64,000 nt of DNA from Paragyromitra xinjiangensis (Eukaryota; Ascomycota; Pezizomycetes; Pezizales; Discinaceae): the NCBI GenBank assembly GCA_038503065.1, contig JBCAMK010000022.1:682001-746000 (forward strand), in the 5' to 3' direction. The translations under genes were made by a program, and so were the position numbers. Position 1 is the first letter of the stretch; the number at the start of each line of letters is the position of its first letter. The notes under the pieces were generated by a model. It was not told where the DNA came from and did no database searches. It worked only from the letters and a program-made list of their open reading frames with translations. This document shows positions 1-64,000 of the stretch, piece by piece.

Positions 1-2618
1 TCAACTACCTCACACTCAGAGAAACACACAGAGCCCGCCCAGCCCTTTTATCCACCCTTTTCAACAACCTCCTCCAATTAGGACACATGCCTGACAGATG
101 GAAAATTACACATTGTGTCCCCATCCCCAAATCAAACAAGGCGGATTATTCGGACCCCAAGAGCTATCGCCCAGTGTCCCTATTATCATGCCTAGGCAAA
201 CTCCTGGAAAAAATAATAGCAAAAAGATTGGAACAATACGCCACCCTCAACGGAGCCATCCGTCCTCACCACACAGGTGCCAGAAGGGGTGTGTCTGCTA
301 TAGATTTGCTACACCTAATACTCACCCCAGCGCAAAAGCAGCTCCTCATACCAATCACCAATAATGATCGGAAAACACAACGCTTACCACTTCGACCCAC
401 TCTCCTGGCCACAGACATAGATGGCGCATTCAACTGTGTCTCACATCCCCATCTAACGCAAATCCTACAACACTTTTTATTCCCAAACTGGTGCATCAAA
501 TGGATGTCCAGTTTCACAACCAATCACACCCTCACCTTTAGGATAAATGGGAATCTGGAAACACCACTCCCGCTCAAAATTGGCCTCCCACAAGGATCAC
601 CACTGTCATCAATAGCCTTTGTCATTTATGCTGCGGCCCTTGATTGTTCTTACACCTCCCGAAACGAATCTTCCACCATCTACATTGACGATGATACAGC
701 CCTCCAGCTAGCAAAAACACCAACCTTCGCCACCAAAAGACTCACGGAAAGACATGAGAACAAGGCACAAAGAGCCGCCTTCCTCAACATAACCTTTTCT
801 GAACCCAAAACCGAACTGCTCCACTTAATCCCTTCCAGCAGCAGCCTCACGATCAAACAAGGCATACATCTTTTCAATAAAACCATAAATCCATCCCCAC
901 AAATCAAGGTCCTAGGAATCATACTAGACCAACGATTAAACTTTCACACACACTGCCAAAAAGCAGCCTCCAGACTTCGAACATCAACATTTTTAGTCAA
1001 CAACCTTGTCAAGAGCAAGGGCCCAACACCACATCTCCTACACCAATTAGCCCTCACCATCATCCTCCCAGCAGCCCTTTTCGGCTCTGAGGTATGGTGG
1101 ACTGGCACCGCAGATATCTTCAACCGCCTCGCCCCCACCTATCACAGAGTAGCCCGACTCATAACCGGCCTCCCCAAATTCACCCCCATCAATAAACTTC
1201 TACCAGAAGCAGGTCTACCCCCCCTTAATTTACTTTTGGACATGCGTACACAGTTATATGCGATACGCATACTACGCAACCCCAACAATCCTATCCACCA
1301 CATCCTACAACAACACATACACCATAACAGCTTCATAGGCACAGGATTACAAAGAGTGGGCAGCCTCCTCTCCAAACTTCTCCGCGGTCCCCCACTTGAA
1401 GCCTTATCCTTACCCACACACCCATTCCTCCCACACAATAACATCCACATAATAGGCACCAAACAATCAGCAACTCTTTCACACACAGATTGGATAAATT
1501 CCCTCACCAACGCCTGGGTAGTCTATTCAGACGGCTCCAAATCTGAAACTGGCACCACCGCAGCAGGCTGGAATATCCATCACATTTTCGCCGGAATCAC
1601 CCTCCAATCATACACAGGCAATTGCAACCTGGGTCAACACTGCGAAAACGAAGACGCTGAATTGCATGGAATTCAGGAAGCCACCTCACACCTCATAAAA
1701 AATTTACCAATAGATAACATGGACATCTACCTATGCATCGACAATCAAAACGCGATCAAAGCATTGACTGGAGGACCCACATCTAACAGACAATTTCTGA
1801 ATGACGCCTTAGCACACATTCACACTTTACACAACCTCAATTGCTCGGTAACTGCGCGTTGGACTCCATCTCACATGGGTATAGAAGGCAACGAGGTAGC
1901 AGATCGCATGGCCAAAGAAGGCCTAACAAAACGCCCATGCAAACACACGTGCACAACCTTGGGTTGGCTTTGCCTACAACCCAAAATTCAGCTCTTAGCA
2001 CAATGGCAACAAGAAACATCCGTTTCAGTTTCCCTCAAACCTCCCACGGTCATCAGATTCCTCCGACGATCCCAAGCACGAGCTATCTCCCTGCTACGCA
2101 CAAACCAGACCAAAGCGGATCCTAATCCATTAACCCCTCCATCGACATGCGCATGTGGTGAAACATCATCATCAGTTCACTTAGCACTACACTGCCCACT
2201 AAACACCACCTCACGCCCTCAATGGGGAAATGACTGGCACACCGCGATATTAAACAATACCAACGCAACCGACCTACTTCATTTCATTAGAATGAACAAT
2301 CAGGTCCAATTATCCTCGAATTCACATTTGGACGCAATTTCTAATTGCAACCTGCTTGATCAAGAATGAAAACTGGTGAACCGGGCGGGGGAAGCTTTTC
2401 TTTTGTTTCCGGTTATTGGATATTTCATTTATGTTATATTTTTTTTTTTTGGTTCGAAGTGTTATTTTGTTTTGTTTGTTTCTTTTAGTTTGTAGTTTAT
2501 TTATCACGGGGAAGAGAGGTTGGCGGCGGATGAGGTCATGTATTCTTATACGCGTACCATTCGATTAGCTAGTTAGGTTAGCGATCGTCTAAATTAAATG
2601 AAATTGGAAATTTGAAAT
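1..2618 (+). mobile_element. LINE A, 3' part (non-LTR retrotransposon with RNase H), inserted in gypsy-1 integrase
   Basis: The window opens inside ORF2 of a LINE. The element ends in a 3' UTR (2370-2618) with a short GAAATTG-type tail, and from 2619 the sequence switches to Gypsy integrase codons (W-A-S-I-S-M-D-F). LINE C (22293-26400) belongs to the same family and joins the same Gypsy codon. The 5' part lies outside the window, so the target duplication cannot be checked. Family inference: Tad1-like fungal LINE, from ORF2 having reverse transcriptase plus RNase H. Confidence 0.9.
3..2369 (+). CDS. LINE A ORF2 C-terminal part: reverse transcriptase and RNase H
   Basis: The frame is open from the window edge; the first methionine (position 87) is internal, because the homologous LINE C reads through the same upstream codons. 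It would encode the polymerase that copies LINE RNA at the target nick. Visible motifs: RT LPQGSP near 582 and the catalytic Y-I-D-D-D near 680; RNase H acidic residues in SDGS (about 1528), ENEDAEL (about 1645), IDNQN (about 1738) and GNEVADRMA (about 1890). A C-x-C...H...C cluster near 2150 resembles the C-terminal cysteine/histidine knuckle of this LINE class. No internal stop is seen, so the visible part is intact; the endonuclease and ORF1 would lie upstream of the window. Confidence 0.93.
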   Translation, partial: NYLTLRETHRARPALLSTLFNNLLQLGHMPDRWKITHCVPIPKSNKADYSDPKSYRPVSLLSCLGKLLEKIIAKRLEQYATLNGAIRPHHTGARRGVSAIDLLHLILTPAQKQLLIPITNNDRKTQRLPLRPTLLATDIDGAFNCVSHPHLTQILQHFLFPNWCIKWMSSFTTNHTLTFRINGNLETPLPLKIGLPQGSPLSSIAFVIYAAALDCSYTSRNESSTIYIDDDTALQLAKTPTFATKRLTERHENKAQRAAFLNITFSEPKTELLHLIPSSSSLTIKQGIHLFNKTINPSPQIKVLGIILDQRLNFHTHCQKAASRLRTSTFLVNNLVKSKGPTPHLLHQLALTIILPAALFGSEVWWTGTADIFNRLAPTYHRVARLITGLPKFTPINKLLPEAGLPPLNLLLDMRTQLYAIRILRNPNNPIHHILQQHIHHNSFIGTGLQRVGSLLSKLLRGPPLEALSLPTHPFLPHNNIHIIGTKQSATLSHTDWINSLTNAWVVYSDGSKSETGTTAAGWNIHHIFAGITLQSYTGNCNLGQHCENEDAELHGIQEATSHLIKNLPIDNMDIYLCIDNQNAIKALTGGPTSNRQFLNDALAHIHTLHNLNCSVTARWTPSHMGIEGNEVADRMAKEGLTKRPCKHTCTTLGWLCLQPKIQLLAQWQQETSVSVSLKPPTVIRFLRRSQARAISLLRTNQTKADPNPLTPPSTCACGETSSSVHLALHCPLNTTSRPQWGNDWHTAILNNTNATDLLHFIRMNNQVQLSSNSHLDAISNCNLLDQE

Positions 2619-3722
2619 TGGGCTTCAATTTCTATGGACTTCATTGTGGGACTACCTGAGTCCAATGGGTACACCAAGGTGTGGGTCATAGTTGACCGCT
2701 TCTCCAAGATGGCTCACTTTATTCCTCTGCCAACGCTGAATAAGACTGAGGACATGGCGAAGCTTTTCCTTACTGAGGTATGGAGACACCATGGGCTCCC
2801 TGAGGACATAGTCTCGGACAGAGACAGCAAGTTCCTTTCCCATTTCTGGCAATCATTGATGGACCTCCTCTCAGTTAAGCTGAACCTATCGACGGCCTTC
2901 CACCCACAGACAGATGGCCAAACGGAACGGGTTAACCAGACGCTGGAGCAGTACAAGCGTACGTACTGCTCCTATCAACAAGACGACTGGGCAGAGTCAC
3001 TACCTCTTGCGGAGTATGCCTATAACTCTGCCATCTCGGAGGCTACCAAGTACTCGCCATTCTGCGCCAACTATGGGTTTGAACCTAGAACCAACTGGCC
3101 CAAACCGAAGCCGTCTACTGAGTGGAGCAATCCAGCGAGCAAGGTGATCATTTCACAGTGGGAGACTATCTGGGGACACATGAACGCAAACCTGGCAAAG
3201 GCAAGACTCCGGATGGCCTGGTGGTATGATAAACACCACATGAAGGCGCCAGAGGTAAAGCCTGGGGATGAAGTAATGCTTGATCGCCGCAATGTGCAAA
3301 CAAAACGGCCGATGAACAAGCTGGACCGCAAGAAGCTCGGTCCCTTCAAGGTTGTGAAGGCTGTAGGCAAGCGTGCTTACCAGCTAGACCTACCCCCGCA
3401 GATGAAGATTCATCCTGTGTTCCATGTCAGCCTACTGGAGCCATACAAAGCTCCTGCAGACCCGCTGAGAAGAGTGCCCCCGCCGGAGCCAGAGGAGATA
3501 GAAGGCCAGGACAACTGGGTGGTCAACGAGGTGGTGGATTCGAGGGTGAACAGGCAGGTGAAGAGGGTGGAATACCTAGTGCTCTGGGAAGGATTCGAGC
3601 AGGAGGACGCTACTTGGGAACCATGGGAGTACCTGAAGAGGACTGCGGAGGATGCACTCCTGGACTTCCACAAACGCTACCCCAAGAAGCCTAGGGAGGC
3701 TCGAGTGAAGGGGCTATCGTAG
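2619..3722 (+). CDS. gypsy-1 Pol C-terminus: integrase core and chromodomain
   Basis: The reading frame enters from LINE A at codon W-A-S-I-S and runs to a TAG stop at 3722. The integrase catalytic core is seen as M-D-F-I-V-G-L, then DRFSKM, then a D-S-K-F block with the conserved segment TAFHPQTDGQTERVNQ holding the catalytic glutamate. A chromodomain sits at the C-terminus (VEYLVLWEGF ... ATWEPWEYL), which in chromoviruses steers integration toward modified histones. Reverse transcriptase and protease are missing because the LINE and window edge cut them off. There is no internal stop. It cannot be translated as a normal Pol now; any ATG use at 2634 would be fortuitous. Confidence 0.92.
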   Translation, partial: WASISMDFIVGLPESNGYTKVWVIVDRFSKMAHFIPLPTLNKTEDMAKLFLTEVWRHHGLPEDIVSDRDSKFLSHFWQSLMDLLSVKLNLSTAFHPQTDGQTERVNQTLEQYKRTYCSYQQDDWAESLPLAEYAYNSAISEATKYSPFCANYGFEPRTNWPKPKPSTEWSNPASKVIISQWETIWGHMNANLAKARLRMAWWYDKHHMKAPEVKPGDEVMLDRRNVQTKRPMNKLDRKKLGPFKVVKAVGKRAYQLDLPPQMKIHPVFHVSLLEPYKAPADPLRRVPPPEPEEIEGQDNWVVNEVVDSRVNRQVKRVEYLVLWEGFEQEDATWEPWEYLKRTAEDALLDFHKRYPKKPREARVKGLS

Positions 3723-3896
3723 CCATGCTTCTTTTGTCTTTATTTGCTATCAACGATACAAGCTATCTTTCCAGCATCTCAATCATTTCCTATCGGCGGT
3801 ATTCTTTCTTCATTCATTTCACTTGTACAACACCATCATAGACCTAGACATAGACATAGAACGAGTATTGTAACTAGACCCTGAGGGCAGGTTCTT

Positions 3897-3910
3897 GGAG
3901 AGGGAGGTAC
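3897..3910 (+). promoter_or_regulatory. Polypurine tract of gypsy-1
   Basis: GGAGAGGGAGG lies immediately before the LTR start TGTAACGGG at 3911. This is the expected position of the plus-strand primer in LTR retrotransposons. The same tract precedes the LTRs at 27693 and 52704. Confidence 0.8.
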
Positions 3911-4616
3911 TGTAACGGGTATGCCGTTACTGCCTCTAGCATGTGTAGTAGAATAGGGTCGGACTGATGGGACAGTAGGAGCCTGCATCGGTGGGGTTGC
4001 TCCCACATGCAGAGAGCTACCGCGTCCCACTGATCTGGTTGATACAGAGGAACCGCATGTGTGTCAGTTGACGAGCTGACGGCACATAGACGGCTGCATC
4101 TACCACTCCGAGGAAGTGGTAGAGTTCTGAATCAACCTGTGCTGTATGCATCAGCGGAAGCTGATAGGCAAACGCACTGGCAGCGCTATCTACAGGTAAT
4201 ACACATGCGGATTAGACTGAACTGCGCCGTGCATGTAGGACTGCAGTGTGCAGGACTATGCCAGTGGTTCATAGAGTCTAGAGTGGTCAGATTGCTAATG
4301 GAGGTGCGGCAGCTCTTGGAGCATAGCCCCCAGAAGTACGGAAGGTCTTCCGGAGTAGAACACCAGTCCATTTGGCAATGGGACTCCGGGTCAAACCCAG
4401 TCCCCCACTAGAGCACGGCAGAGCGAGGACTGCGGAATGCAGGTGTTAAATACATCGCGAATGCTCCACCCTGCTGCTCTTTTTCTTCAAGCGATAGTTG
4501 AGCCCTTAAAGATTCTTGAGTAGTTTGCACGAAAGAATCGGATTCTGAACCTGATCTATATCCATTTCGCAACGGCCGTACACCTAGCCTATCTACCTAG
4601 GCCTACCCCCGTTACA
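3911..4616 (+). repeat. gypsy-1 3' LTR (family 1, complete, 706 bp)
   Basis: It starts TGTAACGGG and ends CCCGTTACA, a 9-bp perfect inverted terminal repeat with the usual TG..CA. Other copies of the family: 27693-28088 plus 50733-51043 (direct), 15564-16252 plus 22263-22292 (inverted), 53944-54644 (inverted), and a stub at 10225-10252. Confidence 0.93.
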
Positions 4617-7153
4617 CCCAGGAACCCTCACACACTTCCCCAGAAATGGCAACCAAAATTCCATCATCGATCTCACTTTATTTAAAAACAAACAACAATA
4701 CCTCATAACGTGGCAATCCGATCAAGGACTAAGGGACAACTCTGATCACACCCTAATCACAACCACCATATTCCTTCCACCAAAACCCACAGCCACACCC
4801 AAACGCAACCTGAGCAAAGCAAACTGGACTCAATTCCACAACATAATAAAACAATCAGCACTTAACAATTCCCAACCCACCAACGCCAATGAAACCACCA
4901 AAGAATGCGAACAGCTCACTTCTCTCATACAATTTGCCACCATCACAGCCATACCTTTATCGAAACCTAGCCAACATTCCAAAGGCTGGTGGACCAACGA
5001 ACTCTCCAGACTCAAAAAGAAAATAAACGCCATCAACCACCTAATCAAACGACCCAACCCACCACAACATGCCAAAAGCCTTCTCAAAAATCTTCGAACG
5101 CAATGGAAAACCGAAATCAACGAAGCCAAGAAACATCACTGGCACCAACGTCTATCCTCCAACGATCCCAAACAAATATGGCAAGCCATCAAACAAACCA
5201 ATGGCCACAGACCTCCCACCACCATACAACCTCTACACAATGCACCCGACTTTGAAGCACAATGCAATGCCTTTAAATCCACCTTCTTCCCACCCATTCT
5301 CGCCTCCCCTCAGCCACTACCACAAAACTGGCTCCCCCCACCCGCATCAGATCAATCCCTCAATACACCCCATGTCACCCCAGAATTAATTTCCAAACTG
5401 CTTGCCAAAACCTCCGCCGCATCCGCTCCAGGACACGACGGAATCCTCTATCCTCACATACAGCACGTTCATCAAGCCGCTCCCCTACTCATTCCCAAAA
5501 TTTTCACAGCTGCCCTTCGCTTCGGCGCCTTTGCTGACATATGGAAACAAGCAATTATCACACCCATACCCAAATCAGGCAAAGACAATTATTCCAAACC
5601 CAACGCCTACCGCCCCATTTCACTATTATCATGTTTTGGTAAACTCCTAGAACGCATCATCACCAGACAATTAGAAATTGCTGCAATAAACTCAGGTGCA
5701 ATCAACCACCAACACACAGGCGGACGCACAGGAATCTCGGCAATAGATGCCCTACAACAAATCATCACACCATCCCAATCCTGGCTCGACACTCCTGCTA
5801 CAACAGGACACCAAAAGCAACTACGACCCTCCATCCTCACCACAGACATCGAAGGAACGTTCAACTGCGTCATCCATCAACAAATGATCGCAATCTTCCT
5901 TCATTTCAAATTTCCCACCTACCTTATACAATGGTACCAAAGCTTCACCACCAATCGAACAATAGCCTTTCGCTTTAACAACACCACAAGCCCAACATCA
6001 CCCTTCAACAGTGGACTCCCTCAAGGATCTGCTGTGTCATTCATTGCCTTCACTATATACAGTGCCGCGTTAGACACTGAACCGTCACCCTCCAACCTCA
6101 CCCACTCTAACACTTACATCGACGACAACGCCATGCTACAAGCAAGCTTTTCACAAAAATTTGCCACCAGGACACTGCAACAACATCTCAATCTTAAAAT
6201 CGAAAGAGGCTCATACCTCAACATCCTCTTCTCCCCACCAAAAACGGAACTCATGCATCTAAGACTCAGTTCCAGAGTCAAAGATCCCACTCCCATTCCC
6301 ATCACGCTCTACGATCAAAGCATATCGCCCACCGAACAAAACCGCATGCTAGGTCTCATAATCGATCGAAGATTAACCTTTCACCAACATACACACCACA
6401 TCGTCGCCTCCCTACTTAAAACCAAAGGAGCCATTTATCCTCTTCTCAAATCTATACACCTCACCCCCGCTACAATACATCACATATTACACATAATCCA
6501 CATCCCCAAGATGCTATGGGGTTCCCCCATATGGTGGACAGGTGCACCCACCATAATAGACAACATTCAACCAGCATATCACAGCCTTGCCCGCCTTATT
6601 ACAGGCCTTCCCAGATATACCAAGATAACTCACCTACTACGCGAAGCCACCTTACCACCGCTTAACTTACTGCTAAATTATCATTCCCAAAAATATGGCA
6701 TACGCATCCTAAAAAACAACGCACATAACCCAGCCTTCCTTCCATTACTTAAGCTCCTCCCACAAACAACAGAATATAAAGGAACAGGACTCAAAAGAAT
6801 AGCCTCCCTACTCCAACCCCTTATCAACAATCAACCTCTCGAAAGACTTGAATTCCCGTTTCATTCCCCATTCCTCACATCAAGTTCTCTACAAATTTCC
6901 CAATTTTCCAAACAACAAACAGCCACGCAACACATCAACTGGACAGGCACATTAGAAAATTCCTGGCTCCTTTACACAGATGGCTCTCCCAACGACAACG
7001 GACATTCATCTTCCGGCGCATACATCGCCCACGTACGATATGGCATCACCACACAAACATACACACATTCCTGCGCCCTCGGACATCACGCCGAGAATGA
7101 AGACGCCGAAATCCACGCCATACAAGAAGCCTTAGCCCTTTTGCTCCAACACA

Positions 7154-7166
7154 TCATTTATCCAAC
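7154..7166 (+). repeat. Target site duplication (left) of the ORF1-only LINE in LINE B
   Basis: TCATTTATCCAAC at 7154-7166 is repeated exactly at 9411-9423 on the far side of the element. A 13-bp duplication is typical of target-primed reverse transcription. Removing the element plus one copy restores the LINE B reading frame. Confidence 0.9.
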
Positions 7167-9410
7167 CAACCTTGGAGGAACAACAACCACGAAACGACTT
7201 TTTGGTCATAACTCCACCAGTTTTACTCCGATTAACGAGATTTTTGGTTATTCGGACTCGCCTCACTGCCCCCGTTCGATCCTGCTATTGTACGTCGAGG
7301 TCGCTCTCGATTTGCAAAAGTTGTTGTCGAATTCGCTATTTTACCCCTCTTTCTCCCCCTACACCTCAAATTTTGAGTTTCTGCAAAACCTCATATCTCC
7401 ACCAATACTACTCCGATTGACTCGACCCCGGGCTTTTTGGAGTCCCCTCACTGTGCCCGTTCGATCGCCCTCTTGTTCGTCCGGATCCGAGCAGATTTGC
7501 AGAAGTTGTTGACACTTCCTGCTCCTACCCTCCCCACCCGCCAGGGACCCCCTAGGGCCCAACAACACCTCCCCCACCTCCTGTCGGTTCAGGACCATCA
7601 CCATGTCTTCCTCTTCATCTAGAGGCAGAGGGAGAGGCAGAGGCTATCAGCCCTCCTCTTCTGGCGTCAATTCGCCCCAAAACACCCCTACAACACCCAT
7701 TATCGCACCTACAACACCCCCATTCTCGCGCTTTTCGGCCTCCCATCATGGAGACCCAGAGCAAACACCCACCCAGACTCTCCCACTGCGTCCTGCTGTT
7801 GCTCTACAGGACTATGAATCCCTCCCACTCCCCCCAGACTCTCAGGATCATGAGATGACTGAATCTGAGAGTGAAACGGAGGAAGAATTCACCCCCCCCA
7901 TCCTCAACACCACCCCCAAGATTGCAGATGCTGTCCTACAGCTAGCTGCAACCCTCCATGAATACCGGGCCTGCATCAAGCAGATGCTCAAAACCATCCG
8001 CAGGCTTGAAAAAGCAGCCAGGACACCTCCACCACCTCCAGTCTTCCACAACGACCCTGCTCTTGTGGAAAAGATTGCAACCCTCACAGCCAAAGTAGCA
8101 GATCTGGAGCAGAAACGCGCCCTCACTACCATCTTGGCCTCTGCCTCTGCCTCTGGTCCTGCCTCACTCCCCCTACCTCCAGCAGCTGCCCCAGCGCCTG
8201 CACCACACTCCTGGGCCCAGGTTGCCTCCAAAAGGCTTCCAGACCCGCCCCCAAGGCCTCCAAGGCCCCCAAAACACCCATCAGCCCCCCCAAACGCGAC
8301 CGCACACTCATTATCACCAGGAATGGTCTACCCCTTCCTGAGGATGTCACTCCACTCACCATTCACAATGCAGTCAATGCAGCCCTAGAAAGCCCATTGA
8401 TTGCAGAGGTGCGATTTACACCTGCCCATCATGTGCAGCTCATTGCTGTCACCACCACCACCTCCGACACACTCCTCAAGCAGAGATCAAAGCTTGAGGA
8501 GATTGTGAGATCCACCATCCCCAATGCCAACAGCCTGGAGAAAGAAGTCACTCTTTTTCAGGTTGTTTTGCATAACGTACCCACCTCCATTCCTTCTGGC
8601 GAAGAAGGATTTCAACACATCAGGTCAGAGGTTGAACAGTTCAACCCTGGCACCACCCTCATGCGCGACCCTCACTGGCTCACCAGACCAGAGCAGAGAG
8701 AGGGCAAGCAGGCTTCTTCTATGGTTCTTACCATCCAGGGGAAACAACCTGCCACCACTGCCCTTGAGAGAGGGCTCTCCCTTTTCGGACGCCGCCTCAA
8801 GGTCTCCAAATACCTTCGCTTTGGACAGGACACCCAATGCACCCACTGCCTGGCCTTTGGCCACCACCAACAGCGCTGTACCAGCAAGACCCCTATCTGT
8901 ACCATCTGTGCTGGGCCTCATACAGTGTCAACACACACCTGCGGCAAACCTTCCTGCCATGTCAAAGGATCTCCCTGCCTTCACACCATCCTCCGCTGCG
9001 CCAACTGTGGCGAACAACATCGTGGTAACTCCCCCGAGTGCCTCAAACTCACAGCAGCAAGACTAGCTGCAAGCGAACGACAGAATCGCATGCAAATCTA
9101 AGTCTCCCCCCCCACCCTTACGACTTCATCTCCCTTGACAGTGCTCGGATTGTTGGAGGGACGTGCTATAGGCACAAAGCATGTGCTGGTGAAAGAAGAA
9201 TGCCCAGGGTAGTCTTGTCCTGTGAGAGAGGACACTAGATCGGGGTATTAATACATTAACTGAAGAATAGCCATAGAGGGCTGAGTTGGACCCAGTGGGA
9301 GGAATCGGGTAGTTAGTTGCGTTTTGTTTTTGTTTTCTGTTTGGTTTTCTCTATATGTATGCCATATCCGTTTCGGATTTATGCAGCATGAAATATAAAT
9401 AAATAAATAA
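7167..9410 (+). mobile_element. ORF1-only (HAL1-like) LINE, copy 1
   Basis: 2,244 bp bounded by a 13-bp duplication. It has a 5' UTR (7167-7602), one ORF1-type gene (7603-9101) and a 3' UTR ending in AAATAAATAAATAA. No reverse transcriptase is present. The 3' end (about 9160-9410) shares the hairpin ATCCGTTTCGGAT and the AATAAA-repeat tail with the autonomous LINE E at 33981-40555. Copy 2 is at 44281-46537. Confidence 0.9.
7603..9101 (+). pseudogene. ORF1 (nucleic-acid-binding Gag-like protein) of the ORF1-only LINE, frameshifted
   Basis: Compared with the intact 511-aa ORF1 of copy 2, this gene begins MSSSSSRGRGRGRG, has a coiled-coil-like middle, and ends with CCHC-type zinc knuckles (C-T-H-C-L-A-F-G-H and C-T-I-C-A-G-P-H near 8840-8930, then C-A-N-C-G near 9000). 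One base is missing near 8235 (AAAAGG-CTT against AAAAGGGCT in copy 2), so the first frame stops at 8388 and the second carries on from before 8397 to 9101. Such proteins coat LINE RNA; this copy cannot make a full product. Confidence 0.88.
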
Positions 9411-9423
9411 TCATTTATCCAAC
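9411..9423 (+). repeat. Target site duplication (right) of the ORF1-only LINE
   Basis: Exact copy of 7154-7166, after the AAATAAATAAATAA tail. Confidence 0.9.
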
Positions 9424-10224
9424 TCCCATATACATATGCGTCGACAACCAAAATGCCCTAAAGTCACTCGCAGGAGGACCCACACACAATAAGGAATACC
9501 TGTGGCACGCACTCAATGCATGCAATTCACTCCAAAACATAGGATGCTCCATCACTGGCATATGGACTCCCTCTCACACACAAATCTTTGGCAACGAGAA
9601 AGCCGATCAACTGGCCACACTCGCCCATAACAAACCCCTCTGCCCATGGCACCGCCTCACCCTTGGACACCTTTCACTTCTACCCAAGAAACATTTACTC
9701 CAATCATGGGCCTCTAACGCTCCAGAGCCCGTCGCGCTCCACATCGCGCAACACCTCACACCATTATCACGAAAACGGTTTTCCAAACTTGCGAAGATAC
9801 GCAATCAAGCGCACCTCATCGATCCCACTGGATTCACCGATCCCCTCACATGCCATTGCGGCGAACAGGATGGTTCTTACCATTGCATCATGTACTGCAA
9901 ACTCAGAAACAAAGAACGACAAGATTTCTTTAAAAATTCAGAACCAGATTGGAATATTTTCTTTTCGTCTAAGTTAAATTTTTCCGAGTTTTTTTCTTAT
10001 ATTAACCTATTAGGGTTATAAAATTATGTCAAGAAGTAGGCAGATGATTGATTTGGGTTTCCTTTCAGTTATTTTCTTTCGTAAATGTTTTGTTATTATT
10101 TTTCCTTATGACGAGTTAAATATTGGTGCGGAAACGGGGAGGATTTATTTGTAGTTGGTGGTGGATGAGGCGATATACTTTAGTATTAGGGCCGTAGAAT
10201 TAAAACACTAAAACACTAAAACAC

Positions 10225-10252
10225 TAGAGGCAGTAACGGCGTACCCGTTACA
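10225..10252 (-). repeat. Stub of a family-1 LTR, inverted
   Basis: CTAGAGGCAGTAACGGCGTACCC followed by GTTACA is the reverse complement of the first 28 bases of the LTR at 3911. The rest of this LTR must lie left of LINE B, outside the window. It is inserted in, or recombined with, the gypsy-3 integrase, which starts at 10253. Confidence 0.85.
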
Positions 10253-13200
10253 GCAGGAACTCGGGTTTGGTTAGCCTATTCTTCATATCTTGCCTGAGCG
10301 TACTGCATTTCCAAGGCCAGAATTTCGTGGAGTTCTTTCATCTTATCTGCCATTCTTTCAGCGTCCATATTGCCTGGTTCATGATCGTTTGGTAATTCCG
10401 CATCAAAATCGGGGTCAAATCCATAGTTTGCAAAGAAAGGGGACAATCGCGTTGATTCTGAGGTGGCATTATTAGCTGCGAACTCTGCTGACGATAACCA
10501 CTGGGCCCAATCATCTTGTTGATATGATACAAATGCTCGAAGGTACTGTTCCATGACTGCATTGGCGTTTTCTGTCTGTCCGTCGGACTGAGGGTGAAAT
10601 GCTGTGGATAATCTGACGTCGATCTTCAGACGGGCACAGAGGGATTTCCAGAACTTTGAAACGAACTGAGTACCGCGATCTGACACAATGGATTTTGGTA
10701 AGCCATGGAGTTTCCAAACGTGATCAAGATATAACTGGACGAGGTCTTCGGATCTTGTTGTAGTATTGCATGGGATCAGGTGTCGCATCTTAGATAGTCG
10801 ATCTACTACTACCAATATAGCGTCGAACCCACCGCTTTCTGGTAATCCTGTAACGAAATCCATTGAAACATCCTTCCATGGTCGTTCTGGGACAGGTAAT
10901 GGGCGTAATACTCCGTACGGTGCATGGCAAGGTGCTTTGCTTCGACTTCAGGTATGACAGTTTCAGACATATCTTTCGACATATCGTCTCATCTTTGGCC
11001 AGTAATATTTCCTGGCAAGAAGGTCGAAAGTTTTTGTTCTTCCTGGGTGTCCTGCTGCGGGTATGTCATGATGTTGTTTGACGAGGTTTGACGAGGTGAA
11101 GTTGGAGTTCTGGGTAATCAGGGACGAAAAGTCGATCTCGGTAACAAAGTTTTCCTTTATCATTGGTGCATTCCGCTAAAGAAATTTCTTTGGACTGTTG
11201 GATTTTTTCATCGAGCATCTTCAGTACCTTTTTTGGGAACGGGTCAGCTTCATAAGCATCTTCAAACAGCTTTTCCAGTGTGGGCATTCCTTCAACGGGT
11301 TCGTTTGACATAGAACCCGCGAACAAACTTAACTTTCGATCAAGATTTTCTTTTTTCAGGACCGTTTGAATCTGGCTTGAAAGGCGTTTATCCCCTTCTT
11401 TGGGTAGGTCTCCTGACCTTCTTGTCAATGTGTCTGGTTTTCCACTTTGTTTCCCTGGTCGATAAATAATTTTAAAATTAAAACGGGATAGGAATTCAGA
11501 CCAGCGGGCTTGGCGACGGTGAAGGAGCTTTGTCGACATGAAATATTCCAGGTTTCTGTGATCGCATAGTACTGAAATGAGGTCCTTAGTTGCTTCTAGT
11601 TCCGGTCTCCATTTCTCAAATGTTCTCACAATTGCTAACAATTCTTTATCGTAGATTTCATAGTTACATTCAGCTAGGGAATGTTTCTTGGAGTAAAACG
11701 CAATGGGGTGAAGGAGGCCATCAGGACCGTATTGGGATAGGATCCCTCCAGAAACGTAGTCTGATGCATCTGTTTCCACAATAATGTCTTTTTCCAGGTC
11801 GAAGTGTATCAGGATTGGGGCGGAGGAAAACATGTGTTTGAGTTTATCAAATGCTTCCTGGCATTCTGGTGACCATAGAAACTTAACCTCTTTTTTGGTT
11901 AACGTCGTTAGTGGTGTTACTATCTTGGAGTACCCAAGGATAAATCGTCGATAGAAATTCGCGAAACCTAGGAACCCTTGGATATCTTTCACTGATTGTG
12001 GGGTCTCCCATCCGAGGATAGCTTGCACTTTCTTGGGGTCCATCTTGATACCGTCTCGAGTAATGATTAGACCGAGATATGTTGTCTCCGTGGCATGGAA
12101 GTGACATTTTCATGGTTCTAGGTACAGTCCTGCTTTCCTCAGTGATTCTAGGACCTTCCTTACGTGCTCTGCATGTTCTTCCAATGAATTGCTATAGATG
12201 AGGATGTCATCAAGGTATGCGGTGCAGAACAGGTCCAGGTAATCTCGGAGAGTGTCGTTGATAAAACGTTGGAAAGTGGCAGGGGCATTTGTGAGACCAA
12301 AGGGCATGACGTTATACTGGAAGTGACCATATCTCGTTCTGAAAGCTGTTTTCCATTCATCTCCTTTATTGATCCTTACCAAATGGTACGCATGTTTAAA
12401 ATCGAGTTTGGTGAACCAACGGGCCTTGCAGAGACGGTCCAGAGTTTCTCTGATTAACGGTAATGGATAACGGTCTTTGATGGTAACAGCGTTTAGTCCC
12501 CTATAATCAACGCAAAATCTGAGGCCCCCTCCTGGTTTCCTAACAAAAAGGACTGGTGCACCGGCAGGTGAGGAGCTGGGTTCTATGAATTGTCGTTTCA
12601 AATCTGTTTCTAGGCTCTCCTTCATTACTTCCAGCTCTCCTCTCGACATTACATATAGAGGGCTGAAGGGTGGAGCACATCCTTCCTGAAGGATGATTTT
12701 ATGATCATATGGTTGGTGGGGGGCGAGAGTATTAGCTTTGCTTTCAGAAAATATGTCCAAATAATCATGGTATTGGCTAGGCACCACTTCCTTGGGGTCC
12801 AGGGCGTCTTTCTTCTTTAGTGCAAGTTCGATGTCCTTCAGTGTGACTGAGAAGATTTGGATTCCTTTGCGTTTCAAAAGTTTCTTCATATTGACGGTCT
12901 TAACGGCACAGACATCTGTTTTACCCAGGTCGACAGAAATACCTTTAACAGTGACGGGGGCGCCTTCCTTAAGGCAACATTTATGACAGTGTAAGACCAG
13001 TACTTCGCACCACTACTGAATTCTAAGCGAAGCTTTAGATAGCTCTCTAGACTCTGTAACTCGACCGGCTACTATCCGTAGCACAATACCCGAGCGCACG
13101 TCCTGACAACTTCTTATGAACCGCACAAAGGCAACAATAGTTTAAGCGAGATAAGGGTTGGGGCTGTTCCGTTGAAAGAACTTTCTCAATAGGAAGGACA

Positions 13201-14474
13201 CGAGTGCTGAAGCGCGAAGCTATGCTAAACAACTCGATACGATGGAGAATTTATCACGGAACAAAGTATGTTGGTAACAAAATTATATTGATAAGGCTCG
13301 TTCTTCCTCGATGATGATCGACTCAAAATTGACGTCCAATGCAAGAGTATTTATATCCCGTTCTCTTTACTACTGTGTGTTCTTTGTAGCTTGGGTCGAC
13401 GGACTAAACTATCTACTATTACAAATTGAACTAACTCGCTTATCCATTTATCCGACATCCTATCGGCGAAGCCGATATCTCCAACTTCCGACGCTTACCC
13501 CTCGTTCAGTAATCCTCAGATCGCCTCGGTTCGACGTGGCGATGATACGGTTGCGACGGTTGCGTTCGCCCGATCGAGTAGGTGGTTACACGATATCGTT
13601 TTGTTGCGACAGCTGGTGTTTGGAGCCCCGAAGCGCAGGCAGGAGACCTCTGATGACTAATCCGAATAGCCCACGTGACTCGGCGCCCCAAGTTGCCCTA
13701 TGAAGACCTCTCATACATACCCTCCGGGTCACGTTCCGCGGGAAGGGCGCCGTTGACGACCAAAGGGTTACTTTTAGTCTCCGGGACGCGGATATTTTGC
13801 GGGTGTCCCCCCTTCTCGATCCAGCGCTGCCAGCAGCGCAAGCGAAGGCAGGGTAACGGCCGGGTAACCGGGGAAGGCAGGGTAACTGCCTGGGAATAGG
13901 CAGGGAAGGCCAATATCGCAACAGGCAGCCACAGAGGGGTCCAACGAAGACGGGAAGGTCACCAAATGGAAGGTAGGGTACCTCCCTACGTAGGTAGGGT
14001 AACAGGGAGACCACTGCACGCCTATAGCCATAGGTATAACAGACAGAAAAGGGAATTGAAAGTAAGGGTTCGTTGTGTGAATTGTAGGTGGACATCGTGG
14101 AGTTGTAGCCATGGTAACCCGAGGACAATAGGGTATGCTCCTAATGAAGTAACAAAGAAGGGGGAGAACTCATGATGTCCTCCTACGTCCATGTCCACTT
14201 TGATCATATGGGTGACTTTTCCAGATAATATGGGAGTTCCATCAATAACTTCAACGTTACGAGGATTTTTTAAAGGTAAAAGATCAAAAGAATGGTGGCG
14301 CGCGAAAGATTCATCAATGAAAGCATAAGCAGAGGCTCCAGTGTCAACGAGTGCAAAGGTAGAAACTGATTTATTTTCGGTAGACAAGGTACAAGAAATC
14401 AAAAAATGTTCGTTATCAAGTTTCTTTTCCAACACATCGGACACTGAAAAACCAAAAACTGAAAATGCAGACAA
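10253..14474 (-). pseudogene. gypsy-3 pol: protease, reverse transcriptase, RNase H, integrase with several lesions
   Basis: Protease begins near 14474 with the active-site motif L-V-D-T-G-A-S (about 14350). After removal of the solo LTR (12990-14041) and one GACAG, the frame runs on directly into [11 protein letters not shown], then L-D-F-K-H-A-Y and the catalytic Y-L-D-D (about 12210). RNase H follows (VETDASDYVSGG, about 11770; Y-E-I-Y-D-K-E-L-L-A). Integrase has a zinc-binding H..H..C..C remnant, D-F-V-T-G-L and the TAFHPQSDGQTEN block. Lesions: TGA at 12110 (E-P-stop-K-C), a 10-bp tandem duplication near 11080-11100 that shifts the frame, two stops at about 10935-10960, and TAG at 10276. 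Most stops fit single C-to-T changes. Confidence 0.88.
12985..14046. repeat. Solo LTR (1,052 bp) with target duplication GACAG, inside gypsy-3
   Basis: GACAG occurs at 12985-12989 and 14042-14046. Between them, 12990-14041 starts TGTAAGACC and ends GGTATAACA, i.e. TG..CA with nearly inverted ends. Excision restores the pol frame. It contains clustered GGCAGGGTAAC and GGTAGGGTA blocks near 13850-14000. No coding capacity; orientation is uncertain. It differs from the other LTR families here. Confidence 0.9.
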
Positions 14475-14524
14475 AGAAAAAACATTGGGAAAACCATGGA
14501 CTAGGCCACTTGATAGGCCATGGT

Positions 14525-15563
14525 TTACTCTTTTCCCGACTCGATTTCCTCCACTTCTTCCACTTCCTCCATTCTGGCCGCTGCTATCCTAGCCGGGCGT
14601 TTATTTGGACATTCTTTGACAGAGTGTCCGCTCTGTCCACAATAAAAACAAATCCCTGCTTGGGCACGACGTTCTCTTTCTTGAGGGGTCAAAGGCCCTC
14701 TTGGTTGTGCTCTTGATAAGTCCATCGGGGCCAATCCTCCAGGGACATGCAAGGGGTGTGCAGGGGCAATGGGAGCAAGCGGGACGGTGGCAGGAATTTG
14801 AACGGTCCTAGCGGCTGGGGTAACGGACTGGGATGGTCGGCTACTGGCGGCGGGATGGAAAGGATTCTTGCTGGTGTCAGATCTTCTGGCTTTGATCCTG
14901 TTGTCCAGTTTCTGTAATTGGGCAACGTAATCGGAAAAGCGGTTGGCTGGGTCGAAGTATACGAGAGCATCCTAGAGTTCAGTGGAAAGACCACAGGTTA
15001 ATGCGGCTTTCTTAGCACGGTCATCCCATTTTAGGTCTGCCATGTATCTTTGGAACTCGGCGAAGTACAAGGAGAATTCTTTGTTTTGTTTGTACAAGCT
15101 CTGAATCGCTCTCTCGGCTGTCGCAATCTTATCCGGGTCTCCGAAAGCATCCTCCAGGATCTTGACAATGTCCGCGAAATCCCCGAGATCCACCTTATCA
15201 TCAGTGATATAGGGCAAAACTTGGGCAAGAGCATCACCCTTTAGTTTATTAATAGTGAATGTGAGACGGGATTGAGGATCAGGGAACCGGTCGGCGTTGG
15301 CGATGAACTTGAGACGTAGTTGAGCGACGAAGGGACGTAATTGGGAACGGGTGCCAGTGAACTCAGGGGGGTCAGGGATTTTTTTTGATCGATAAGACTT
15401 AGTGGTGGGTGTGAGAGGGAGTGATGTGGAACCAGATGACGAGCTAATGGGCACAATGGGCTTCTCTACCCCTTTTCCCTTATCTTTTGCTTTGAAGTCT
15501 TCGACTTCTTGGCTTAGGGCAGCATTTGACTCTATCAGTACCTCAACCTCATCATTCTTCCCG
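14525..15563 (-). pseudogene. gypsy-3 gag, N-terminally truncated, one premature stop
   Basis: The frame enters from the LTR boundary at 15563 (N-D-E-V-E-V-L-I-E-S) and encodes a capsid-type region (DPPEFTG ... LRLKFIANADRF ... AFGDPDKIATAERAI), then a TAG stop at about 14972-14974 where CAG is expected. The same frame continues to a CCHC knuckle (C-F-Y-C-G-Q-S-G-H-S-V-K-E-C, about 14660-14620) and a Glu-rich end at 14525. Gag would form the particle shell and bind RNA. The CAG to TAG change is a CpA to TpA transition on the coding strand. Confidence 0.85.
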
Positions 15564-16200
15564 TGTAACGGGGGTAGGCCTAGGTAGATAGGCTAGGTGT
15601 ACGGCCGTTGCGAAATGGATATAGATCAGGTTCAGAATCCGATTCTTTCGTGCAAACTACTCAAGAATCTTTAAGGGCTCAACTATCGCTTGAAGAAAAA
15701 GAGCAGCAGGGTGGAGCATTCGCGATGTATTTAACACCTGCGTTCCGCAGTCCTCGCTCTGCCGTGCTCTAGTGGGGGACTGGGTTTGACCCGGAGTCCC
15801 ATTGCCAAATGGACTGGTGTTCTACTCCGGAAGACCTTCCGTACTTCTGGGGGCTATGCTCCAAGAGCTGCCGCACCTCCATTAGCAATCTGACCACTCT
15901 AGACTCTATGAACCACTGGCATAGTCCTGCACACTGCAGTCCTACATGCACGGCGCAGTTCAGTCTAATCCGCATGTGTATTACCTGTAGATAGCGCTGC
16001 CAGTGCGTTTGCCTATCAGCTTCCGCTGATGCATACAGCACAGGTTGATTCAGAACTCTACCACTTCCTCGGAGTGGTAGATGCAGCCGTCTATGTGCCG
16101 TCAGCTCGTCAACTGACGCACATGCGGTTCCTCTGTATCAACCAGATCAGAGGGACGCGGTAGCTCTCTGCATGTGGGAGCAACCCCACCGATGCAGGCT

Positions 16201-16908
16201 CCTACTGTCCCATCAGTCCGACCCTATTCTACTACACATGCTAGAGGCAGTATATAATAAGCGACCGCCCACCTCGCTTCTACTTTTCCCTCCATCATCT
16301 CCGACCGCAAACTCAACACCACAAACCATCTCTCCCAGAATCTCACGAAACCAAAAAGTCTCTATCTCTTTGGCCTCGTCTATCATCACACCCCATCTCG
16401 CTTCCGGGAACTCATCACTCCCATCGCTCCCCCATCAACCTGGCTCCCAATACTCCTCCCAGAGTATCGCCATCACCACCTGCAACTCCCGTCCGACTTG
16501 TTTGGTCCGCTACTTCGCCAACGCCAGTTGTTTCGCCCGAATTTCTCTTTTGATTCCTACTGTCCCATCAGTCCGGGGCCCTAATCTACTCCACATACTA
16601 GAGGCAGTATATAATAAGCGACCGCCCACCTCGCTTCTACTTTTCCCTCCATCATCTCCGACCGCAAACTCAACACCACAAACCATCTCTCCCAGAATCT
16701 CACGAAACCAAAAAGTCTCTATCTCTTTGGCCTCGTCTATCATCACACCCCATCTCGCTTCCGGGAACTCATCACTCCCATCGCTCCCCCATCAACCTGG
16801 CTCCCAATACTCCTCCCAGAGTATCGCCATCACCACCTGCAACTCCCGTCCGACTTGTTTGGGCACCCATCACACCCACACCCCTTGCTGGGCGCAAACG
16901 CACCTCCA
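16201..16908 (+). repeat. Duplicated LINE D 5' UTR with an embedded LTR fragment
   Basis: A unit starting CCTACTGTCCCATCAGTCCG occurs at 16201 and again at 16556 (spacing about 355 bp). In each unit about 50 bp of LTR ending GAGGCAG is followed by the LINE 5' UTR start TATATAATAAGCG (16251 and 16608). The UTR parts (about 250 bp) appear identical, but the two LTR parts differ at several sites. Confidence 0.88.
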
Positions 16909-16943
16909 GCCACCTCTCCCCCCACCTCACCCGAACTTCCAAC

Positions 16944-18377
16944 ATGTCTGCACCAGAAGGCAGCACCGCCCTCTCTGCCTACGATCCCGCAGACCTTCCA
17001 ATGGAAGACAAACCTGCCTCCAACCACAGCAGCTCCTCTAGCGAACATGACGATAATGAAAGCATCGGAGGTCAGGAATTTAATTCCAACCTCAACTTCA
17101 CCCAAATCCCCGCCGAAGAAATGGCAAACATGACCAATTCTACCTCCACCAACTATCTTGCCTGGTTCATTCAGAGCCAACTCAATTCAATGAAAGACGA
17201 ATTTGAAAGACAAATGGACACCCTCCTAGCACAAATCAAATTCAACAACATTCAGAACACCAACACCACCTCCAAACTTGCCGAAATCAAAGCCCAAAAC
17301 ATCTCCCTCCAAAATACTGTACGCTCACTAGACGCCTGGCTTCTACATCTCCAAACCAACCAAAATGCAAAAGCCAACACCCCTGCCGCAAACAACAAAC
17401 CTCCCACCACAAACACCAGCAAACCCTCTAACTCCAACAACAAAGCACAAGAAACCTATGCCAGCAAAGCCACAACAGCACCTGGCGAAGCCAACTTCAC
17501 CACCGTCACCAACCGCAAAATCCCAAAAATACAACCACTATACAAGCCCGATTTCACCACCGATAAAAGAGAAATCATAATTGAACTCACCGAACCCCTT
17601 CCCGCCTCAGCCACCCCAGATTCTATACTCAATGCCATCAACAATCGTCTAGGAACTGTCAACACATGCATCCTGGCCGTTCGCAAAACCAACAATGACA
17701 ATCTCATCCTCACCACCAAACCCAACGAAGCCGCTGACAAATTCATCGAACAATATGAACATGAAATCACCTCAGCTTGCAATCTCCTCAAAATCCCAAT
17801 CACCAACATCAGAATCAACAGCAGATGGTCCAAGTTCATCATCGACGCTGTCCCCCTCAACTTCAATCTTGAACCCGTCACACCCACCACCATCACCAAT
17901 GCCCTTCAAGCTGCCCTACCTGATGTACAACTGGCCCAAGCCCCGAGATGGCTGTCTACAGAGGAAAAACGCATTGGCAAAAAAGCCTCCTCCATAGTCA
18001 TCGCTCTGCCAGCCAAACACACCCTCAAGACCCTAGGCTTCACCTACCTCAACATCCTTAACGCCACCTGTAAAATCCGCGAATACCACCCAATCAACCC
18101 CACCACCCAATGCCACAACTGTCAAAAACTCGGACACCACGACGCCACCTGCAAGCAAGAAGTCGCCTGTGCCATTTGCGCACTTGCCCACCACACCAAA
18201 GACCATAAATGCGACCAGATCACATGCAAAGGAGGCGCCAGATGCACACACATGCCACTCAGATGCGCCTGCTGCAACACCAATCAACACACTGCCATCG
18301 ACTGCCCAGAGAAAATGAAGACCAGAGCACTCTATCTTGCTCAACGCGCACAAAAACTGAACAACCGTAATGATTAA
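16944..18377 (+). CDS. LINE D ORF1: Gag-like RNA-binding protein with zinc knuckles
   Basis: 477 aa, uninterrupted. The start MSAPEGSTALSAY is chosen because it opens the frame after the 5' UTR; a 289-aa overlapping frame upstream is a shadow of the repeated UTR. The N-terminal third is Asn/Thr/Ser-rich with a heptad-like stretch (about residues 70-140). An RRM-like middle follows (about 190-370). The C-terminus has knuckles C-H-N-C-Q-K-L-G-H-H-D-A-T-C, C-A-I-C-A-L-A-H-H and C-A-C-C-N (about residues 385-460). It would package LINE RNA into RNP particles. Its end overlaps the ORF2 start by 8 bp. Confidence 0.9.
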   Translation: MSAPEGSTALSAYDPADLPMEDKPASNHSSSSSEHDDNESIGGQEFNSNLNFTQIPAEEMANMTNSTSTNYLAWFIQSQLNSMKDEFERQMDTLLAQIKFNNIQNTNTTSKLAEIKAQNISLQNTVRSLDAWLLHLQTNQNAKANTPAANNKPPTTNTSKPSNSNNKAQETYASKATTAPGEANFTTVTNRKIPKIQPLYKPDFTTDKREIIIELTEPLPASATPDSILNAINNRLGTVNTCILAVRKTNNDNLILTTKPNEAADKFIEQYEHEITSACNLLKIPITNIRINSRWSKFIIDAVPLNFNLEPVTPTTITNALQAALPDVQLAQAPRWLSTEEKRIGKKASSIVIALPAKHTLKTLGFTYLNILNATCKIREYHPINPTTQCHNCQKLGHHDATCKQEVACAICALAHHTKDHKCDQITCKGGARCTHMPLRCACCNTNQHTAIDCPEKMKTRALYLAQRAQKLNNRND

Positions 18378-21300
18378 ACACACAACACAAATTACAGGCA
18401 TAGCCCAAGTGCAACAACTGAATTGCGCTAAAGGAAAGGCCTCCACTCTCTCAGTACTCCACCACGCAAACATTAACACTCAACTCGCCATACTCGCATT
18501 ACAAGACCCATGGTCAGAAGCCCAGGGCCTACCGCCAAACATCACAAATTTTCATCGCTTTTCACCAACAAACCAGAATCCCAAATGCGTTACCTACATC
18601 AATGCAAACATGAACCTCAACCCACGCATTTCAACCTCCTTCTTCAACAACGCCATTTCCATCATCATCACCACGGCAATAGGCGACATCGAAATTTCCA
18701 ACATATACGCCAATCACACACCAACAACATACACTTATCTCAACATGCATCACTTCCTCCCCATGCACATGATATTAGCAGACACCAACCTACACCACAC
18801 ATGGTGGTACGGACTTGAAACCGACACCCATCGCACCTCCATCAACAGAACCAGACTAATAGCCAACCAACTCGTGGACTGGCTAGAAGACCACAACTAC
18901 CAACTCATCAATCACCCAGGAACCCTCACACACTTCCCCAGAAATGGCAACCAAAATTCCATCATCGACCTCACCCTATTCAAAAACATACAACAATACC
19001 TCATAACGTGGCAATCCGATCAAGGATTAAGGGACAACTCTGATCACACCTTAATCACAACCACCATATTTCTCCCACCAAAACCCACAGCCACACCCAA
19101 ACGCAACCTCAGCCAAGCAAACTGGAGTCAATTCCACAACATAATAAGACAATCAGCACTCAACAATTCCCAGCCCACCAATGCCAGCGAAACCACCAAA
19201 GAATGCGAACAGCTCACTTCTCTCATACAATTCGCCACCATAACAGCCATACCGTTATCGAAACCCAGCCAACATTCCAAAGGCTGGTGGACCACCGAAC
19301 TCTCCAAGCTAAAAAGGAAAATAAACGCTGTCAACCACATAACCAAACAACCCAATCCACCACAACACGCCAAAAGCCTTCTCAAAAACCTTCGAGTGCA
19401 ATGGAAAACCGAAATCAATGAAGCCAAAAAACACCACTGGCACCAACGGCTCTCCACCAACGATCCCAAACAAATATGGCAAGCCATCAAACAAACCAAT
19501 GGACGCAGACCCCCCACCACCATACAACCCCTACATAATGCACCTAATTTCGAAGCACAATGCAATGCTTTTAAATCCACTTTCTTCCCACCCATTCTCG
19601 CCTCTCCCCAGCCACTATCACAAAACTGGCTCCCTCCACCCGCATTAGATCAATCCCTTAATACACCTCATGTCACCCCAGAGCTAATTTCCAAATTACT
19701 CGCCAAAACTTCCGCCGCATCCGCTCCAGGACATGACGGAATCCTTTATCCTCACATACAACATGCCCATCAAGCCGCCCCCCAACTCATCCCCAAAATC
19801 TTCACGGCTGCCCTCCACTTTGGTGCCTTCCCTGATATATGGAAACAGGCAATCATCACACCCATACCTAAATCAGGCAAAGACGATTATTCCAAACCCA
19901 ACGCCTACCGTCCCATTTCACTATTATCATGTCTTGGTAAACTCCTAGAACGCATCATCACCAGACAACTAGAAATTGCTGCAATAAACTCAGGCGCAAT
20001 CAACCACCAACACACAGGTGGACGCACAGGAATCTCGGCAATAGACGCCCTACAACAAATCATCACACCATCCCAATCCTGGCTTGACACTCCTGCCACA
20101 ACAGGACACCAAAAACAACTACGACCTTCCATCCTCACCACAGACATTGAAGGAGCTTTTAATTGCGTCATACATCAACAAATGACTGCGATCTTTCTTC
20201 ATTTTAAATTTCCCACATACCTCATACAATGGTACCAAAGCTTCACCACCAACCGAACAATAGCTTTTCGCTTTAACAATACCACAAGCCCAACACTACC
20301 CTTCAACAGCGGACTTCCCCAAGGATCTGCCGTTTCATCCATCGCCTTCACCATATACAGTGCCGCGCTAGACACTGAACCATCACCCTCCAATCTTACT
20401 TATTCTAATACCTATATCGACGATAACGCCATGCTACAAGCAAGTTTCTCACAAAAATTTGCCACCATGACACTACAACAACGCCTCAACCTCAAAATTG
20501 AAAGAGGTTCACACCTCAACATTCGCTTTTCCCCACCCAAAACGGAACTCATGCATTTAAGACTCAGCTCCAGAATCAAAGATCCCATTCCCACTTCCAT
20601 CACGCTCTACGACCAAAGCATATCACCCACCGAACAAAACCGCATGCTAGGTCTCATAATTGATCGAAAATTAACTTTTCACCAACATACTCATCACATC
20701 GTCGCCTCCTTACTTAAAACCAAAGGAGCCATTTACCCCCTACTCAAATCCATACACCTCACCCCCGCCACAATACATCACATATTACATATAGTCCACA
20801 TCCCCAAGATGCTATGGGGCTCCCCCATATGGTGGACAGGTGCACCCACCCTTATAGACAACATTCAACCAGCATATCACAGCCTCGTCCGCCTCATCAC
20901 GGGCCTTCCCAGATACACTAAAATAACCCACCTATTACGCGAAGCCGCCCTACCACCGCTTAACCTACTATTAAATTATCACTCACAAAAATATGGCATA
21001 CGCATCCTAAAAAAACAACGCGTACAATCCAGCCTTTCTCCCACTACTCAAGTTCCTCCCACAAACAATAGAATACAAAGGGACAGGACTCAAAAGAATA
21101 GCCTCCCTGCTTCAACCCCTCATCAATAACCAACCCCTCGAAAGACTCAAATTTCCCTTTCACCCTCCATTTCTTACACAAAGCTCCCTACAAATTTCCC
21201 AGCTTTCCAAACAACAAACAGCCACGCAACACATCAATTGGACAGGCACATTAGAAGATGCTTGGCTCCTCTACACAGATGGCTCTCTCATTGACAACGG

Positions 21301-22063
21301 ACATTCATCTTCCGGTGCATATATCGCCCACATACGATATGGCATTACCACACAAACATATACACATTCCTGCGCCCTCGGACACCATGCCGAGAATGAA
21401 GACGCCGAAATTCACGCCATACAAGAGGCCTTAAATCTCTTGCTTCAACACATCGTTTACCCTGCTTCCATACACATATGCGTTGACAACCAAAATGCCC
21501 TAAAGTCACTCGCAGGAGGACCCACACATAACAAGGAATACCTGTGGCACGCACTCAACGCGTGCAATTCACTTCAAAACATAGGATGCTCCATCAGTGG
21601 CATATGGACTCCCTCTCACACACAAATCTTTGGCAACGAGAAAGCCGATCAACTGGCCACACTCGCCCACAACAAATCCCTTTGCCCATGGCACCGTCTC
21701 ACCCTTGGACACCTTTCACTCCTACCCAAAAAACACCTACTCAAATCATGGGCCTCTAACACCCAAGAGCCCGTCGCGCTTCACATCGCGCAACATCTTA
21801 CACCACTATCACGAAAACGATTCTCCAAACTTGCGAAGATACGCAATCAAGCGCACTTCATTGATCCCACCGGATTCACCGATCCCCTCATATGCACATG
21901 CGGCGAACAGGATGGCTCCTACCACCGCATCATGTCCTGCAAACTCAGAAACAAAGAACGCGAAGATTTCTTTAAAAATTCAGAACCAGATTGGAGTGTT
22001 TTCTTTTCGCCTAAGTTAAATTTTTCCGAGTTCTTTTCTTATGTTAATCTTTTAGGGTTATAA
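18370..22063 (+). pseudogene. LINE D ORF2: endonuclease, reverse transcriptase, RNase H; single frameshift
   Basis: Starts ATG at 18370, overlapping the ORF1 stop (ATGATTAA), a layout suited to stop-restart translation. An APE-type endonuclease occupies about residues 1-220 (NIYANHTP, HMILADTNLHH, FPRNGN, SDHT). RT follows with GLPQGSA (about 20315) and Y-I-D-D-N (about 20415). At 21008-21014 a run of seven A replaces six in LINE B (CCTAAAAAA), shifting the frame, and ORF2 as written stops at 21129. In the other frame RNase H continues (YTDGS about 21275, ENEDAEIHA, VDNQNALK about 21483, FGNEKADQLA) to LLGL-stop at 22063. The lesion sits in a homopolymer, so sequencing error is possible. Confidence 0.9.
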
Positions 22064-22292
22064 AAATCATGTGGAAAAATAGGGGGATGATTGATTTGAT
22101 TTTTTTTCTTTCGATTATTTCTCTTCGTAAAGATTGTTATTATTTTTTCCTTATTATGTTTAAAATTAGTTCGGAAACGGGGAGGATTTATTTGTAGTTG
22201 GCGGCGGATGAGGCGATATACTTTAGTATCAGGGCTGTAGAATTAAAACACTAAAACAAAACGCTAGAGGCAGTAATGGCATACCCGTTACA

Positions 22293-25200
22293 CACCCGTG
22301 GTGGTATGGGGAGGAAGCCGAAACTTCACACCGATATTTTTCCAGGCACTTACACCTTACAGAAATAATAACCGAATGGCTAGAGGAAAATAATTTCAGA
22401 CTCCTCAACAAACCGGGCACATTTACACATTTCCCAAGAAACGGGAACTCCCCTTCCATCATCGACCTAACCCTCGTTAGAGGTCTTACAGACATATGTA
22501 ACGGAACGCTCTATCGATCTTGGTTTTAACTAGTAAACACCCTTTGTTCCTGATTGAGGATATTAACTTTCGTATCTCCGAATAACTTGACAAGACAAGA
22601 TCGTTGTTTCAAGACTAGACAAGACAAGAGTGGTTCAGGACTCGAAGGTAGTAATAGAGTGATATTCAAGTGGTTCCGTGAAGAACCTCAACTAACTAAA
22701 CATATGGCCCCCTTATATATCCTTCCCCGGGCCCCCTTATAACAATGCTAACTATTAATACATGACGTGTCCTTATAGCTATGAAGTAATGGCTACGCAA
22801 GCTATTGCGTAGTCATGACTCAGTACATGATGTCATAAGAAATCCAACTGCGTAATACATTGCGCGTTCCTTCGTCATGATCTTCATGACGCAATACATG
22901 ATGTAATCCTCCTCGTAACTCATGACGTATCCTTCTGATCATACTCCCACTGCGCGATATTGCGTAGTGCCTATCCATAATCAATAATCAAATAATAGTA
23001 ATGAAACAAAAGTAGGAAATTCGTATTCGTGACAACATATTAGGACCTTGGTCAGCACCTGCCACAGATGAACACAATTCTGACCACATCACATTAAAAA
23101 CCGTTTTATATTTACACCCCCCCTCCTACTCATCCCGATTACTTTATTCAAAAACCAATTGGCCTATCTTTCACAAAATCATACAGGACGGAATCATCCC
23201 CTTCGACTACAGCAACATACAGGCAATTGAAACCACTCTTGATCATATCGAGAACCTAATCAACAAAGCCATTCAAAACGCTGTCCCCCTATCCAAACCC
23301 CAAATACGAGCCAAAGCTTGGTGGACACCTCACCTTTCCACTCTCAAGCGCAAGCTAGCCTGGCTAGAAAAACAACGACGAAAACCGAATTCCACACCCA
23401 TCATTCGACACCAAGCCAATGAAACAAGACGTATCTGGAAAGCCGAAATCATCCAAGCAAAATGGAATCACTGGCACCTCACTCTCAAAGGCATGAATCC
23501 AAGCGCGGCATGGAACCTATTAAACAAATCTTCCGCCCGCAACAAATCCACAATCCCAGCCATACAAGGCAATACAACCGATAAAGACATTGGGGCATCT
23601 TTTCGCCAAACCTTCTTCCCTCCCCAGAATGAACCTCCACCTCTTCCAAATGATTTTTTACCCCCTCCCCTCATAGATACCAGCGATCACACACACATCG
23701 TCACATCCCAGGAAATAGAAAACCTGCTCCAACATTCCAACATGCGTACAGCAGTTGGAGCGGACGGCTTCAATTACCTCACTCTTAGGGAGGTACATAG
23801 AGCCCGGCCAGCACTACTAGTCGCCCTGTTCAACAACCTCCTACAGTCAGGCTACATGCCCGACAGATGGAAAATCACACATTGTGTCCCCATCCCCAAG
23901 TCGAACAAGGCAGACTATGCGGATCCCAAAAGCTATCGCCCGGTATCCCTACTATCCTGCCTAGGGAAACTACTTGAGAAAATAGTAGCAAAAAGCCTGG
24001 AACGGTACGCCACCCTCAATGGAGCTATCCGACAACATCACACAGGAGCCAGAACGGGCGTATCGGCTATCGATTCACTCCACCTGATACTCACCCCCGC
24101 ACAAAAACAGCTCCTCATACCAATCACCAATAATGACCGGAAAACTCAGCGCCTACCTCCCCGACCCACCCTCCTAGCAACGGACATAGACGGAGCCTTT
24201 AATTGCGTCTCCCATCCCCACCTAATTCAAATCCTCCAACACTACCGATTCCCAAACTGGTGCATCAAATGGATGTCCAGCTTCACCTCCAACCGCACCC
24301 TCGCCTTCAGAATAAATGGCAATCTGGAACCACCACTACCACTAAAGATTGGCCTTCCCCAAGGATCACCATTATCATCAATCACATTCGTCATATACGC
24401 AGCCGCATTGGACTGCCCAAACGCCCCCATCAACGAACTGTCAACCATATACATTGATGACGACACCGCACTCCAACTTGCAAAAACCCCGTCATATGCC
24501 ACCAAGAGGCTAACCGAAAGGCACGATGCCAAAGCCCAAAGGGCGAACTTCCTCAACATATCCTTTTCCGAGCCCAAGACCGAGTTGCTACACTTAATTC
24601 CTTCCAGCAGCAGCCTGTCAATAAAACAAAGCATACACCTTTTCAATAAAACCATCAACCCATCCCCGCAAATCAAGGTCCTAGGCATCATACTGGATCA
24701 AAGATTGAACTTTCACACGCATTGTCAGAAAGCAGCTTCCAGATTACGAACATCGCTATTCCTGGTCAACAACCTTGTTAAAAGCAAAGGACCGACACCA
24801 CATCTCTTACATCAACTAGCCCTCACCATCATCCTCCCAGCAGCCCTGTTCGGATCAGAGGTATGGTGGACCGGCACTTCAGACATTCTCAACCGACTTA
24901 ACCCCCCTTATCACAGGGTCGCCTGACTCATAACCGGCCTCCCCAAATTTACCCCCATCAATAAACTCCTACCAGAAGCAGGCCTACCCCCCCTCAACCT
25001 ACTATTGGACATGTGCACACAACTTTACGCAATACGCATCCTACGCAACCCCAATAACCCCCTTCACCACATGTTACAACAATACATACAACACAATAAA
25101 TTCGTAGGCACAGGTCTACAAAGAGTTGGCAACGTTCTTTCTAAACTCCTCCAAGGACCTCCACTCGAAGCCCTCTCCCTCCCCACACATTCATTTCTCC

Positions 25201-26132
25201 CCCACAACAATATACATATAGTGGGCACCAAACAATCGGCAACCCTATCCCACAAAGATTGGATAAACTCTCTCTCCAACGCCTGGGTAGTCTATTCAGA
25301 TGGCTCTAGGTCCGAAACGGGCATCACCACAGCAGGCTGGAACATCCAACACATCTTCGCCGGAACAATCCTCCGTTCACACTCAGGCAACTGTAACCTT
25401 GGACACCAATGTGAAAACGAAGATGCCGAACTCCATGGCATACAGGAAGCCACCTCATATCTCATCAAAAATTTACCAATAGACAACGCCGACATTTACC
25501 TCTGCATTGACAATCAAAACACAATCAAAGCCCTGGCTGGAGGACCTACATCCAACAGACAATTTTTAAATCACACCCTATCGCACATCAGAACTCTTCA
25601 CAACTTAAATTGCTCGGTCACCGCACGCTGGACCCCATCTCATATGGGCATAGCAGGCAACGAAACAGCAGATCAGTTGGCCAAGGAAGGGCTAGCAAAA
25701 AATCCATGCAAACACACTTGCACGACACTGGGCTGGTTATGCCTACAACCCAAATTACAACTCTTAAGAGAATGGCAGCGGCATGCTCCCATTCCAGTTT
25801 CCCTACATCCTCCTCATGTTATCAGATTTCTCCGACGATCACAGGCACGAGCTATTTCCCTCCTCCGAACCAACCAAACCAAAGCGGATCCAAATCCACT
25901 GACTCCCCCAACGATATGTGCATGTGGGGAAATCTCATCATCAGTTCACCTGGCCTTGCACTGCCCGCTCAACACTTCTTCACGACCACAATGGGGAGAC
26001 AACTGGCATACGGCAATACTGGATAACACCAATACAATTGATTTACTCCACTTTATTCGTATGAATAATCTGGTTCAACTTTCTTCAAATTCATATCTGG
26101 ACGCAATTTCTAATTGCAATCTGCTCGATTAA
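22293..26132 (+). pseudogene. LINE C ORF2: endonuclease part, reverse transcriptase, RNase H; nonsense mutation
   Basis: Endonuclease residues include FPRNGN and, beyond the solo LTR, N-S-D-H-I-T. Deleting the LTR and one ACATA restores the codons D-I-L-G-P-W. RT motifs: RPVSLLS (about 23940), TDIDGAFNCV (about 24183), GLPQGSP (about 24352), Y-I-D-D-D (about 24450). A TGA at 24924-24926 replaces the CGA found in LINE A (Y-H-R-V-A-R), a CpG to TpG change. The frame then stays open through RNase H (YSDGS about 25298, DAELHGIQEA, IDNQNTIKAL, GNETADQLAKEG) to 26132. By eye it is about 90 % identical to LINE A in protein. Confidence 0.9.
22492..23039. repeat. Solo LTR (538 bp) with target duplication ACATA, inside LINE C
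   Basis: ACATA at 22492-22496 and 23035-23039 flanks 22497-23034, which starts TGTAACGGAACGC and ends TTCGTGACA. It is a separate family from 1 and 2 although it shares the TGTAACGG start. The interior carries repeated CATGACG/CATGATG and ATTGCGTAG motifs, plausible LTR enhancer repeats. No ORF. Confidence 0.92.
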
Positions 26133-26400
26133 AAGATGAAAAACTGGTAATCCGGGCGGGAGAAGTTTTTCTTTTGTTTCCGGTTATTGGGGTTATTTCA
26201 TTTATATTTTATTTTGATTTATGTATGCGTTTGTGTTTGTTTGGATTGTTTTGTTTTGAATTTTCGTTATTATGTATGGGTTAATGGGGATGAAGAGGTT
26301 GGCGGTGGATGAGGTCATGTATTCTTATACGCGTACCATTCGGTAGCTAGTTAGGTTAGCGATCGTCTAAATTAAATGAAATTGGAATTGGAATTGGAAT

Positions 26401-27504
26401 TGGGCCTCGATTTCTATGGACTTCATTGTGGGACTACCTGAGTCCAATGGGTACACCAAGGTGTGGGTCATAGTTGACCGCTTCTCCAAGATGGCTCACT
26501 TTATTCCTCTGCTAACGCTGAATAAGACTGAGGACATGGCGAAGCTTTTCCTTACTGAGGTATGGAGACACCATGGGCTCCCTGAGGACATAGTCTCGGA
26601 CAGAGACAGCAAGTTCCTTTCCCATTTCTGGCAATCATTGATGGACCTCCTCTCAGTTAAGCTGAACCTATCGACGGCCTTCCACCCACAGACAGATGGC
26701 CAAACGGAACGGGTTAACCAGACGCTGGAGCAGTACAAGCGTACGTACTGCTCCTATCAACAAGACGACTGGGCAGAGTCACTACCTCTTGCGGAGTATG
26801 CCTATAACTCTGCCATCTCGGAGGCTACCAAGTACTCGCCATTCTGCGCCAACTATGGGTTTGAACCTAGAACCAACTGGCCCAAACCGAAGCCGTCTAC
26901 TGAGTGGAGCAATCCAGCGAGCAAGGTGATCATTTCACAGTGGGAGACTATCTGGGGACACATGAACGCAAACCTGGCAAAGGCAAGACTCCGGATGGCC
27001 TGGTGGTATGATAAACACCACATGAAGGCGCCAGTGGTAAAGCCTGGGGATGAAGTAATGCTTGATCGCCGCAATGTGCAAACAAAACGGCCGATGAACA
27101 AGCTGGACCGCAAGAAGCTCGGTCCCTTCAAGGTTGTGAAGGCTGTAGGCAAGCGTGCTTACCAGCTAGACCTACCCCCGCAGATAAAGATTCATCCTGT
27201 GTTCCATGTCAGCCTACTGGAGCCATACAAAGCTCCTGCAGACCCGCTGAGAAGAGTGCCCCCGCCGGAGCCAGAGGAGATAGAAGGCCAGGACAACTGG
27301 GTGGTCAACGAGGTGGTGGATTCGAGGGTGAACAGGCAGGTGAAGAGGGTGGAATACCTAGTGCTCTGGGAAGGATTCGAGCAGGAGGACGCTACTTGGG
27401 AACCATGGGAGTACCTGAAGAGGACTGCGGAGGATGCACTCCTGGACTTCCACAAACGCTACCCCAAGAAGCCTAGGGAGGCTCGAGTGAAGGGGCTATC
27501 GTAG
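26401..27504 (+). CDS. gypsy-2 Pol C-terminus: integrase core and chromodomain
   Basis: From ATG 26416 it is a 362-aa match to the gypsy-1 fragment with only three amino-acid differences that I can see (L for P near residue 33, V for E near residue 206, I for M near residue 259). The frame extends upstream to 26401 (W-A-S-I-S). Catalytic block TAFHPQTDGQTE and C-terminal chromodomain (VLWEGF ... WEPWEYL) are intact. It is a fragment: RT and protease are absent. The near identity to gypsy-1 implies recent transposition of both copies, or gene conversion. Confidence 0.92.
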   Translation, partial: WASISMDFIVGLPESNGYTKVWVIVDRFSKMAHFIPLLTLNKTEDMAKLFLTEVWRHHGLPEDIVSDRDSKFLSHFWQSLMDLLSVKLNLSTAFHPQTDGQTERVNQTLEQYKRTYCSYQQDDWAESLPLAEYAYNSAISEATKYSPFCANYGFEPRTNWPKPKPSTEWSNPASKVIISQWETIWGHMNANLAKARLRMAWWYDKHHMKAPVVKPGDEVMLDRRNVQTKRPMNKLDRKKLGPFKVVKAVGKRAYQLDLPPQIKIHPVFHVSLLEPYKAPADPLRRVPPPEPEEIEGQDNWVVNEVVDSRVNRQVKRVEYLVLWEGFEQEDATWEPWEYLKRTAEDALLDFHKRYPKKPREARVKGLS

Positions 27505-27692
27505 CCATGCTTCTTTTGTCTTTATTTGCTATCAACGATACAAGCTATCTTTCCAGCATCTCAATCATTTCCTATCGGCGGTATTCTTTCTTCATTCATT
27601 TCACTTGTACAACACCATCATAGACCTAGACATAGACATAGAACGAGTATTGTAACTAGACCCTGAGGGCAGGTTCTTGGAGAGGGAGGTAC

Positions 27693-28088
27693 TGTAACGG
27701 GTATGCCGTTACTGCCTCTAGTATGCGTAGTAGATCAGGGCCGGACTGATGTGACTGTAGGAGCCTGCATCGGTGGGGTTGCTCCCACATGCAGAGAGCT
27801 ACCGCATCCCACTGATCTGGTTGATACAGAGGAACCGCATGTGCGTAAGCTGACGAGCTGACGGCACATAGACGGCTGCATCTACCACTCCGAGGAAGTG
27901 GTAGAGTTCTGAATCAACCTGTGCAGTATGCATCAGCGGAAGCTGATAGGCAACGCACTGGCAGCGCTATCTACAGGTGATACACATACGGATTAGACTG
28001 AACTGCGCCGTGCATGTAGGACTGCAGTGTGCAGAACTATGCCGGTGGTTCATAGAGTCTAGAGTGGTCAGATTGCTAATGGAGGTGC
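27693..28088 (+). repeat. gypsy-2 3' LTR, left segment
   Basis: Starts TGTAACGGGTATGCC after GGAGAGGGAGG and follows the 3911 LTR to GGAGGTGC at 28088, where the transposon begins. The right segment is 50733-51043. Confidence 0.93.
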
Positions 28089-28796
28089 GTTGCGAAAAGC
28101 TTGATTTGCTACCACCCGCCTTTTGCGTGTTACCATAGCCTTTGACACGCTATGGTAACAAAAATAGGCGAAATAGGCGAAAACGACCAATCGAGCTTTT
28201 TAATGTCTATCAAGAGACAACCAAAAGCATATCCCATGTTTTTCATTTGCTTTGACCGTGCTTTTACCGTGCTTTCACCGTGCTTTCAATAAGCTTTGAC
28301 AGCCAATAGGTAAACTATCGAGACCTTTGGAAATGTAACTTGCGCAGCTCCTCGAAGCCATTCTGTAGATTCCCTGTACGCGATGATAGTCCTCTAGGAG
28401 CATTCTTGTACGCTGTCAGAGTGAATTGGGGAGGCTTTGTGTACACTTCTGAGCGTGTGTTGGGAGGCTTTGTGTACGTGATGATAGTCTTTTGGGAGCG
28501 TTCTCGTACACTGTCAGAGGGAATTGGGGAAGCTTTGTATATGCTTCGGAGCGTGTTTTAGGAGGCTTCGTGTACGCGACGATAGTCTTCTGGGAGTGTT
28601 CTCAAATCTCTCTAATTGTCATTTCGTATACTACTCTGACGCTGTCAGAGTGATACATTGTGCCCGGAGATTATATTTATTTCTTCTATTCTCTGCTATG
28701 CTATGCTATGCTATGCTACGCTAATCTATGCTAATCTATGCTAATCTATCATTCTATTCTACGCTGTAATATACTTTCCCCTAAATCCCATTCCCA
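28089..28796. repeat. Left subterminal region of the giant transposon
   Basis: Contains an 11-bp perfect hairpin (28129-28139 with 28149-28159, GTTACCATAGC), three ACCGTGCTTT repeats near 28255-28285, and three tandem units of about 98 bp around GATGATAGTC (about 28382, 28480, 28578). Each unit carries GCTGTCAGAGTG or a variant near 28409, 28513 and 28643. GGAGGCTTTGTGTAC here is echoed inverted near the right end (ACACACAAAGCCTCC, about 50540). A GCTAT-rich microsatellite lies at 28690-28755. Such arrays are typical transposase-binding ends. No gene seen. Confidence 0.8.
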
Positions 28797-30751
28797 TCAA
28801 CAGCCGTCACCAGAATCATCGCTATCGTCCGCAAGCAAATCCACCTCCGGGTTCCACACCACCGCCGGTTTCCCTCCATCGCCAGTCTCCCATCCCGATA
28901 ACCTTTTTACCTCCGTTAGTTGGATGCCGAGGATAATTCGCTGGGATTCTTTCGGTATTGTGTTCCACTGATTGGTATACTCATCGTAGACCCCTTCGCC
29001 TTGCAATCAGCTCTGATAATTGTACAATATCCCCCGTCGTGCAGACTCTGACGTGCAGACACTGACATGCCGACTCTGACATGCCGACTCTGACGTTCCG
29101 AATGGACACGGTATACACACAGGCTCACCTTTAAACGTCCCTCCTTCAAAGTTTTTCCTAAGATACTCCCCCGAAGACCAATTGTCAAGAGCGTACCAGA
29201 TAGCTACTGTCGCCAAAACCAAGGCCACTGGGCTAATCTCGTCGCTATATTTTCGGGTGTGAGGTCGGCGTGCATATGTTTTTTTGCCGTACCAAGCACC
29301 GTGAATTACATTAGCGATTGCGAAATGGCAAAACATTTTCTTCGGGACCTGTGTTCGGGTTAGCACTCTACTGTGATCTGAAGGACGAGCGGTTAAGGAA
29401 ACTACTGGTAACTCGCCTTTTTCTTCTCATCCAAAAAGTGGAAATGATGACTGTTATCGCGTGTAAGCCTACGAACGCGATTAAGGAGGTCGTCTCCCTT
29501 CAATGTATCAAGGCCGTACACCTTACAAACACACTCCCTAGCCGCTTCGGCAAAGTACCCTCGGGAGGTTGATATACGGTCTGCCAACTTTATGCCAGAG
29601 TCTCAGTGTCAGCCTCCACTAACTGTGTACAGGAAAGGAAGGTTGATACCATGTGAATTTCGGTATCGCCGATCTCGCTGAGGTCGAATCGATCGCCCGA
29701 TTCCCCATACACCTCTCGAAACACAGAAACAGCCATCATCTCCTGCACGTCTGGCCGGGGGTAGGGGTTTTCCGTCTGTATTCGTAGTACGAATATATCT
29801 CTTGCAATTGACCAGTTGGGATTAAGCTCACCTCTATCCCTCAGTGTGCCTATTTTTCTCTTGTCCCGTGATCTTGCCTCACTAGGCGGGACCGAGTCTG
29901 ACAGCGTCGAGGCCGACCTCCTTTTTCGGAAATTGCTGCCGGCATAGCTACCGCTCCCATTACTATCGTGTCCACTGCTTGAAGACAAATTGGAAATGGA
30001 GGACTATCAGTATGAGTAAGCCAATGTCAGAGTAAATGTCAGAGTTGAAGCTGATGCAGGATACATATCCTATTTGAAGGGGATAGCTTACGCCAGGTCC
30101 AATAGACTTCCTCACAGGCGGTTGAAATGGGGTCGGAGTTCTATTGGAAGAGTATAGCAAGTACGGCCCGGAAGAATCATCATCACTTCTAGTTGCCCCC
30201 AAGTCCTCAAAATCTCCTAGATCTGGGCTTTGCTGAATGCTGGGGAGCGGGGTCTGGGGAGTTAAGTCTAGCTCTCTCGGACTCCGCTGAGCACAAGGCG
30301 GATGTTGGGTAGCGGTGACAGCAACTGGAGGAGACGATAGTATGCTCAAGGGCTCGGTTTGGGGTGTCTGCGAAGGGGGAGGAAGAGTAGGGGGAGGAGG
30401 TGGCGGAGTAGGGGGAGGAGGTGGCGGAGTAGGGGGAGGAGGTGGTGGAGTAGGAGGAGGAGGAGGTGGCATGGTAGAAGGTTCGAAAGGAGTAGCTGGC
30501 ACCAAAATGTTGGAACTTGCGAGAACATCTGCCCCCGTCGCCGTGTCAGAGTCGTACTCTGACTGGCTGGCTGCCTGGCTGTCTGGTAGTGTCAGGGCAG
30601 TGGTGGCCCTTCGACGTGTCGACGCGTGACCACCCGAGGGTTTTCTCGAAACTCTGCCACGTCTGCTGTCAGTATTTGTAGACGACGATGCAGCTGAATT
30701 ACGCGTCTTTCGTTGTGTATCAGGGTATATTGCTTGACTTTTTGGAGGCAT
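28797..30751 (-). CDS. DUF6532-like gene of the giant transposon (multi-exon, function unknown)
   Basis: Exon 1 30751-30092 starts MPPKSQAIYPDTQRKTRNS, is rich in Ser/Arg, and has a proline-repeat linker (PPPPPPTP units). Intron 30004-30091 (88 bp) joins to exon 2 30003-29631; intron 29581-29630 follows. Exon 3 (from 29580) carries RGYFAEAARECVCKVYG. Further exons carry VIHGAWYGKKTYARR, EISPVALVLATVAIWYALD and a last exon ending DDSDDSGDGC at 28797. The last two introns are less certain, one candidate being only 35 bp. The alanine-rich helical block resembles the fungal DUF6532 domain as I remember it. Introns 1 and the last hold ACTCTGACA motifs. No catalytic residues recognised; a structural or DNA-binding role in transposition is only a guess. 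Confidence 0.62.
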
Positions 30752-31476
30752 GGCGAGGATGTTTAATACAAATACTCAAGGGGGGGAAACAAGGGTGATG
30801 GGGCGAAACAGGGGAGTGAAGGCAGTAATGCAAGGCTATGATGGTTGGTAGAAGAGGGAGAGGGATCGTAAGAAGAAAGGGGGATAGATAAAGGGGGATC
30901 CACGGTACTGGGAGGCCTGAGACCCGCGGAGCTGGAAGGATCTGCGACGCTAGGCTCAAGTCGAATATCATGTCTTCTCACTCAAAAAAAACCTTCCTAT
31001 TCCTCCCAATAAATACAAATTTGCAGTACTCCGAGCCCGTCCCCATAGTAAAAGTAAACCCTCCGCCACATAATAAAGATAACCCATGGAAAAAACAGAA
31101 ACGAAATAAAGAAAACCAAAAATATGCCCCCAATACCCGTCCCATACCTATAGTAATATCCTGACAAAATAAGAAGGGAAACTGATACCCCTGACGGCGC
31201 AACTCTGACAGAATAGGAGGTCTGACAAATATCGAGTCAGCCGCCTGTTTCGAGCTCATCGGGCTCCGGACAAAACTAGTAAGAAAACGAATACCCATAT
31301 CCCCCCGATACCCATACCCGCAGCAGCACCCAGACAAAAGAAAAGAAAACCTATACCCTGTCCCCCGATACCCATCCCGTACCCATAGTAATACCCGAAC
31401 AAAACAAGAAAGAAAACCAATACCCATATCCTAACCGGCGCAACTCTGACAGAATAGAAGTCTGACGAGTGCCGAG
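30752..31476. other. Intergenic stretch between the DUF6532-like gene and the helicase 3' end
   Basis: A CT/GA-rich segment (30760-30960) is the upstream region of the minus-strand gene. 31122-31269 is a degenerate direct duplicate of 31361-31507, including a copy of the helicase's last codons (TTTCGAGCTCAT). ACTCTGACAGAATAG occurs in both copies. No gene seen. Confidence 0.7.
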
Positions 31477-33966
31477 TCAGTCCTCTATTTCGAGCTCATC
31501 TGGGCCCCCGCGTCCAATAATCTGGTCTCTTAAAACCGCTGGAGGTATCTTGCCGATCAACGTGTCAAAGACCTCGTCTGTGTCTGCTATTCCCCCGAGG
31601 CTCTCCATAACTCCCCATGCATATAGCATAGGGCTCTGGCGCTCCCGCTGGGCCTTCTCGATCAATGTATCGATCGTTTGGAGATTAACTAGACGCTCGG
31701 TGTTTTGCTCTTCCTTTTGCCCGATGCGGCGGACCCGACTCCATGCCTGATGCTCCGATGCATAGGAAAGACCTTGCTCTACCATGATGGTATCCGAGCA
31801 TTGATAGTGAAGATTGATGCCCTCGTTGCTGCAGAGATAGGAGAGGACCAGAACGTCGATGTCCTTGGTTTTATTGAATGAATCCTTTATTTTGTCACGA
31901 TTCTTATTGCTTAGACCACTGTAGACAGCAAAGCAGGTAATCCCGAGCAGTCGAACGTACTAGTTTTATGTTAGAACATGATCGAGCGATTAACAGATCA
32001 AGTGGGGCCGACGCCGACGCCAACACTGACGCTGACGCCAACACTGACACTGACACTGACACTGACACTGACAGAAGGCTACTTACTTCTTGAATTAGCC
32101 ATTGCGACAGAGGCCAATAGACCCACAATATAACCTTCTTCCCGCCCAAAGTGACCAATTCGTGCAATCGATCTTTGAGTCGACCCAATTTTAGACTGCA
32201 GAATTCCATTGCCCGGACCATATCCTCATCGCTCATGTTGGCCATAGATTTCGGGTAGAAATCTGTTCCCCTGTCCGGCATTTGCTCGCGGAACTTCGTC
32301 AGCAGAGATTTCACCTTCAAACGGTGTGGACGGCCTTCATCCGCCCGGTCCTTGCTGAATAAGTTCTCCGTGGAAAACTCCTCGGCAAAGGAAGCATAGG
32401 CAAGCAAAGGGGACAATGAAACCAAACGAATATAACGCCAACGGGGGCCAAATTTATGGCCTGGAATTGGCGCTTGCTGCCCTTCTGCTATTGACCTGCC
32501 AAAAGAAGCGCGTATTTGGGCATAATTGTCGACTAGGAAGGAATAAACATCCTTGGATCCGTCATCTGCGAACTGCAGGCGAGTGGTGACAGTCTTCATG
32601 ACGGGTATATCGATAATCGGCTTACCCACCCGAAACGGAATCCTGCTGACCATCGAGCGGCGGAGTATCAGAGTACGCAAAATCTCTTGCGCATATCCTC
32701 CCACTATCCGCAGGGAGTCTGACAAATGTTGCCGCTGGCTCGGGGTGATCATTCCTGTGCGCTGGAGGTGCTGCAACTTCGATGCATTATTGAGATTGCC
32801 CCAGATAAAGGCGTTCCAGGCTTTTGTTGTGCAGTGGACATAAGAGCCATGTGCCTTATAATCCCGGAACGGATCTGCGAGAGGAGTAAAGGCTGCATCC
32901 AGATTATTTCCGTCCTCGCTGGGTCGATCAGGGTTTTGGAACCACGCTCCTAACTCGATGTCGTGTTTATTGGCAAACGTATCTGGGGGCAGGTTGTCCG
33001 ATAGCCACTCAGGCCGTTGTAGGAACCGACATACCCACCGGAGGTCTGACATGGTACTTACTAGAGGGGTGGCCGTTAACATCCATTTGGCCTCTGGATT
33101 TAGCGAGTCCAAATTTTTTGCCCACATTGCCATGGCATTGTTTGGGTCGCTGCGGGAAAGTAATCCTGTGGTGGGGCTAATGACGCCTGCTGGGGGGGCG
33201 CCGGACACTCGGAAGCGATGAGCTTCGTCGAGTACTAAACGCTGAAGAAGCAAGTCTTCAGTACCCCAAAATCTTCGGCCACGGAAGTCCTTGGTGTTCC
33301 AACGTTTCATCAACGTTTCCTTTGTGGTAATGATGACATGGCGCCACGGGAATTTGCTGGCAGAGTTGATTTGGTGCCAAGCCCTCCTATCGAAAAAAGT
33401 GTTGCCGTAGTGGAGAATCGGAGTGAGTAGAGTGTTGCTACGAATTGCCTCTTGCCATTCCGAAATCATTGGAACCGGACTAAAGATCACAAACGTCAGA
33501 GTCAGTACTGACAGTGTCAGAGTGCGAAAGTGTCAGAGTTATTGGTACCAGATTATCAACGTCGGTCCCATGAAGATCTTATCCGGGTTCCGGGGCTTCA
33601 TATCTCCCTCCTTGAGTGTCCCTTCCCTTTTGGATCGTTCGTAGGTCCCGAGAGCCTGCTGGTAGAATTCCGTAGTCAAGTTTTGCTGGACCCGACGTGC
33701 TTCGTACTCATGAGCTTGAATACACAGTAGTCCCAGCAGTGTCATTGTCTGGTTGGTCCGAGTCAGGAATAAGAAATAATATCAGAGTGATGTGGAACGG
33801 TTTGATTGAACACTTACTTTACCCGTGCCACAGTCATCAGCGAGGAGTCCCCCATATGCTAAACCCTCTTCCTTTTCCTTCATCCAATTGATGCCGATTA
33901 TCTGGTGGTCCATAAATTTGAATGGAGGTTTGATCAATGGAAAAGCCCGTGTCGCCGGGTCTATGC

Positions 33967-33980
33967 CCAAGGCAGTGAAC
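33967..33980 (+). repeat. Target site duplication (left) of LINE E
   Basis: CCAAGGCAGTGAAC, repeated exactly at 40556-40569. It is part of the helicase coding sequence. Confidence 0.95.
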
Positions 33981-34526
33981 CAGGGAGCGACAACCATTCT
34001 ACCAGGACGAATTTTCGAAAATAACTCCACAACCAACAGAGATATCATCAAACCGACTTCATATTCGGAATCAGCGCCCCCTTTTACCCCCTTCTACACC
34101 TCCTGGGAAATCCATCTCTTCTATTGCAGAAGTTGTTGTGATTTTCCCCTTCATTTCCCCTCTTTGGGGCTCACCCCACCAAAAAACCCGCCGAGCCCCC
34201 CCTCAAAATCGTCGCCAGTCAACCAGTTCTTGTCCGATTGACTTGAAACTTGCACATCCACGCCGCCTACATACTACGGCCCAGGATTTTTAGTTTCAGC
34301 CAAATCGGCCCACAGGCGCCCGAGTAGTACTCATTTTATCGCCGAAAAATCGCCAGAAATCTCGGAATATTGCAATTCTGACTGACAGCACATCACCTGC
34401 TACCTTCTGGAACATTCCATCGGTGGAACCCAATCAGCCTCCGGTCTTCAACGTCCAATCAACTTTTGTCTCGGCAATTTATTTTTAGTTTCCGTTACAC
34501 GAAAAATTCCGATAAATTCCGGAACC

Positions 34527-36131
34527 ATGTCGGCCCACGGGGATGAAATGCAAGACGACACGGAACTTCCTGTCGTACCTCCATCTTCACCTCCCTCCAG
34601 CCCTACCATGACGGCCACCAACCGATTCTTGAACGTCAGCCAGCATGCTCCTGACATCTTGAGCAGCGACCCTATTTCCTCCACCACCAAACCTCTCCCG
34701 GCACCATTTGCTCGCAAGATTACACTCCCACCACCATTCTTCTCCTCAGCTGGCAACTCCCCCACACATCCTCTATCATTTAGAAACACTTTGGGAGGAA
34801 TTGACCTCACCTACGAGCCAGAACCAATGACCAGGACCAGATCCGCAGCTGGCCCGTCAAAGAGAACCTTTGGCAACCAACAGCAATCTGCTCCCCCTCC
34901 CAAACGCACTCCCAGCTACTTTGCACTCCCAATGAGTCAAAACGATGTCAACCAGCACCTCATGGCACAGAATGAACACCTGAACAAGGAAATCGCTGAG
35001 CTCAAGATGATGGTTAGCAACCTCACCACCCAAATCTCAACCTCCCTGGGCTCCATGAGCCACACTGTGATCGGGAAAGTGGATTCAATCCACCGCACCC
35101 TGAAAGCAACTCCTGTCGTACCAGCAATCACAGCAACAACAATCCCCACCGCTCCCCAACAACCCAAGAAGAACAAGGGAAAGGGAAAAGCAACTGAAAA
35201 CGCGCCAGCACCTCCTCCCCCTCCTCCACCTCCTGCACCAAAGACTTGGGCCACTGTGGCGAAAGATGGAAAGCCTGCGAAGGCCAACACTGACATCCCC
35301 ACAACTCCAACCCCAGAACTCACCAAGAACATGATTGTCCAACGCAGTGGTGATCAGAAAGAAGAAAGCCTCAACCTCCTTGTCCTGCGCAACACCATCA
35401 ACAAAGAACTCCTGACTGCCAAAGCACCAGAAAGCCTCCAGATCTCAGGAATCTCCTGGAACCTGAAAGCAAATCTCCTGCTCTACACTCGCAATGGATT
35501 CACCAGCACTGACTTTGACCTGCACAAGGCCACCATTGAGAAAGTTGTGAAGGAAAGCGATGAGAAAGCTCTCTTTCTCTCCAAACAGGAGTCCTGGCAC
35601 AAGGTTGCCATCCACGGAGTCCCAATCATGGAATACCCTGACAATCGTACTGGCATGAGCGACCTGCAAAATGAACTGGAATACCAAAACAGTGATCTCA
35701 AACTGGCAGCACCTCCTCGCTACATGACCCACCCCGACAAGAGAAACGGAAAGTCCCACAGCTCGGTGATGATTGCCATCACCAGCAAAAGCATGTACAA
35801 CAAACTGATCAAAAACGGAATCCTCATCTTCGGCCAAAGACACAGGACCGGAGCCTACTTGACTGCACGCCCTGGGGACCAATGTTCTAACTGTCAAAAG
35901 TTTGGACACAAGTTCCAGAGATGCCCCTCCACCAAGCCAGCCTGTGCCTACTGTGGACACGAACATGCTACCAACAAGCACTTCTGTGGGACTTGCAGAG
36001 CCACTGACTCCTGCGCCCACATGCCTCCCAAATGCATCAACTGTGGTGGCACACATAAAGCCACTGACAGATCCTGTGTTGCACGCCCAGACCTCTCCCG
36101 AACTGAAAAAGACATCATGGTGGAACAATGA
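34527..36131 (+). CDS. LINE E ORF1: Gag-like RNA-binding protein
   Basis: 534 aa starting MSAHGDEMQDDTELP. A disordered Pro/Ser-rich N-terminus is followed by a coiled-coil-like helix (about residues 135-185, N-E-H-L-N-K-E-I-A-E-L-K), a basic/proline linker (KKNKGKGKA, then a run of prolines near residue 235), and an RRM-like region. Three zinc-knuckle-type clusters end it: C-S-N-C-Q-K-F-G-H-K-F-Q-R-C, C-A-Y-C-G-H-E-H and C-I-N-C-G-G-T-H (about residues 453-520). The stop TGA overlaps the ORF2 start (ATGA, 36128-36131). Role: RNA packaging and chaperoning of the LINE RNP. Confidence 0.93.
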   Translation: MSAHGDEMQDDTELPVVPPSSPPSSPTMTATNRFLNVSQHAPDILSSDPISSTTKPLPAPFARKITLPPPFFSSAGNSPTHPLSFRNTLGGIDLTYEPEPMTRTRSAAGPSKRTFGNQQQSAPPPKRTPSYFALPMSQNDVNQHLMAQNEHLNKEIAELKMMVSNLTTQISTSLGSMSHTVIGKVDSIHRTLKATPVVPAITATTIPTAPQQPKKNKGKGKATENAPAPPPPPPPPAPKTWATVAKDGKPAKANTDIPTTPTPELTKNMIVQRSGDQKEESLNLLVLRNTINKELLTAKAPESLQISGISWNLKANLLLYTRNGFTSTDFDLHKATIEKVVKESDEKALFLSKQESWHKVAIHGVPIMEYPDNRTGMSDLQNELEYQNSDLKLAAPPRYMTHPDKRNGKSHSSVMIAITSKSMYNKLIKNGILIFGQRHRTGAYLTARPGDQCSNCQKFGHKFQRCPSTKPACAYCGHEHATNKHFCGTCRATDSCAHMPPKCINCGGTHKATDRSCVARPDLSRTEKDIMVEQ

Positions 36132-39100
36132 TTGTGCAACCAAACCCACACAAGATTCGCCTGATGCAACACAACTGCCGAAGAAACCAAAATGTTATGT
36201 TATCCCTCCTCGACTCAGCCTCAGAAACGGCTGATATAGTTATTATTCAAGAACCCTTTGTTATGCCCGATACTTCCCCTGACGCACCACCAAACTCCTG
36301 GACATCAATATCTCATGGGTCATTCGCAAGAATGATTCCAAGCTGTATTAACCGCCCTCGAACCATGACCTTTATATCAAAATCCAACCTCTTCCTGAAA
36401 TATCAGCCAAGGCCCGACATCATCAATAACGAAGATGTACAGGCCATAGAGCTGTCAACCCCCTCCATTCCTTCCTTTACCCTCCTCAACATCTACAATG
36501 AACAACCTGCAGCATCACAACGATCTCCTGACAGCCACCCCCAATACACAGTTGAACGTGTACTTGTGGGATTAAAGCTACCAGAACGTTGTATCATGGC
36601 AGGTGACTTCAATGCCCACCATCCTCTCTGGGACTCACGAGTCCGTTCACCAAAACGACATGAAGCTCTTCTAGCTATACTAGAAGAATTCAATTACACC
36701 CTCATTAACGAACCTGACATTTATACCTACAACTACCCAACAGGCACTGGCAGATCCGTTTTGGATCTTGCCTTCTCCTCCTCACCGATGACAGACTTGA
36801 TTATGAACTGGGCAGTCATGGAAGACCTTGCAACAGGATCCGACCATGAAGTGGTTCAGTTTGAAATTGCTTCCGACTCTTTGGAATGTGCCCCCCCACC
36901 ATCAACGGAACAATTTAATTGGGCCAAGGCGGACTGGGACGGCTTCCAACAAACTTTCACCCTTTCCTCCATCACTACTAAAGACACCTGGGAGTTCCTA
37001 CACTCCCACCCAACCCATTCAAACCTAGACGAGGCAGCTCAACACCTACGAGATTCAATCATAGCAGCTGCTAACATCCATGTGCCCAAACGAAAACCAT
37101 CGCCCTTCGCCAAACCTTGGTGGAATGAAGACATCAAAGAAGGACGCAGACATATGAAGACAGCCCTCAGGGACTGGAGAACAGATCAGACTCCAGCCAT
37201 GTGGCGAAGATTCAAAAACCTGCGAACATCCTACTTCAGACGAATCAGAACAGCAAAAAGTGAACACTGGGATACATTCCTAGAAGAAGCTCACGGAAAA
37301 GATGTCTTCACAGCAATGAGGTACACCAAGCCTCGCAGATGTGAACGCACCCCCACCCTACACAATCCCACCACCCTCCAAGAGTCCAAAACCTTTGAAG
37401 AGAAAGCCAATCTCTTCCGAGCAACTCTATTCCCTCCCCCTCCCTCAGTGGAACTTGATGAACCTGTCCCAGCAGGAAAACACAAGATCCCATGGAAAGA
37501 CCTCACCAACGATGAGATTCGGAAAGCAATCATGACCTCAGCACCAAAGAAAGCCCCTGGACCTGATGGAATTGGCTTCCTATGCATTCAAAAAGCATAC
37601 CAAGTCGACCCAACGCAGTTCAATTCCTTCTACAAGGCCACCATGAAAGCAGGATACCACCCAACCATATGGCGTGAAGCTACAATTGCAATCATCAGAA
37701 AGGCCAATAAACCTGACTATACGATAGCAAAAGCCTACAGACCAGTATCACTCCTCAACTGCCTTGGCAAAGTCTCAGAAAAGATCATAGCAACCCGATT
37801 AGCATTTATGGCAGAAAGATATCACCTTCTCCATAGATGGCAAATTGGAGGTCGACCAAAAAGATCAGCTGTGGATGCTTGCATGCTTATCAGCACGCTT
37901 GCCGATGCAGCCAAAAAGAAAGGCCTAACACTCTCTGCACTTTGTATGGACGTGAAAGGTGCATATGATTTTGTATTCAAACGACGACTTATCAAGACCA
38001 TGATAGAACTGGACCTCCCACTTCCCATCTGCCGATGGGTGGACTCCTTTCTCAGCAATCGAACAGCCTGCATGGCATTCGACGGTGAAATTGAATCCAT
38101 GGCACCCATTCAAACTGGCATCCCACAAGGATCCCCCACCTCCCCTATCCTCTTCCTCCTCTACCTGGCTCCGTTGTTCAACGAGCTAGAAGAAAAATAT
38201 CCTGATTCCACCTGCCCCAGCTATGTTGATGATGTGGGCCTTCTGGTTACAGGAAAGTCTGAAGCAGAAAACTCTCGAACACTGGAAGCAATGGCACTCA
38301 CCTCCTCCGAATGGGGTGAGAAAAATGCCTTGTACTTTGACAATCCAAAGACAGAACTCACTCACTTCCACTCCAGACGAACAACTGACACCTCTGATGA
38401 AGCCAAAGTCACAATGCCTGACGGCAACGTGATCCAGGCTGCAGATGTCCAGCGATGGCTGGGTGTCTGGTTTGACCGCAAACTCACATTCAAACATCAT
38501 GTGAAGACCAAAGCTGCCTCCGCACTTCGAGCCTTCATGGCTATCTCCCGTCTCGCAAGCACAGAAAAAGGACTGAGTTACAAGGCACTTCGCCAACTCT
38601 ACCAAACCTGTGTAGCCACCATCAGCGACTTTGGAGCTGAAGTGTGGTGGAACGGGCAGATTGGACTCAGCAACACCATCCAGAAAGTCCAGAATCAAGC
38701 AATGCGCAAGATTGCTGGAGCCTTCAGAACCTCACCTGTCCACGCCCTGGAAGCAGAGACAGGACTCCTCCCTACCCCAATCAGATTGGATGAGTTGCAA
38801 AGGAAATATGCACTCCGAGTCCTTTCCCTACCCAACACCCATCCTATCACCTCCCTCTGCCCTGATTCCTGGCCTTCAACCCAGGAAAATGACAACCCAG
38901 ACAGCTCCAACAACACTCCATGGCACCAAACCACCACCTCCCCCAAATACGAAACAAGACTACATAGGATACTGGCATCTACCAACAAATGGGTCCAGCC
39001 ACAATCAGAGATTGAATACGTAGACAATCTGGCATGCCCACCATGGCACCAAAACACCATAGACATCTATATTGACCCCGCAGACAAAGACACTGCAGCA

Positions 39101-40132
39101 GAAAACCATCGGAACCAGACAGCTGGAGACAGTACTAGGACTGATCGCTTAGTCTTCTACACTGATGGCTCCCTCCTGGAAGGCAAAACAGGAGCTGGAG
39201 TTGCTGGTTTCCGCAGAGGTCACTCTGTGGTCAACAAATCCTACCACCTCGGCAAAGAAAATGAAGTCTTCGACGCAGAACTTTATGGTATTGCAAAAGC
39301 CACCAAGCATGCAATCCTCCAAGTTCAGCAATCACCTCACCTTACCAACGATGTCTACATCTACTGTGACAACCAAGCAGCAGTACAACGAATGACCACA
39401 CCCCTCCCCATGCCTGGCCAACACCTGGTCATTGAAGCTCGCAACAACTTGCTTCAACTCGAAGACAGTGGCATCAAAACCCATGTCTATTGGGTACCAG
39501 GACATGTTAATGTTACTGGCAACGAGCTAGCTGATAAGCTCGCCAAGATAGGAGCCCAAGGAACCAAGATAGAATCAGATGTCCTCACCTCCATTACATA
39601 CCTCAAGAGAAACATCAAGGAACACTCCCTGACGACATGGAAAGCCAAATGGAAGCAGGCAAAGAAAGGCCGCAGCTACTATGGACAACCAGCACTCAAA
39701 CCAAGTGCCCCGCTGAGGGGAAACATCCCCAGAAGAACAGCCTCCACCATCACCCAAATGAGAACCGGACATGGATACACCAAATCCTACCTTGCCAGAA
39801 TCCCTACCAACAACATCAAAGACACCAAATGCAGATGTGGCTTCGATAACCAAACACCACAACACCTACTGCTAGAGTGTGGCCAGGAACCTCTTCCTGC
39901 CCATCGCAAAGCACTCAAAGCAGCCCTCAAACCTATGCCACTCACATGGAGAACTGCGATGCACACCAATGCTGGCCTGGCTGCCACCATTGAAACATTC
40001 CTCACACCTACCCAAATCGCTACCAGAAATTGGACCCTGGAACGACAAGAAGACAACAGGTATTCCCACCAAGGAATATACCTCTATAACGACGAAGAGG
40101 AAGAAAACGAAGGAGAAGAAGAGAACGGCTAG
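36128..40132 (+). CDS. LINE E ORF2: APE endonuclease, reverse transcriptase, RNase H
   Basis: 1,334 aa, uninterrupted. Endonuclease at about residues 5-220: Q-H-N-C-R-R-N, QEPF, GDFNAHH, and GSDHEVV with the catalytic S-D-H. RT at about 470-760: MDVKGAYD, GIPQGSPTSP and Y-V-D-D (about residue 699). RNase H at about 1005-1140: YTDGS, DAELYG, YCDNQAA, GNELADKLAK, giving the D-E-D-D set. A C-R-C-G...H...C knuckle lies near residue 1235 and the tail is very acidic (E/N-rich). Start chosen at the ATGA overlap with ORF1, typical of coupled translation in LINEs. It nicks target DNA and copies its RNA there. Confidence 0.95.
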   Translation: MIVQPNPHKIRLMQHNCRRNQNVMLSLLDSASETADIVIIQEPFVMPDTSPDAPPNSWTSISHGSFARMIPSCINRPRTMTFISKSNLFLKYQPRPDIINNEDVQAIELSTPSIPSFTLLNIYNEQPAASQRSPDSHPQYTVERVLVGLKLPERCIMAGDFNAHHPLWDSRVRSPKRHEALLAILEEFNYTLINEPDIYTYNYPTGTGRSVLDLAFSSSPMTDLIMNWAVMEDLATGSDHEVVQFEIASDSLECAPPPSTEQFNWAKADWDGFQQTFTLSSITTKDTWEFLHSHPTHSNLDEAAQHLRDSIIAAANIHVPKRKPSPFAKPWWNEDIKEGRRHMKTALRDWRTDQTPAMWRRFKNLRTSYFRRIRTAKSEHWDTFLEEAHGKDVFTAMRYTKPRRCERTPTLHNPTTLQESKTFEEKANLFRATLFPPPPSVELDEPVPAGKHKIPWKDLTNDEIRKAIMTSAPKKAPGPDGIGFLCIQKAYQVDPTQFNSFYKATMKAGYHPTIWREATIAIIRKANKPDYTIAKAYRPVSLLNCLGKVSEKIIATRLAFMAERYHLLHRWQIGGRPKRSAVDACMLISTLADAAKKKGLTLSALCMDVKGAYDFVFKRRLIKTMIELDLPLPICRWVDSFLSNRTACMAFDGEIESMAPIQTGIPQGSPTSPILFLLYLAPLFNELEEKYPDSTCPSYVDDVGLLVTGKSEAENSRTLEAMALTSSEWGEKNALYFDNPKTELTHFHSRRTTDTSDEAKVTMPDGNVIQAADVQRWLGVWFDRKLTFKHHVKTKAASALRAFMAISRLASTEKGLSYKALRQLYQTCVATISDFGAEVWWNGQIGLSNTIQKVQNQAMRKIAGAFRTSPVHALEAETGLLPTPIRLDELQRKYALRVLSLPNTHPITSLCPDSWPSTQENDNPDSSNNTPWHQTTTSPKYETRLHRILASTNKWVQPQSEIEYVDNLACPPWHQNTIDIYIDPADKDTAAENHRNQTAGDSTRTDRLVFYTDGSLLEGKTGAGVAGFRRGHSVVNKSYHLGKENEVFDAELYGIAKATKHAILQVQQSPHLTNDVYIYCDNQAAVQRMTTPLPMPGQHLVIEARNNLLQLEDSGIKTHVYWVPGHVNVTGNELADKLAKIGAQGTKIESDVLTSITYLKRNIKEHSLTTWKAKWKQAKKGRSYYGQPALKPSAPLRGNIPRRTASTITQMRTGHGYTKSYLARIPTNNIKDTKCRCGFDNQTPQHLLLECGQEPLPAHRKALKAALKPMPLTWRTAMHTNAGLAATIETFLTPTQIATRNWTLERQEDNRYSHQGIYLYNDEEEENEGEEENG

Positions 40133-40555
40133 AAAGAACGGGCTACAGGCCCAAAGCATGTGATGGTGAAGGACGATAGAAAACTGATGAATACCCTGAA
40201 AGTGGGGTGAGATGGAACATGACCGTGTGGAGGATTTCTGATTATAAAAACTGTTTGAGTATTTCCCTATGATTTTACCCTGTCGATTGATATTCCGTTC
40301 GTTTCTACTGTTCGGTAGAACTTTGAGATAAATTGTTATTTCCTTTTTTGTTTTCTTTGATGTTATTTGTTTTTGATTTATTTTTCTTATGTTTTCGCAA
40401 AAGATATCTGATGTGGATATCTACTAATTAGTTGGTTCATGTTCGTGGAGGATTTTCTTTTGTTAGTTATTGTGCGGTCATGGGGTTTCCTTTCACTGTA
40501 TGCCATATCCGTTACGGATTTATGCAATATGAGCAATAAATAAATAAATAAATAA

Positions 40556-40569
40556 CCAAGGCAGTGAAC
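40556..40569 (+). repeat. Target site duplication (right) of LINE E
   Basis: Exact copy of 33967-33980, following the AATAAA-repeat tail. Confidence 0.95.
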
Positions 40570-40959
40570 GACTCTTGGAGATTCTCCCTTTGGAAGATCT
40601 CGTTATCCAGGATTCTGTGCAACCTAAATTAAGCGCCGACTGTCAGAGTGTACTGTCAGAGTGGGTTGTCAGAGCATGACTCGTACCATTCAACACTAGC
40701 TGTATCTCCTTCGGCGTCATCGGGCCCTTCCTTCCGAGAATCATCTCCAGTCTCACCAAGAACTATTTTATCGAATGGAGCCCCGGCAATTAGATCAAAG
40801 TCGGCATCTGTGTTGATCAGAACCTTCGGCCTGGGTTTAACCTGGCTGTCAGGCCCGCCCTGGCCAATGCCGGTGAGACGCCGTGTGGGTTTCACTATTT
40901 CACCGATATCTGGTTCCGACTGCGAACTGGCCGAATCTTCGCTGCTATCCGCCGGTGGG

Positions 40960-41110
40960 TTATCCCCCCCCTCCCCCCCCTCCTCCCCCCCTTCCTCCCC
41001 CTTCCTCCTCCCCTTCCTCCCCCCCCCTCCCCTCCTTCTGCTTCCCCTTCCCTCCAGATGCGCCCTGATCCTCCCCTCCCCTCCCTTCCTCCCTCTGCTT
41101 CCCCTTCCCT
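40960..41110. repeat. Homopyrimidine/homopurine low-complexity tract in helicase exon 2
   Basis: Long C runs broken by TC/TT on the plus strand; on the coding strand G-rich, encoding Gly/Glu/Lys. Runs of up to nine C invite slippage. The coding frame left of the tract differs by one base from the frame on its right, so the change lies here or close by. Confidence 0.85.
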
Positions 41111-42357
41111 TCAGCTGCGCCCTGATCTTCTGTTTCATCCTCCATCGGGTCCTGCTCATCAATGGGTGTGGGGGTGCTAGCAGCCAGGCGTGATTGCCTA
41201 GCCGGGTTGCGCGCGGGGGATAGCGTCTCCTGGCGCCGGCTAGGCATTTCAACATCTTGATCTTCAGGAGCTTCGTTGCCAATGCGAAGGTTTGCCACTC
41301 TGCTGGTGGATCGCCGGAGGCTTTGGTCGGTCCTCTCCCTCTCCCTCTCCCTCTCCCTCTCCTCATTGTCTGCGGTATCGTTGTTTTCGTCCTGCGCTGC
41401 CGACTCTGACACTGACACATGGGGAGGTGCTGGGGCTGGAGCTGGAGCTTGTGGAGCGGTCGTGAGCGATACCATTAAGATCCCCATGCGGCTAGCATTG
41501 GATACAGCAAACTCCCAATCCGCCTCTGTAAGCTCATAATCGTCCAGATCAAACTTCGGTTGCGGTGATGGCGTGGTGCTGGCCAAGTACTGAGCGACTC
41601 GTAACCCAAGGAAAGATAGGCCATATTCGGTCTCTACCCAGCGCTCGAAGTCACCCCAGTACTGCAGGCGGCGTTGGATGTTTGCCTGAAACTTTAGGGC
41701 GCTCCTTTTCGGCACTTCCAGTGGGTGATTATCCCATACCATTTGAAGATTGACTCGTTTCTCAATCGTGGGTTCCGGATCTCCACGGTCTTCCACTCGA
41801 ATCCTGCTGCGTGGTAGGCTCCCAGAGTCTCGCTGGGATGGAGCTGTACGGGCTGCAGGGACGGCATCGCGCCTTGCCAAAGTTCGAGACCGAGAAGTAC
41901 TCCTAGCACCAGTGCTTCTTCTAGCACCGACCTGGGTCGAAGGAGAGGCTTGAGAGGTAGAAGGGGCCCGGGTTGCTGGCCTTCTCGCACTTGAGGTGGC
42001 GGTCGAAGGAGTGGCAGACGAAGAAGAAGTGCCTGCGGTTGCTGATCGTCGAGATGCCCTTGGAGTAGTAGCTACAGAAGCCGGAGCTGGAGCCGCTGGC
42101 CGTCTCGGGGTGGCAGCCGGGGTGCCGCCACTGCGTACGGCCTGCCGAGCAGCACAGCCTAGAACCCGATGGGCATCGCGAATATCGTTGAGAACTACGG
42201 GGTCATTGGGACCAAGAGCAAAAAAAACCCGAGCACCATCGACTAGGCCCTCGAGTATAGTCATATATTCCTATTTATATCAAGAGATGTCAGAGTGTGC
42301 GATGTCAGAGATAACCGATGTCAGAGTACGTGATGTCAGAGTGGGTGTTTAGATTGA

Positions 42358-43281
42358 TATACTGTAACGGACCCACAAGGCTGTTACATGCGAAAGGTAG
42401 AATAGACCCGGGCAGACGGAGAGGTACAAGGACCAGCATGAGTGGAGTAGCTACCACATGCTAGGGAACACCAGTACCCCGCTGACCTGGTGGTTAGGAA
42501 CATCCGGAGGTGCTAAGGCTGACGGGCCAGTAGCAGATCTCCGATGACATCAAACACTTAGAGATGTGGTTGAGTTCCAAATCCACCTGTGCATGCCCCA
42601 CCAGCTATGGCTGATAGGCGGCGCAACTGGGAGAACTATTCTAGCGGACACCTGACGCAACTATGGACTGATCAGCGCCATGCAAGCAGTCCTACAGGAC
42701 TAGGCTGGCGGATCATAGAGTCCTGACTGGTAGAGCAGTGCATGAGGAGCGGTTGCACATGAGGTGCAAAACTCCAGCGGAATGTGAGAGAACACTTCCG
42801 AAGGGAACCGCCCCTGATCACTGACAGGATTCAGGGTTAACCGGATCCCCCAGCTGAGTAGAACTGAGTAGAGGCGGCGAGCATGCAGTACTACAAGTAC
42901 TGGCGAGCCCCGCCACCAGTTGCTCTTCTCCGATCTTCAACCAGAGACCTAGTGACGAGAATTACCGAGTTCCGCCCTTAAGATTATTGAGTATACTGCA
43001 CGAAAATACTTTAAGATCTCAGCCTGACTTTAGTATAAGCAACGGCCGTCTTTTCTAGCTTAGCGGTATATGTCTCGAGTCCTTAGCTTCTTCAGTTTCT
43101 TCTGCTGTTGGAAGAGGACGAGTTCGTTTCCCGACCGTGATAGTTTTCAGAGTCTTCACGAGTTTACCCCTGAGTGGTTAGACACGCACTACCTGCAACA
43201 CAACTGCTCCAGTGCGAGTACCATTCAGATACCGAAGCCAGTACTGCTTAAGAGACTAGGCGAGGCCCCCGTTACATATAC
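42358..43281 (+). repeat. Solo LTR (914 bp, family 2) with target duplication TATAC, in helicase intron 1
   Basis: TATAC at 42358-42362 and 43277-43281 flanks 42363-43276, starting TGTAACGGACCCAC and ending CCCGTTACA. It lies just inside the GTATAT donor of intron 1 (antisense to the gene), so splicing might still remove it. The first 680 bp match the LTR at 52704-53436; the 3' end is longer and different. Confidence 0.93.
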
Positions 43282-43536
43282 CTGAAGTTTTCCCACAGGT
43301 TGCTGGCCGGCAGGGACAATATTCCTTGTGGTAACTTGCGCTAGTGAAGGCGACTGAGCAGTGGCATACTTCGTCTTCCATGCTACTAGCTCTGAAACGG
43401 CATCGGTAACAGCATCTGAGCCGAGAAATTCCTGCGTCTCCGACTTGTCTAACTTGAAGGCAGTTCTCACATTTTCGACGGTATAATTAGATGCGGCTAT
43501 CGGCCACTCTCGAATATTACCACCTGCTTGTGCCAT

Positions 43537-44099
43537 TGTCAAGTCGCTATCAGAGTAGGTATGCTAGTGCTGTCAAAGAAGTCGCTTGGGTGGAGGACTC
43601 GGATAGGCAAGTATAGACTTGCAGCTAGCCGGGCGAGCGGTCTCTTTATATACATAGCGGGGTATAGTCCTCTGACGTTGATTGTTCGATGTCTCTGATG
43701 CCCAAATGCTGCTTCCCGAGATTGCAAGGGTGGTGGTGGTTGTGGTGGTGGTGGTGGTGGTGGTGGTGGTGGTGGTAGTGATGGCGAGGTGGAAGCGGAG
43801 GTTGAGGTTGCTGTGTTTGTTCAATGACGTTGGCGGCTGGTCTAGCCAGGTTAGGTGCTTCCGGCTGCAGCCTCGTTTCCCGATTCGGCTTATCCCTTTA
43901 ACAAGCAAACAAAGGCAGTCAACAGCCACCAACGAATCTGACCTACAATCCAGCTTATATACGTCCGCCCAGATCTCACCACGTCAGAGTTAGAGTCGGT
44001 TGGTGTCAGTGTCAGTGTCAGTGTCAGAGCTAGAACCCTTTGTTTTTGCTTCGTTTGTTTGATTGTCTAACTTCAAGCAGCGATCCCGCCGCCCTTTCA
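43537..44099. promoter_or_regulatory. Divergent promoter region between helicase and transposase genes
   Basis: 560 bp between the helicase ATG (43536, minus) and the transposase ATG (44100, plus). It holds a GGT microsatellite (about 43727-43780), a TATATAC-like box near 43648, and a cluster of GTCAGAGT/GTCAGTGT motifs at 43984-44030 directly upstream of the transposase start. Long ORFs here encode repeats and are not credible genes. Confidence 0.6.
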
Positions 44100-44280
44100 A
44101 TGCCCTCTGGACTGGATTTTCTTTGTGGAATCTGCGGAAAGTCCTTTGTTAGCCCAGGTGGCTTGACTGTCCATCATCGTCGAACTCACAATAAGCAGTC
44201 CCGAGATCGTGTAAGGTTCGATGAAGATGACGCGGACAATAGCTGTCCCGGACAGGAGGAGGAGGAGGAGGAGGAGGAGG

Positions 44281-46537
44281 TTATTTATTTATTTATTTAT
44301 TTATTGTTCATACTCGCATGCATCCGAAACGGATATGGCGTACAGCAGAAGAAAACCCAACAGGAACATAAAAGAAAACAAAACAAAACTAACTAATCCT
44401 CCACCAGTTCCAACTCAGCCTCTTCTAGGCTTGTCATCAGTGAATGTGTTAATACCCCGATCTAGTGACTCCCTCTCACAGTGTCAAGACTACCCTGGGC
44501 ATTCTTCCTTTACCATCGCTTGCTTTGTGCCTATAGCACTCCTTCCACGAGGTCCGAAGACCCCTGAAGGTTGGATACATCAATAAGGGTGGGGTGTAAC
44601 TTAAGTTACCATGCGATCCTGACGTTCGCTGGCACTAAGTTTGGCTTGGGTGAGTTTGAGGCAACCAGAGAAGTTACCACGATGCGGTTCGTTACAGTTC
44701 TTGCAACGGATGATGGTGTGGAGGCAGGGAGCTCCCTTGATGGTGCAAGAGGAGGTTGCGCATGAGTGGGCGGATGCTGTATGAGGCCCAGCACAGATGT
44801 TGCAGAAGGGTGTTTTGCTGGTACAGCGTTGTTGTGGGTGGCCAAAGGCCAGGCAGGTAGTGCATTGGGTGTCAGGCCCAAAGTGAAGGTATTTGGTGAC
44901 TTTGTGATGAAGTCCAAACATGGAGAGCCCTCTCTCAAGGGCAGTGGTGGCAGGCTGCTTCCCCACAATGGTAAGAACCATGGAGGATGCCTGTTTCCCC
45001 TCTCTCTGCTCAGGTCTGGTGAGCCAGCGGGGGTCACGGAGTAGGGTGGTGCCTGGGTTAAACTGCTCAACCTCAGATCTGATCTGCTGGAAGCCCTCTT
45101 CGCCAGAGGGAATGGAGGTGGGAATGTTGTGCACAACAACTTGGGTCAGGACTGCTTCCTTCTCCATGCTGTTGGCATTGGGAATGGTGTTGCGAACAAC
45201 TTCCTCAAGCTTCTGTCTTTGCTTAAGGAGGGAGTCAGAGGTAGTGGAGGTGACAGCAATGAGCTGCACATGGTGAGCTGGTGTGAATCGCACCTCTGCA
45301 ATCAATGGCCTTTCCAGGGCAGCATTGACTGCATTGCGAATGAGGAGTGGGGTGATGTCATCAGGAATGGGTAGACCATTCCTGGTGATGATGAGGGTAC
45401 GGTCGCGTTTTGGGGGGTTTGGAGGTGTTTTGGTAGGCTTGGAGGCCTTGCTGGCGGGTCTAGGAGCCCTTTTAGAGGCAACCTGAGCCCAGGAGGTGGT
45501 GGCTGGTGGGGGAGGTGGGGGGAGGTTGGCAGAGGTCAGAATGGTTGTGAGAGTCCGTTTCTGTTCCAGGTCTGCAACCTTGGAGGTGAGGGTAGCCACC
45601 TTTTCCACTAGAGCTGGGTCATTGTGGAAGGTAGGGGCTGGTGGGGGTGTATTGATGGCTTTTTCAAGCTGTTTGACGCGTTTTGTGAGTGCTTTGATGA
45701 GCCTGTTCTGCTCATCCATCACTGCGAAGAGGGAGGGGTTGTAGTTCTCCCCAGTGCCAATGGCACCAAGGCGATCCAAATTGCTGTTTGAATCATCCAT
45801 CTGGATGACTGGAGGTAGGGTGGTAGAGAAGGTGAGGGGTCCCTCAGTGTCCGTCATGTCAGAGTCAGACTCTTCCAGGAGGACAGAGCCACTGTCTGTG
45901 GGCTCTGTGGCGGGCAGGGAGGCATAGTGAGGTAGGGGGACTGCTGGGCGAAGTGGCAGGGCTTGTGTAGGTGTTTGCTCTGGGTCTCCATGAAGCAAAG
46001 GCGAAAAACGGGTGTTTGGGGGTGTTGTAGGGGCGCCAAACGGCGTTTGGAGCGGGTTTTGAGGTGAACTAGTCACAGAAGAGGGAGACCTGAAGCCTCT
46101 GCCTCTCCCTCTGCCTCTAGTCGAAGAGGAAGACATAGAGGGTCCTGAACCGACAGGAGGAGGTGGGGTGTATGGGGGGGTTGCTTGTGGGGCCCTGGGG
46201 GGGTCCCTGGCGGGTGGGGGAGGGTGGGAGCAGGAAGTGTCAACAACTTCTGCAAATCTGCTCGGATCCGAACGAACGAGAGGGCGATCGAACGGGCACA
46301 GTGAGGGGACTCCAAAAAGCCCGGGGTCGAGTCAATCGGAGTAGTATTGGTGGAGATATGAGGTTTTGCAATATCTCAGGATTTGGTGTGGTTTTGGGAA
46401 AAGAGGGGTAAAATAGCGAATTCGACAACAACTTTTGCAAATCGAGAGCGACCTCGACGTACAATAGCAGGATCGAACGAGGGCAGCGAGCTGATTCCGA
46501 ATAATCAAAAATCTCGTTAATCGGAGTAGTATTGGTT
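44281..46537 (-). mobile_element. ORF1-only (HAL1-like) LINE, copy 2, inside the transposase gene
   Basis: 2,257 bp on the minus strand, flanked by GGAGGAGGAGGAGG (44267-44280 and 46538-46551); because this is a microsatellite, the duplication length is uncertain. The 3' tail appears as TTATTTATTTATTT at 44281, preceded by the hairpin sequence ATCCGAAACGGAT near 44323. There is a 5' UTR and one intact ORF, with no RT. It matches copy 1 (7167-9410) end to end. Confidence 0.9.
44601..46136 (-). CDS. Intact ORF1 (Gag-like) of the ORF1-only LINE
   Basis: 511 aa, MSSSSTRGRGRGRG start, no stop or shift. Arg/Gly-rich basic N-terminus, acidic Ser/Asp patch (about 80-115), coiled-coil-like segment (about 150-205: M-D-E-Q-N-R-L-I-K-A-L and T-S-K-V-A-D-L-E-Q-K), an RRM-like region (about 245-400) and zinc knuckles (C-T-T-C-L-A-F-G-H-P-Q-Q-R-C, C-N-I-C-A-G-P-H, C-K-N-C-N-E-P-H; about 415-495). 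It has kept an open frame although the element has no polymerase, so the protein may help its own RNA in cis. Confidence 0.9.
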   Translation of the reverse strand: MSSSSTRGRGRGRGFRSPSSVTSSPQNPLQTPFGAPTTPPNTRFSPLLHGDPEQTPTQALPLRPAVPLPHYASLPATEPTDSGSVLLEESDSDMTDTEGPLTFSTTLPPVIQMDDSNSNLDRLGAIGTGENYNPSLFAVMDEQNRLIKALTKRVKQLEKAINTPPPAPTFHNDPALVEKVATLTSKVADLEQKRTLTTILTSANLPPPPPPATTSWAQVASKRAPRPASKASKPTKTPPNPPKRDRTLIITRNGLPIPDDITPLLIRNAVNAALERPLIAEVRFTPAHHVQLIAVTSTTSDSLLKQRQKLEEVVRNTIPNANSMEKEAVLTQVVVHNIPTSIPSGEEGFQQIRSEVEQFNPGTTLLRDPRWLTRPEQREGKQASSMVLTIVGKQPATTALERGLSMFGLHHKVTKYLHFGPDTQCTTCLAFGHPQQRCTSKTPFCNICAGPHTASAHSCATSSCTIKGAPCLHTIIRCKNCNEPHRGNFSGCLKLTQAKLSASERQDRMVT

Positions 46538-48507
46538 GGAGGAGGAGGAGGGTGCGCCCCGAAGACCAGATACTTTTCCTGATGCGGGCATCGCTCTACC
46601 ATGCCCACCAGTAACTCATCCATGTGATAGCCCCGATTGGCATCCTTTGTTTCCTTTCGAATCAAAGTTACAATGGGACTTCTGCCATACCCATGTAGAG
46701 GAGAATACGGGAAAGGCCACCCTGGATCGTATGATACGTCGTGGAATATTCAATGATAAGATCAATATTAAAAGTGCCGATCATTTCCGCGAGTTGATAC
46801 ATGCTATGGATGACGGACTTGACTGCGAATGGATGGAGGGTACGGTTAATATGGAAGGTGAAGAGGTGGAATACTGGTATCGAGATCCAATGGCAATCCT
46901 AAGATATCTTTTCGGCCACCTACCTTTCAAAGACCACTTGACTTATTCTCCGATAAAGGATTATGGTTCCGACAGCAAACAATTATATTCTGAGATGTGG
47001 ACAGGCAACTGGTGGTGGCGGCAACAGGTAAAAGCACTTCTAGTCTCGGCTCCCTGACACTGACACTGACTCTGACACTGACTCTGACACTGACACTGAC
47101 ACCGACACCGATGTTTATATTGACTTCGAACTAGGAGAACGCTCCCAAGGGGGCAACGATTGCACCGATTATTATCGGTAGCGACAAAACAATGCTATCC
47201 ACATTGAGCGGTGATAAGAGTGCATGGCCAGTATATATGTCGGTTGGAAACCTCGCGAAAAAGAAACGACGAGCCGTCAGAATGAATGGGTTGGTCTTGC
47301 TTGGAATCCTCCCTAAAATCCCAAAGAACCCAGCAAGAGAAACGACGAGAAAGACCTTTCACGAGGCAATCCGGCAGATGTTGCGCCCTTTTGAATCCAC
47401 AGGCCAGGAAGGGGCAGATGTCGTTTGTGCAGACGGATATACAAGGAAAGTCTTTCCCCGCATCGCGACATGGATAGCCGATTACCCAGAAATGGTCACT
47501 CTGACATTGGTAAAGTCTATGTGGTGCCCTAGGTGCGAATGCACCCCCGACAACTTAAGTACTCTGACTGGGGTCCCGCCTACCCCCAGAGATCCCACCC
47601 GCTATGCTCTAATGTCGACAGCGGAGCTCGAAGCCGTAGGGCAGTGGAGATTTGATTTCGAAAACTTTGCCGCCCACCACGTTCACTGCAATATCTATCA
47701 TGCAATCAATCCAGACCGGCTTCATCAATTACTCAAGGGCGTCCTGAAGGACCATACATGGAAGTGGGTATGTACATATCTCGTACAGGAGCATGGACCA
47801 CACGTCATCGCGGAGATTGATCAGCGGTTCGCAGAGATACCCCTGTTTAGTGATCTGAAGAACTTCGGTCACAAATTTTCCCAGATTTCTCAGTGGACGG
47901 GGGCAGAATACAAGCACATGCTGAAGGTGTGGATCGGGGTCTTAGCACCATTTTTTAAAAGACGACCGGAGCACTTGAGATGTCTGAAACATCTTACTGA
48001 ATTCATTATGTTTGCCGGCTATCACTCCCATACAGAGAACACCCTGGAAATGATGGATAAAGCAATGGCGGGCTACTTTCTGAGTCTCTTTTGGGGAACT
48101 TCGTGGAATCCAGGGACTCTGGAAACTTTGACCGCATACCAAAGCTTCACATGATGCGCCATTACACCGAGAGTATACGCGACTTCGGATCATGTGACAA
48201 CTCTGACACAGAGCAAAGTGAAGCCGCGCATTCCTGGATGATCAAAGAGGCCTATCGATCAACGAACAAGGTAAAGCCGCTTTTGCAAATGCTAAGATGG
48301 GAGGATAGATTGTTCAAACTTAAAGCACGAACCACGCTGCTGCAACATCTGATAAAGACCGGCTCACGATGGGCAACAGTCTGTTTATCTCTTGTGGATG
48401 AGTTACGAGTCGGTCGGAAAGAAAGGAAAACTGTCATAAGTGGGCATATTCCCAAGCAAGTTTTGATGGGAAAACTGCAGCTACCGCGCCACATCAACGT
48501 GTCAGCG

Positions 48508-48625
48508 TCAGAGTTGACGCCCACGTCAGAGCTGGCCCCCACGTCAGAGCTGGCCCCCACGTTAGAGCTGGCGCCCACGTCAGAGTTGGCGCCCACGTCA
48601 GAGTTGGCGTCCGCGTCAGAGTTGC
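48508..48625 (+). repeat. 18-bp coding repeats (hexapeptide TSELAP) in the transposase
   Basis: Six imperfect units of the form ACGTCAGAGCTGGCCCCC. Each contains the GTCAGAG core that is scattered through the transposon's noncoding DNA. Confidence 0.85.
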
Positions 48626-49364
48626 TGAAGCTTGTACGGGATTATCTCTTTACAATCCAATCCGGGGCGAACACTAGTTATCATTTGACACAATATCGAA
48701 GCAGTATCCCCTGGATTGCAGCACAAAAGGTTACGATGGGCACAGGAGTGGTGGCCAGCTTCCCTTCTCACAACGACCCTGAGGAATTCTGCACAGAATT
48801 TGCGCAATGTGTGACCGATTGGAGGGGAGATGGCTCCCGGTACGACCACGTCCTCATTCAAACAGAGCCTGGGGTTAGTGGGCCTAACCAGAGCTACTTC
48901 AATGAGACTGGCTTGAAGCCGGCAGAGCTCATTTGTGTTTTCACCTTCATCGACAAGGTCCCCGATGGAAATAAAGACAACGGTCGTCCAAAGTTTCGCA
49001 AAATAGGCCACGAACTGGCGTTGGTGGAATATCTGACTGTGATGAATGCCGGTAGGCCTAACCCAAACAGCGGCATGATAGAAGTCCGTAAACAATCGGA
49101 GCTATCGGATACCGGAGTCACGACAAAGCGGAGAATTATTCCAGTGAGCCGTATATCCCGTGCTGTTCACCTCATCGCTGCAGAAGCAGGCAAAAAAGGG
49201 CGATATTTCATCAACAACTACATCGATCTAGAGATGTTTAACACGGTTTATTAGGCAAGGTCGGCGTCAGAGAGTCGGTGTCGGAGGGTCAGTGTCAGAG
49301 TGTTGGTGTCAGAGTTGGTGTCAGAGTGTTGGTGTCAGAGGCGAAGTCCGAGTGTGTCGAGATT

Positions 49365-50066
49365 GAGGACAACAAAGAGGGAATTCCTCCAGACCAGCAG
49401 CGTCTCATTTTCGACGGCAAGCTAGGCTACTCAGAAGGAGTCGACTTTGCACTTGGTCCTTAGCCTTCGTGGTGGTTCCCAGTAGATCGGATGGCAACTG
49501 CAGGACGTGATTACGGGAAATGTTTTCATATTCATGTTGGATGAGAACAAGGAAGGCATTCCTCCAGACCAGCAGCGTCCCATTTTCGACGGCAAGCTAG
49601 GCTACTCAGAAGGAGTCGACTTTGCACTTGGTCCTTAGCCTTCGTGGTGGTTCCCAGTAGATCGGATGGCACTGCAGGACACGATTACGGGAAATGTTTT
49701 CATATTCATGTTGGATGAGAACAAGGAAGGCATTCCCCCAGACCAGCAGCGTCTCATTTTCGACGGCAAGCTAGGCTACTCAGAAGGAGTCGACTTTGCA
49801 CTTGGTCCTCAGTCTTCGTGGTGGTTCCCAGTAGATCGGATGGCAACCGCAGGACGCGATTACGGGAAATGTTTTCATATTCATGTTGGATGAGAACAAG
49901 GAAGGCATTCCTCCAGACCAGCAGCGTCTCATTTTCGACGGCAAGCTAGGCCACCCAGAAGGAGTCGACTTTGCACTTGGTCCTTAGTCTTCGTGGCGGT
50001 TCCCAGTAGATCAGATGGCAACCGCAGGACGTTATTACAGGGAATTTTTTCATATTCATGTTGGAT
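49365..50066 (+). repeat. Tandem array (4 units of about 175 bp) containing a ubiquitin-derived segment
   Basis: The marker CCAGACCAGCAGCGT occurs at 49389, 49564, 49738 and 49913 (spacings 175, 174, 175). Units 1-4 each encode E-N-K-E-G-I-P-P-D-Q-Q-R-L-I-F-D-G-K or a one-residue variant, matching the ubiquitin segment around residues 32-48 (D-K-E-G-I-P-P-D-Q-Q-R-L-I-F-A-G-K). After the GK the sequence departs from ubiquitin (L-G-Y-S-E-G-V-D-F-A-L-G-P) and most units stop with TAG. Unit 3 reads CAG at that point and continues to 49893. No start-to-end ubiquitin is present; the array follows the transposase stop by about 110 bp. Confidence 0.85.
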
Positions 50067-50732
50067 TAGGATAGGTCTTTAGCTAGTACTTGGGGTGTTT
50101 CTGTTTCTTGTGGCATACTGGTAGCGAACATAGCGAAAGCACGTCTAGTAGCGAATCAAAGGACTTAAACTAGCAAACATAGCGAAAGCACGTAAAATAG
50201 TAGGCATGTCAGAGTTAGTGGTAGCAAAATGGTAGACATGTCAGAGTTAGCAGTAGAGTGCACGGATATTAGCGAGCATAGTAAAAGCCCGCGGTAGCAA
50301 AGATAGCAAAATGGTAGACATGTCAGAGTTAGCGGTAGAGTGCACGGATATTAGCGAGCATGGTGAAAGCCCGCGGTAGCAAAGGTAGCAAAATGGTAGA
50401 CATGTCAGAGTTGCACAGATATTAGCAAGCCCGGTGAAAGCCCATGGTAGCAATGGTAGCAAAATGGTGGGCACGTCAGAGTGGGTGGTAGAGTGCACGG
50501 ATATTGGCGGGCATCGCGAAAGACCATGAAAGGAGAGCTAACACACAAAGCCTCCCGAAAGTATACGGGAAGGCTACGAGATTGCTCGCTAAAGGCGCCA
50601 TGCACTTTGAGAGACTACCAAAAGCACGGATATGCTATGGGAGGCGTGTGGTAGGACCCATATGTTACGCAAGGCTACCGGAAATTGCTAAATTTTACTG
50701 CGGCCCACGACTTTTTTGGGGCTTTTCACAAC
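50067..50732. repeat. Right subterminal region of the giant transposon
   Basis: Degenerate tandem units of about 80 bp combining GGTAGCAAAATGGTAGACATGTC, AGAGTTAGCGGTAGAGTGC and GATATTAGCGAGCAT (about 50200-50515). CATGTCAGAGTT occurs about five times. After it come the inverted GGAGGCTTTGTG partner near 50540 and the terminal inverted repeat (50721-50732). No credible gene. Confidence 0.82.
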
Positions 50733-51043
50733 GTGCGGCAGCTCTTGAAGCATAGCCCCTGGAAGTACGGAAGGTCTTCCGGAGTAGAACACCAGTCCAT
50801 TTGGCAATGGGACTCCGGGTCAAACCCAGTCCCCCACTAGAGCACGGCAGAGCGAGGACTGCGGAACGCAGGTGTTAAATACATCGCGAATGCTCCACCC
50901 AGCTGCTCTGTTCTTTAAGCGATAATTGAGCCCTTAAGATTCTTGAGTAGTTTGCACAAAAGAATCGGATTCTGAACCTGATCTATATCCATTTCGCAAC
51001 AGCCGTACACCTAGCCTAACTACCTAGGCCTACCCCCGTTACA
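50733..51043 (+). repeat. gypsy-2 3' LTR, right segment
   Basis: Resumes with the duplicated GTGC then GGCAGCTCTTG, follows the LTR at 3911 to CCCGTTACA, and ends at LINE F codons (next bases ACAAC). Confidence 0.92.
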
Positions 51044-52251
51044 ACAACTGCGGAATGGGTTTTCTTGTTCCTGGCCTCTGGGGTGGTTAGCCATCTGGGA
51101 ACCTGGGCAAGGACGATGGTTGGGATTGCTGTGGTAAGAGCGGTGGTGACATCTTCCATGGTTACAACAGTGGGGATATTGTGGATAATGAACTTTGACC
51201 AGCGGGAGTTGGGGCGTGCTTCGGTGACGGGTACTTTAAGGAGATTGCAGGCAGCCTCGATTTCCTTGGAAAAGGCAGAGCAAATTTGTTCTGCGGATTC
51301 GTCGGGTCTGGTGGTGAGGACGAGGTTTTGTCTTGCTGTTTTCGTGCAAATAAGGAGGGAGGTGTTGCGAGGGGCGAGTTCCTTGTTAATTGCAGTGAGG
51401 ATTGCACCATTGGTGAGTGTTTCGGGGATATCGCCGGAGGTTTCTACGATGATCTGGCGATTGATGGTGGTGAATTGGGGTTGAAAGAGTTTGGGGACGA
51501 GTGTTTTCTTCTTGCGTCCATTGTTTTTGGTTTGTGGTGCCACGGGTTTCTGGGCTGCTTGGGCATAGGTGATGGGCTTGCCGTTATTTACAAGAGGGAC
51601 GTCGTGTGCTGGGGGGGGAGTGGTGTGGGTGTTGGAAGTTTGAGGAGGGGGGGTGGTTCCGAGTCTCTTGTCCATCTTGTGTAGGAGAGAGGACATGCCA
51701 TTCATCGCAGTGGAGAGTGAAGCGACCATTTTCTGGAGGTGTTGGGTCTCTTTCTTGAGTGCGTCGATGTTGTCCCTTTGATCAGAGACTTTCTGAAGAA
51801 GGAACTGGTTGTCTTCAACCATTTTTGCGGCGATGCGGGCAAAGCTGCTTTTCATGAGCCAGGATTGATACTGGCCGCAGTCTTCACCAGATGAGAGTTC
51901 AGGCATATAATCTTCGGTGGAATCGAAGTCTTTGAGCCAGTTGGGGGTAGAGTCACCTGGGACTTCGCCCATGTGTTCTTCGTCAATGTATTGTGAGTCA
52001 GTGGTTAGAGCAGCTGGGCCTGCAGTGGCGGGGTCGGCGAACATAGAGAGGCCAGTGGATCCGGGGAGGGACATTTTGGTAGGTGAACCGGAGCATGCTG
52101 GGGCAGGAGAGGGGTTTGAAAGTTCTCTTTTGCGGCCGATGATGGGGAGGGTGAAGCTGGGGCCAAGGCCTACAAGCTTCACAGGAGATGGGGATGGGGT
52201 TCTGGAGTGCCTCAGTGGAGTTTGAGGAGAATCCAGTGTGTTGTGGGGCAA
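51044..52251 (-). pseudogene. LINE F ORF1 (Gag-like), C-terminally truncated
   Basis: Begins MPHNTLDSPQTPLRHSRTPS. A Ser/Pro-rich N-terminus is followed by a coiled-coil-like helix (about 150-200, D-N-Q-F-L-L-Q-K-V-S-D-Q-R-D), a threonine/proline linker and an RRM-like region resembling LINE D ORF1 (A-C-N-L-L-K-V-P, N-S-R-W-S-K-F-I-I, V-P-R-W-L-T). The LTR replaces everything after T-H-S-A-V-V, so the zinc knuckles are missing. Confidence 0.85.
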
Positions 52252-52374
52252 TGCGCCCGTGCTTTATGAAAGCGGGGTAAGGGTGGTGAGAAATGAAGTG
52301 CGAGAGTTAGAGACTTTTGTGTGTGTGTAACGCCGTTGCAACGTAGATTTTGGAGTTTTGCAGGGATCTTTTTA
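51044..52374 (-). mobile_element. LINE F: 5' UTR and ORF1 of another LINE, cut by gypsy-2
   Basis: Minus-strand ORF1 ends abruptly at the LTR border (51044). Its 5' UTR (52252 to about 52374) contains a TG repeat and then meets Gypsy chromodomain codons. ORF2 would lie left of gypsy-2 and is not in the window. The right boundary is approximate because no target duplication can be tested. Confidence 0.75.
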
Positions 52375-52383
52375 GTCGCGAGG

Positions 52384-52530
52384 ATGGTGCTCTGGGAGGG
52401 TTATGATCAGGAAGAGGCCACATGGGAACCCTGGGAACATCTTAGGAATAGTGCCGAAGAGGCCCTTTCAGATTTCCACAAGAGGTACCCTAAGAAGCCC
52501 CGAGACAGGAGGATTGCGGGGCCAGAGTAG
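52384..52530 (+). pseudogene. Chromodomain tail of a Gypsy Pol
   Basis: M-V-L-W-E-G-Y-D-Q-E-E-A-T-W-E-P-W-E-H-L followed by F-H-K-R-Y-P-K-K-P-R-D and a stop at 52530. It aligns with the C-terminal chromodomain of gypsy-1/2 but is a clearly different family. Only about 48 residues remain. Confidence 0.87.
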
Positions 52531-52703
52531 CCCATTTCCTTATAGTTCTTGTTTTCCTTTGGTTCAAATCATTTCCATTATGTACACGAAAATTTCCTAT
52601 TGCAGTACTAGAGTAGTAGACCTAGAAGTTTAGAAGAATAGACTAGACTATAGAACTCAATTAGTAAAAGATCCCGAAGACAGGATCTAGGAGAGGGAGG
52701 TAC

Positions 52704-53436
52704 TGTAACGGACCCACAAGGCTGTTACATGCGAAAGGTAGAATAGACCCGGGCAGACGGAGAGGTACAAGGACCAGCATGAGTCGAGTAGCTACCACAT
52801 GCTAGGGAACACCAGTACTCCGCTGACCTGGTGGTTAGGAACATCCGGAGGTGCTAAGGCTGACGGGCCTGTAGCAGATCACCGATGACATCAAACACTT
52901 AGAGATGTGGTTGAGTTCCTAATCCACCTGTGCATGCCCCACCAGCTATGGCTGATAGGCGGCGCAACTGGGAGAACTATTTAAGCGGACACCTGACGCA
53001 ACTATGGACTGATCAGCACCATGCAAGTAGTCCTGTAGGACTGGGCTGGCAGATCATAGAGTCCTGACTGGTAGAGCAGTGCATGAGGAGCGGTTGCACA
53101 TGAGGTGCAGAACTCCAGCGGAATGTAAGAGAACACTTCCAAAGAGACCCGCCCATGATCACTGACAGGATTCAGGGTTAACCGGATCCCCCAGCTGAGT
53201 AGAACTGAGTAGAGGCGGCGAGCATGCAGTACTACAAGTACTGGTGAGCCCCGCCACCAGTTGCTCTTCTCCATCTTCGATCAGAGACCTAGTGACGAGA
53301 ATTACCGAGTTCCGCCCTTAAGATTATTGAGTATACTGCACAAAAATACTTTAAGATCTCAGCCTGACTTTAGTATAAGCAACGGCCGTTTTCCTACCTA
53401 GCCTTAGCAGTTGTCTAGAGGACCACCCCCGTTACA
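52704..53436 (+). repeat. Family-2 LTR (733 bp)
   Basis: TGTAACGGACCCACAAGG start, CCCGTTACA end. Most of its length is nearly identical to the solo LTR at 42363-43276, but the last part is shorter. Confidence 0.92.
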
Positions 53437-53943
53437 ATAGGGGGAAGCAATAGTAGGAAGGATGGGAAAGGTGGAGATTGGTGTCTTACTAGGCGTTGCT
53501 TTGGCGACAATTTGGCAACGACTAAGTGATGACTAAGTGGCCTGGAGATTATTGAAAATCGCTAAGTGCCAGGAGATGAGGTGAATTTTGCTAAGTCCCG
53601 GGTTTTCAGGGACTTAGAAAAATTTGTTGGGTGCAGCCCGCTGGATTTTGCTAAGTGCCACATCTGGGTGCAGAGCATTGCACAGCTTGCACCCAGACAC
53701 GGGTGGCTGCAGCCGAGCGCCAGGAGGTCCGAGCACTACAAAGTGCGCATCCACATGGGCCAGCGCTCACCCACGCTCGCCTAGGCGGTCGGGAAGGCCA
53801 CAAATGCAGCAGGCGGAATATGGCCTTCCAGAAGACAAGAAAGTGTCCAGGCGACTTTTTTTTTTTGCTGATGCAATACACCACTTGCTACAGGAGGAAA
53901 CGACCTCCTCCAGGTGGTCAAAGGTCTAGAAACCATGCCTCCA
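53437..53943. repeat. Dispersed repeat copy 1 (Tc1/mariner-like debris)
   Basis: About 430-480 bp match 55505-55935 in direct orientation, with shared blocks GGGGGAAGCAATAGTAGGAAGGA, GTGATGACTAAG, CGCCAGGAGG and a T-run followed by GCTGATG. CTAAGT recurs in the first half. No credible ORF. A solo LTR (53944-54644) interrupts it on the right. Confidence 0.75.
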
Positions 53944-54649
53944 TGTAACGGGGGTAGGCCTAGGTAGATAGGCTTGGCCTACGGCTGTTGCGAAATGGAT
54001 ATAGATCAGGTTCAGAATCCGATTCTTTCGTGCAAACTACTCAAGAATCTTAAGGGCTCAACTATCGCTGAAGAACAGAGCAGCAGGGTGGAGCATTCGC
54101 GGTGTATTTAACACCTGCGTTCCGCAGTCCTCACTCTGCCGTCCTCTAGTGGGGGACTGGGTTTGACCCGGAGTCCCATTGCCAAATGGACTGGTGTTCT
54201 ACTCCGGAAGACCTTCCGTACTTCCGGGGGCTATGCTTCAAGAGCTGCCGCACCTCCATTAGCAATCTGACCACTCTAGACTCTATGAACCACCAGCATA
54301 GTCCTGCACACTGCAGTCCTTCATGCACGGCACAGTTCAGTCTAATCCGCATGTGTTTTACTAGTAGATAGCGCTGCCAGTGCGTTGCCTATCAGCTTGC
54401 GCTGATGCATACTGCACAGGTTGATTCAGAACTCTACCACTTCCTCGGAGTGGTAGATGCAGCCGTCTATGTGCTGTCAGCTCGTCAACTGACGCACATG
54501 CGGTTCCTCTGTATCAACCAGATCAGTGGGGTGCAGTAGCTCTCTGCATGTGGGAGCAACCCCACCCATGCAGGCTCCTACAGTCCCATCAGTCCAGCCC
54601 TGTCTACTACACATACTAGAGGTAGTAACGGCGTACCCATTACACTCCA
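53939..54649 (-). repeat. Solo family-1 LTR (701 bp, inverted) with target duplication CTCCA
   Basis: CTCCA at 53939-53943 and 54645-54649 flanks 53944-54644 (TGTAACGGGGG..CCCATTACA). Its outer base pair has mutated, CCCATTACA against CCCGTTACA, so it is older than the gypsy-1/2 LTRs. No LINE is inserted at its GAGGTAGTAACGG site. Confidence 0.93.
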
Positions 54650-54739
54650 GGGCGCACCGAGGTGCTGCAACAACCTAACAGAAGGGTAACATTCCCCCTG
54701 ACCGCTCCAACCTCCAGGCAGCTGGGGCGGCTTTATCAA

Positions 54740-55370
54740 TTTTTACTGCTGCAGCGGAGGCTGCAGCACCGAATCAACCATGTGGCGGAGGCGGAGGAAG
54801 CTCAAGCAGCGAATCAGCCATATAGCGCAGGCAGCGAATCAACCATGTGGCGCAGGCAGCAGAGGCTCAGGCAGCAAATCAACCATGTGACGCAGGCAGC
54901 GGAGGCTGCAGCAGCAAATCGACCAATTGGCAGAGGCAGCAGAAGTTCAGGCAGCGGAGGCTGCAGCAGCAAATTGACGACCTCCAGGAGGCAACGGAGA
55001 CTCAGGCAGCAAATTGACTATATGGTGGAAGCTCAGGATGCTCCTGAGCTCACTTAGGAAGAAGCGGAGGAAGCTCAGGCAGCGGATCGACGACCTCTAG
55101 GAGGCGGTGGAAGCTCAGGCAGCGGATTGACTATATGGCACAGGCAGCGGATTGACCATATGGCACAGTCAGTGGATTGACCATATGACGCAGGCAGCGG
55201 AGGCTGCGGCAGCGAATTGACGACCTCCAGGAGGCAGCAGAAGCTCAGGCAGCGAATTGACCATATGGTGGAAGCTCAGGAAGCTCCTGAGCTCGCTTAG
55301 GTGGAAGCAGCGAAGCAGGCAGCCAGTGGAGGCAGAGGAAGCTGAAGCAGCGGATCGAAGCGAGTCTAGG
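54740..55370. repeat. Degenerate minisatellite (GCAGCGAATTGACC/AGGCTCAGGCAGC type)
   Basis: Alternating blocks GGCAGCGAATTGACCATATGG, GACGACCTCCAGGAGGC (about 54979, 55090, 55219) and GAAGCTCAGGCAGC in variable order. One frame gives short runs such as I-D-D-L-Q-E-A-A-E-A-Q-A-A, reminiscent of a coiled coil, but stops break every frame. Probably a decayed coding repeat. Confidence 0.7.
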
Positions 55371-55504
55371 AGGCATATTTGCGGGAGTCAAATAAACAGA
55401 ATCAAGACGTTACTTAAGAGGTTCTTTCCCAGCAGAGCTCGTTACTACGATCCTAAATGTCACAATGTCAGCGGTACAGTGATGTTGTGGATGGGTGGGA
55501 GGGA

Positions 55505-55935
55505 ATAGGGGGAAGCAATAGTAGGAAGGACAGGAAGGAATAGAGGGAGGTGGAGATTAGTGTCTTGATAGGCGTTACTTTGGCGATGGCATGGCAACTA
55601 CTCAGTGATGACTAAGCGACCTGGAGATTTTCAAAAATCACTAAGATGAATTTTGCTAAGTCCCCAGTCTCTAGGGACTTAGAGAAAAAAAATCCATCGT
55701 GCAGTCAGCTGGATTCTGCTAGGTGCCAGTGCCCAGACACAGGTGGCTGCAGACGAACGCCAGGAGGCCGGAGCACTGCACGGCCTACAAAGCCTGCGCT
55801 TGGGCACAGCCAGCACCCGGACCAGCTTGCCTGGGCAGTCTAGAAGACCACAAACGCAGCAGGCAGAATATTGCCTTCCTGCAGACAAGAACATGTCCGG
55901 ACGACAATATTTTTTTGCTGATGTGGACGTCAGGA
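55505..55935. repeat. Dispersed repeat copy 2 (Tc1/mariner-like debris)
   Basis: Direct partner of 53437-53943; ends TTTTTTTGCTGATGTGG. The same T-run/GCTGATG box recurs at about 55973, inverted at about 55992, and at 56222. Confidence 0.72.
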
Positions 55936-55972
55936 AGGTCAGGGAGATACAGCTAATCTCCTGGAGCGGTTA

Positions 55973-56010
55973 TCATTTTTGCTGATGTAACTGCATCAGC
56001 AAAAAAATTA
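55973..56010. repeat. Head-to-head palindrome ATTTTTGCTGATG / CATCAGCAAAAAAAT
   Basis: Two inverted copies of the T-run/GCTGATG box separated by about 5 bp (TAACTG core). Back-to-back transposon ends are the simplest reading. Confidence 0.7.
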
Positions 56011-56016
56011 ATTGTC

Positions 56017-56225
56017 ACCCAGTGTGTTTTGGTCTTCAGGTGCATCCTGATCTTCTGGAAGGCCACATTCCTTCAGAAGTACCAGGTGCAATTTTTCACT
56101 TTTAGTATGTTATCATTCAGCCTAATCCGGTAACAATATTTTTGGCACCCAGTATCATTTTGGCACCCAGTGCATCCTGATCTTCTGGAAGGCCACATTC
56201 CTTCAGAGGCACTGGGTGCCACTTT
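56017..56225. repeat. Direct repeat pair of about 55 bp
   Basis: TGCATCCTGATCTTCTGGAA and the following GGCCACATTCCTTCAGA occur at about 56040-56078 and 56163-56203, each near CACCCAGTG. Part of the same transposon debris. Confidence 0.7.
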
Positions 56226-56303
56226 TTTTTTTTGCTGATGTGACCTCCAATAACTCTCATGGTGCACTCAACTAACTAATGTAGATCAAGACATGTAACG
56301 TAC

Positions 56304-56594
56304 ATGAAATCCCATTACAATCACCATGGGGCACACTGGCATCAGGGAGTAAACAGGCTAGAATGGCCTGCCAATTCTCCCAATTTGAACCCTATAGTAA
56401 CAATATGGAATGAGATGAAGGACAAGATTAAAAAAAAGTTGGGCTGGCAATTTACAGCAAAGGGGATAAGGGCTGTTGTGGAAGAAGAATGGAAGAATTA
56501 TCTTGTAGAAAGGATAAATCATCACATCATGTCTCTGTCAAGGAGGATTGAGGCTTGTATTGCTGATGAGGGGGGTAATAGTTCCAATTTTTAG
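56304..56594 (+). pseudogene. Tc1/mariner-type transposase, C-terminal remnant
   Basis: The 96-residue frame contains L-E-W-P-A-N-S-P-N-L-N-P-I-V-T-I-W-N-E-M-K, the DDE-domain signature of the Tc1/mariner-IS630 group (usual form W-P-x-x-S-P-D-L-N-P-I-E). The expected acidic positions are changed: N replaces the aspartate and V replaces the final glutamate. The catalytic N-terminal part is absent. Inactive fragment. Confidence 0.85.
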
Positions 56595-56599
56595 ATGTA

Positions 56600-57119
56600 T
56601 TTTGTAAATCGATTTGCTAGATATTTTGTATGTATGCAGGTCATATGCACCTCCATGTGGACCAGTTCGGAAACGTCACGAGAATACGAGTAGAGTCGGT
56701 CCCGCTTACCCCTACCACGTGGGTTGTGGACATAACGAACTTTACGGTATTCCCCAGTTTCTTTGTTCCCATGCTTGTTGGTTGGTGGAGCTGCGATCCC
56801 GCTTCTAGGCATGCTAGGTTTAAAGCCTTTAAGAGGTGTCGGGTTACACAAGACACGGACTGCTCGTACAGGATTCATGCAGAAGCGCCTTCCTTCTCGC
56901 CCAACCCCCAAATATGTGGTTCATCGGCGTTGATGATTTCAAATAATAATTATGAATTGCCGGCGTCATAAACTAGCTGCTATATAATGTGCTTCATCCC
57001 ACTTTTAGCGCCCCTTTCCTGACAACTTTGCTGCCTTGGACCGTGAATCTCCCTTGTTTCCCGCCCCAAACCCACCCAACCGCACTTCGACCCTATAAGC
57101 AAGCCTTCTTTCCTACATT
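56600..57119. other. Upstream region of the GFA gene; island boundary
   Basis: Repeats end near 56600. An open frame at 56630-56971 (113 aa) has no recognisable domain and overlaps an equally long frame on the other strand; I do not call it. A TATATAA box at 56980-56986 and CT-rich sequence (57000-57100) look like the promoter of the gene at 57120. Confidence 0.5.
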
Positions 57120-57564
57120 ATGGCATCCACCGAGTCCACCTCAAAGGCTTACAACGGCTCATGTCACTGCAAAGCTGTACAATACACAGTAACTACCAAT
57201 TCACCACTTGAAGAACAAACCCTCACCCAGTGTAACTGTTCTATTTGCACTGATCGTGCCTCCCTGGTATTCTTCACCACTGGTAAAAATCTCCAAATTA
57301 GCGGCGAGGACTCTCTCAGCGATCCTTACACTTTCAACAAACAACAAATTCTATACAGGTTCTGTAAAAATTGTGGTTCGCATTTGTTTGGTCATACAAA
57401 AGATCTGACCCAATACGGTATCAATGTATGCGAGATATTATACTCCTAACGAAGTAGCTTGCACCTTAGCTAATCAAAGTTTGGTTGCATTGAAGGCTCG
57501 GACTATTCATGGGCTAGATTTCAAGAAGCTTAAAACAGTTAATATAGATGGTGCATCTATGTGA
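57120..57564 (+). CDS. GFA/CENP-V-domain zinc protein (glutathione-dependent formaldehyde-activating enzyme-like)
   Basis: Two exons, 57120-57417 and 57470-57564, joined over a 52-bp intron (GTATCA..CTTAG, branch CTAAC), give 130 aa. Reading through the intron gives a false end at 57449. The Mss4-like zinc fold is visible: C-H-C near residue 17, C-N-C-S-I-C near 40, and C-K-N-C-G-S-H near 83. The spliced tail (V-A-L-K-A-R-T-I-H-G-L-D-F-K-K-L-K) is the usual GFA ending, which supports this splice choice. The name-giving member binds glutathione and promotes its reaction with formaldehyde, but most fungal paralogues are uncharacterised. Cytosolic, no signal peptide. Confidence 0.88.
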
Positions 57565-57941
57565 AGAGGTTAGCAGGTTTAGCTCAGTCGTTCATTCAGG
57601 GGAATAAAACTAAATTATATTACGCAGCCCCAAAATATGCTGGCGGAAGCGACCAAAAGCTAGATATACCTCCCCCGATTATCGGTTATTGATTTAACTA
57701 GCGTCCTGCCCGAACCTGTAAACATCACGTTAAAAATTTGACAATATAATGATTTGACCAAAACACTGAACCAGATATGTGTGTCCCGCGCTCCCTTCAG
57801 GGTGATGTAAAACAATTAAAGTGGAGAAGCGAAATACGCATAAGGATCGACGAAACAAAGTTGAAATCCCTGCAGCAATTTATTGCTAGTTCAAACAATC
57901 GCTGGCTTGCTCTATATGCCGAAAAAATGATATCAACCTTA
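57565..57941. other. Intergenic region between convergent GFA and ROT1 genes
   Basis: AT-rich 377 bp. It should hold both 3' ends. A 62-codon frame from 57777 runs into the ROT1 terminal exon and is not supported. Confidence 0.6.
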
Positions 57942-58951
57942 TTAGACACAAAAGTACCCCAGTAGCCCTATACTCGTTAATACAACACCAATCCACCACC
58001 ACTTTTCCACATCAATTTGCTCTGCATTTTTCAGATTCGAAGGCAGCGAGCGTTTAAACCTCGACCTCGAACCCCCGGTTACTTTAGGTACGACAGAGGT
58101 CGGGTTTAGAGTTTGCGTGGGTAGCATTTGAGGTGGTCGGTACGCGAGATATCTATGAAAAGTGGGTGTTAATATCAATGACTTTTTCCCGAGTATAGAA
58201 AGTAGCAAGTTCGGGAAGTTACAACGGGTTCATTGGGGACCCGTCAAATCTGTAGAGATTAAGGCGGTGTTTGCCATGGTACTCATCCACAGAGATTTCC
58301 CAACGCTGGGATGTCATTAGTATATTCTTTTGTTGACCAAGCAGCCTTCAGCAATATACCTTGTAAATCTCCGTTGTATTAAACCTAGTGTAGATTGAAT
58401 TTGAGAACTTGCACGGATCTGAGAGCAGCTGTCTCCCGTCCACGGTAATCGGATGAAGAATCAGTGAACCGTTATCTGCAACGTCGTATTTTCCGTGCTG
58501 CCACTGCATGATAGCTTTTGTGCATTCTGGGGATGTAGCTTTGTATGCGATCTTGTCAGGCTCCATAAATGTCTTACATGGATCAACTAGCCGAACAACC
58601 CACGATTTGGGACAGCTAAATACAATGCTTCCTCAAAATACCCATTATCCGTGAAGGAAAATGATGAACCGGTAAGTCGTGGCTCCTTCATCTCTTCTGT
58701 GACAGGGTCATAGAAATCCTGTACCAGATTAGCAAGTTACTCGTAGGGGAACTTCATAGAGCCCACAAACCATCTAAAACAAGCCTACCAAAAGTAGGAC
58801 CATAGGAGTAATGACTTACCGGTCCTGTAAAAACTGTATTTGATTTAGATGACCACGTCCCTAAAAGCGATGTCACGTTGTTGAGTGCACCAGCAGAATG
58901 AGCCAGGGAGAACACTAAGAGCGAGAGAGAAGCTGCGAAGGGTACCAACAT
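57942..58951 (-). CDS. ROT1: ROT1-like ER membrane protein
   Basis: Five exons fit exactly: 58951-58820, 58718-58604, 58538-58360, 58305-58223, 58152-57942, giving 720 nt, 239 aa (yeast Rot1 is about 256 aa). An N-terminal signal peptide ([19 protein letters not shown]) is followed by [60 protein letters not shown] and [13 protein letters not shown], and one C-terminal transmembrane helix ([17 protein letters not shown]). N-glycosylation sites N-V-T, N-G-S and N-T-T are present. Rot1 is an ER chaperone-like protein needed for beta-1,6-glucan and cell-wall synthesis. All introns are GT..AG; intron 2 uses GTGGGT. Splice joins recreate conserved residues (N-P-T-S-P-E-C). Confidence 0.93.
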
Positions 58952-61130
58952 TGCGCCCTCAAACAGAGAAATTATTTTTATTTTCGACCGAAGACTGTTG
59001 CTACCGAAATTGAGGTGAGTGTTAGGGACGTAGCTGGTGTTTGTAGATGTGTTCTGTAGATCATGACAGCTTCCGGAATAGGGATGATCATCACGCTCTT
59101 CAGGTAAGGGTAGACAAAACTTTCCGGATCTAACCACGCGCACGCATATGTCACTAGGGCACATGTAGCGCTACCAACTTACAAGCTAACACCAGTTCAT
59201 AGTGCAGACAAATGCTTATCCGCATACATGTATGTAGCTAACAAGAATCTGCTCCAATTAACTGTTAAAATAAGGGGCAAAGGTGCTGATTGCCTCCCGA
59301 TATAGAAGTGGGGTTACAAAATACTCGTGTAAACTAACCCCTCTCACCACATAAATGCACAACATAATAAGATCATCATCACTACAATCACATTCCATCA
59401 CATCTCGCTTGCCAGTGCTTTCAACATAGCGGCCCTCTAAAAACAACAAGAATCAGGAAGACTGCACGTCTAGGGATGATACTGCGCTGACACGGTAGTA
59501 GGGCTTGATATTTCAATTAATAAGTTGGTGGGTACATGTATTTTAGAACCGCACCTTTGCTCTAAAATAAGCCTTCATCGATTTCCCTTAATCGGAAAGT
59601 TAACGACTCAACTTCCCGGCCTCGAGAATCCTGTAGCTAGTTTATCGCAAGCCTTGGTGAACCAGTTACGAGCGGACACTCCGCCCACCCTTTAGGCCCC
59701 GAAACCGAACCATTGACAGAGAATCTTTCTTCCTCAAGGGTTAGCGCTCTCGAGGAAGACACGCATTCCGTATGTTTTAAAGCATGCTATCTTAGGGAAT
59801 TCGCTCATGGTGCTAAAGGGCTTAATTCGATTGTGCTACCATGACTAGGGTTAGACGGAGAGCTCTAGAACTTCGTCACCAGGTGGTAGCAGTAGTGGGC
59901 AAAGACCACATTTGTTGGCGAAGAGAAATGCCACTGTCGGCAGGATCAGCACTCAGAATTTCTATTCTTTGCCTGGGTACAATTCGCTATTTGACAGATA
60001 TCATTATCCTAAAAGGGTAAGATTTTCAAAGCTCCAGCGAATTTATCTTATTAGACATGTTCCACAACCACCAGGTATCGCTTACTTAAAGCTATGACCG
60101 AATACGTAAAGTCTGGGCGCTGCAGTAACACTTGTGCAACGTTAGTTTTACAAATGCATGTCCTAAAAAGTTTTGTGGAAAACATTCAGGATACCATGTT
60201 TCTGATGGGTTTGTACGCCGGATACTACGACTAACTGCGCTCCGACTATGCTTACCCACCACAATACTACCTACGTTCCACGCCAGGGAGCTCTCAACAC
60301 AGTAAGCTATGTTAGTTAAAGTGCGAAGAAAATTCTAAATACTCCCGGATTTTCTGTAAAGTTATAGCTCAAACTCTGAAGGTTATTCTGTCTAGCTGAG
60401 AAAGCCGAAGGGATAAGCGACTGGTGGATTTGCTATGTTCTTGGCGGGTATAGTCAGAGCAAATTTAGTTGTGGTATCCGGCATACAAACTCGTCAAGAA
60501 CGGTATCCTGAACATCTTCTCAATTTTTTGGCTGTATGAAGTCTTCCGAACCACGGATTTTTCTTGTACCATCATGAAGTACCACCCGCACACGAGGAGG
60601 CTTTCGCAGGAATACACACATACCTTCGTATCCATAAAAAAATATAAAAGGAGTTGTCTAGCCTCAACGACAACTCATACTAAAAATTGGTACGATTGTA
60701 GGTGGACACTATGCTTTGGGGAAGTGGTGCTACATGTAGCTTCTTGCTGCTGTTTGAATATACCATGGAAACTTTCTCTCCTTCCCTCGCTAACACTTTG
60801 AAGCCTACCTCTATCGAATCCATCTAAAAGGAGAGAAAGAAGAGCATATTTGGAGAGTTGGCTGTTCAGGCACCCGAACGCTGCGTAACAATCGTATTGT
60901 GCCGGTTTGTCACTGTTGCTGTGGCTTATTTAGCAACCTTGGAGAAAATATGTAACCAAGCTCCTAAAACAAAGCGGTGCCACTCTCTTTCTATCCTTCT
61001 CTGCTTTTCCTTCAACCCCACTACCACTCACCACTCACCCACAACATCCCTTAATATTCCCCAGAGTATTTTACATCTTTCGTCACCCTCATTTTTCTTT
61101 CCATTTTTCTTTCTTTCACTAGACCGAACT
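58952..61130. promoter_or_regulatory. Divergent intergenic region between ROT1 and the MTR10-like gene
   Basis: 2.2 kb with only short, non-overlapping random frames. The last 150 bp before the MTR10-like ATG are strongly pyrimidine-rich (CTTTCT repeats), a common fungal core-promoter feature. I see no transposon and no RNA gene in it. Confidence 0.6.
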
Positions 61131-64000
61131 ATGGCTTCTCCAAATGGCCCCACCACCGACCCGCAGTTCGCGCCCGTCATCGCTGCATTGGCCACTATGC
61201 AGGGCAATGTCGAGAGGGACCAGAAGTACCAAGCTACACAGTTCCTGGAACAATTTCAGAAATCGGTTGGTCTTTATTCGGACATTCTTGCTTTTTAGAC
61301 GGAGAGAAAGAGATGGAGAGATGGAGTGGCGGTAGCGTTTGCTTTGAGGCTCAGCTAGATGATGGCGGGGTCCGTCACGGGGTTGCGGGGTAACCTGCAA
61401 CTAAGGGACACGACAGGAGGAGGGAAGGCGCTGACTGGAATCCCGATATTTACAGCCCGAGGCGTGGACAGTTGCCCATGCGATTTTACAGTCCGAGAAT
61501 GTTGCTGTGGAAGCGAAACTTTTCGCGGCAACTACGTTGAAGGGAAAGGTTTGTTTGTTTCTATTCCCGGCGGCAACCAAAAGTGCTCGCTAATGATATA
61601 AAGATTACTTATGACATTCACCAATTACCCCGAGAATCACTGGTACCGCTGCGGAATTCACTACTGAGCCTTCTTGTTAGCTACCGCAAAGGTTCCCGCC
61701 CCATTCGCACCCAACTTTGTGTCTGTCTCGCTGGCCTAGCACTACAAATGCTAGAATGGAAAGATGTGATAGGCCTAGTTGTTAGTACCTTGGGGAATGA
61801 TGTGGAGAGCAGCGTATGCTTGCTGGAATTTCTAAGAGTGTTGCCGGAAGAGGTTACGGAAGGAAGGAAGGTCTCCTTGACTGTATGTGACTTTACTTCG
61901 TCTGATATTTGAGGACCGAACAACGCACTGATGCTATGATGTAGGAAGAAGAACTCACGACACGATCTCAGGAACTGCTTACAGAAAACGCCACACAGGT
62001 TCTCGCACTTTTGGTACAATACGCTCAATCAACCGGTAAGCCCAAGTCTCCCAAGAACCTCCAACGTTTCCCCAAAATCCGGTGATCCGCTGACCCGATT
62101 TTGTATCTTCATGAATAATAGCCAATATTCCTCCAAGTCCTGCTCTTATCGCTTGTTTGAATTCATGGCTTCGTGAAATCCCAGTCAGCGATATTGTTAA
62201 GACACCTCTTGTCGATGTGGTCATCTCCGCCCTAACTTCGGAGGCGGCCCTTGACCCTGCTGTTGAATGCCTTTGCAATATGTTCCGAGAAACACGCGAG
62301 GTCGATGAGTCGCAAGACGTTATCCAAGCTCTGTATCCCCGAGTCCTATCCTTACGACCGAAAATCGCCGAAGCCCTCCAGGAGGAAGATACTGAAAAGT
62401 TCAGGGGATACACCCGTATATTTGCAGAAGCAGGAGAAGCTTGGGTGGTCTTAATCTCGCGTTTACCGCTAGAGTTTCGTGGATTAGTTGAAGCTATCGC
62501 GGAATGTGCGGCAAGGGATGTCGACCGTGACGTAATTGCACTGACCTTTAATTTCTGGTATGAGCTGAAGAACTACTTAGTTCTGGAGAAATACATTGAA
62601 GCTCGTGCACAGCTAGCAGACATATTTGCTCGACTAGTAGATATCATGGTTTTGCATCTTCACTATCCAAAAGGAAGCGAGGCAGACCCATTTGACGGTG
62701 ACAGGGAGACAGAGGAGAAGTTTAGGGAATTTAGACATTCTATGGGGGATGTTTTAAAAGATTGTTGTGAGGTTATTGGGTCGACTGAATGTTTGGGAAA
62801 AGCCTTTGCACTTGTTCAGCAGTGGATGCAACGGTACGCTACGAGCGATCAGAAGGGTGCGAATGGCCGCGTTCCGAATTGGCAGGACCTAGAGGCACCA
62901 TTATTCAGCCTAAGGGCAATGGGCAGAATGGTGCCAGCAGACGAAGAGCAGGTCCTACCGCAGATCATGGCTTCTCTGGTACAATTGCCGGAGCACGAGA
63001 AGGTACGATTTGCCGCAACTCTGGTATTAGGAAGATACACGGAATGGACCTCGAAACATCCAGATTACCTGGAACTGCAGCTTAACTACATAACCAGTGG
63101 CTTCAAACACAGCTCCAAAGAAGTAGAACGCGCGGCAGCTATGGCTCTGAAATTTTTTTGTCAGGACTGTGGGAAGCTGCTTGTTGGTCACGTTGGGCAG
63201 CTACATCAGTTTTACGAGCATGTTGCTGGAGACCTCCCACTGCAAAGCCTTTACGAGGTCACAGATGGTGTTGCTCACGTTGTTGCTGCTCAGCCTCTAG
63301 ACAAGATATATGAGGCGCTGAGGCTCTTTTGCGAACCGATTACAAAGAGGCTTATGGATAGGGCTAATAGTGCCAATGATGAGAAAACGAAATGTGAACT
63401 TGCAGGTATATATCACCATGGATTGCATCTACGTAAATTTGTGCCAAATCCTGATGATAATACAGATCATATTCAACTTCTCTCAATTTTCGTTCAAGTT
63501 GTCCATCCTCACGTTCCGAAGGGCGTGGAAAACCCAATGATTCGTTTCTGGTCAGAAGTTTTCCCCATCCTAGCAAAAATCCTGGAGAGTTTCGTCGACT
63601 TCGTCCCAATCTGCGAGCGAGTTTCTCGGTGTTTCCGAAGTATGCTCATCAGCTACAGAACCGATATGCTACCACTATTACCTCAGATGGCTACTAAGTT
63701 AGTAACTTGTTTTGAAAAATCAAATCAAGGGTGCTTTTTATGGGTTACTGGGGCAGTCATTAGGGAGTTTGCAGACGAAGAATTCGTTGATGAAGCAACT
63801 CGAAACTCCATTTACCAATTTCTTGAACATCAATGCTTAACAATGTTCCGACTGTTGAACAAGACCCCGCCGATGGAAATTCCGGATGGTTTGTATTCCC
63901 GTCACAGCTTTCTAAAATTGTTATCTAACCAAAATACTTGATTAGTTATCGAGGATTACTTCCGCTTGCTGGTAGATGGTGTCATGTTCCACCCTTATAA
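61131..64000 (+). CDS. MTR10: MTR10/transportin-SR-like nuclear import receptor, 3' end beyond the window
   Basis: Exons 61131-61265, 61456-61548, 61604-61882, 61945-62035, 62122-63888 and 63946 onward keep frame throughout. It starts MASPNGPTTDPQFAPV, then A-T-M-Q-G-N-V-E-R-D, EAWTVAHAILQS, LFAATTLKGKITYD, LPRESLVPLR and RTQLCVCLAGLALQM, the N-terminal importin-beta HEAT repeats of Mtr10. Later blocks include SWLREIPVSDIV, FWYELKNYL and FFCQDCG. The stop at 63941 lies in the sixth (last visible) intron's reading and is removed by splicing at GTTTGT (63889) and TTAG (63945), after which V-I-E-D-Y-F-R-L-L-V continues. Family role: Ran-dependent import of SR-type mRNA-binding proteins and tRNA retrograde transport. 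An in-frame ATG at 60858 is ignored because it precedes a pyrimidine-rich promoter-like stretch. Confidence 0.92.

Follow-up and report, generated by a model that had tools for sequence, protein, structure and literature searches.

What kind of transposon occupies the middle of this locus, and what could chromatin-related cargo do for it? The window, a 64,000-nucleotide stretch of a contig from the pezizomycete Paragyromitra xinjiangensis, was initially annotated as holding a 22.6-kb multi-gene element inserted in a host LTR. The element is a Plavaka-type (CMC-type) DNA transposon, and its most unusual feature, absent from the initial annotation, is a set of GTCAGAG(T) arrays.

Ends, size and copies of the element

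The boundaries and later insertions are as follows, in window coordinates:

28088..50733 (+), Plavaka-type DNA transposon, copy E1, with three nested insertions; recognised by terminal inverted repeats (TIRs), an empty site in the window and 12 other long copies with both ends
28086..28087 and 50734..50735, the TG target duplication on either side
28088..28100 (+), left TIR CGTTGCGAAAAGC; family form CGTCGCGAAAAGC
50721..50733 (-), right TIR GCTTTTCACAACG; family form GCTTTTCGCGACG
54249..54253 (-), empty target site (ggagg TG cggcag), inside an inverted LTR copy
28248..28297 (+), left subterminal repeats TGCTTTCACCG, 11-bp period
50220..50543 (+), right subterminal array, inverted GGTGAAAGC plus GTCAGAG
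33981..40555 (+), nested LINE (ORF1, EN-RT-RNase H) in SNF2 exon 3, with 14-bp target duplication CCAAGGCAGTGAAC
42328..43275, nested LTR-type piece in SNF2 intron 1, left boundary approximate, absent from E11 and E12
44281..46541 (-), nested ORF1-only LINE derivative in transposase exon 1

The inverted repeats reported at the two ends are present at both boundaries, but they are 13 bp long (CGTYGCGAAAAGC, with the outer C/G included) rather than 12 bp, and the true ends lie one base further out than 28089 and 50732. The target duplication is 2 bp. A 4-bp duplication GTGC with 12-bp ends, as first proposed, fits the window copy only, 1 of 13, whereas a 2-bp duplication is seen in 9 of the 13 long copies that have both ends, for a binomial P of 8e-9 if each copy matches with a chance of 1/16, and also in 5 of 7 copies of a short family described below. 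Other copies terminate at the same element sequence and have 2-bp duplications of their own. The claim that the host LTR is continuous without the element holds: an uninterrupted, inverted LTR copy lies within the window (~54602-53944) and matches the left flank of the element at 95% over 354 nt and the right flank at 97% over 183 nt. The two matches overlap on this copy by five letters, GTGCG, which is the TG of the duplication plus letters common to the element ends and the site. The GTTG of the earlier description can be read as CpG decay of CGTCG.

Genome-wide, the exact 13-mer CGTCGCGAAAAGC has 34 matches, compared with 2 for a reversed control, and 28 of the 34 form 14 inverted pairs (paired by eye). 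A search with GTTGYGAAAAGC was unspecific (18 matches versus 10 for the reversed control), and one of its matches, locus L004, showed no match to the element or the short family. Inside the ends, GCTTTCAC occurs in copy E11 three times at the left and three times, inverted, at the right, with none between 700 and 12000; we infer that the inverted subterminal repeats TGCTTTCACCG are transposase sites.

The 22.6 kb span is not the element's own size. The transposon proper is ~12.7 kb (12726 bp in E11), and the ~9.8 kb absent from copies E11 and E12 is later insertions: the LINE, the LTR-type piece, parts of which have a 96-97% copy at 52692-53392, and the ORF1-only LINE, a unit also found in copy E10 at another position. 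At least 13 long copies with both ends, E1 included, are present in the genome, and by position these contain matches to the transposase in 13/13, to DUF6532 in 12/13 and to SNF2 in 11/13. The two long copies without an SNF2 match we count against the main proposal made below. We regard the element as a recently mobile cut-and-paste transposon. To judge from its sequence, the window copy itself is derelict: the LINE divides its SNF2 gene, and the frame of its transposase is both broken and interrupted; E11 also carries broken frames. A divergent relative shares 73% identity in the transposase and ~50% in SNF2; its right terminus on contig C6 was not recognised within the 1 kb examined. Finally, there is a short non-autonomous family, seven copies of which have only their ends in common with the element, the interior being otherwise unrelated; from what was seen, the family appears to carry no gene, and one copy terminates in CATCG.

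A Plavaka transposase with SNF2 and DUF6532 cargo

The genes were predicted from open reading frames combined with splice signals, including one non-canonical signal; SNF2 splicing was derived on copy E11 and then placed on window coordinates:

44100..49254 (+), Plavaka transposase gene: C2H2 finger exon 44100 to 47027 (ORF1-only LINE inside), exon 2 47135-49254
31477..43536 (-), SNF2 gene, modelled with six exons: 43282-43536, 40687-42270, a third that runs to 40623 and, after the LINE that splits it, resumes at 33980-33818, then 33549-33748, 32087-33479, 31477-31959
28797..30751 (-), DUF6532 gene, five modelled exons: 30092-30751, 29650-30003, 29417-29587, 29129-29348, 28797-28999
49365..50066 (+), ubiquitin-derived tandem array, four 175-bp units, with in-frame stops

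The suggestion of a Plavaka-like transposase is borne out by Pfam, with PF18759 matching at E 4e-59 on the window open reading frame and at 1.1e-82 on the E11 protein; in the window copy the transposase frame is broken near residue 315 of the query protein. The E11 protein has the order D, D, C(2)C, H(3-4)H, E (GSDKT, ADGYT, CPRC, HCNIYH, DTE, with D/D/E assigned by eye), and likely bears an N-terminal C2H2 finger (zf-C2H2 E 2.9e-4, 21.6 bits, below the Pfam cut-off of 25.2). The 2-bp duplication agrees with the 2 or 3 bp of Plavaka. A proposed link to KDZ elements fails, as no KDZ family appears among the Pfam matches and both duplication and profile are those of Plavaka. In PMC12730594, Plavaka is placed with EnSpm/CACTA and said to lack sequence similarity to KDZ; KDZ transposons with TET/JBP resemble our element as fungal DNA transposons with chromatin cargo, but have another transposase and, in Zisupton, 8-bp duplications.

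Among known Plavaka elements (PlavakaA and PlavakaB; Kojima 2025, PMC12730594), which share the PF18759 transposase and 2-bp duplications, the ends are TGT..ACA (A) or CATCA..TGATG (B). Neither pair is found in our element, which ends in CGTCG..CGACG and is assigned here to neither group, although a relation to PlavakaB is possible, since CpG decay of the opposite strand would turn CGTCG into CATCA. Some of these elements carry TET/JBP, a chromatin-related cargo whose function in fungal transposons that source describes as still untested; ours has SNF2 and DUF6532 instead, and Pfam gave no Tet/JBP match in 9 window open reading frames and 4 spliced proteins. The words 'SNF2' and 'ubiquitin' are absent from the main text of PMC12730594, and Plavaka is mentioned merely as a repeat class in the relevant passages of PMC9674265 and PMC8290104. 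In the portions of the literature covered by our searches, including those on SNF2 in fungal or Agaricomycetes transposons, anti-silencing in basidiomycete transposons and Plavaka in Morchella, no such element and no SNF2-bearing Plavaka was found.

Both cargo genes named at the outset were confirmed by Pfam matches: PF00176 (4e-25) and PF00271 (4e-6) on the E11 SNF2 core, with motifs GTGKT, DEAH, LTATP and SEHQAWSRVRRIGQ, and PF20149 (E 9.9e-29) on a spliced DUF6532 protein assembled from E11 and E1. The SNF2 protein has both RecA lobes, like known remodellers, and by profile matches Rad5 (6l8n) best (E 9.5e-24), with matches to Fft3, LSH and DDM1 as well. Its nearest relatives are metagenome proteins (59, 53 and 49%) and a Trichophaea hybrida protein (36%), the best among the 7995 candidates scored, those with most words in common; by similarity it appears to form a branch of its own. 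Between E1 and E11, dN/dS is 0.18 for the transposase, 0.33 for SNF2 and 0.38 for DUF6532, which indicates purifying selection. The ubiquitin-derived tandem array is real, but since stops interrupt the frames seen it is no gene; it consists of captured, stop-ridden DNA on the 3' side of the transposase. Together, this describes a Plavaka family of a Pezizomycete genome by its ends, its duplication, its genes and its copies. One host gene has Rhizina undulata (78%) and Tuber brumale (76%) as its nearest named relatives, which points to a Pezizomycete rather than a basidiomycete host.

Arrays of GTCAGAG along the element

In the window copy, the motif occurs at these places:

28415..28650, four GTCAGAG near the left end, 3' of the DUF6532 gene
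29046..29094 (-), GTCAGAG array, DUF6532 intron 4 (3 in the window copy)
30026..30044 (+), GTCAGAG pair, DUF6532 intron 1
32016..32073, related GTCAGTG-type array, SNF2 intron 5
33495..33538 (+), GTCAGAG array, SNF2 intron 4
40642..40674 (+), GTCAGAG array, SNF2 intron 2
42289..42341 (+), GTCAGAG array, SNF2 intron 1
47054..47108 (-), CTGACA/GTCAGAG array, transposase intron
48506..48624 (+), 18-bp GTCAGAGTTGGCGCCCA array within the transposase open reading frame, coding or intron
49258..49341 (+), GTCAGAG array directly 3' of the transposase stop

Copy E11 contains 47 GTCAGAG, compared with a mean of 2.07 and a maximum of 6 in 200 shuffles, while the 28-kb and 13-kb flanks contain one each. 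Two octamers 4-30 bp apart have 220 matches in the genome versus 5 for a reversed control. Among the 100 of these 220 places that were listed (contigs C1 to C8), 81 fall in long copies, 10 in the divergent relative, 6 in the short family and 3 elsewhere; with 97/100 of the listed places in these three groups, the arrays, which occupy introns, UTRs and the spacers between genes, are largely confined to the element family. In E11, 19/47 motifs lie in introns (992 of 12726 bp), 16/47 are intergenic or terminal, and 12/47 lie in modelled exons, 6 of the latter in the array that may be coding or intron; exact GTCAGAG or GTCAGTG is lacking from three of the ten modelled introns. Array orientation is mixed in the long element, and in DUF6532 intron 4 array length varies from 3 to 8 among 13 copies, a count that leaves out E9. 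With the motifs taken from one of these two copies, E1 and E11 have identical motif bases at 227/238 non-coding positions versus 3519/3896 others (Fisher P 0.008), a difference that is not significant in introns alone (P 0.09) and that suggests modest conservation. The seven short-family copies hold 35 motifs, in a single orientation throughout, in arrays ~500 bp from the left end.

Possible roles of the arrays

Our leading proposal, on which we are evenly divided, is that the element carries an SNF2-linked, sequence-specific system that targets itself and counters silencing. An element-encoded protein would bind the octamer arrays (GTCAGAGT), as candidate binding sites, along the whole element; the SNF2 enzyme would act there on the element's own chromatin and protect it from closure by host heterochromatin and DNA methylation, leaving the element's genes free for expression and its DNA accessible for excision. 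The near-confinement of the arrays to the family, their share of introns and the selection on the cargo genes speak for this; the motifs in modelled exons, the introns that lack an exact motif, the modest degree of motif conservation and the arrays of the short family count against it.

VANDALs are Mutator-type elements of plants, and the role proposed here would parallel that of VANC on VANDAL elements in Arabidopsis. According to Hosaka 2017 (PMC5735166) and Sasaki 2023 (PMC10398659), VANDALs likewise have tandem arrays of short motifs in introns, intergenic and terminal non-coding DNA, confined to one transposon family, rare elsewhere, and with units rapidly gained and lost. VANC was shown to bind its motif, whereas binding to our arrays is proposed; our element also differs in its SNF2 cargo, its mixed array orientation and its transposase, which is that of Plavaka and not the Mutator type of a VANDAL. 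In the portions of the literature examined, sequence-specific anti-silencing by transposons is described for Arabidopsis VANDALs only. More tentatively, and with less conviction than for the proposal as such, a fungal lineage may have evolved self-recognition independently of plants, with an element factor at the octamer arrays bringing or directing the captured SNF2 so that only the element's own copies, short relatives included, escape silencing. If true, this would be a second, unrelated and SNF2-based case, in fungi, and hence convergence; it would offer a mechanism for the chromatin-protein cargo of fungal transposons, and would put forward a motif and candidate proteins for direct testing.

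Subterminal repeats of CACTA elements are transposase-binding sites, and the GTCAGAG arrays could be ordinary sites of this kind extending inward, with SNF2 and DUF6532 as passengers or expression helpers. We consider this unlikely. The transposase has its likely N-terminal finger, some motifs are near both element ends, and the short family retains arrays in one orientation ~500 bp from its left end; arrays without gene cargo are also compatible with a role in transposition itself. Yet the separate inverted repeat GCTTTCAC already occupies the subterminal place, in E11 no GTCAGAG comes closer to the two ends than ~340 and 240 bp, the majority lying far inside, and the dN/dS values of SNF2 (0.33) and DUF6532 (0.38) argue against passengers.

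A less probable alternative is that the arrays are neutral minisatellites, the word having spread by slippage within introns with no function. Slippage alone would explain the fast change in copy number (3-8 in one intron), and conservation of the motif is merely modest. Against this, the same octamer occurs at many non-homologous places with different spacers, in the unrelated interior of the short family, and in the relative with 73% transposase and ~50% SNF2 identity. It is very improbable that the arrays serve splicing by multiplying branch points: CTGAC within CTCTGAC fits the fungal branch-point consensus, and CTCTGAC is on the sense strand in 5/10 modelled introns (14 copies in total), but all 5 copies in DUF6532 intron 4 of E11 are reversed, 16/47 motifs fall between genes or at the ends of the element, and arrays also exist in the short family.

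In favour of the leading proposal, the CpG observed/expected ratio is 0.83-0.87 in the element and 0.84 in the host region at 61-64 kb, compared with 0.51 and 0.45 for the two LINE-type sequences nested in the element and 0.45-0.74 in four other transposon stretches of the window; the element's value can reflect youth instead of protection. E9 was set aside in the CpG comparison and later steps because its left end is misaligned. At both ends of the window copy, CpG decay accounts for most of the singleton changes (3/3 left, 9/16 right), so this copy was probably methylated, a point against the proposal. On the other side, DNA methylase matches are present at three host loci.

Ends, copies and size of the element

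The ends of the Plavaka DNA transposon at 28088-50733 had been proposed, one base further in, in the initial annotation, and both were found in the sequence. The window also contains an unoccupied version of the target: at about 54602-53944, an LTR copy in inverted orientation continues uninterrupted where the element would sit, and it aligns with the DNA on either side of the window copy (E1) over 354 nt at 95% and 183 nt at 97%. When the ends were compared among copies, the terminal inverted repeat (TIR) proved to include the outer C/G, so that the 13-bp repeats read CGTCGCGAAAAGC...GCTTTTCGCGACG. Exact TIR 13-mers occur 34 times in the genome, versus 2 for a reversed control.

Searching the 48.2-Mb genome with the left end (716 bp) and right end (671 bp), and pairing ends by position, yielded 13 long copies with both ends (E1-E13), spanning 12.7 to 22.6 kb. 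The exception is E13, at about 40 kb; E5 has inserted within this fellow family member (C1:2001601-2041677), showing two rounds of family activity. E14 retains a left end only, and contig C3 carries an unpaired right end (C3:3640787-3642346) no more than 1.6 kb from the contig end and perhaps near a telomere.

Under the 13-bp reading, the flanking 2-bp words agree in nine of the 13 long copies (E1-E8 and E13) and in five of seven copies of a short, non-autonomous family with similar ends; the 4-bp GTGC duplication first suggested agrees in only one of the 13 and was given up. Unequal 2-bp flanks were seen in E9, by one letter, and in E10-E12 (between them at C13:862897-882822, C17:897964-910675 and C17:967444-980173), whose ends are intact despite the mismatch. 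The word GG is common to the right flank of E12 and the left flank of E11, a pattern compatible with ectopic exchange between copies in opposite orientation.

Nor is 22.6 kb, as originally put forward, the element's own size. E11 and E12 measure 12.7 kb and lack three stretches, summing to about 9.8 kb, that are present in E1:

33981-40555: nested LINE with a 14-bp target duplication; absent from E11 and E12
about 42328-43275: nested LTR-type piece; absent from E11 and E12
44281-46541: nested ORF1-only LINE; absent from E11 and E12

In E1, the LINE interrupts SNF2 exon 3 and the ORF1-only LINE interrupts transposase exon 1. In addition, the E1 transposase frame is disrupted at around residue 315 of the transposase search query; the two sides of this point match separately in six other copies, and E11 is continuous across it. 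Thus, the window copy is a derelict member of a family that was recently mobile, since seven other copies (E2-E8) match its left 716 bp at 96-100% identity. The ORF1-only LINE derivative recurs in E10 (loci L055/L056) as an identical unit with identical ends, inverted there, and E10 also holds a longer copy with about 2.8 kb extra between the corresponding halves; it looks like a half-LINE moving as a unit.

Genes and captured host DNA

Splice junctions were derived on E11; because this copy has interruptions in both its SNF2 and its transposase frame, it served for junctions rather than as a working copy. The SNF2 model has six exons and both lobes (PF00176, 4e-25; PF00271, 4e-6; 764-residue core from E11), and in this model the stretch at 40.7-43.5 kb, seemingly a gene of its own, would become the N-terminal part of SNF2. 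The DUF6532 protein, queried as a composite of two copies, matches PF20149 (9.9e-29), and the transposase matches PF18759 (1.1e-82); near its N terminus it also matches C2H2 (E 2.9e-4), at a level that falls under Pfam's cut-off. Assigned by position from the best candidates, the transposase is present in all 13 paired copies, DUF6532 in 12 (missing from E9) and SNF2 in 11 (missing from E9 and E13). We regard the identity and anatomy of the element as a Plavaka transposon as close to certain. The transposase query had 132 genome matches (119 candidates scored), many of them at 25-40% identity and in open frames of several hundred residues; the genome probably houses further Plavaka families.

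Between E1 and E11, dN/dS is 0.18 for the transposase, 0.33 for SNF2 and 0.38 for DUF6532, and over the portions compared between E2 and E11 it is 0.18 for SNF2 (161 codons) and 0.29 for DUF6532. Values for E11 versus E10 or E14 are 0.52-0.71, as expected of decaying copies; E11 and E12 differ by just 2 to 10 changes per gene, so that their values (0.19-0.46) do not support a conclusion.

Beyond the family, the SNF2 query matches just two places in the genome, both on contig C6 (47 and 51%). The nearest solved structure to the SNF2 core in a profile search is Rad5. From 5.8 billion proteins searched, the 7995 candidates with the most words in common were scored, and among these near relatives are few: three at 49-59%, two with partial coverage (57 and 42%), and one each at 34%, 32% and, in Trichophaea hybrida, 36%. 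Two of these relatives (P0002 and P0006) start or finish in short peptide repeats at SNF2 intron positions, which we would guess are read-through of intron arrays.

A 175-bp ubiquitin-derived unit occurs in all 13 long copies and near the C3 right end. It matches C7:298693-299574 and C15:1448803-1449689, taken to be host polyubiquitin genes, at 69-88% over portions. The divergent relative on C6 has about a dozen (counted by eye) 63-bp units 3' of its transposase, with the ubiquitin-derived core in common, and the frames are interrupted by stops in both arrays. This array is captured host DNA, old in the lineage.

GTCAGAG arrays in the long element and its relatives

E11 and E12 each contain 47 instances of the array word GTCAGAG (octamer GTCAGAGT; extended form YGTCAGAGT), versus a mean of 2.07 and a maximum of 6 in 200 dinucleotide shuffles of E11. 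The parts of the window flanking the element have one in 28 kb and one in 13 kb, and seven other loci have one in 21 kb; the window copy has 50, two of them inside the ORF1-only LINE. Introns (992 bp) account for 19 of those in E11, intergenic and terminal DNA (3197 bp) for 16 and modelled exons (8537 bp) for 12; six of the exonic ones belong to one 18-bp array that is either coding or intron. Six of the ten modelled introns contain GTCAGAG, one has the variant GTCAGTG alone and three have neither. The array in DUF6532 intron 4 varies from 3 to 8 units across 13 copies (E14 included, E9 excluded).

E1 and E11 have the same base at 227 of 238 non-coding motif positions, versus 3519 of 3896 other positions (Fisher P 0.008); for introns only, the figures are 123 of 133 versus 735 of 843 (P 0.09). 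Given that E11 was used to define the motifs, and that adjacent bases do not vary independently, this is weak support for their conservation.

Octamer pairs 4-30 bp apart number 220 in the genome, versus 5 for the reversed control. One hundred of these pairs, on contigs C1 to C8, were assigned: 81 belong to long copies, 10 to the C6 relative and 6 to the short family, which leaves 3 at other sites. The C6 relative, whose remnants with GTCAGA repeats lie at C6:1421700-1432900 and C6:1468667-1469410, is 73% identical to the window family in transposase and 51% in SNF2 over 201 residues. Its arrays lie past the transposase stop and beside the SNF2 match at 1432276, the latter corresponding in place to the intron-4 array of the window family.

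The seven short copies examined whole are 1.7-2.6 kb long (at least one further pair, C17:1488846-1491275, lies outside this set); what they have in common with the element is about 200 bp at the left end and 55-166 bp at the right. Arrays aside, no match to their interior was found in the element. Since this interior is similar from member to member, the short family counts as one independent case of arrays, not seven. It carries 35 motifs in 14.7 kb, in a single orientation throughout.

Possible roles of the arrays, and related elements

A second repeat, TGCTTTCACCG, lies inverted near the element ends; in E11, GCTTTCAC occurs three times on the left, three times on the right and nowhere between 700 and 12000. 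This is where putative transposase binding would be expected, and therefore the GTCAGAG arrays need some other role. In Arabidopsis, VANC21 binds YAGTATTAY arrays in the introns, intergenic and terminal non-coding DNA of VANDAL21, and VANC proteins strip silent marks at VANDAL arrays, which gain and lose units rapidly (PMC5735166, PMC10398659). The layout of the Plavaka arrays is alike in kind. We think it somewhat probable that the arrays serve binding of an element protein.

The element's SNF2 enzyme, which is under selection, would supply what escape from silencing needs. Matches to DNA methylase were found at three host loci, with an in-frame TAG in one. CpG observed/expected is 0.83-0.87 in the element and 0.84 in the host region at 61-64 kb, versus 0.51 and 0.45 in two LINE-type insertions within the element and 0.57 and 0.74 in two other transposon stretches. 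The high value of the element could reflect its youth, and the window copy itself carries CpG decay; for these reasons the proposal that arrays and SNF2 form an anti-silencing system stays tentative, and we lean slightly against it.

Plavaka elements carrying TET/JBP are already known, and a TET-bearing Helitron and IS3EU have been reported in Pezizomycotina by the same source, which tells PlavakaA and PlavakaB apart by their ends (PMC12730594). The ends of this element match neither as written there. CpG decay would turn CGTCG into CATCA, the PlavakaB-type end, and one short copy ends CATCG; the element may thus be connected with PlavakaB, short of assignment. In the non-subscription literature searched, we found neither a Plavaka with an SNF2 gene nor arrays of this kind described for fungi.

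Elsewhere in the window, near-identical ORFs at 2616-3722 and 26380-27504 form a Ty3-type integrase/chromodomain pair, named by eye, and the transposon's target is an LTR-like stretch 3' of the second. A degenerate minisatellite (GCAGCGGAGGCTGCAGCACC...) at 54751-55308 comprises seven overlapping 82-nt units, irregularly spaced. At 62115-63938 lies an importin gene, the one host gene compared, which suggests that the host belongs to the Pezizomycetes. Its closest named proteins are those of Rhizina undulata (78%), Tuber brumale (76%) and Geopyxis carbonaria (72%); other database proteins reach 94% identity.
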